Positions 1 through 18,256 of a stretch of DNA of 18,256 bases are shown here, one piece after another. Position 1 is the first letter of the stretch. Every line of letters begins with the position of its first letter. The translations under genes and the position numbers were made by a program. The notes under the pieces were generated by a model. The model was not told the origin of the DNA. It searched no databases and saw only the letters and a list, made by a program, of their open reading frames with translations. This stretch comes from Chromatiales bacterium (GTDB taxonomy: Bacteria > Pseudomonadota > Gammaproteobacteria > JACCYU01), in the NCBI GenBank assembly GCA_031177845.1, contig JAPSGG010000003.1, forward strand, positions 1 through 18,256, in the 5' to 3' direction.

Positions 1-56
1 GCGGTCGGACCAACAACAAATTGCGTCTGGTACAGAGCTTAAATATATTTCTGTAC

Positions 57-311
57 ATGTCCATCAACCTAAAGAATCGAGAGACCGAAGCATTGCTCGC
101 TGAGCTTAAAGCCGCCACGGGGAAGGGCAATCCCCAGAGTATCTTAGAGCTGCTGCGCAAAGAGGCCGCACGGCAACGCCGGCAAGTCCAACTGGAAGAA
201 CGTCGCAAGACATTACGAATACTTGCTAAACGTTACAGTGCCCAATTTTGAAGCGACGCCGCGATCCCGGACGAGATCATCGGCTATGATGAAAGCGGCC
301 TGCCCGTGTGA
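57..311 (+). pseudogene. vapB: VapB-type antitoxin, interrupted by a stop codon
   Basis: The protein begins MSINLKNRETEALLAEL, the typical opening of Rv0623/VapB-like antitoxins (PSK transcription-factor family), which bind the toxin and autorepress the operon. An upstream in-frame start at 21 exists, but the family begins at this ATG. The frame meets TGA at 249-251. After it the same frame continues with the usual VapB tail (PDEIIGYDESGLP) to a second TGA at 309-311. That stop overlaps the GTG of the toxin gene by four bases (GTGA), the normal vapBC coupling. So the gene seems to have been full length and later lost its last 19 codons to a nonsense change. A shortened 64-residue product could still be made, but it lacks the toxin-contacting end. 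The family call is firm; loss of function is inferred. Confidence 0.75.
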
Positions 312-674
312 TTGTCGATACGTCTGCATTGATCGTCATTCTGCGAAGAGAGCTCGGGGGTGATCGGCTCATGGATGCGTTGCTCGCCGCGTCAGAACCA
401 AAGATGTCGGCAGGCACGCTGCTAGAGGCGCAGATAGTTGCCCAACGTGATATGGAGCTGCCGAACTTGAGGCGTTGGTCGACGCCGCCGGTATCGAGAT
501 CGTACCGGCAGACCTAGCACAGATTGACTTGGCGTTCGAGGGCTTTCTGCGTTTCGGCAAAGGACGGCCCTCAATTTTGGCGATCTGTTCGCTTACGCAG
601 TGGCTCGCGCATTGTACGAGCCGCTGCTTGACAAGGGCGACGATTTCAAACAGACGGATGTGCGGTCGGCGTGA
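308..674 (+). pseudogene. vapC: VapC-type PIN-domain toxin, frameshifted twice
   Basis: This is the toxin partner of the preceding antitoxin, a PIN-domain ribonuclease. The first frame gives MIVDTSALIVILRRE with the first PIN aspartate, then the usual SAGTLLEAQIV stretch. Around 455-460 the reading shifts: one missing G restores GAAELEALVDAAGIEIVPAD in the next frame. After GKGR (near 568) about ten bases appear to be missing. The third frame then gives NFGDLFAYAVARALYEPLL and KGDDFKQTDV, ending at TGA 672-674. The acidic residues of the PIN site are all recognisable, but they lie in three frames, so no active nuclease can be made. Start is GTG overlapping the antitoxin stop. The overlap and residue order make the identification secure. 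Confidence 0.8.
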
Positions 675-949
675 TCGCGCGGTGCCTCTCTATCCGCTAA
701 ACGCTTCATTATAACGAATATCGCTGACACCGTGGCGATGGAGGTGTAGACGCTAGAGATACGCATCTTGGGCGATTACCCCCCACTAGTGATCACCTTC
801 CTTATGAGCCGAACCAGGATTTCTCTCAAGAGTAGACAAAAGCGTTTCTGGCTTCAATTCGCGAGGTGAGCCTAGATTGTCCAAACCTCGCTGCCACGCT
901 TCCTGTAAGACGATAGGCTTTGTCAGTCTGGCGATGATACGGTAAGCAC

Positions 950-2047
950 ATGGAACAGCCGCTCAATCTGCAAGAGTATGAACAGCTCGCGCGTGAGCGG
1001 CTGCCGGCGATGGTCTATGACTACTACGCGGGCGGAGCTGGCGGCGAGCAGACCCTGCGCGAGAACGTAGAAGCCTGGGCGCGCCTGCGCATACGCCCGC
1101 GCGTGCTGGTCAATGTCGGCGAGCGAGATCTCACTACTTCGGTGCTAGGCCAAGCTCTGGCCATGCCGGTGCTCTTAGCGCCCTGTGCATTCAACACCCT
1201 GGCTCATCCGAAGGGCGAGCTTGCTGTGGCGCGCGCTGCAGCGGCGGCCGGCATTATCCATGTCGTCAGCACCGCCTCCACCATCCGTTTGGAAGATGTG
1301 GCTGCCGCGAGCGGCGGTCTGCGCTGGTTTCAGCTCTACTGTTATCGCGATCGCGAAGTTACGCGCACGCTCGTCAAGCGCGCTGAAGCAGCGGGTTACA
1401 GCGCCCTATGCCTCACTGCTGACATGCCCATCGCTGGCAACCGCGAGCGTGACGCGCGCAACCGCTTTGCTCTACCGGAGGATACGCGCTGGGCTAATCT
1501 CGAAGACGCCGGCCTGCACCAGATGCCGGCATTGAGCGAAGGGTCAGCACTCGCCCGATACTTCGCGGATCTATTGGATCCCTGCATCACCTGGGAGCTA
1601 ATCGCCTGGCTACGGGAGACTACGCGCTTGCCGATCGTCGTAAAAGGTATCTTGACGCACGAGGACGCAAGCCTGGCAGTGGAGCATGGTGTCGACGCGA
1701 TCATCGTCTCCAATCACGGCGGCCGTCAGCTTGACGGTGTGGCCCCGACCTGCGAGGTGCTGGCGGAAGTGGTCGATGCGGTCGGCGAAAAGTTGAAAGT
1801 GCTCGTCGATGGCGGCATCCGCCGCGGCAGCGACATCTTTAAGGCACTTGCGCTGGGCGCCCGCGCTGTACTCATAGGACGGCCTTACCTGTGGGGCCTC
1901 GCGGTGGCGGGTGAAGCCGGGGTGCGGCGGGTGCTGAAGTTGCTGCGCGACGAACTGAGCCTGACCATGGGGCTAGCGGGTCGGCCAACGGTGGCTAGCA
2001 TTGATCGCAGCGCTGTCCGAGAGCTAAACGGTATGTTGCGCAGATAG
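950..2047 (+). CDS. FMN-dependent alpha-hydroxy-acid oxidase/dehydrogenase
   Basis: A 365-residue member of the L-lactate dehydrogenase / glycolate oxidase / mandelate dehydrogenase family, which oxidises 2-hydroxy acids to 2-keto acids using FMN in a TIM barrel. Visible family residues: the active-site tyrosine in YDYYAGGAGG (about 23-32); LTADMP followed by the basic GNRERDARN stretch; VVKGI with the FMN lysine at 232; SNHGGRQLDG with the catalytic histidine 256 and substrate arginine 259; and the phosphate-binding DGGIRRGSDIFKALALGA. The tail ELSLTMGLAGRPTVASI is also typical. The length matches soluble family members, with no signal peptide or membrane helix. The substrate (lactate, glycolate or another) cannot be read from sequence. 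The ribosome site is weak (GGTAAG). It stands alone, with no permease or electron-transfer partner next to it; a broken glcF tail lies about 10 kb away. Confidence 0.92.
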   Translation: MEQPLNLQEYEQLARERLPAMVYDYYAGGAGGEQTLRENVEAWARLRIRPRVLVNVGERDLTTSVLGQALAMPVLLAPCAFNTLAHPKGELAVARAAAAAGIIHVVSTASTIRLEDVAAASGGLRWFQLYCYRDREVTRTLVKRAEAAGYSALCLTADMPIAGNRERDARNRFALPEDTRWANLEDAGLHQMPALSEGSALARYFADLLDPCITWELIAWLRETTRLPIVVKGILTHEDASLAVEHGVDAIIVSNHGGRQLDGVAPTCEVLAEVVDAVGEKLKVLVDGGIRRGSDIFKALALGARAVLIGRPYLWGLAVAGEAGVRRVLKLLRDELSLTMGLAGRPTVASIDRSAVRELNGMLRR

Positions 2048-2229
2048 GGACGGAGACGGGGCTGAGAATTACTGAAGCCTAGATATCACACGCCCTGTCG
2101 CTGCTACTTCAGCGAATGCTCAGAAGACCAAATGATCTCCGCAAGGCTGAATTTACTGGAAGAGCACTGCAAAGACGAACAATAACGCTAACTCAGTGAG
2201 GGCGCAGCTCCGTATCGGCGGTCGAAACG

Positions 2230-2571
2230 GGTTGACCCATTTCGTTCCAGTCTTGTTGATCAAATGTGTTGCGAAGGCTGGCAGACGATATCCTGCATCC
2301 CTATTACCTTCGGCTTACTGGAAAGCAGAAACCGCAAGGCAAGCGGCACGCTCAGCGCCCATTGACGCACCGCTGACGGCGGTAAGACTTCATCGACCAG
2401 CAGCGCTGCGCTTCCGACGATGCACCGAGTACCGCAGCTCCGGACCGGATCCCTGGCGCTTGCCATCGTTCCATTCTTGTGCTTGAGACTCGCGACTCGC
2501 GCATCAGTAGCCGGATGTCGCAGGTATCGATATCTTTCTGAGCGGTTTGAATGCGCTGCAGCGCGCCGCAC
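2230..2571 (-). mobile_element. Decayed IS91-type (Y2) transposase fragment
   Basis: Read on the minus strand, this stretch contains ALLVDEVLPP, then AVRQWALSVPLALRFLL. That is the signature of the IS91/IS801-like putative transposase just after its N-terminal zinc-binding region (family pattern roughly CPSCG, then RRM, LVDxVLP, VRQWVLSLP). SCGTR immediately before matches the end of the zinc-binding motif. Further upstream only frame-hopping similarity remains (RYRYLRH, VASLKHKNG). Downstream, THLINKTG continues the match in another frame near 2240. No terminal ends and no catalytic tyrosines were found, so this is a short frameshifted relic. The rest of the gene-free stretch 2048-2805 shows nothing else I can recognise. 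Confidence 0.6.
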
Positions 2572-2805
2572 GGGGACCGAAATCGGCCCTCATTCATCGC
2601 GAGCCGGCTCATCCTGCGTTTGTCTGTAACGCAGTTAACTCTTTCGCTACGTTCATCTACTCTTTGGCTACGTTCATCCCTCGAAACATTGACGGCGAGC
2701 TGTTTCGCTGTACATGTAATCCGAGTGGCTCAGGGGGCACAGAAAACAGGGCGGGCTGCGGCCTTTTCGTTCTATCCCATTCTGAACAATCGAGGAAGGT
2801 GCTAT

Positions 2806-3447
2806 ATGGCAAAGTCAATTTTAAGGTGTGCCGCTGAATCCGGTCGCCGGTTTGGTCTACCTGCATTCCAATCCGTCACCGAGACCGTTATCGGTCTTGG
2901 CGCCTTACTCGCGCTGACCGTCTTGTCGAATAGCGCCTTGGCCCAGCCGTCTATTGGGAAAGCCTACCATTACAACGCGCAGGCCGCGGAGCGGTCAGCA
3001 ATGGTGAGCGTGGCACCCACGCTCACTGCGACCCAAAAGCAAAGGATCTTGAAGCTAATCAACTCCGCTCGCGCCACCCCGCGCACCTGTGGCACTCGCA
3101 CATATGCCGCCGCCCGACCCGTCACCTGGAGTATGCTGTTGGAAACCGCTGCGCAACAGCACTCTGATGACATGGCCACTCGCAATTTTTTTAGTCACAC
3201 GGGTTCTGACGGTTCTACGCCCGCCAGCCGGATCAGCAACACCGGGTATCAATGGTGGTACATCGGCGAGAACATCGCCGCGGGTTATAGCACGCCCAAG
3301 GCCGTGATCGATGCCTGGCTGAGAAGCAGCGGCCATTGCGCCAACATCATGAACGGGCGCATCGAGGAGATCGGCGTCGCCAAGGCAGTTAATCCATCTT
3401 CTCGCTACGGCGTCTACTGGACCTTGGATGTGGCCGATCCCAGGTAA
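2806..3447 (+). CDS. Secreted CAP/SCP-domain (YkwD-like) protein
   Basis: A 213-residue exported protein. The frame is open from 2551, but the start chosen is ATG 2806, because GAGGAAGG lies six bases before it and the protein then begins with a signal sequence. That sequence has a basic start, a hydrophobic core at about 26-42, and ALA-Q cleavage near 46. The mature part is a CAP (cysteine-rich secretory/antigen 5/PR-1) domain, residues about 74-210. It has AQQHSDDM with H119, NFFSHTGSDGST, GENIAAG with E155, and SSGHCANIMN with H177. These form the usual His/Glu cavity. C95 and C178 are placed as in secreted relatives and may form a disulfide. Bacterial members are secreted or surface proteins of mostly unknown role. 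It appears monocistronic, and no neighbour hints at its function. Confidence 0.9.
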   Translation: MAKSILRCAAESGRRFGLPAFQSVTETVIGLGALLALTVLSNSALAQPSIGKAYHYNAQAAERSAMVSVAPTLTATQKQRILKLINSARATPRTCGTRTYAAARPVTWSMLLETAAQQHSDDMATRNFFSHTGSDGSTPASRISNTGYQWWYIGENIAAGYSTPKAVIDAWLRSSGHCANIMNGRIEEIGVAKAVNPSSRYGVYWTLDVADPR

Positions 3448-3612
3448 CGCCGCCGTTTCTCTCAGCCTTCCGATTTGTCACCGAGCAGGACATTGAACGA
3501 GTCCAGGGAGGGACTCTCTCAACAGGATGGCCCATCATCGGAGCTGCTAGAGTGCACTCTCCTCCGTGATACTCGCGCCCCAGCGTACGCCGATACATAT
3601 CCAAGCGCTGGT

Positions 3613-3886
3613 TTAGGGATTTTTACCGGGGCTTAGGCGCAGGGGATAGGTATACAGACGCGGCGAGATGACGCGGATCGTGCCTGGCACCCGCTCGGAT
3701 GTTCGGCCACGCTCCATTTCGTCCCGTTGCATATAGCTCATCTCGCCGCGGAAGCCGCAATTTAGCGACTCTTGCCGCCGCGCTTCGTTCTCCAGCACGT
3801 CGACACCCGTGACCTCAATCTGCTGAGAGCTCAGCCTGCAATCCGAGCGTTTCGATCCACTGCGCCATCGCATAGAGGTCGGCCGC
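3613..3886 (-). pseudogene. queG: N-terminal fragment of epoxyqueuosine reductase
   Basis: On the minus strand one frame gives ADLYAMAQWIETLGLQ, then reaches a stop. The adjacent frame continues with TGVDVLENEARRQESL, GFRGEMSYMQRDEM and ERVPGTIRVISPRLYTYP, ending at TAA 3613-3615. This is the N-terminal part of QueG, which runs in the family as a short helix with LGFQQVGI, then EARLQxWL, HGEMDYMARHG, RPxELVPGTLRVIS and YLP. QueG performs the last step of queuosine synthesis in tRNA, using cobalamin and iron-sulfur clusters. Only about 85 of some 350-380 residues remain; all cluster cysteines and the cobalamin part are missing. At least one frameshift separates the two pieces. The upstream continuation (3890-4090) shows no recognisable protein. 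The region 3448-3612 holds nothing I can identify. Confidence 0.7.
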
Positions 3887-4022
3887 TCTCGACCGTATGG
3901 CGGGCTTCTCGGCTCTGCAAGGCTCTGCAAAAAGCCAGCGGCTCGCAACTGAAGCCAATCACCGCTCAGTCTGACAGGGCGCGCATCGGGCCCGCAAGAA
4001 GCTGTCGCGTCGAGTAGGCTCG

Positions 4023-4053
4023 TTGTCGAATTTGGCCTCCGCCATACGACTAT
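4023..4053 (+). promoter_or_regulatory. ECF42-like promoter, site 1 (YCII-A copy 1)
   Basis: TTGTCGA at 4023-4029 and CGACTAT at 4047-4053 are separated by 17 bases, with TGG-N-CT inside the spacer. The same arrangement occurs at four other places, always upstream of a YCII gene or the SRPBCC-DoxX pair. The YCII gene starts 41 bases downstream. The role as a -35/-10 pair for an ECF42-type sigma factor is inferred from the repeat pattern and the known link of ECF42 with DGPF/YCII genes. Confidence 0.8.
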
Positions 4054-4093
4054 CTTATATCCACAGCTATCCACCACCATTTCGGAGTGCGCC

Positions 4094-4474
4094 ATGAAGT
4101 ATCTATGCCTGGTCTACATAGAAGAGAAGAAGCTGGCCGCCGCGTCTCCTGCCGAGCCGGATGCCTTGAAAGACGACGAGTGTATAGCCTACGACGAGGG
4201 GCTCCGGAAGCGCGGTGTCTGCCTTGCCTCGGAGGCCCTCCAACCGGTCGAGACCGCCACCACCGTCCGGGTCCGCAACGGCAAGGTGTCCATTACCGAC
4301 GGCCCCTTCGCCGAGACGAAGGAGCAGCTGGCCGGGTTTTACCTGATCGACGCTAGGGACTTGAACGAGGCGATCCAGGTGGCCTCGAAGATCCCGCCGG
4401 CGCGCCTGGGCAGCATCGAGGTGCGGCCGATCCGGGAGTTGACCAGCAGTAGCGGCGACAAGCGGATGTATTGA
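4094..4474 (+). CDS. YCII/DGPF-domain protein, type A, copy 1
   Basis: A 126-residue soluble protein of the YCII-related (DGPF) family. It opens MKYLCLVYIEEKK, and the eponymous DGPF is at residues 69-72, followed by AETKEQLAGFYLIDARDLNEA. The fold is a small ferredoxin-like alpha/beta dimer. The biochemical role is unknown, but genes of this type are the standard partners of ECF42 sigma factors. It starts 41 bases after promoter site 1. A 52-codon CPAC ORF follows 13 bases after its stop, then a DUF899 gene, so it should be the first gene of a three-gene operon. A paralogue of the same type lies at 17008. The ATG shown is the only start compatible with the family N-terminus. Confidence 0.9.
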   Translation: MKYLCLVYIEEKKLAAASPAEPDALKDDECIAYDEGLRKRGVCLASEALQPVETATTVRVRNGKVSITDGPFAETKEQLAGFYLIDARDLNEAIQVASKIPPARLGSIEVRPIRELTSSSGDKRMY

Positions 4475-4487
4475 GAGGAGAAGATCC

Positions 4488-4646
4488 ATGTGTCCAGCGT
4501 GCATTGCAACGGCGGCCTGGGAGGTTGCCGGTATCACCTCGACGAGCGGGCTGGCCGTGCTCGTCGCAACCAAGTTCCGCGTCAAGACCGGCGCGAAGAA
4601 AATCCAGACTGACCTAAATCGAAGGAGAAGTCATCATGACAAATAG
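4488..4646 (+). CDS. Small CPAC membrane protein, copy 1
   Basis: A 52-residue ORF beginning MCPACIATAAWEVAG. The N-terminus carries a CxxC pair (C2, C5). Residues about 6-28 form one hydrophobic, small-residue-rich segment able to span a membrane, and the C-terminal half is basic (KFRVKTGAKK). Translation is supported by GAGAGGAG eight bases before the ATG and by an 11-base overlap with the DUF899 start. A diverged copy sits at 17390 in the same position between YCII-A and DUF899-A, with MCPAC, the hydrophobic stretch and K-L/F-RVKT kept. By the positive-inside rule the CxxC end would face the periplasm. I recognise the MCPAC pattern as recurring near DUF899/YCII genes but know no assigned function. 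A redox role is a guess from the CxxC. Confidence 0.72.
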   Translation: MCPACIATAAWEVAGITSTSGLAVLVATKFRVKTGAKKIQTDLNRRRSHHDK

Positions 4647-5373
4647 CACGATAGATAATCCGCGAGTCGTGTCCCGAGATGAGTGGCTCGCCGCGCGAAA
4701 GCAACTCTTGAGCAAAGAAAAGGAGCTCACGAAGTTGCGCGAAAAATTGAGCGTCGAGCGGCGCGAACTGCCTTGGGTCAAGGTGGAGAAGGCGTACGCC
4801 TTCGACACACCGAGCGGCAAGCAGACACTCGCCGACCTCTTCGATGGACGCAGCCAATTGGTCGTCAATCACTTCATGCTCGGTCCTGGGTGGAAGGAGG
4901 GTTGCGTCGGCTGCTCGTTCGGGGCCGACCACATCGAGGGGGCGCTGGTGCATCTCGAGCACCACGATGTGACGGTGGTCGTGGTCTCGCGCGCGCCCCT
5001 ACCCGACATTGAAGCTTACAAGAAGCGCATGGGTTGGTGCTTCAAATGGGTGTCGTCATGCGGCAGCGACTTCAACCACGACTATCACGTGTCCTTCACT
5101 AAGGATGATCTGGCCGAGGGCCAGGTCTATTACAACTACGAAATGACCGAGGCCTCGATTGAGGAACTGCCCGGTCTCAGCGTGTTTTACAAGGATGCGA
5201 CCGGCGATATTTTCCATACCTATTCCACCTACGCGCGCGGCGCCGAAGAGTTGCTAGGCACGTACATGGTACTGGATCTCACGCCGAAGGGCCGCAACGA
5301 GAACGGCCCCAATCACAACCTGATGGACTGGGTGCGGCGCCACGACGAGTACGGCAATCAAGCAAGAGAATAG
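4636..5373 (+). CDS. DUF899 family protein, type A (intact)
   Basis: A 245-residue protein of the DUF899 family, which has a thioredoxin-like fold and no settled biochemical role. It begins with the family signature [25 protein letters not shown] as a charged helix (about 11-40), then ELPWVKVEKAYAFDT and LADLFDGRSQL. The potential redox motif CVGCSF is at C90/C93. The tail has YARGAEELLGTY and NHNLMDWVRRHDEY. Length and all family blocks are complete, so this copy looks functional. AAGGAG lies eight bases before the ATG. The start overlaps the CPAC ORF, implying translational coupling. No signal peptide is seen, so it is presumably cytoplasmic. Two broken and one incomplete relative occur in the window. 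The stretch 5374-5634 after it holds no recognisable gene. Confidence 0.92.
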   Translation: MTNSTIDNPRVVSRDEWLAARKQLLSKEKELTKLREKLSVERRELPWVKVEKAYAFDTPSGKQTLADLFDGRSQLVVNHFMLGPGWKEGCVGCSFGADHIEGALVHLEHHDVTVVVVSRAPLPDIEAYKKRMGWCFKWVSSCGSDFNHDYHVSFTKDDLAEGQVYYNYEMTEASIEELPGLSVFYKDATGDIFHTYSTYARGAEELLGTYMVLDLTPKGRNENGPNHNLMDWVRRHDEYGNQARE

Positions 5374-5634
5374 CAACGCTGCTTGAGCCGAGGAATGCCG
5401 TGCTCCACGGACCCAGAGAGGCGATCGGCAGTGCGGTTGCCGTGCTTTTGCCCGCCCAGGCTCTTAACCACAGGCGGAACTAGGTTCGCCCTGGGCAAGC
5501 GGCGAAAGTTCTAGGCTTCCACGAGCAAGCGCTCGGCTTTCCGCGGCGCTTAGGCGTCGATTTTCTTGAGCGACAGCGATGCGAGCCGCCGGATTGATAC
5601 GGTGGACGCAGGTATTACCCGATCGGCAGGGCCA

Positions 5635-5665
5635 TTGTCGATTCTGGGCTCCACCGGACGACTAT
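5635..5665 (+). promoter_or_regulatory. ECF42-like promoter, site 2 (YCII-B copy 1)
   Basis: TTGTCGA at 5635-5641 and CGACTAT at 5659-5665, 17 bases apart, with TGG-N-CT in the spacer. The following bases (GCGAACAGCCAAT) match those after site 5 at 17702, so the leader of the YCII-B genes is conserved too. The gene starts 40 bases downstream. Confidence 0.8.
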
Positions 5666-5705
5666 GGGCTGCGAACAGCCAATCTACTCTGAACAGGAGG
5701 AAACT

Positions 5706-6251
5706 ATGAAATTCATATGCCTCGGATACATGGAAGAGAAGAAGTGGGACGCTATGTCCCAAAGCGAGCGAGACGCCATGATGAAGGAGTGTTTTGCCTA
5801 CGACGACGTGCTTCGGAAGAAAGGCTACTTCATTGGTGGGGAAGCGCTGCAAAGCGCTCGAAACGCGACCACACTGCGCTGGCAGAACGGCAAGGTTTCC
5901 GTTACCGATAGCCCATTTGCCGCAACAAAGGAGCAGTTAGGGGGAATCCTGGTGCTCGAGGCCAAGGACCTGAATCACGCGATTCAGCTGATGTCGAAGC
6001 ATCCAGGTGTGCGCCTGGGAGGAGGGTTCGAGATTCGCCCGACCGAAGATATCGGGCTCCCGGACAGATTGAGAAGGACACACAGTCAGCATCAAAGGAC
6101 GAATCGTCGTGACGACAAGCACACACGGACATCCGAGAATCGTGCCGCGAGACGAATGGCTCGCTGCCCGCAAGGAAGTGCTGAGCAAGAAAAGGAAGCT
6201 GCCTATGCGCGAGAGGCGCTGAACGCCGAGCCCGGCAGAAGCCGATGGTGA
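5706..6251 (+). CDS. YCII/DGPF-domain protein, type B, copy 1, with aberrant tail
   Basis: Residues 1-120 are a YCII domain close to the copy at 17774 ([36 protein letters not shown]). AGGAGG lies five bases before the ATG. Two things suggest decay. The [10 protein letters not shown] motif reads [10 protein letters not shown] here, with the G and E of the signature changed. After DRL an indel relative to the other copy shifts the frame, so the normal stop that overlaps the DUF899 start is missed. The last 60 or so residues are therefore translated from the adjacent DUF899 relic, part of it in its old frame ([14 protein letters not shown]). The 181-residue product is thus a chance fusion. The core domain may still fold; whether it works is uncertain. 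Confidence 0.7.
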
Positions 6252-6268
6252 AAATCGATGAAGACTAA
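6109..6268 (+). pseudogene. DUF899 type B, copy 1, frameshifted and truncated
   Basis: This follows YCII-B as a DUF899 gene does in copy 2. The first frame (GTG at 6109, where copy 2 has ATG) gives [26 protein letters not shown], with MTTSTH and RDEWLAARK matching the gene at 18181. A shift at the A-rich SKK stretch moves the match to another frame ([14 protein letters not shown]). A second shift moves it to a third frame ([10 protein letters not shown]) ending in TAA at 6266-6268. About 50 of some 245 codons are left. Past 6268, up to 6575, I find no recognisable coding or RNA signal. Confidence 0.8.
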
Positions 6269-6575
6269 CCTTCGAAGGGGGCGGTGGCGAGTTTAGTTTG
6301 TTCTTTGTTGGAGGGGACGCGTGTTGGACTTGGACCCGAGCCAAAGCCGCCAAAGAGACAGAACTTCAAGTGAGTCATGGCACAGCCACGTCCGGTCGGC
6401 TCTACGCTCGCCCGTACGAACTGGGGAACCCGATCCATACCGCGTTTCCTGCGATACGGGGTCGTGCCGCCAACAACTTCATGACTTCGCTTTTTCACGA
6501 CTTTTTCACGCTTGCGTGCGCGGGCCTGTCACGCTGAGTGACTAACCTTGATGCCGTGTAAGGAGGCAACGAGCG

Positions 6576-6746
6576 TTGGCCATGGATACCCAGCCGACCC
6601 TACAACCCTTCGAGAGGAAAGTGCTCATGAACGTGAAAGCATCAACACGCTCCCTAGTGCTGGCCGTGATCGAGGCGCAGGCTGAGAAGTTCATTCCTGA
6701 TCGACAACATCGAGTGTCCGTCACCTCTGCACGCTCGCGAAATTGA
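6576..6746 (+). CDS. Unidentified small ORF upstream of the TetR gene
   Basis: A 56-codon ORF (TTG start at 6576, or ATG two codons later at 6582) with a good ribosome site, AAGGAGG at 6560-6566. The product begins MAMDTQPTLQPFERKVLMN and continues with KASTRSLVLAVIEAQAEKF. I do not recognise it. It has no obvious membrane helix and no cysteines. The stop lies just before the operator palindromes. The internal MNVKASTRSLVLAV could be the start of a former exported protein that lost its frame. Coding status is doubtful; the ribosome site is the main support. Confidence 0.3.
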   Translation: MAMDTQPTLQPFERKVLMNVKASTRSLVLAVIEAQAEKFIPDRQHRVSVTSARSRN

Positions 6747-6750
6747 CCAG

Positions 6751-6787
6751 ACCGTCTGGACGGTTGATAACCGACCGTCCGGACGGT
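6751..6787 (+). promoter_or_regulatory. Tandem TetR operator palindromes
   Basis: Two copies of one 14-base inverted repeat: ACCGTCTGGACGGT at 6751-6764 (one mismatch from symmetry) and ACCGTCCGGACGGT at 6774-6787 (perfect). Their centres are 23 bases apart, about two helical turns. They sit directly before the TetR gene and overlap a possible promoter (TTGACC at 6744). Autorepression of the TetR-RND operon through these sites is the natural reading. Confidence 0.8.
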
Positions 6788-6799
6788 ATGCTATATTTT

Positions 6800-7432
6800 A
6801 TGGTCCGAAAAGACCCTAACGAATTACGGAACAGCCTCTTGGATGCCGCGGAGACAGTCGTCATGCGCCAGGGCATCGCCAATCTTGCGCTCGACGCTGT
6901 GGCAGCCGAGGCGGGCATTAGCAAGGGCGGTCTGCTGCACCACTTCCCGACTAAGGACCGGCTCGTCGAGGCGATGGTCACGCGGACGGCGGATCACTTG
7001 CGCACCTACTACCAGGAGGCATACGAACGTGCCTCGGAAGGGCCGGGGCGGATGTCGCGGGCCCTGCTGAGCACCAGTCTTTCGGACTGCAATTGCTGGT
7101 CGGAGCAGTGCCGGCGGAGTTCGTCCGCGGTGTTTGCGGCGCTGGCTCAGAACCCTTCTTTGATCAAGCCCATGCGCGAGGTCTATAGCGCACTACATCG
7201 GCGCGTCGCTGACGACGACCTGCCTCCGGGCGTCGGCGAGGCAGTTGCCGCGGCGATCGATGGGTTGTGGCTCTACTGGGTGCTGGGGCTGGTTCCGGTA
7301 GACCAAAAGATGATCGTGCGCGTGCGCAAGGCACTCGAAGCTGTGCTGGCGCGGTCGGCGCCTGCGAAACTGGCTCGCTCGTCGAAGGCCAAGATTTCTG
7401 CGGCGAAGCGCTCAGGAAGGCATTGCTCATGA
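6800..7432 (+). CDS. TetR/AcrR-family repressor of the RND operon
   Basis: A 210-residue regulator. The N-terminal DNA-binding part has LLDAAETVVMRQGIANL and a helix-turn-helix at about 29-50 (LDAVAAEAGISKGGLLHHF), then TKDRLVEAMV, all typical of TetR. The C-terminal ligand part (about 60-190) is variable, as usual. Start: ATG 6800 is preferred because it begins the family pattern. ATG 6788 is also in frame but abuts the operator, and an ATG-less extension reaches 6743 through both operator palindromes. Its stop overlaps the next gene's ATG (ATGA), so regulator and adaptor are co-transcribed and probably coupled. The likely role is repression of the pump operon, relieved by a pump substrate; the ligand is unknown. 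A basic tail (KLARSSKAKISAAKRSGR) is a small oddity. Confidence 0.9.
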   Translation: MVRKDPNELRNSLLDAAETVVMRQGIANLALDAVAAEAGISKGGLLHHFPTKDRLVEAMVTRTADHLRTYYQEAYERASEGPGRMSRALLSTSLSDCNCWSEQCRRSSSAVFAALAQNPSLIKPMREVYSALHRRVADDDLPPGVGEAVAAAIDGLWLYWVLGLVPVDQKMIVRVRKALEAVLARSAPAKLARSSKAKISAAKRSGRHCS

Positions 7433-8538
7433 ATCGCCGTGCTTGGATCGGATCCGCTCTCCTTCTCGTGACCGTCATAGGGACGGGCGGTAGCCTCGGC
7501 GCGTGGAAGTACGCGTCCATACAGGAAGCTGATGCTGCCTCTGCAAATCAGCCCGAGCCGGTGGCGCTGGTGAGGGTCGCTGTCGCAAAGAAACGCGAGC
7601 ACCGCGAGACAACAATCTCAATCGGCACGGTCCTGGCCCTGCGTTCGATCACCTTGCTCAATGAGCTACCCGGCACTGTCCGCCAAGTCATGTTCACGCC
7701 GGGGCAAGTCGTCGATGCGGGCACGGTGCTCGTCGCACTCGATGTCTCCGTCGAAGAGGCCGCACTGAAGGCGCAGGAAGCCCGGGCCGCGCTCGCGCAG
7801 ACCATGCTCGAGCGCATGCAGCGGTTGAGTGAGAACCGTGCCGTGTCCGAGACGGAAGTGGACCGCGCGCTCGCGGAACGTGACGTCGCACTGGCGCAGA
7901 TCGCGCGCATCAAGGCGGTCATCGCTCGCAAGACCATTCGCGCACCGTTTCGCGCACGCGTCGGTTTAGCGGACGTACATCCCGGCCAGTATCTCGACCA
8001 GGGCACTTTGCTCACAACCTTGCAGGGCGTAGCCGACGCCGCGCATGTGGATTTCCAGGTCGCGCAGCAAGTCGCCGAGGGTCTGCGGGTCGGCCATAGC
8101 GTCGACGTCTTCACCGGCGACCAGTCCCCAACCCCCGCCAAGATCGTCGCAATCGATGCACGCATCGATCCCTCGACCCGTAACGCCATGGTGCGCGCAC
8201 GGATTGAGGGTGCCGCCAATGCACCCGCGCCAGGCGCTTCCGTCCGGGTCCAAGTTCCGGTCGGCCCGTCGCGGACGCTCGTTGCCATCCCGGTGAGCGC
8301 CCTGCGCAAGGGTCCGGATGGCGATCACGTGTTCGTCATCGGGCCGGACGGCAACGGCAAAAATCGCGCACACCTGCGGCCGGTGGAGAGCGGCGAGGTG
8401 CTGGGCGACGAGGTTTTGATCCGCGCAGGGCTCTCCGCCGGGGAGCAGGTGGCTGCCTCGGGATCGTTCAAGTTGAATGATGCGGCGCTGGTGGCGATCG
8501 CGAACGATCCCGCGCTGGTCGCCAGTCAAGTCAGGTAA
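7429..8538 (+). CDS. RND efflux periplasmic adaptor (membrane fusion protein)
   Basis: A 369-residue HlyD/AcrA-type adaptor linking an inner-membrane RND pump to an outer-membrane channel. An N-terminal membrane anchor or uncleaved signal lies at about 6-26, with no lipobox cysteine. Then come the first lipoyl half (GTVRQVMFTPGQVVDAGTVL, about 82-101), an alpha-hairpin with heptad character (about 108-166), the second lipoyl half (TIRAPFRARVGL), the beta-barrel and the membrane-proximal domain (VAIPVSALRKG, then GLSAGEQVAASGSFKLNDAA). Start ATG 7429 overlaps the TetR stop. The pump gene follows after 191 bases, which hold a long inverted repeat. No outer-membrane factor gene is present, so a channel from elsewhere must be used. 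Confidence 0.93.
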   Translation: MNRRAWIGSALLLVTVIGTGGSLGAWKYASIQEADAASANQPEPVALVRVAVAKKREHRETTISIGTVLALRSITLLNELPGTVRQVMFTPGQVVDAGTVLVALDVSVEEAALKAQEARAALAQTMLERMQRLSENRAVSETEVDRALAERDVALAQIARIKAVIARKTIRAPFRARVGLADVHPGQYLDQGTLLTTLQGVADAAHVDFQVAQQVAEGLRVGHSVDVFTGDQSPTPAKIVAIDARIDPSTRNAMVRARIEGAANAPAPGASVRVQVPVGPSRTLVAIPVSALRKGPDGDHVFVIGPDGNGKNRAHLRPVESGEVLGDEVLIRAGLSAGEQVAASGSFKLNDAALVAIANDPALVASQVR

Positions 8539-8602
8539 TCGGCTGGCCTCAGAGAGCGCACGCCGCTAGGAACGTAACAACCGATTCGGCAGCCAGCAGC
8601 AT

Positions 8603-8687
8603 CTCATCTCGGGCGCAGCGAGAGATCTTTGGTGTATGCCCATCTTAAAGCAAGGAATCAAGATTCCTCGCTGTGCTCGGAATGACA
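8603..8687. repeat. Imperfect inverted repeat (REP/MITE-like) between adaptor and pump genes
   Basis: The left arm at 8603-8630 contains GCGCAGCGAGAGATCTTT. The right arm at 8660-8687 (AAGATTCCTCGCTGTGCTCG, then GAATGACA) pairs with it over about 28 bases at roughly three quarters identity, around a 29-base loop. The arm type GTCATTCCGAGCxxAGCGAGGAATCTT is a widespread dispersed intergenic repeat in several bacterial groups. A related arm occurs at 16848. In RNA it would form a strong hairpin within the operon. Confidence 0.65.
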
Positions 8688-8729
8688 GTGACTACTGCAC
8701 TGCCCGTCGGAAGTAACTAGGACATCCAC

Positions 8730-11700
8730 ATGCGCTCTTTCACCGATATCTTCATCAAACACCCCGTACTCGCGGTGGTGGTCAATCTCGTGATCGTGCT
8801 CGTGGGCTGGCGAGCGCTCTCGACTCTACCCGTGCAGCAGTATCCACAGCTCGAGAGTTCGTCGGTGGTGATCACGACGGTCTACACCGGGGCCAGCGCC
8901 GAGACCGTGCGCGGCTTCCTGACCACGCCGATCGAGCGCGCTGTGTCGGCGATCGGCGGTGTCGAGTACGTCGAGTCCACCAGCCGCGCCGGCATCAGTA
9001 CCGTCACCGTGCGCCTGAAGTTGGATCACAGCAGCACAGCGGCACTTGCGGAAGTCACAGCGAGATTACAGCAGGTCCGTGCGGAGCTGCCGGCGGAAGC
9101 CGAGCCACCGGTGGTCGAGGTGCAGCGCGCGGATCGACCATACGCGACGTTTTACTTGAGCTTCACCTCCACCGAGCGTGATGTGCCTGGGATCACCGAC
9201 TGGCTGCTGCGCACTCTGCAACCGCAACTCTCAACCCTGGAGGGCGTCCAGCGCGTCACTATCGAGGCTGGGCGCCAGATCGCCATGCGCGTCTGGATCG
9301 ATCCCGATCGCCTGGCCGCGCTCAATCTCTCGCCCGGTGACGTATACAGAGCCTTGCAACGCAACAACTATCTCGCCGCCGTCGGCCGCACCAAGAGCAA
9401 CCTCATGCAGGTCAACCTGCTCGCGAACACGGACCTGCGCTCCGTCGGCGAATTCAAGAACCTGATCGTCGCCGACCGCGGTGGCGCCATCGTGCGCCTC
9501 GCCGATGTGGCGCGGGTGGAGCTTGGCGCCGAGGAAGCGGAGATGGTGGCCAAGTACAACGAGCAGCAGGCCGTTTACCTCGGGGTGTGGCCGCTGCCCG
9601 GCTCTAACGAGATCGAAGTCGCAGGGCGGCTGCGCGAGGAGATGGCGCGTATCCGGCCGACCCTACCTGCGGACATCGACATGCGTCTCGTCTGGGACGG
9701 GACGATGTTCATGCGCGACGCGCTCAAGGAGATCACCAAGACGCTGTCCGAGACCATCCTGATCGTCGGCTTGGTGGTGTACCTGTTCATGGGGCCTATC
9801 CGCACGGCGCTGGTGCCGCTGGTCGCGATGCCGATCTCCCTGATCGGCGCGGCACTCATCATGTTCGCGCTCGGTTTCAGCCTGAACCTTCTGAGTCTCC
9901 TTGCTCTGGTGCTGTCAGTCGGCCTGGTCGTCGACGATGCCATCGTCGTCGTCGAGAACGTCGCGCGCCACGTGCGCCAGGGCAAATCGCGGATCGAAGC
10001 GGCGCTGGCCGGCGCGCGCGAATTGCGCGGGCCAATCGTCGCGATGACGATCACCTTGGCTACGGTTTACACGCCCATCGCCTTTCAGGGTGGCCTGACC
10101 GGCTCGCTGTTTCTAGAGTTCGCGATCACCTTGGCCGCCGCGGTGGTCGTATCGGGCTTCGTCGCGCTCACCCTCTCACCGGTGATGAGCTCGCGCTTCG
10201 TGCATCCGCACGGCAAGGAAGGTCGTCTGACCACGCTGGTCAATTGGGCCTTCGATGGCGTGAGCCGCGTCTACGCGCGCATGCTCGACGTCGCGCTCGA
10301 AATGCGCTGGGTGATCGTCGCAGCCGCGTTACTAATCATGGTTGCGGCCTGGCCGCTGCACACGTTCTCCAAGAAAGAACTCGCGCCTGCCGAAGACCAG
10401 AGTCATATCAGCCTGTTTCTGGAAGCTTCGCCCGACTCAAGCTTGGAGGCGGTCAATCGCGAGTCACGCAAAGTCGTGCGCACGATCACCGCGTTCCCGG
10501 AGGCGGAATTCATGTGGTCGCTGACCGCGGCCTGGGGCGGCTTCGGCGGCATGGTCGCAAAGGACTGGACAGAACGCGAACGCTCGACTGAAGAGATGTT
10601 CGGTGACGTCTACGCTGCGGTCTCGCAGGTGCCGGGTTTGCGCGTGTTCCCGCGCCTCGACCCGCCGTTGCCAACACCCGGTCAGTATGACGTCGAATTG
10701 GTGCTACAGAGCAACGCGCCGGCCGAGCAGATGCTTGACATTGCCCAGCAAATCGTGAACGCCGGCTGGCAAAGTGGCAAGTTTCTGTACGTCGACACCG
10801 ACCTGAAGATCGACCTGCCAGAGGCGAGAGTCGTGCTCGATCGCGAGCGGATCGCCGACCTCGAGCTGGATCTAGCGACTGTCGCGCAGGAGTTGGGCAC
10901 CTTGCTCGGCGGCGATTACGTGAACCGCTTCAACTACTTCGACCGCAGCTACAAGGTCATCCCGCAGATCGGCGATGAGGACCGTGCCACCGTCGGCCCC
11001 TTGCTTGACCTCAAGATCAAGACGCCGAGTGGTGAACTCGTGCCGGTGTCGACCTTCACGCGCATTGAAACGAGCACCGCGCCGCGCGCCTTGAACCGCT
11101 TCCAGCAGCGCAACGCGGTACGCATTTTCGGCGGCGTGAAGCCGGGCGTCACGAAGGAAGAAGGGCTGCGCGTCTTAGAGGCCGCCGCGGCCACGGCGGG
11201 CGGTCCGGAGATCGTGCTCGATCACGCCGGCGAGTCGCGCCAGATCCGTTGCGAGGGTGGGGCACTCACGGTCACGCTCGGGTTCGCAGTCGTGCTCATC
11301 TATCTGGTGCTCGCGGCGCAGTTTCAAAGCTTCCGCGATCCACTGATCGTGCTCTTAGGATCGGTGCCGCTCGCGATCTCCGGCGCGCTGGTGTTCAGCT
11401 TCCTGGACCTCACCACGATCAACATCTACTCGCAGGTCGGACTGATCACCTTAGTGGGACTAATCGCCAAGAACGGCATCCTGATTGTGGAGTTCGCCAA
11501 CACCTTGCGGGAGCGCGGGCTTGAGAAGATGGCCGCGCTGCGCGAAGCGTCGTTGACACGCCTTCGGCCGGTGCTGATGACCTCTGCGGCCACTGTCTTC
11601 GGGCACCTTCCACTCGTACTGGTAACCGGTCCCGGCGCCGAGGCCCGCAACAGCATTGGGACAATCCTGGTCGCCGGTATGATCGTCGGCACCGTGTTCA

Positions 11701-11852
11701 CCCTGTTCGTGGTGCCAGTGTTCTATTCGCTCATCGCGGCTCGGCACCAGCCGGACCCGGCGAACGACGAACTTGAACAGGAGCCACCTATCGCTGCGCC
11801 TATACTTCCTCTAGATGCAATCTCATACCAGAGGCTCCAATCAGCACATTAA
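8730..11852 (+). CDS. RND multidrug efflux pump, HAE1 family
   Basis: A 1040-residue inner-membrane proton/drug antiporter of the AcrB/MexF type. It begins MRSFTDIFIKHPVLAVVVNL (TM1). A large periplasmic loop follows (about 35-335), then TM2-6 with the proton-relay aspartates in VGLVVDDAIVVVENVARHVR (D402, D403). A second periplasmic loop follows (about 555-860), then TM8-12 with LAAQFQSFRDPL and the relay lysine K914 in GLIAKNGILIVEFANTLRER. The length equals that of functional family members and no frame break is seen. It is the third gene of the TetR-adaptor-pump operon. The last 25 or so residues (after ARHQPDPANDELEQEPP) are unlike family tails and abut a transposase relic, so the original C-terminus may have been replaced. 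Substrates cannot be predicted. Confidence 0.95.
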   Translation: MRSFTDIFIKHPVLAVVVNLVIVLVGWRALSTLPVQQYPQLESSSVVITTVYTGASAETVRGFLTTPIERAVSAIGGVEYVESTSRAGISTVTVRLKLDHSSTAALAEVTARLQQVRAELPAEAEPPVVEVQRADRPYATFYLSFTSTERDVPGITDWLLRTLQPQLSTLEGVQRVTIEAGRQIAMRVWIDPDRLAALNLSPGDVYRALQRNNYLAAVGRTKSNLMQVNLLANTDLRSVGEFKNLIVADRGGAIVRLADVARVELGAEEAEMVAKYNEQQAVYLGVWPLPGSNEIEVAGRLREEMARIRPTLPADIDMRLVWDGTMFMRDALKEITKTLSETILIVGLVVYLFMGPIRTALVPLVAMPISLIGAALIMFALGFSLNLLSLLALVLSVGLVVDDAIVVVENVARHVRQGKSRIEAALAGARELRGPIVAMTITLATVYTPIAFQGGLTGSLFLEFAITLAAAVVVSGFVALTLSPVMSSRFVHPHGKEGRLTTLVNWAFDGVSRVYARMLDVALEMRWVIVAAALLIMVAAWPLHTFSKKELAPAEDQSHISLFLEASPDSSLEAVNRESRKVVRTITAFPEAEFMWSLTAAWGGFGGMVAKDWTERERSTEEMFGDVYAAVSQVPGLRVFPRLDPPLPTPGQYDVELVLQSNAPAEQMLDIAQQIVNAGWQSGKFLYVDTDLKIDLPEARVVLDRERIADLELDLATVAQELGTLLGGDYVNRFNYFDRSYKVIPQIGDEDRATVGPLLDLKIKTPSGELVPVSTFTRIETSTAPRALNRFQQRNAVRIFGGVKPGVTKEEGLRVLEAAAATAGGPEIVLDHAGESRQIRCEGGALTVTLGFAVVLIYLVLAAQFQSFRDPLIVLLGSVPLAISGALVFSFLDLTTINIYSQVGLITLVGLIAKNGILIVEFANTLRERGLEKMAALREASLTRLRPVLMTSAATVFGHLPLVLVTGPGAEARNSIGTILVAGMIVGTVFTLFVVPVFYSLIAARHQPDPANDELEQEPPIAAPILPLDAISYQRLQSAH

Positions 11853-12030
11853 GACTGCCGACATGGGGCGTCGCTGGGCCGCAGAACTGGGCTTTGCTTG
11901 GAGTTCGCGCTTTCGCCATCTCGTGCGCGACTACGAGCGGCTGCCGCAAACGCTCGCCGGCCTTCATTACATTGCCTTCGCTTGCCTCATGCTGCATCGG
12001 GCAATCCCGGTACTAGGCGCAAGTGCATAG
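11853..12030 (+). mobile_element. 3' end of an IS5-family transposase (relic)
   Basis: In the frame ending at TAG 12028-12030 the sequence reads MGRRWAAELGFAWSSRFRHL, then VRDYERLPQTLAGLHYIAF and ACLMLHRAIPVL. This is the C-terminal end of IS5-type DDE transposases (family pattern RRWVVERTFAWL, then DYERLPxTxxxxxxIAxxxLMLRR). The catalytic glutamate region is altered (VVER has become AAEL). Only about 55 of some 270 codons are left. It directly follows the RND gene stop. No terminal inverted repeat was identified. Confidence 0.75.
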
Positions 12031-12069
12031 CTTGTTTGACAGCTCACGGGCCGAGCAGTACTGTGCCTT

Positions 12070-12368
12070 TTGCTGAACAAGGTCGTCAAAGAATGCGCAT
12101 TACCCCGACAGCTCCTTCGCGCGCTACCTGACCCGGAGCTGGTGCAGATCGCCGACCCGGAGATCTGCTGCGGCTCGGCGGGCGTCGACAACTTCTTCAA
12201 ACTACGTGAGCTAGGGGACCGCACGGCAGCTCAGGTGCTCGCGGCCGCCGATCTTCTCGTCACCTCCAACTCCCGCTGCCTCATGCCGGTCGCTGCAACA
12301 CTCCAGCGACATGGGGATCGATCGCCACGACCCATACGATCGAGATCGTGGACGACCCAATGCGCGGG
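12070..12368 (+). pseudogene. glcF: C-terminal fragment of glycolate oxidase iron-sulfur subunit
   Basis: From about 12085 one frame gives LPRQLLRALPDPELVQIADPE, then ICCGSAGVDNFF, RELGDRTAAQVLAAADLLVT and NSRCLMPVAATLQRHG. After a shift near 12310 another frame gives IATTHTIEIVDDPMRG (12321-12368). This is the CCG-domain end of GlcF, which passes electrons from glycolate oxidase. The CCGSAG motif and the GADLVVTxNPGCL-like block are clear. The ferredoxin-type cluster domain and the first CCG domain are absent. It is a truncated, frameshifted relic wedged between a transposase tail and the Nramp-like gene, whose start follows 35 bases later. Confidence 0.78.
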
Positions 12369-12403
12369 GGATTCGCTGCACACCAGCAGTAAGGCGACTA
12401 ACC

Positions 12404-13864
12404 ATGTCCCAGTCCATCGACGACTCACCGCAGGCGAACCTCGTCACGGAGCTTCCGAGCCGTCACGTACCTGCGGCGAAGTACGCCGATCTTCCAGAGG
12501 CACAGCCGCTCAGGCGAGTGCTCGGCCCAAGCGTGCTGCTGCTCGCCGGAGCGATCGGGTCCGGCGAGTATGTGCTCTGGCCCTACATCACCTCCCAGGT
12601 GGGGCTGGTTCTGGTCTGGCTCGTGGTCCTCGGTGTGGGCACGCAGTACTTCCTCAACATGGAGATCGAGCGCTATACCCTTGCCACCGGCGAGACGGCC
12701 GTCATCGGGTTCACCCGGTTGTGGAAGCACTGGGGCTGGCTGTTCATCATCATGACGGTCGTGCCGTGGGCTTGGCCAGGATGGGCGACGGGCGGTACAA
12801 CGACACTGAGCTTCGCGCTCGGTTTCTCGGAGGACGCCGTCCCGTACGTTACGATCGGTGTCCTGGTGCTCATCGGCGTGGTGCTGACGGTCTCGCCGGT
12901 GGTGTACCGGACCGTGGAGAAGATCCAGTTCTTCATGGTGGCGCTGATCGTGCTGTTCATCGTCTACGCAGCGATCTTCCTGATCGGCGGGGACGGGTAT
13001 AACGGTCTCGGTCGCGGCTTCCTCGAGGTCGACAAGATCCCAGCCGGAATCGCGGCGCTCGGCGCGGCCACGCTGCTCGGCGCGATTGCGTTCGCCGGCG
13101 CGGGTGGCGCGATGAACCTGGTCCAGTCCAACTGGGTGCGCGACAAAGGGCTGGGGATGGGGGCGCGCCTGCCGAAGGTGGTATCGCCGTTCACGGGCGA
13201 GGAGGTCGCCGCACCGACCACGGGCTACTTCTTCAGGCGCGACGAGGAGAATATGCGCCGGTGGAACGCCTGGTGGAAGGTCGCGCACCGCGAGCAGTTC
13301 ATCACGTTCTTCGTGATCGGCGGGGTCACGCTACTGGTGTTCATGGCGCTGACCTTCGTCACAGTGGGAACCGGCATTGCCGAGGAGAGCTTCGATTTTA
13401 TTCGAATCCAGGGCGAAGCCCTCAAGGACACCGGGGGCGCCTGGCTCGGCACAACGTTCTGGCTGATCGGCAGCGTCGTGCTATTCTCGACCAACCTGAC
13501 CGTGCTCGACATGGTCGGCCGGTTGACGGCGGACGTGCTCAAGACCGGTGCGCTCCGCGACAGCTACCGGTGGAGCGAGAGCCGGCTGTACTTCATCACC
13601 GTCTGGCTGGAGATCACGTTCGGGTCGATCATCCTGCTCTCGGGTGTCAACCAGCCGCTGGTGCTGCTCGTGATCGCCTCGTCGCTGAACGGCATAGTGA
13701 TGTTCGTGTACTCGGTGCTGCTGATCCGGCTCAATCGTGGCGTGCTGCCCAGGGAAATCGGGCTTAAGGGCGGCCGTCTCGTCGTACTCGCGTGGGCCGT
13801 GCTGTTCTACGGCGGCTTCTCGGCCGTCCTCTTGGTCGACCAGGCACAGAAGCTATTCGGCTAG
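12404..13864 (+). CDS. Nramp-related membrane transporter lacking the metal-site motif
   Basis: A 486-residue integral membrane protein with about 11-12 hydrophobic helices of the Nramp (SLC11-like, LeuT-fold) family. True Nramp metal importers carry DPGN in helix 1 and MPH in helix 6. Here helix 1 reads GAIGSGEYVLWPY (GSGE at 52-55) and helix 6 reads FAGAGGAMNLVQSNWVRDKG (N238). This places it in the diverged GxGE branch, whose substrate is not established; transport of Mn or Fe by the canonical mechanism is unlikely. Start ATG 12404 gives a charged cytoplasmic N-terminus; an extension to 12311 would read through the glcF relic. A hydrophilic loop (about 247-300) separates helices 6 and 7. 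It appears monocistronic and is convergent with lrgAB. Confidence 0.88.
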   Translation: MSQSIDDSPQANLVTELPSRHVPAAKYADLPEAQPLRRVLGPSVLLLAGAIGSGEYVLWPYITSQVGLVLVWLVVLGVGTQYFLNMEIERYTLATGETAVIGFTRLWKHWGWLFIIMTVVPWAWPGWATGGTTTLSFALGFSEDAVPYVTIGVLVLIGVVLTVSPVVYRTVEKIQFFMVALIVLFIVYAAIFLIGGDGYNGLGRGFLEVDKIPAGIAALGAATLLGAIAFAGAGGAMNLVQSNWVRDKGLGMGARLPKVVSPFTGEEVAAPTTGYFFRRDEENMRRWNAWWKVAHREQFITFFVIGGVTLLVFMALTFVTVGTGIAEESFDFIRIQGEALKDTGGAWLGTTFWLIGSVVLFSTNLTVLDMVGRLTADVLKTGALRDSYRWSESRLYFITVWLEITFGSIILLSGVNQPLVLLVIASSLNGIVMFVYSVLLIRLNRGVLPREIGLKGGRLVVLAWAVLFYGGFSAVLLVDQAQKLFG

Positions 13865-14045
13865 GCTGGTTGCCGTCTGAACGGACCTTCCCGTCCGCGA
13901 TACCTCCCGGAAAGGGCGCATACCGGATTTTGGCGGGGCACTCGAGACGGGATGGTCCGCGGCGCGCTCGGCTTCAATTTTGTTGCCGCTGTCGCGACTA
14001 GTCCGCGTCCATAAAATGGAGGTCGTCTTCTTGTGGTTGGCACTA

Positions 14046-14062
14046 GTCCAGAAGTTCTGGAC
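14046..14062. repeat. 17-base perfect palindrome between convergent genes
   Basis: GTCCAGAA-G-TTCTGGAC is symmetric over eight bases on each side of one central base. It lies 19 bases beyond the end of lrgB and about 180 beyond the transporter gene. There is no T-tract, and a one-base loop makes a hairpin terminator poor. It could be a protein-binding site or an old element end. The remainder of 13865-14081 shows no gene. Confidence 0.45.
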
Positions 14063-14081
14063 AGACTTGTTCAGAGCTTCT

Positions 14082-14807
14082 TTACATTGCTCTCAACCAG
14101 GCAATCGTGAGTGGCATCACCGCGGCCGCGATCAGACCGTGCAGGCCAAGCGCAAGTCCGGCGAAGGCGCCCATCGCGGCGCTCTCTTGGAATGCGTGCG
14201 CCGTGCCGATGCCGTGAGCAGCCGTTCCCAGTGCATAACCGGACACCAGCGGGTTTCGCACACCGGCGGCGGCGAACAGATAAGGCGCCACGACGGCGCC
14301 CAGAATTCCCGTGATAATGCAGTAGACGGCGGTGAGCGCGGGATTGCCGCCGATTCTTTCGCTGATCCCCATTGCGATCGGCGCCGTCACCGACTTCGGG
14401 AGTAAGGACATCAGCGTTTCCATGCTCCCGCCCATCAGCCATGCAATGCCGACCGCACTCAGCGCACTCGCCGCGCCACCGCAGAGCAAGGCCAGCAGCA
14501 AGGGCCAGCGATGGCGTTTAAGCGTCGGTAGCTGCGCAGCCATGGGGACAGCCAGTGCCACCGTTGCCGGGCCCAATAAGAAATGGACGAACTGCGCGCC
14601 CTCGAAGTATCTGGGGTACGGGATGCCCATCAATGTCAGCAGAGCCACGAGCACGGCGACCGCGATGGCCACGGGATTTGCGAGCGGATGAAGGCGCAAC
14701 GATCTTGCCACGTACAAGCCCGCGCAGTAGGCCAGCAGAGTAAAGGTGAGGCCGGAGAGGGGCGAGGTGGAGAGATACACCCATAGTTGAAAGAATTCTT
14801 CCCTCAT
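14082..14807 (-). CDS. lrgB: LrgB/CidB-family membrane protein
   Basis: A 241-residue inner-membrane protein with about six to seven helices, from MREEFFQLWVYLS to the C-terminal AAAVMPLTIAWL. Family blocks visible: FLLGPATVALAVPMAAQL, LPKSVTAPIAMGISE, IGGNPALTAVYCIITG, and ALGTAAHGIGTAHAFQES. LrgB/CidB pairs with LrgA/CidA. The pair is linked to control of murein hydrolase activity and, in other organisms, to export of small organic acids such as glycolate or pyruvate. ATG 14807 overlaps the lrgA stop (ATGA), so the two are coupled. Upstream in-frame codons to 14909 lie inside lrgA and are not used. Confidence 0.92.
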   Translation of the reverse strand: MREEFFQLWVYLSTSPLSGLTFTLLAYCAGLYVARSLRLHPLANPVAIAVAVLVALLTLMGIPYPRYFEGAQFVHFLLGPATVALAVPMAAQLPTLKRHRWPLLLALLCGGAASALSAVGIAWLMGGSMETLMSLLPKSVTAPIAMGISERIGGNPALTAVYCIITGILGAVVAPYLFAAAGVRNPLVSGYALGTAAHGIGTAHAFQESAAMGAFAGLALGLHGLIAAAVMPLTIAWLRAM

Positions 14808-15154
14808 TGACGCTCGTCCTCGTTCTCGACGAGTGCTTTCAGTACCCACACAGTCACGCCCAAGCCAATCAGGGTACTGATCACGACAGACACGAGGATC
14901 ACGAGCCACTCGCGCGCGAGGGCAGGGGAATACAGCATCACACCGACACCAGCGGGAACAAAGAGCAGCGACAGATGGCTGTGCAGCGCTGACGCTGCGT
15001 CAGTGAGGTTCGCAGGCGTGGCGCTTCGAAACCACAAGACCAGGAACAGAAAGAGCAGACCTATGACCGGCCCAGGTACCGGAAGCTCTAGCCCGCGCGC
15101 CACGAGCTCGCCTGCCAGCTGGAACGCTAAGAAGATGGTAAAGCCCTCGATCAC
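14804..15154 (-). CDS. lrgA: LrgA/CidA-family holin-like protein
   Basis: A 116-residue membrane protein with four predicted helices. The family opening is present (FLAFQLAGELVARGLELPVP, then GPVIGLLFLF), followed by LTDAASALHSHLSLLFVPAGVGVMLY and a final helix. This matches CidA/LrgA in length and order. The start is GTG 15154; no better ATG is in frame and the N-terminus agrees with relatives. It is the first gene of an lrgAB operon reading leftward. A TATACT box lies about 30 bases upstream at 15183-15188 (minus strand), but no convincing -35 was found. Confidence 0.9.
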   Translation of the reverse strand: MIEGFTIFLAFQLAGELVARGLELPVPGPVIGLLFLFLVLWFRSATPANLTDAASALHSHLSLLFVPAGVGVMLYSPALAREWLVILVSVVISTLIGLGVTVWVLKALVENEDERQ

Positions 15155-15359
15155 ACAAGGAATCTCCGGCAGAGGATTGAGGCAAGTATAACCCTGCCAC
15201 TACTTCGTTCCGGTCTTACGGCGGATTCAAAGAGGCGAGCTCAGATACTTCTGGTAGATATGCGGGCGCGCCCGTCGCACCCGAGTTCATCTGGACGGTG
15301 CTTCCTTACACGTCGCGATGTGGGCACAACCGCGAGCCGTGCTTCTTCTGCGAAGGAGG

Positions 15360-15701
15360 CTACACCGCTAGCGTTATCGGCTGGGCAAAGCGTTTAACGA
15401 ATGCGGCTGCGGGCTCCATGTCGACGCTTTGATGGCCGCCCACATACACCCGCTGTTGAACCTGCGGAAGACCGCAATCGCGCCACGTGTCGAGCTGCGA
15501 ACGTTCCTATTTCGGGCTCGGAACCATGGAGACGGGCGTGTGCTCCATCTTTACCTTGCGCTCGTGCGGCTTGAGCCCCTCAATTTCAAGCTCGCTGGCC
15601 GAGCTCATCTCCTTAATAATCTGCTGACTATCTTGCTCCCAGATCAGTGGTATCTCCATTAAGACTCCGAGGGCTTCCTGATACTTGACGCACTGGTTAC
15701 C
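15360..15701 (-). pseudogene. Unidentified coding relic with an internal stop
   Basis: On the minus strand a frame runs from 15701 to TAG 15360-15362 with one internal TAG at 15507-15509. The first part contains an ATG at 15659 and reads MEIPLIWEQDSQQIIKEMSS, then ELEIEGLKPHERKVKMEH. After the internal stop it reads QLDTWRDCGLPQVQQRVYVG, then HQSVDMEPAAAFVKRFAQPI. The composition looks like a real soluble protein rather than an antisense shadow, and no gene opposes it. I cannot name the family. It covers most of the otherwise gene-free stretch 15155-15811; the rest holds promoter site 3 and nothing else I recognise. Confidence 0.35.
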
Positions 15702-15729
15702 TCACAGGAGCAAGCGCAGCGTCAGCGTA

Positions 15730-15760
15730 TTGTCGAATATGGTCTTCCCAGAACGACTAT
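15730..15760 (+). promoter_or_regulatory. ECF42-like promoter, site 3 (SRPBCC-DoxX)
   Basis: TTGTCGA at 15730-15736 and CGACTAT at 15754-15760, 17 bases apart, with TGG-N-CT in the spacer. Unlike the other four sites it precedes non-YCII genes, with the SRPBCC start 51 bases downstream. This argues that the shared pattern reflects a common regulator rather than only duplicated YCII flanks. Confidence 0.78.
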
Positions 15761-15811
15761 CGAGTGTAGATAACCTACTTAATAACACTTGAAAGAATAA
15801 GGAGAGCGATC

Positions 15812-16300
15812 ATGGCGACATTAAGTAAGAATGGTACGACGACGTTCACGACGCCGCCGGGTCGGGAGATCGTGATGACGCGTGTCATTGACGCACCGCG
15901 CAGACTCGTCTTTGAGGCTTGGACTAATCCGAAGCACTTGCCGCACTGGATGTTGGGTCCGAGCGGCTGGACCATGCCCGTCTGCCAGATCGATCTTAAG
16001 CCCGGTGGGGCGTGGCACTTCGTCTGGCGCCGTTCCGACGGCACCGAGATGGGGATGCGCGGCGAATATCGAGAAATCACGCCGCCCGAGCGGCTCGTCT
16101 CCACCGAATCGTGGGGAGGCGACTGGCCAGAAACGCTCAACACGCTGATCCTCTCCGGGGAGCATGGCAAGACGACGATCACGCTCACGGTTCTCTACCC
16201 ATCGAAGAAGGCTCGCGACGCGGCACTTCAGACGGGGATGAAGGAAGGCGTGTCTCAGAGCTTCGATCGCCTCGCCGAGTACCTGCGAACGGTGGCATGA
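15812..16300 (+). CDS. SRPBCC (AHSA1-like) domain protein
   Basis: A 162-residue soluble protein of the SRPBCC/AHSA1 group, a helix-grip fold with a deep hydrophobic cavity that binds ligands in many unrelated roles. Visible blocks: IVMTRVIDAPRRLVFEAWTN (about 20-39), then PKHLPHWMLGPSGW, KPGGAWHFVWRRSDG, MRGEYREITPPERLVSTESW, then TITLTVLYPS and the C-terminal helix with GMKEGVSQSFDRLAEYL. AAGGAGAG at 15799-15806 supports the start. Such proteins are common in ECF41/ECF42-type gene neighbourhoods. A DoxX gene follows after 58 bases, so the two probably form one transcript from promoter site 3. The ligand is unknown. Confidence 0.92.
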   Translation: MATLSKNGTTTFTTPPGREIVMTRVIDAPRRLVFEAWTNPKHLPHWMLGPSGWTMPVCQIDLKPGGAWHFVWRRSDGTEMGMRGEYREITPPERLVSTESWGGDWPETLNTLILSGEHGKTTITLTVLYPSKKARDAALQTGMKEGVSQSFDRLAEYLRTVA

Positions 16301-16358
16301 ACCGCACCGGGGGCGTAACGGATCATGGAGCGCCGGATGGGTCCCATCGGAGACGGTT

Positions 16359-16772
16359 ATGAATGATAAAGCCTTGAGGCAAGCCCTGTTTCCCGTGCTG
16401 CTGGTGCTACGCGTCACGCTCGGACTGTTTCTGCTCCAGTGGGGCATTGAAAAGTTCGTCGTGCCGCAGAACACCGTCGCTATCTGGAGCTACTTCTACG
16501 GCCTCAACGTCCCTCAAGCACTAGGGTACGTTTTCGGCGCTGTGGAGATCGCCATCGCCGTGTGCCTGTTTCTCGGCGTGTTCCGCACCGTCGTGTATGG
16601 CGGGGCGCTCGCCTTGCATGCGGTCAGCATGCTCGTGTCCTGGCGGCAGCTCCTCGATCCCTGGGGCGATCCCTCTAATCATCTCTTCATCGCGGGCCTT
16701 CCCGTGCTCGGCGCTTTGGTCGCGCTGTTCCTGCTGCGGCATTGGGATCGTGGCGTTCTGGATCGGGAATAG
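16359..16772 (+). CDS. DoxX-family small membrane protein
   Basis: A 137-residue protein with four hydrophobic helices, at about 10-30 (LFPVLLVLRVTLGLFLLQWG), 50-72, 76-92 and 104-123. The start of the family pattern is clear: R-x-x-L-G-x-x-x-x-xWGxEKF. DoxX-like proteins are inner-membrane proteins tied in different organisms to thiosulfate/quinone oxidation or to oxidative and thiol stress; the specific reaction here is unknown. It follows the SRPBCC gene on the same strand. GGAGACGG lies a few bases before ATG 16359. An uninterrupted GCCCGCGCGGGC palindrome lies just after the stop, directly before promoter site 4. Confidence 0.87.
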   Translation: MNDKALRQALFPVLLVLRVTLGLFLLQWGIEKFVVPQNTVAIWSYFYGLNVPQALGYVFGAVEIAIAVCLFLGVFRTVVYGGALALHAVSMLVSWRQLLDPWGDPSNHLFIAGLPVLGALVALFLLRHWDRGVLDRE

Positions 16773-16790
16773 ACAGCCCGCGCGGGCCTC

Positions 16791-16821
16791 TTGTCGATTT
16801 TGGCCTATGTCGAACGACTAT
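16791..16821 (+). promoter_or_regulatory. ECF42-like promoter, site 4 (YCII-A copy 2)
   Basis: TTGTCGA at 16791-16797 and CGACTAT at 16815-16821, spacing 17, with TGG-N-CT present. The next bases (CTAATATCCA) match those after site 1 (CTTATATCCA), showing common descent of the YCII-A leaders. The gene is 187 bases away instead of 41, because extra DNA with a repeat arm lies in the leader. Confidence 0.78.
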
Positions 16822-16847
16822 CTAATATCCAGAAAGCTTCGAGGAAG

Positions 16848-16930
16848 TGTCATTTCGACAGTAGCGAGATATCTTGAAGAATCAGTCGATTACGGGATTA
16901 CAAGATCTCTCCCGGAGCTCGCCCCGAGTG
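16848..16930. repeat. Diverged repeat element in the leader of YCII-A copy 2
   Basis: TGTCATTTCGACAGTAGCGA followed by GATATCTT (16848-16875) matches the reverse complement of the right arm at 8660-8687 in about 21 of 28 positions. A second arm starting CAAGATCTCTC at 16901 can pair with the end of the first arm and resembles the other element's right side more weakly. It therefore looks like an eroded member of the same repeat family, placed between promoter and gene. Confidence 0.5.
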
Positions 16931-17007
16931 TACCTGAGGGGGTCTAGATAACAAAGCATACGTTAGTCAGCGACTTACATCGTTCACAACTGTGTCAAGA
17001 GGTGACC

Positions 17008-17358
17008 ATGAAATACGTACTGTTCTGTTGCACCGAGGAAAAGAAGCTTAACGCCCTGTCCGAAGGCGAGATGATCGGCCTCATGAACGAGACCATGGCC
17101 TACATCGAAGCGCTTCGCAAAAGCGGCCACTACATTGCCTCGGAACGTCTCCAACCGGTTGAGACTGCCACCATGGTGCGGGTCCGAAACGGCAAGCTGT
17201 CCACTACCGACGGACCTTTCGCCGAGACCAAGGAGCAGCTGGGCGGTTTCTGGCTCATTGAGGCCAGGGACCTGAACGAGGCTATCCAGGTGGCATCGAG
17301 GTTCCCGTCCGCGCGGATCGGAGGTATAGAGGTGCGCCCGGTCGCGGACTGCCGATAG
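17008..17358 (+). CDS. YCII/DGPF-domain protein, type A, copy 2
   Basis: A 116-residue YCII-family protein (MKYVLFCCTEEKKLNALSEG) with DGPF at 68-71 followed by [20 protein letters not shown]. It is the paralogue of the gene at 4094; the stretch from LQPVETAT through EVRP is nearly the same. Start ATG 17008 is chosen over GTG 17002 because AGAGG lies five bases before it and the family begins MKY. Promoter site 4 is 187 bases upstream across a repeat element, so expression may differ from copy 1. The CPAC ORF follows after 31 bases. The signature motif is intact, so the protein is probably functional. Confidence 0.9.
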   Translation: MKYVLFCCTEEKKLNALSEGEMIGLMNETMAYIEALRKSGHYIASERLQPVETATMVRVRNGKLSTTDGPFAETKEQLGGFWLIEARDLNEAIQVASRFPSARIGGIEVRPVADCR

Positions 17359-17389
17359 CGCCGGCCAATCTTCGAGAGACGAAGGCCCC

Positions 17390-17542
17390 ATGTGTCCAGC
17401 ATGCATGGCATTGGCGGCCTGGGCCGTCGCCGGCGCGGGCTCTGCAGGTGGGCTGGTCGTGCTATCGGTAATCAAGCTCCGCGTCAAGACCAGCGTGAAG
17501 AAAACACGGGCGCGACCGAAATCCAGAGAGAAGTCATCATGA
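17390..17542 (+). CDS. Small CPAC membrane protein, copy 2
   Basis: A 50-residue ORF: MCPACMALAAWAVAGAGSAG, then GLVVLSVIKLRVKTSVKK and a basic end. It is a diverged paralogue of the ORF at 4488. The CPAC pair (C2, C5), the tryptophan at 11, the Gly/Ala-rich hydrophobic helix and the RVKT basic segment are kept, while other positions differ. Preservation of frame and pattern suggests selection. Its TGA overlaps the next ATG (ATGA). The DUF899 gene it couples to is truncated here, so the small protein survives without its intact neighbour. Confidence 0.68.
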   Translation: MCPACMALAAWAVAGAGSAGGLVVLSVIKLRVKTSVKKTRARPKSREKSS

Positions 17543-17760
17543 TCGAGGGCACCATGACACTCCCGAAAATCGTATTGCGAGATGAGTGGCTTGCGCGTGA
17601 GCAACGCATGAGCGACGAGCAGGAACTCACCGAGCCGTCAGCCAAACTTGGAGCCGAACGGGGCAAGTTTCCAGGTTCCGCAGGTATTTCGTGGCGGCCC
17701 GCTGTCGACATTGGGCTCTGCCAAACGACTATAGGGTGCGAACAGCCAATTCACTATTGA
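17539..17760 (+). pseudogene. DUF899 type A, copy 2, truncated to the N-terminal helix
   Basis: A 73-codon frame. The first 45 or so codons are DUF899-like (IVLRDEWLAREQRMSDEQEL, then AERGKFP), corresponding to [14 protein letters not shown] in the intact copy. After GKFP the similarity stops. The DNA becomes like the region just before promoter site 2 (GCAGGTATT occurs in both), and the frame runs through promoter site 5 into unrelated codons. A deletion seems to have joined the start of DUF899 to the upstream region of the next unit. The CVGCSF motif and the whole thioredoxin-like core are lost. Its ribosome site is also weaker (AGAGAG versus AAGGAG). Confidence 0.78.
17702..17732 (+). promoter_or_regulatory. 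ECF42-like promoter, site 5 (YCII-B copy 2)
   Basis: CTGTCGA at 17702-17708 and CGACTAT at 17726-17732, spacing 17, with TGG-N-CT in the spacer. It lies inside the read-through end of the truncated DUF899 frame. The leader after it (GCGAACAGCCAAT) matches site 2. The gene starts 41 bases downstream. Confidence 0.8.
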
Positions 17761-17773
17761 AAAGGTGGAAGCT

Positions 17774-18184
17774 ATGAAATTCATATGCCTTGGATTTATG
17801 GAAGAGAAAAAGTGGGACGCCATGTCCCACAGCGAGCGAGAGGCGATGATGAAGGAATGTTTCGCCTACGACGACGTGCTTCGCAAGAACGGTCACATGA
17901 TCGGTGGCGAAGCGCTTCAGAGCGTTCAGAACGCGGCCACCCTGCGCTGGCAGAACGGCAAGGTATCCATCACCGATGGACCGTTTGCCGAGACGAAGGA
18001 GCAGTTGGGCGGAATCCTGGTGCTTGAGGCCGATGACCTCAACCACGCCATTCAGTTGATGTCGGAGCACCCGGGTGTGCGCCTGGGAGGTTGCTTTGAG
18101 ATTCGGCCGACCGAAGACATCGGGCTCCCAGACAGGTTAAGCGACCAGTACACACAATCGACATCAACGAGGAAGTCGTCATGA
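17774..18184 (+). CDS. YCII/DGPF-domain protein, type B, copy 2
   Basis: A 136-residue YCII-family protein, paralogue of the one at 5706 but with the normal [10 protein letters not shown] signature and a normal stop. It opens [20 protein letters not shown] and its tail reads [13 protein letters not shown], then a Ser/Thr-rich end. AAAGGTGGA lies just before the ATG. Its TGA (18182-18184) overlaps the ATG of the following DUF899 gene (ATGA), so the two are coupled. Compared with copy 1, this appears to be the ancestral arrangement. It is driven by promoter site 5. Confidence 0.91.
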
Positions 18185-18256
18185 CGACGAGCACACATGT
18201 ACACCCAGAAATCGTATCGCGAGACGAATGGCTCGCTGCCCGCAAGGCGCTGCTCG
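18181..18256 (+). CDS. DUF899 family protein, type B, copy 2 (cut by window end)
   Basis: The first 25 codons of a DUF899 gene: [20 protein letters not shown], then RKALL, running off the window. RDEWLAARK is the family's N-terminal signature. GAGGAAG lies a few bases before the ATG, which overlaps the YCII-B stop. Nothing can be said on whether the rest is intact. A decayed copy of this same type lies at 6109. Confidence 0.85.

What the first reader, a model, noticed from the sequence alone, without database searches (positions are those of the whole stretch)
4023..17732. Five identical-spacing ECF42-like promoters define a local regulon
TGTCGA-17-CGACTAT occurs at 4024, 5636, 15731, 16792 and 17703, always on the plus strand. 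Each site lies upstream of a YCII gene or the SRPBCC-DoxX pair. I saw no other full match in intergenic DNA. YCII/DGPF genes are the known partners of ECF42 sigma factors, and ECF42 promoters, as I recall, have TGTCGA at -35 and a CGA-type -10. No sigma gene is in the window, so it should lie just outside or act from elsewhere.
Basis: partly seen in the sequence, partly recalled or inferred. Interest (0 to 1): 0.8.

Follow-up and report, generated by a model that had tools for sequence, protein, structure and literature searches.

The report
ECF42 stress sigma-factor gene cluster
Five near-identical switches in front of a set of small, poorly understood bacterial genes look like the start sites used by one known kind of stress sigma factor, whose gene sits on another piece of the same genome; this is a well-formed new example of a known system rather than a new one.

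Summary
TGTCGA-N17-CGACTAT occurs five times in the window, always on the plus strand, and nowhere else in the 2.1 Mb draft genome. Four sites precede the window's four YCII genes, one an SRPBCC-DoxX pair. The missing sigma gene exists: the one DUF6596 (ECF42-type) gene found in the genome, on contig C256, which starts one base before it. In 80 named relatives of that sigma, TGTCGA-N17-CGACTA occurs 68 times, 49 within 250 bp upstream of a YCII gene, 1.6% of the sequence. An unbiased word-pair search ranks the same element first. The spacing equals that of promoters reported for the ECF42 sigma RpoE10 (PMC6180224, passages). So this is most likely an ECF42 regulon: a new member of a known kind. 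Assembly loss or real loss is open. Regulation itself was not tested.

The parts
4024..4053 (+). ECF42-type promoter 1 (TGTCGA -35, CGACTAT -10)
   Evidence: exact; matrix score 38.7 bits
4094..4474 (+). YCII (DGPF) gene 1
   Evidence: PF03795 E 1.3e-23; DGPF read from the translation
4636..5373 (+). DUF899 gene, the only copy found by the family search of the genome
   Evidence: PF05988 E 2e-97; only hit
5636..5665 (+). ECF42-type promoter 2
   Evidence: 35.0 bits
5706..6107 (+). YCII gene 2 (DSPF in place of DGPF); its open frame runs on to 6251
   Evidence: PF03795 E 1.7e-18; 81% identical to copy 4
6109..6216 (+). N-terminal DUF899 remnant behind YCII 2
   Evidence: tblastn 57% over 37 columns
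15731..15760 (+). ECF42-type promoter 3
   Evidence: 29.6 bits
15812..16300 (+). SRPBCC/AHSA1 gene
   Evidence: PF08327 E 8e-31
16359..16772 (+). DoxX gene, 58 bp after the SRPBCC gene
   Evidence: PF07681 E 2.9e-6
16792..16821 (+). ECF42-type promoter 4
   Evidence: 38.0 bits
17008..17358 (+). YCII (DGPF) gene 3
   Evidence: PF03795 E 1.2e-22
17539..17673 (+). N-terminal DUF899 remnant behind YCII 3
   Evidence: tblastn 48% over 46 columns
17703..17732 (+). ECF42-type promoter 5
   Evidence: 31.9 bits
17774..18184 (+). YCII (DGPF) gene 4
   Evidence: PF03795 E 1.5e-19
18181..18256 (+). start of a further DUF899 gene, cut by the contig end
   Evidence: tblastn 72% over 25 aa

Best explanation
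The five sites are promoters read by RNA polymerase carrying the ECF42 sigma factor encoded on contig C256 (417 aa), the only one found in this genome. When the C-terminal extension of that sigma is in its active state, it starts transcription of four YCII genes, the DUF899 gene behind the first, and an SRPBCC-DoxX pair. The cluster grew by repeated duplication of a promoter-YCII-DUF899 unit, in which promoter and YCII gene were kept while DUF899 copies decayed. Shown: sites, genes, sigma gene, and their association across genomes. Inferred: recognition by this sigma, the activating signal, and the duplication history.
For: Exact motif only here in the genome. One ECF42-type sigma gene found in the genome, on a contig that fits the family by NuoD. 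In 80 named sigma relatives: TGTCGn-N17-CG[AT]C within 250 bp upstream of 63 of 155 YCII genes and the N16 form of 12, against 6 and 2 on the opposite strand and 0 for the reversed pattern at these spacings (one of the 63, in L064, is an artefact). Exact core: 49 of 68 occurrences lie before YCII genes, in 1.6% of strand-bases. An unbiased 5-mer pair search puts GTCGA-17-CGACT first, in 50 of 153 upstream regions. Over 369 genomes of the class, the core motif is in 11 of 33 with DUF6596 and 33 of 336 without (Fisher p 5e-4; 1.6e-3 without the own genome). A DUF899 match ends just before an ECF42 sigma gene in L040 and L070 and in G175, whose sigma is 81-85% identical to this one. Motifs reported for S. 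meliloti RpoE10 (ECF42) read TGTCGG-N17-CGTC (PMC6180224, passages; spacing counted by hand); the genes it raised include a hydrophobic-ligand-binding protein and glyoxalase-like proteins.
Against: Same-family genomes G001 and G002 have such arrays and 5 and 4 core motifs, yet no DUF6596 match, no full-length homologue of this sigma (G001 has only a C-terminal match of 39-45 residues) and no sigma region 4 frame longer than 272 aa. G030 (93% complete) has motif-YCII but no ECF42 match either. 22 of 33 DUF6596 genomes in the class lack the exact core. Of 80 sigma relatives, 27 had no YCII or DUF899 match within 600 bp (some contigs are short). In S. meliloti the YCII-rpoE10 operon carries a near-identical motif but was not raised by RpoE10 overexpression, which the authors explain by overlap of the motif with the mapped start (PMC6180224). 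The sigma contig begins at the sigma gene, so its own promoter and any link to the window cannot be seen; upstream of nuoA C256 does not match G001 (368 bp available) or G002, so a misjoin in C256 is not excluded.
Confidence: 0.86

Rival explanations
1. The sites are promoters of a different ECF sigma factor that shares these targets, and the ECF42 gene is not needed.
For: Arrays and motifs are present in G001, G002 and G030, in which no ECF42 gene was found; each has other sigma-70 genes.
Against: Across 80 loci found through the ECF42 sigma protein alone, the motif sits before YCII genes near that sigma gene; motif and DUF6596 co-occur over 369 genomes; S. meliloti ECF42 motifs have the same spacing.
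Confidence: 0.08
2. The sites are operators for a dimeric transcription factor: TGTCG-N18-CGAC is a partial inverted repeat.
For: The two half-sites are partly complementary, which gives the minus-strand near-matches.
Against: The right half is CGACTA, not the CGACA that a dyad needs: position 28 is T in 48 and A in 4 of 64 sites, position 29 is A in 59 of 64. Orientation is strongly biased (63 against 6 genes at N17) and the distance to the start codon is short (median 48 nt).
Confidence: 0.04
3. The motif is only a passenger of recent duplication of YCII units.
For: Sites 5636 and 17703 lead duplicated units: 83% DNA identity, 65% in the 40 nt after the site.
Against: All other flank pairs are at most 42% identical while the motif is invariant, and the motif is kept in relatives from many phyla.
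Confidence: 0.01

Closest known systems
ECF42 group of sigma factors (Streptomyces venezuelae Sven_0747 and others, Pseudomonas putida ECF-10; from the review PMC8999054, passages read)
   Same: Sigma regions 2 and 4 with a roughly 200-residue C-terminal extension; conserved YCII gene nearby in relatives.
   Different: Here the sigma gene is on another contig, and one 18 kb contig carries five promoters and four YCII genes.
Sinorhizobium meliloti RpoE10 (ECF42) regulon (PMC6180224, passages read)
   Same: Motif TGTCGG-N17-CGTC with the same spacing; raised genes include a hydrophobic-ligand-binding protein and glyoxalase-like proteins; a YCII gene (SMc01151) lies upstream of rpoE10 and carries the motif.
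   Different: Here -35 is TGTCGA and -10 is CGACTAT; DUF899 and DoxX are added; targets are clustered. In S. meliloti the YCII gene itself was not raised by RpoE10.

Membership tests
ECF42 sigma factor (gene on C256) | Sigma-70 regions 2 and 4 | tested here: met
   PF04542 E 6.4e-8 and PF08281 E 3.9e-12, both over cut-off
ECF42 sigma factor (gene on C256) | Long C-terminal extension (DUF6596), no SnoaL domain | tested here: met
   417 aa; DUF6596 131.6 bits over residues 187-286; no SnoaL match at E 0.001. That DUF6596 marks ECF42 is recalled, not taken from a call
ECF42 sigma factor (gene on C256) | TPR repeats in the extension | tested here: inconclusive
   TPR_2 at 370-400, E 1.8e-5, 25.0 bits, below its cut-off of 27; TPR_12 also below cut-off
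ECF42 sigma factor (gene on C256) | YCII gene in the gene neighbourhood | tested here: inconclusive
   The contig starts at the sigma gene and nuoA follows about 0.9 kb downstream; of 80 relatives 53 have a YCII or DUF899 match within 600 bp on the same strand (13 upstream, 44 downstream, 4 of them both), 27 none
ECF42 promoter | TGTCG(A/G)-N17-CG(A/T)C upstream of target genes | tested here: met
   Five exact sites; same spacing in RpoE10 motifs; relatives
ECF42 promoter | Transcription depends on the ECF42 sigma | not testable with these tools
   Needs expression data
ECF42 sigma factor (gene on C256) | No cognate anti-sigma factor next to it | tested here: inconclusive
   The 0.9 kb between sigma and nuoA holds no listed plus-strand ORF of 100 aa or more and one minus-strand ORF of 119 aa that was not searched; upstream is not in the contig

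The most novel reading that the evidence does not exclude
In part of this family the ECF42 sigma gene has been lost or swapped while its promoters and target array persist, so another sigma factor, or one supplied in trans, reads ECF42 promoters. The isolated C-terminal sigma piece in G001 would be a trace of the loss.
Probability: 0.15. Interest if true: 0.55.

Novelty: new member of a known kind. Interest (0 to 1): 0.35.

Why it matters
ECF42 is a widespread sigma group whose signal and target functions are poorly known. This locus gives a compact regulon with five near-identical promoters, and the 80-locus comparison gives a usable consensus (TGTCGA, then mostly WTT, a 17-base spacer ending mostly CCG(A/T)(A/T), then CGACTA) for finding candidate targets, such as DUF899, SRPBCC, SnoaL-like, glyoxalase-like and BNR-repeat genes. 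Genomes with arrays in which no sigma gene was found make it testable whether these promoters can be served by another sigma.

Tried and rejected
Genome-wide scan with 2 mismatches: 34 hits against 21 in the control, so no further regulon members were claimed. An exact overlap of 9-150 bases between the window's right end and the left end of C256 was looked for and not found (other orientations of C256's left end were not tested); a search of the own genome with the window's last 657 bases found only places in the window itself, so the two contigs could not be linked. Sigma genes upstream of nuoA in G001 and G002: G001's contig starts 368 bp before nuoA; G002 has about 1.4 kb there without sigma similarity. 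A true palindromic operator was rejected on the asymmetry of the right half. NCBIfam: 36 matches for the sigma, 25 shown, of which only the sigma70-ECF superfamily model passes its cut-off; nothing for the six other proteins given. Solved structures: six ordinary ECF sigma matches. Papers: ECF42 with promoter and DGPF, TGTCGA with extracytoplasmic function and DUF899 with YCII listed none. ECF42 alone listed 11, of which I read passages of five: PMC8999054, PMC6180224, PMC9023288, PMC9205884, PMC8103513. YCII with sigma factor and promoter listed 10, and DGPF or DUF899 with sigma one each; of these I opened only the two already named. Two main ECF42 papers (Liu 2018; Tettmann 2014) are not held and Wu 2019 was not looked up, so their motifs are not compared directly. 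That DGPF proteins and a TGTCGA-type -35 are ECF42 hallmarks is also recalled by me.

For this I lowered the main confidence from 0.88 to 0.86 and raised the other-sigma rival from 0.06 to 0.08.
Full report
Observation. The exact string TGTCGA-N17-CGACTAT is present at 4024, 5636, 15731, 16792 and 17703, all on the plus strand. In the draft genome (2.1 Mb, 408 contigs, 78.5% complete) TGTCGA-N17-CGACTA occurs exactly five times, all in this contig, and the reversed-pattern control zero times. Relaxing to two mismatches gives 34 hits against 21 control hits, so nothing else stands out. The genes behind the sites are YCII (4094, 5706, 17008, 17774) and an AHSA1/SRPBCC gene followed by DoxX (15812, 16359). 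The family search finds five YCII genes in the genome; four are these, and the fifth is on C177, a contig without an exact motif.

Anatomy. The intact first unit is promoter-YCII-DUF899. Behind YCII 2 and YCII 3 only short N-terminal DUF899 matches remain (6109-6216 and 17539-17673), and behind YCII 4 a new DUF899 gene starts and is cut by the contig end. YCII 2 and 4 are 81% identical proteins and their DNA regions 83%. YCII 2 reads DSPF where the others read DGPF. Site flanks are otherwise dissimilar (20-42% identity) while the motif is unchanged.

The sigma gene. A search with Pfam DUF6596 finds one gene in the genome, on contig C256. The 417-residue protein has sigma region 2, region 4, DUF6596 and a TPR match below its cut-off. 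The contig starts one base before its start codon; about 0.9 kb after its stop comes nuoA and further nuo genes (named from their sequence). The NuoD on C256 is 92% and 91% identical to those of the two same-family genomes and at most 86% to those of the other 53 relatives searched, so the contig fits this bin. Whether the sigma gene lies next to the window could not be settled: no end overlap was found. A DUF899 match ending right before an ECF42 sigma gene occurs in L040 and L070 and in G175, which fits the cut DUF899 gene at the window's right end, but this is inference.

Conservation. From this sigma protein 80 named loci were fetched (the best 80 of 554 confirmed), in bacteria of many phyla by their record titles. 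They hold 155 YCII matches in 74 loci. TGTCGn-N17-CG[AT]C lies within 250 bp upstream of 63 of the 155 genes and the N16 form of 12, against 6 and 2 on the opposite strand, 0 to 3 at other spacings, and 0 for the reversed pattern at N16 and N17 (L064 is an artefact). So about half of the YCII matches show no such site. The last base of the -35 is A in 63 of 64 N17 sites (the exception is the L064 artefact) and the -10 is CGAC in 63 of 64, although other bases were allowed. The spacer is partly conserved: mostly WTT after the -35 and CCG(A/T)(A/T) before the -10. The exact core occurs 68 times in 2.4 Mb of strand, 49 of them before YCII genes; the N16 form 15 times, 10 of them before YCII genes; the reversed core once. 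For each of the 19 other N17 cores a script picked a candidate downstream ORF, some of them doubtful. The 10 of these 19 given to Pfam all matched families: SnoaL-like, 3-dmu-9/glyoxalase, BNR-repeat, RibD_C and DUF2652. Without assuming a motif, the commonest spaced pair of 5-mers in 153 upstream regions is GTCGA-17-CGACT, in 50.

Co-occurrence. Of 369 genomes of the class, 33 have DUF6596 and 44 have the core motif; 11 have both (Fisher p 5e-4, or 1.6e-3 without the own genome). Of the eight genomes with two or more core motifs, five have DUF6596. The association is real but loose: 22 DUF6596 genomes lack the exact core, and many single hits are probably chance, since the reversed control also hits many genomes (not summed).

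Arrays without a sigma gene found. The three exceptions with several motifs are G001, G002 and G030. G001 and G002 are the only same-family genomes held. On G001:C59 and G002:C60 four core motifs each lie in or beside arrays with YCII and DUF899 genes, and the G002 array also holds GST, GFA, DUF1428, SnoaL and glyoxalase genes. The window's YCII-DUF899 unit and its TetR-RND pump genes match G002:C60 in the same order. No ECF42 gene was found in either genome, and their sigma region 4 frames are at most 272 aa. G001 has a match of 39 residues or 45 to the sigma C-terminus, in a frame of 82-87 aa. Draft genomes can lose accessory genes, so I give real loss a low probability.

Comparison with known systems. 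PMC8999054 (passages) describes ECF42 as having a TPR-rich extension of about 200 residues and a conserved YCII neighbour. PMC6180224 (passages) lists motifs for RpoE10 of S. meliloti that read TGTCGG-N17-CGTC by my count; the genes raised at least 2-fold encode a hydrophobic-ligand-binding protein, two proteins with glyoxalase-like domains and one without predicted function. The YCII gene before rpoE10 carries the motif but was not raised, which the authors explain by overlap with the mapped start. The window differs in TGTCGA and CGACTAT, in clustering and in the added DUF899 and DoxX genes. The mechanism proposed is the known one; direct control by this sigma remains untested.

Noticed in passing
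window 6743-11852: TetR regulator followed by what read as a membrane-fusion and an RND transporter gene (by eye); conserved in order next to the YCII array in G002:C60, but with no exact motif directly before TetR in the window.
   Followed up: partly
L158 (G002:C60) around 6140, minus strand: A core motif precedes what looks, by eye, like the start of a YCII gene (MRFMMIVKTTEW) that soon leaves the family just before the TetR gene: perhaps a promoter that outlived its gene (not searched).
   Followed up: partly
L238 (G175:C134) 6934-8174 and L165 (G054:C58) 9672-10879: ECF42 sigma matches fall in two segments in these drafts, either sequencing error or decay.
   Followed up: no
window 14082-15154, minus strand: Two overlapping membrane proteins that look like LrgB and LrgA by eye (recalled, not searched).
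   Followed up: no
window 2551-3447: CAP-domain (PF00188) protein with a long N-terminal stretch.
   Followed up: no
L161 (G001:C140) 3456-3590, minus strand: Isolated C-terminal piece of an ECF42-like sigma gene (49% over 45 aa) with no other sigma match in the 5.3 kb held.
   Followed up: partly
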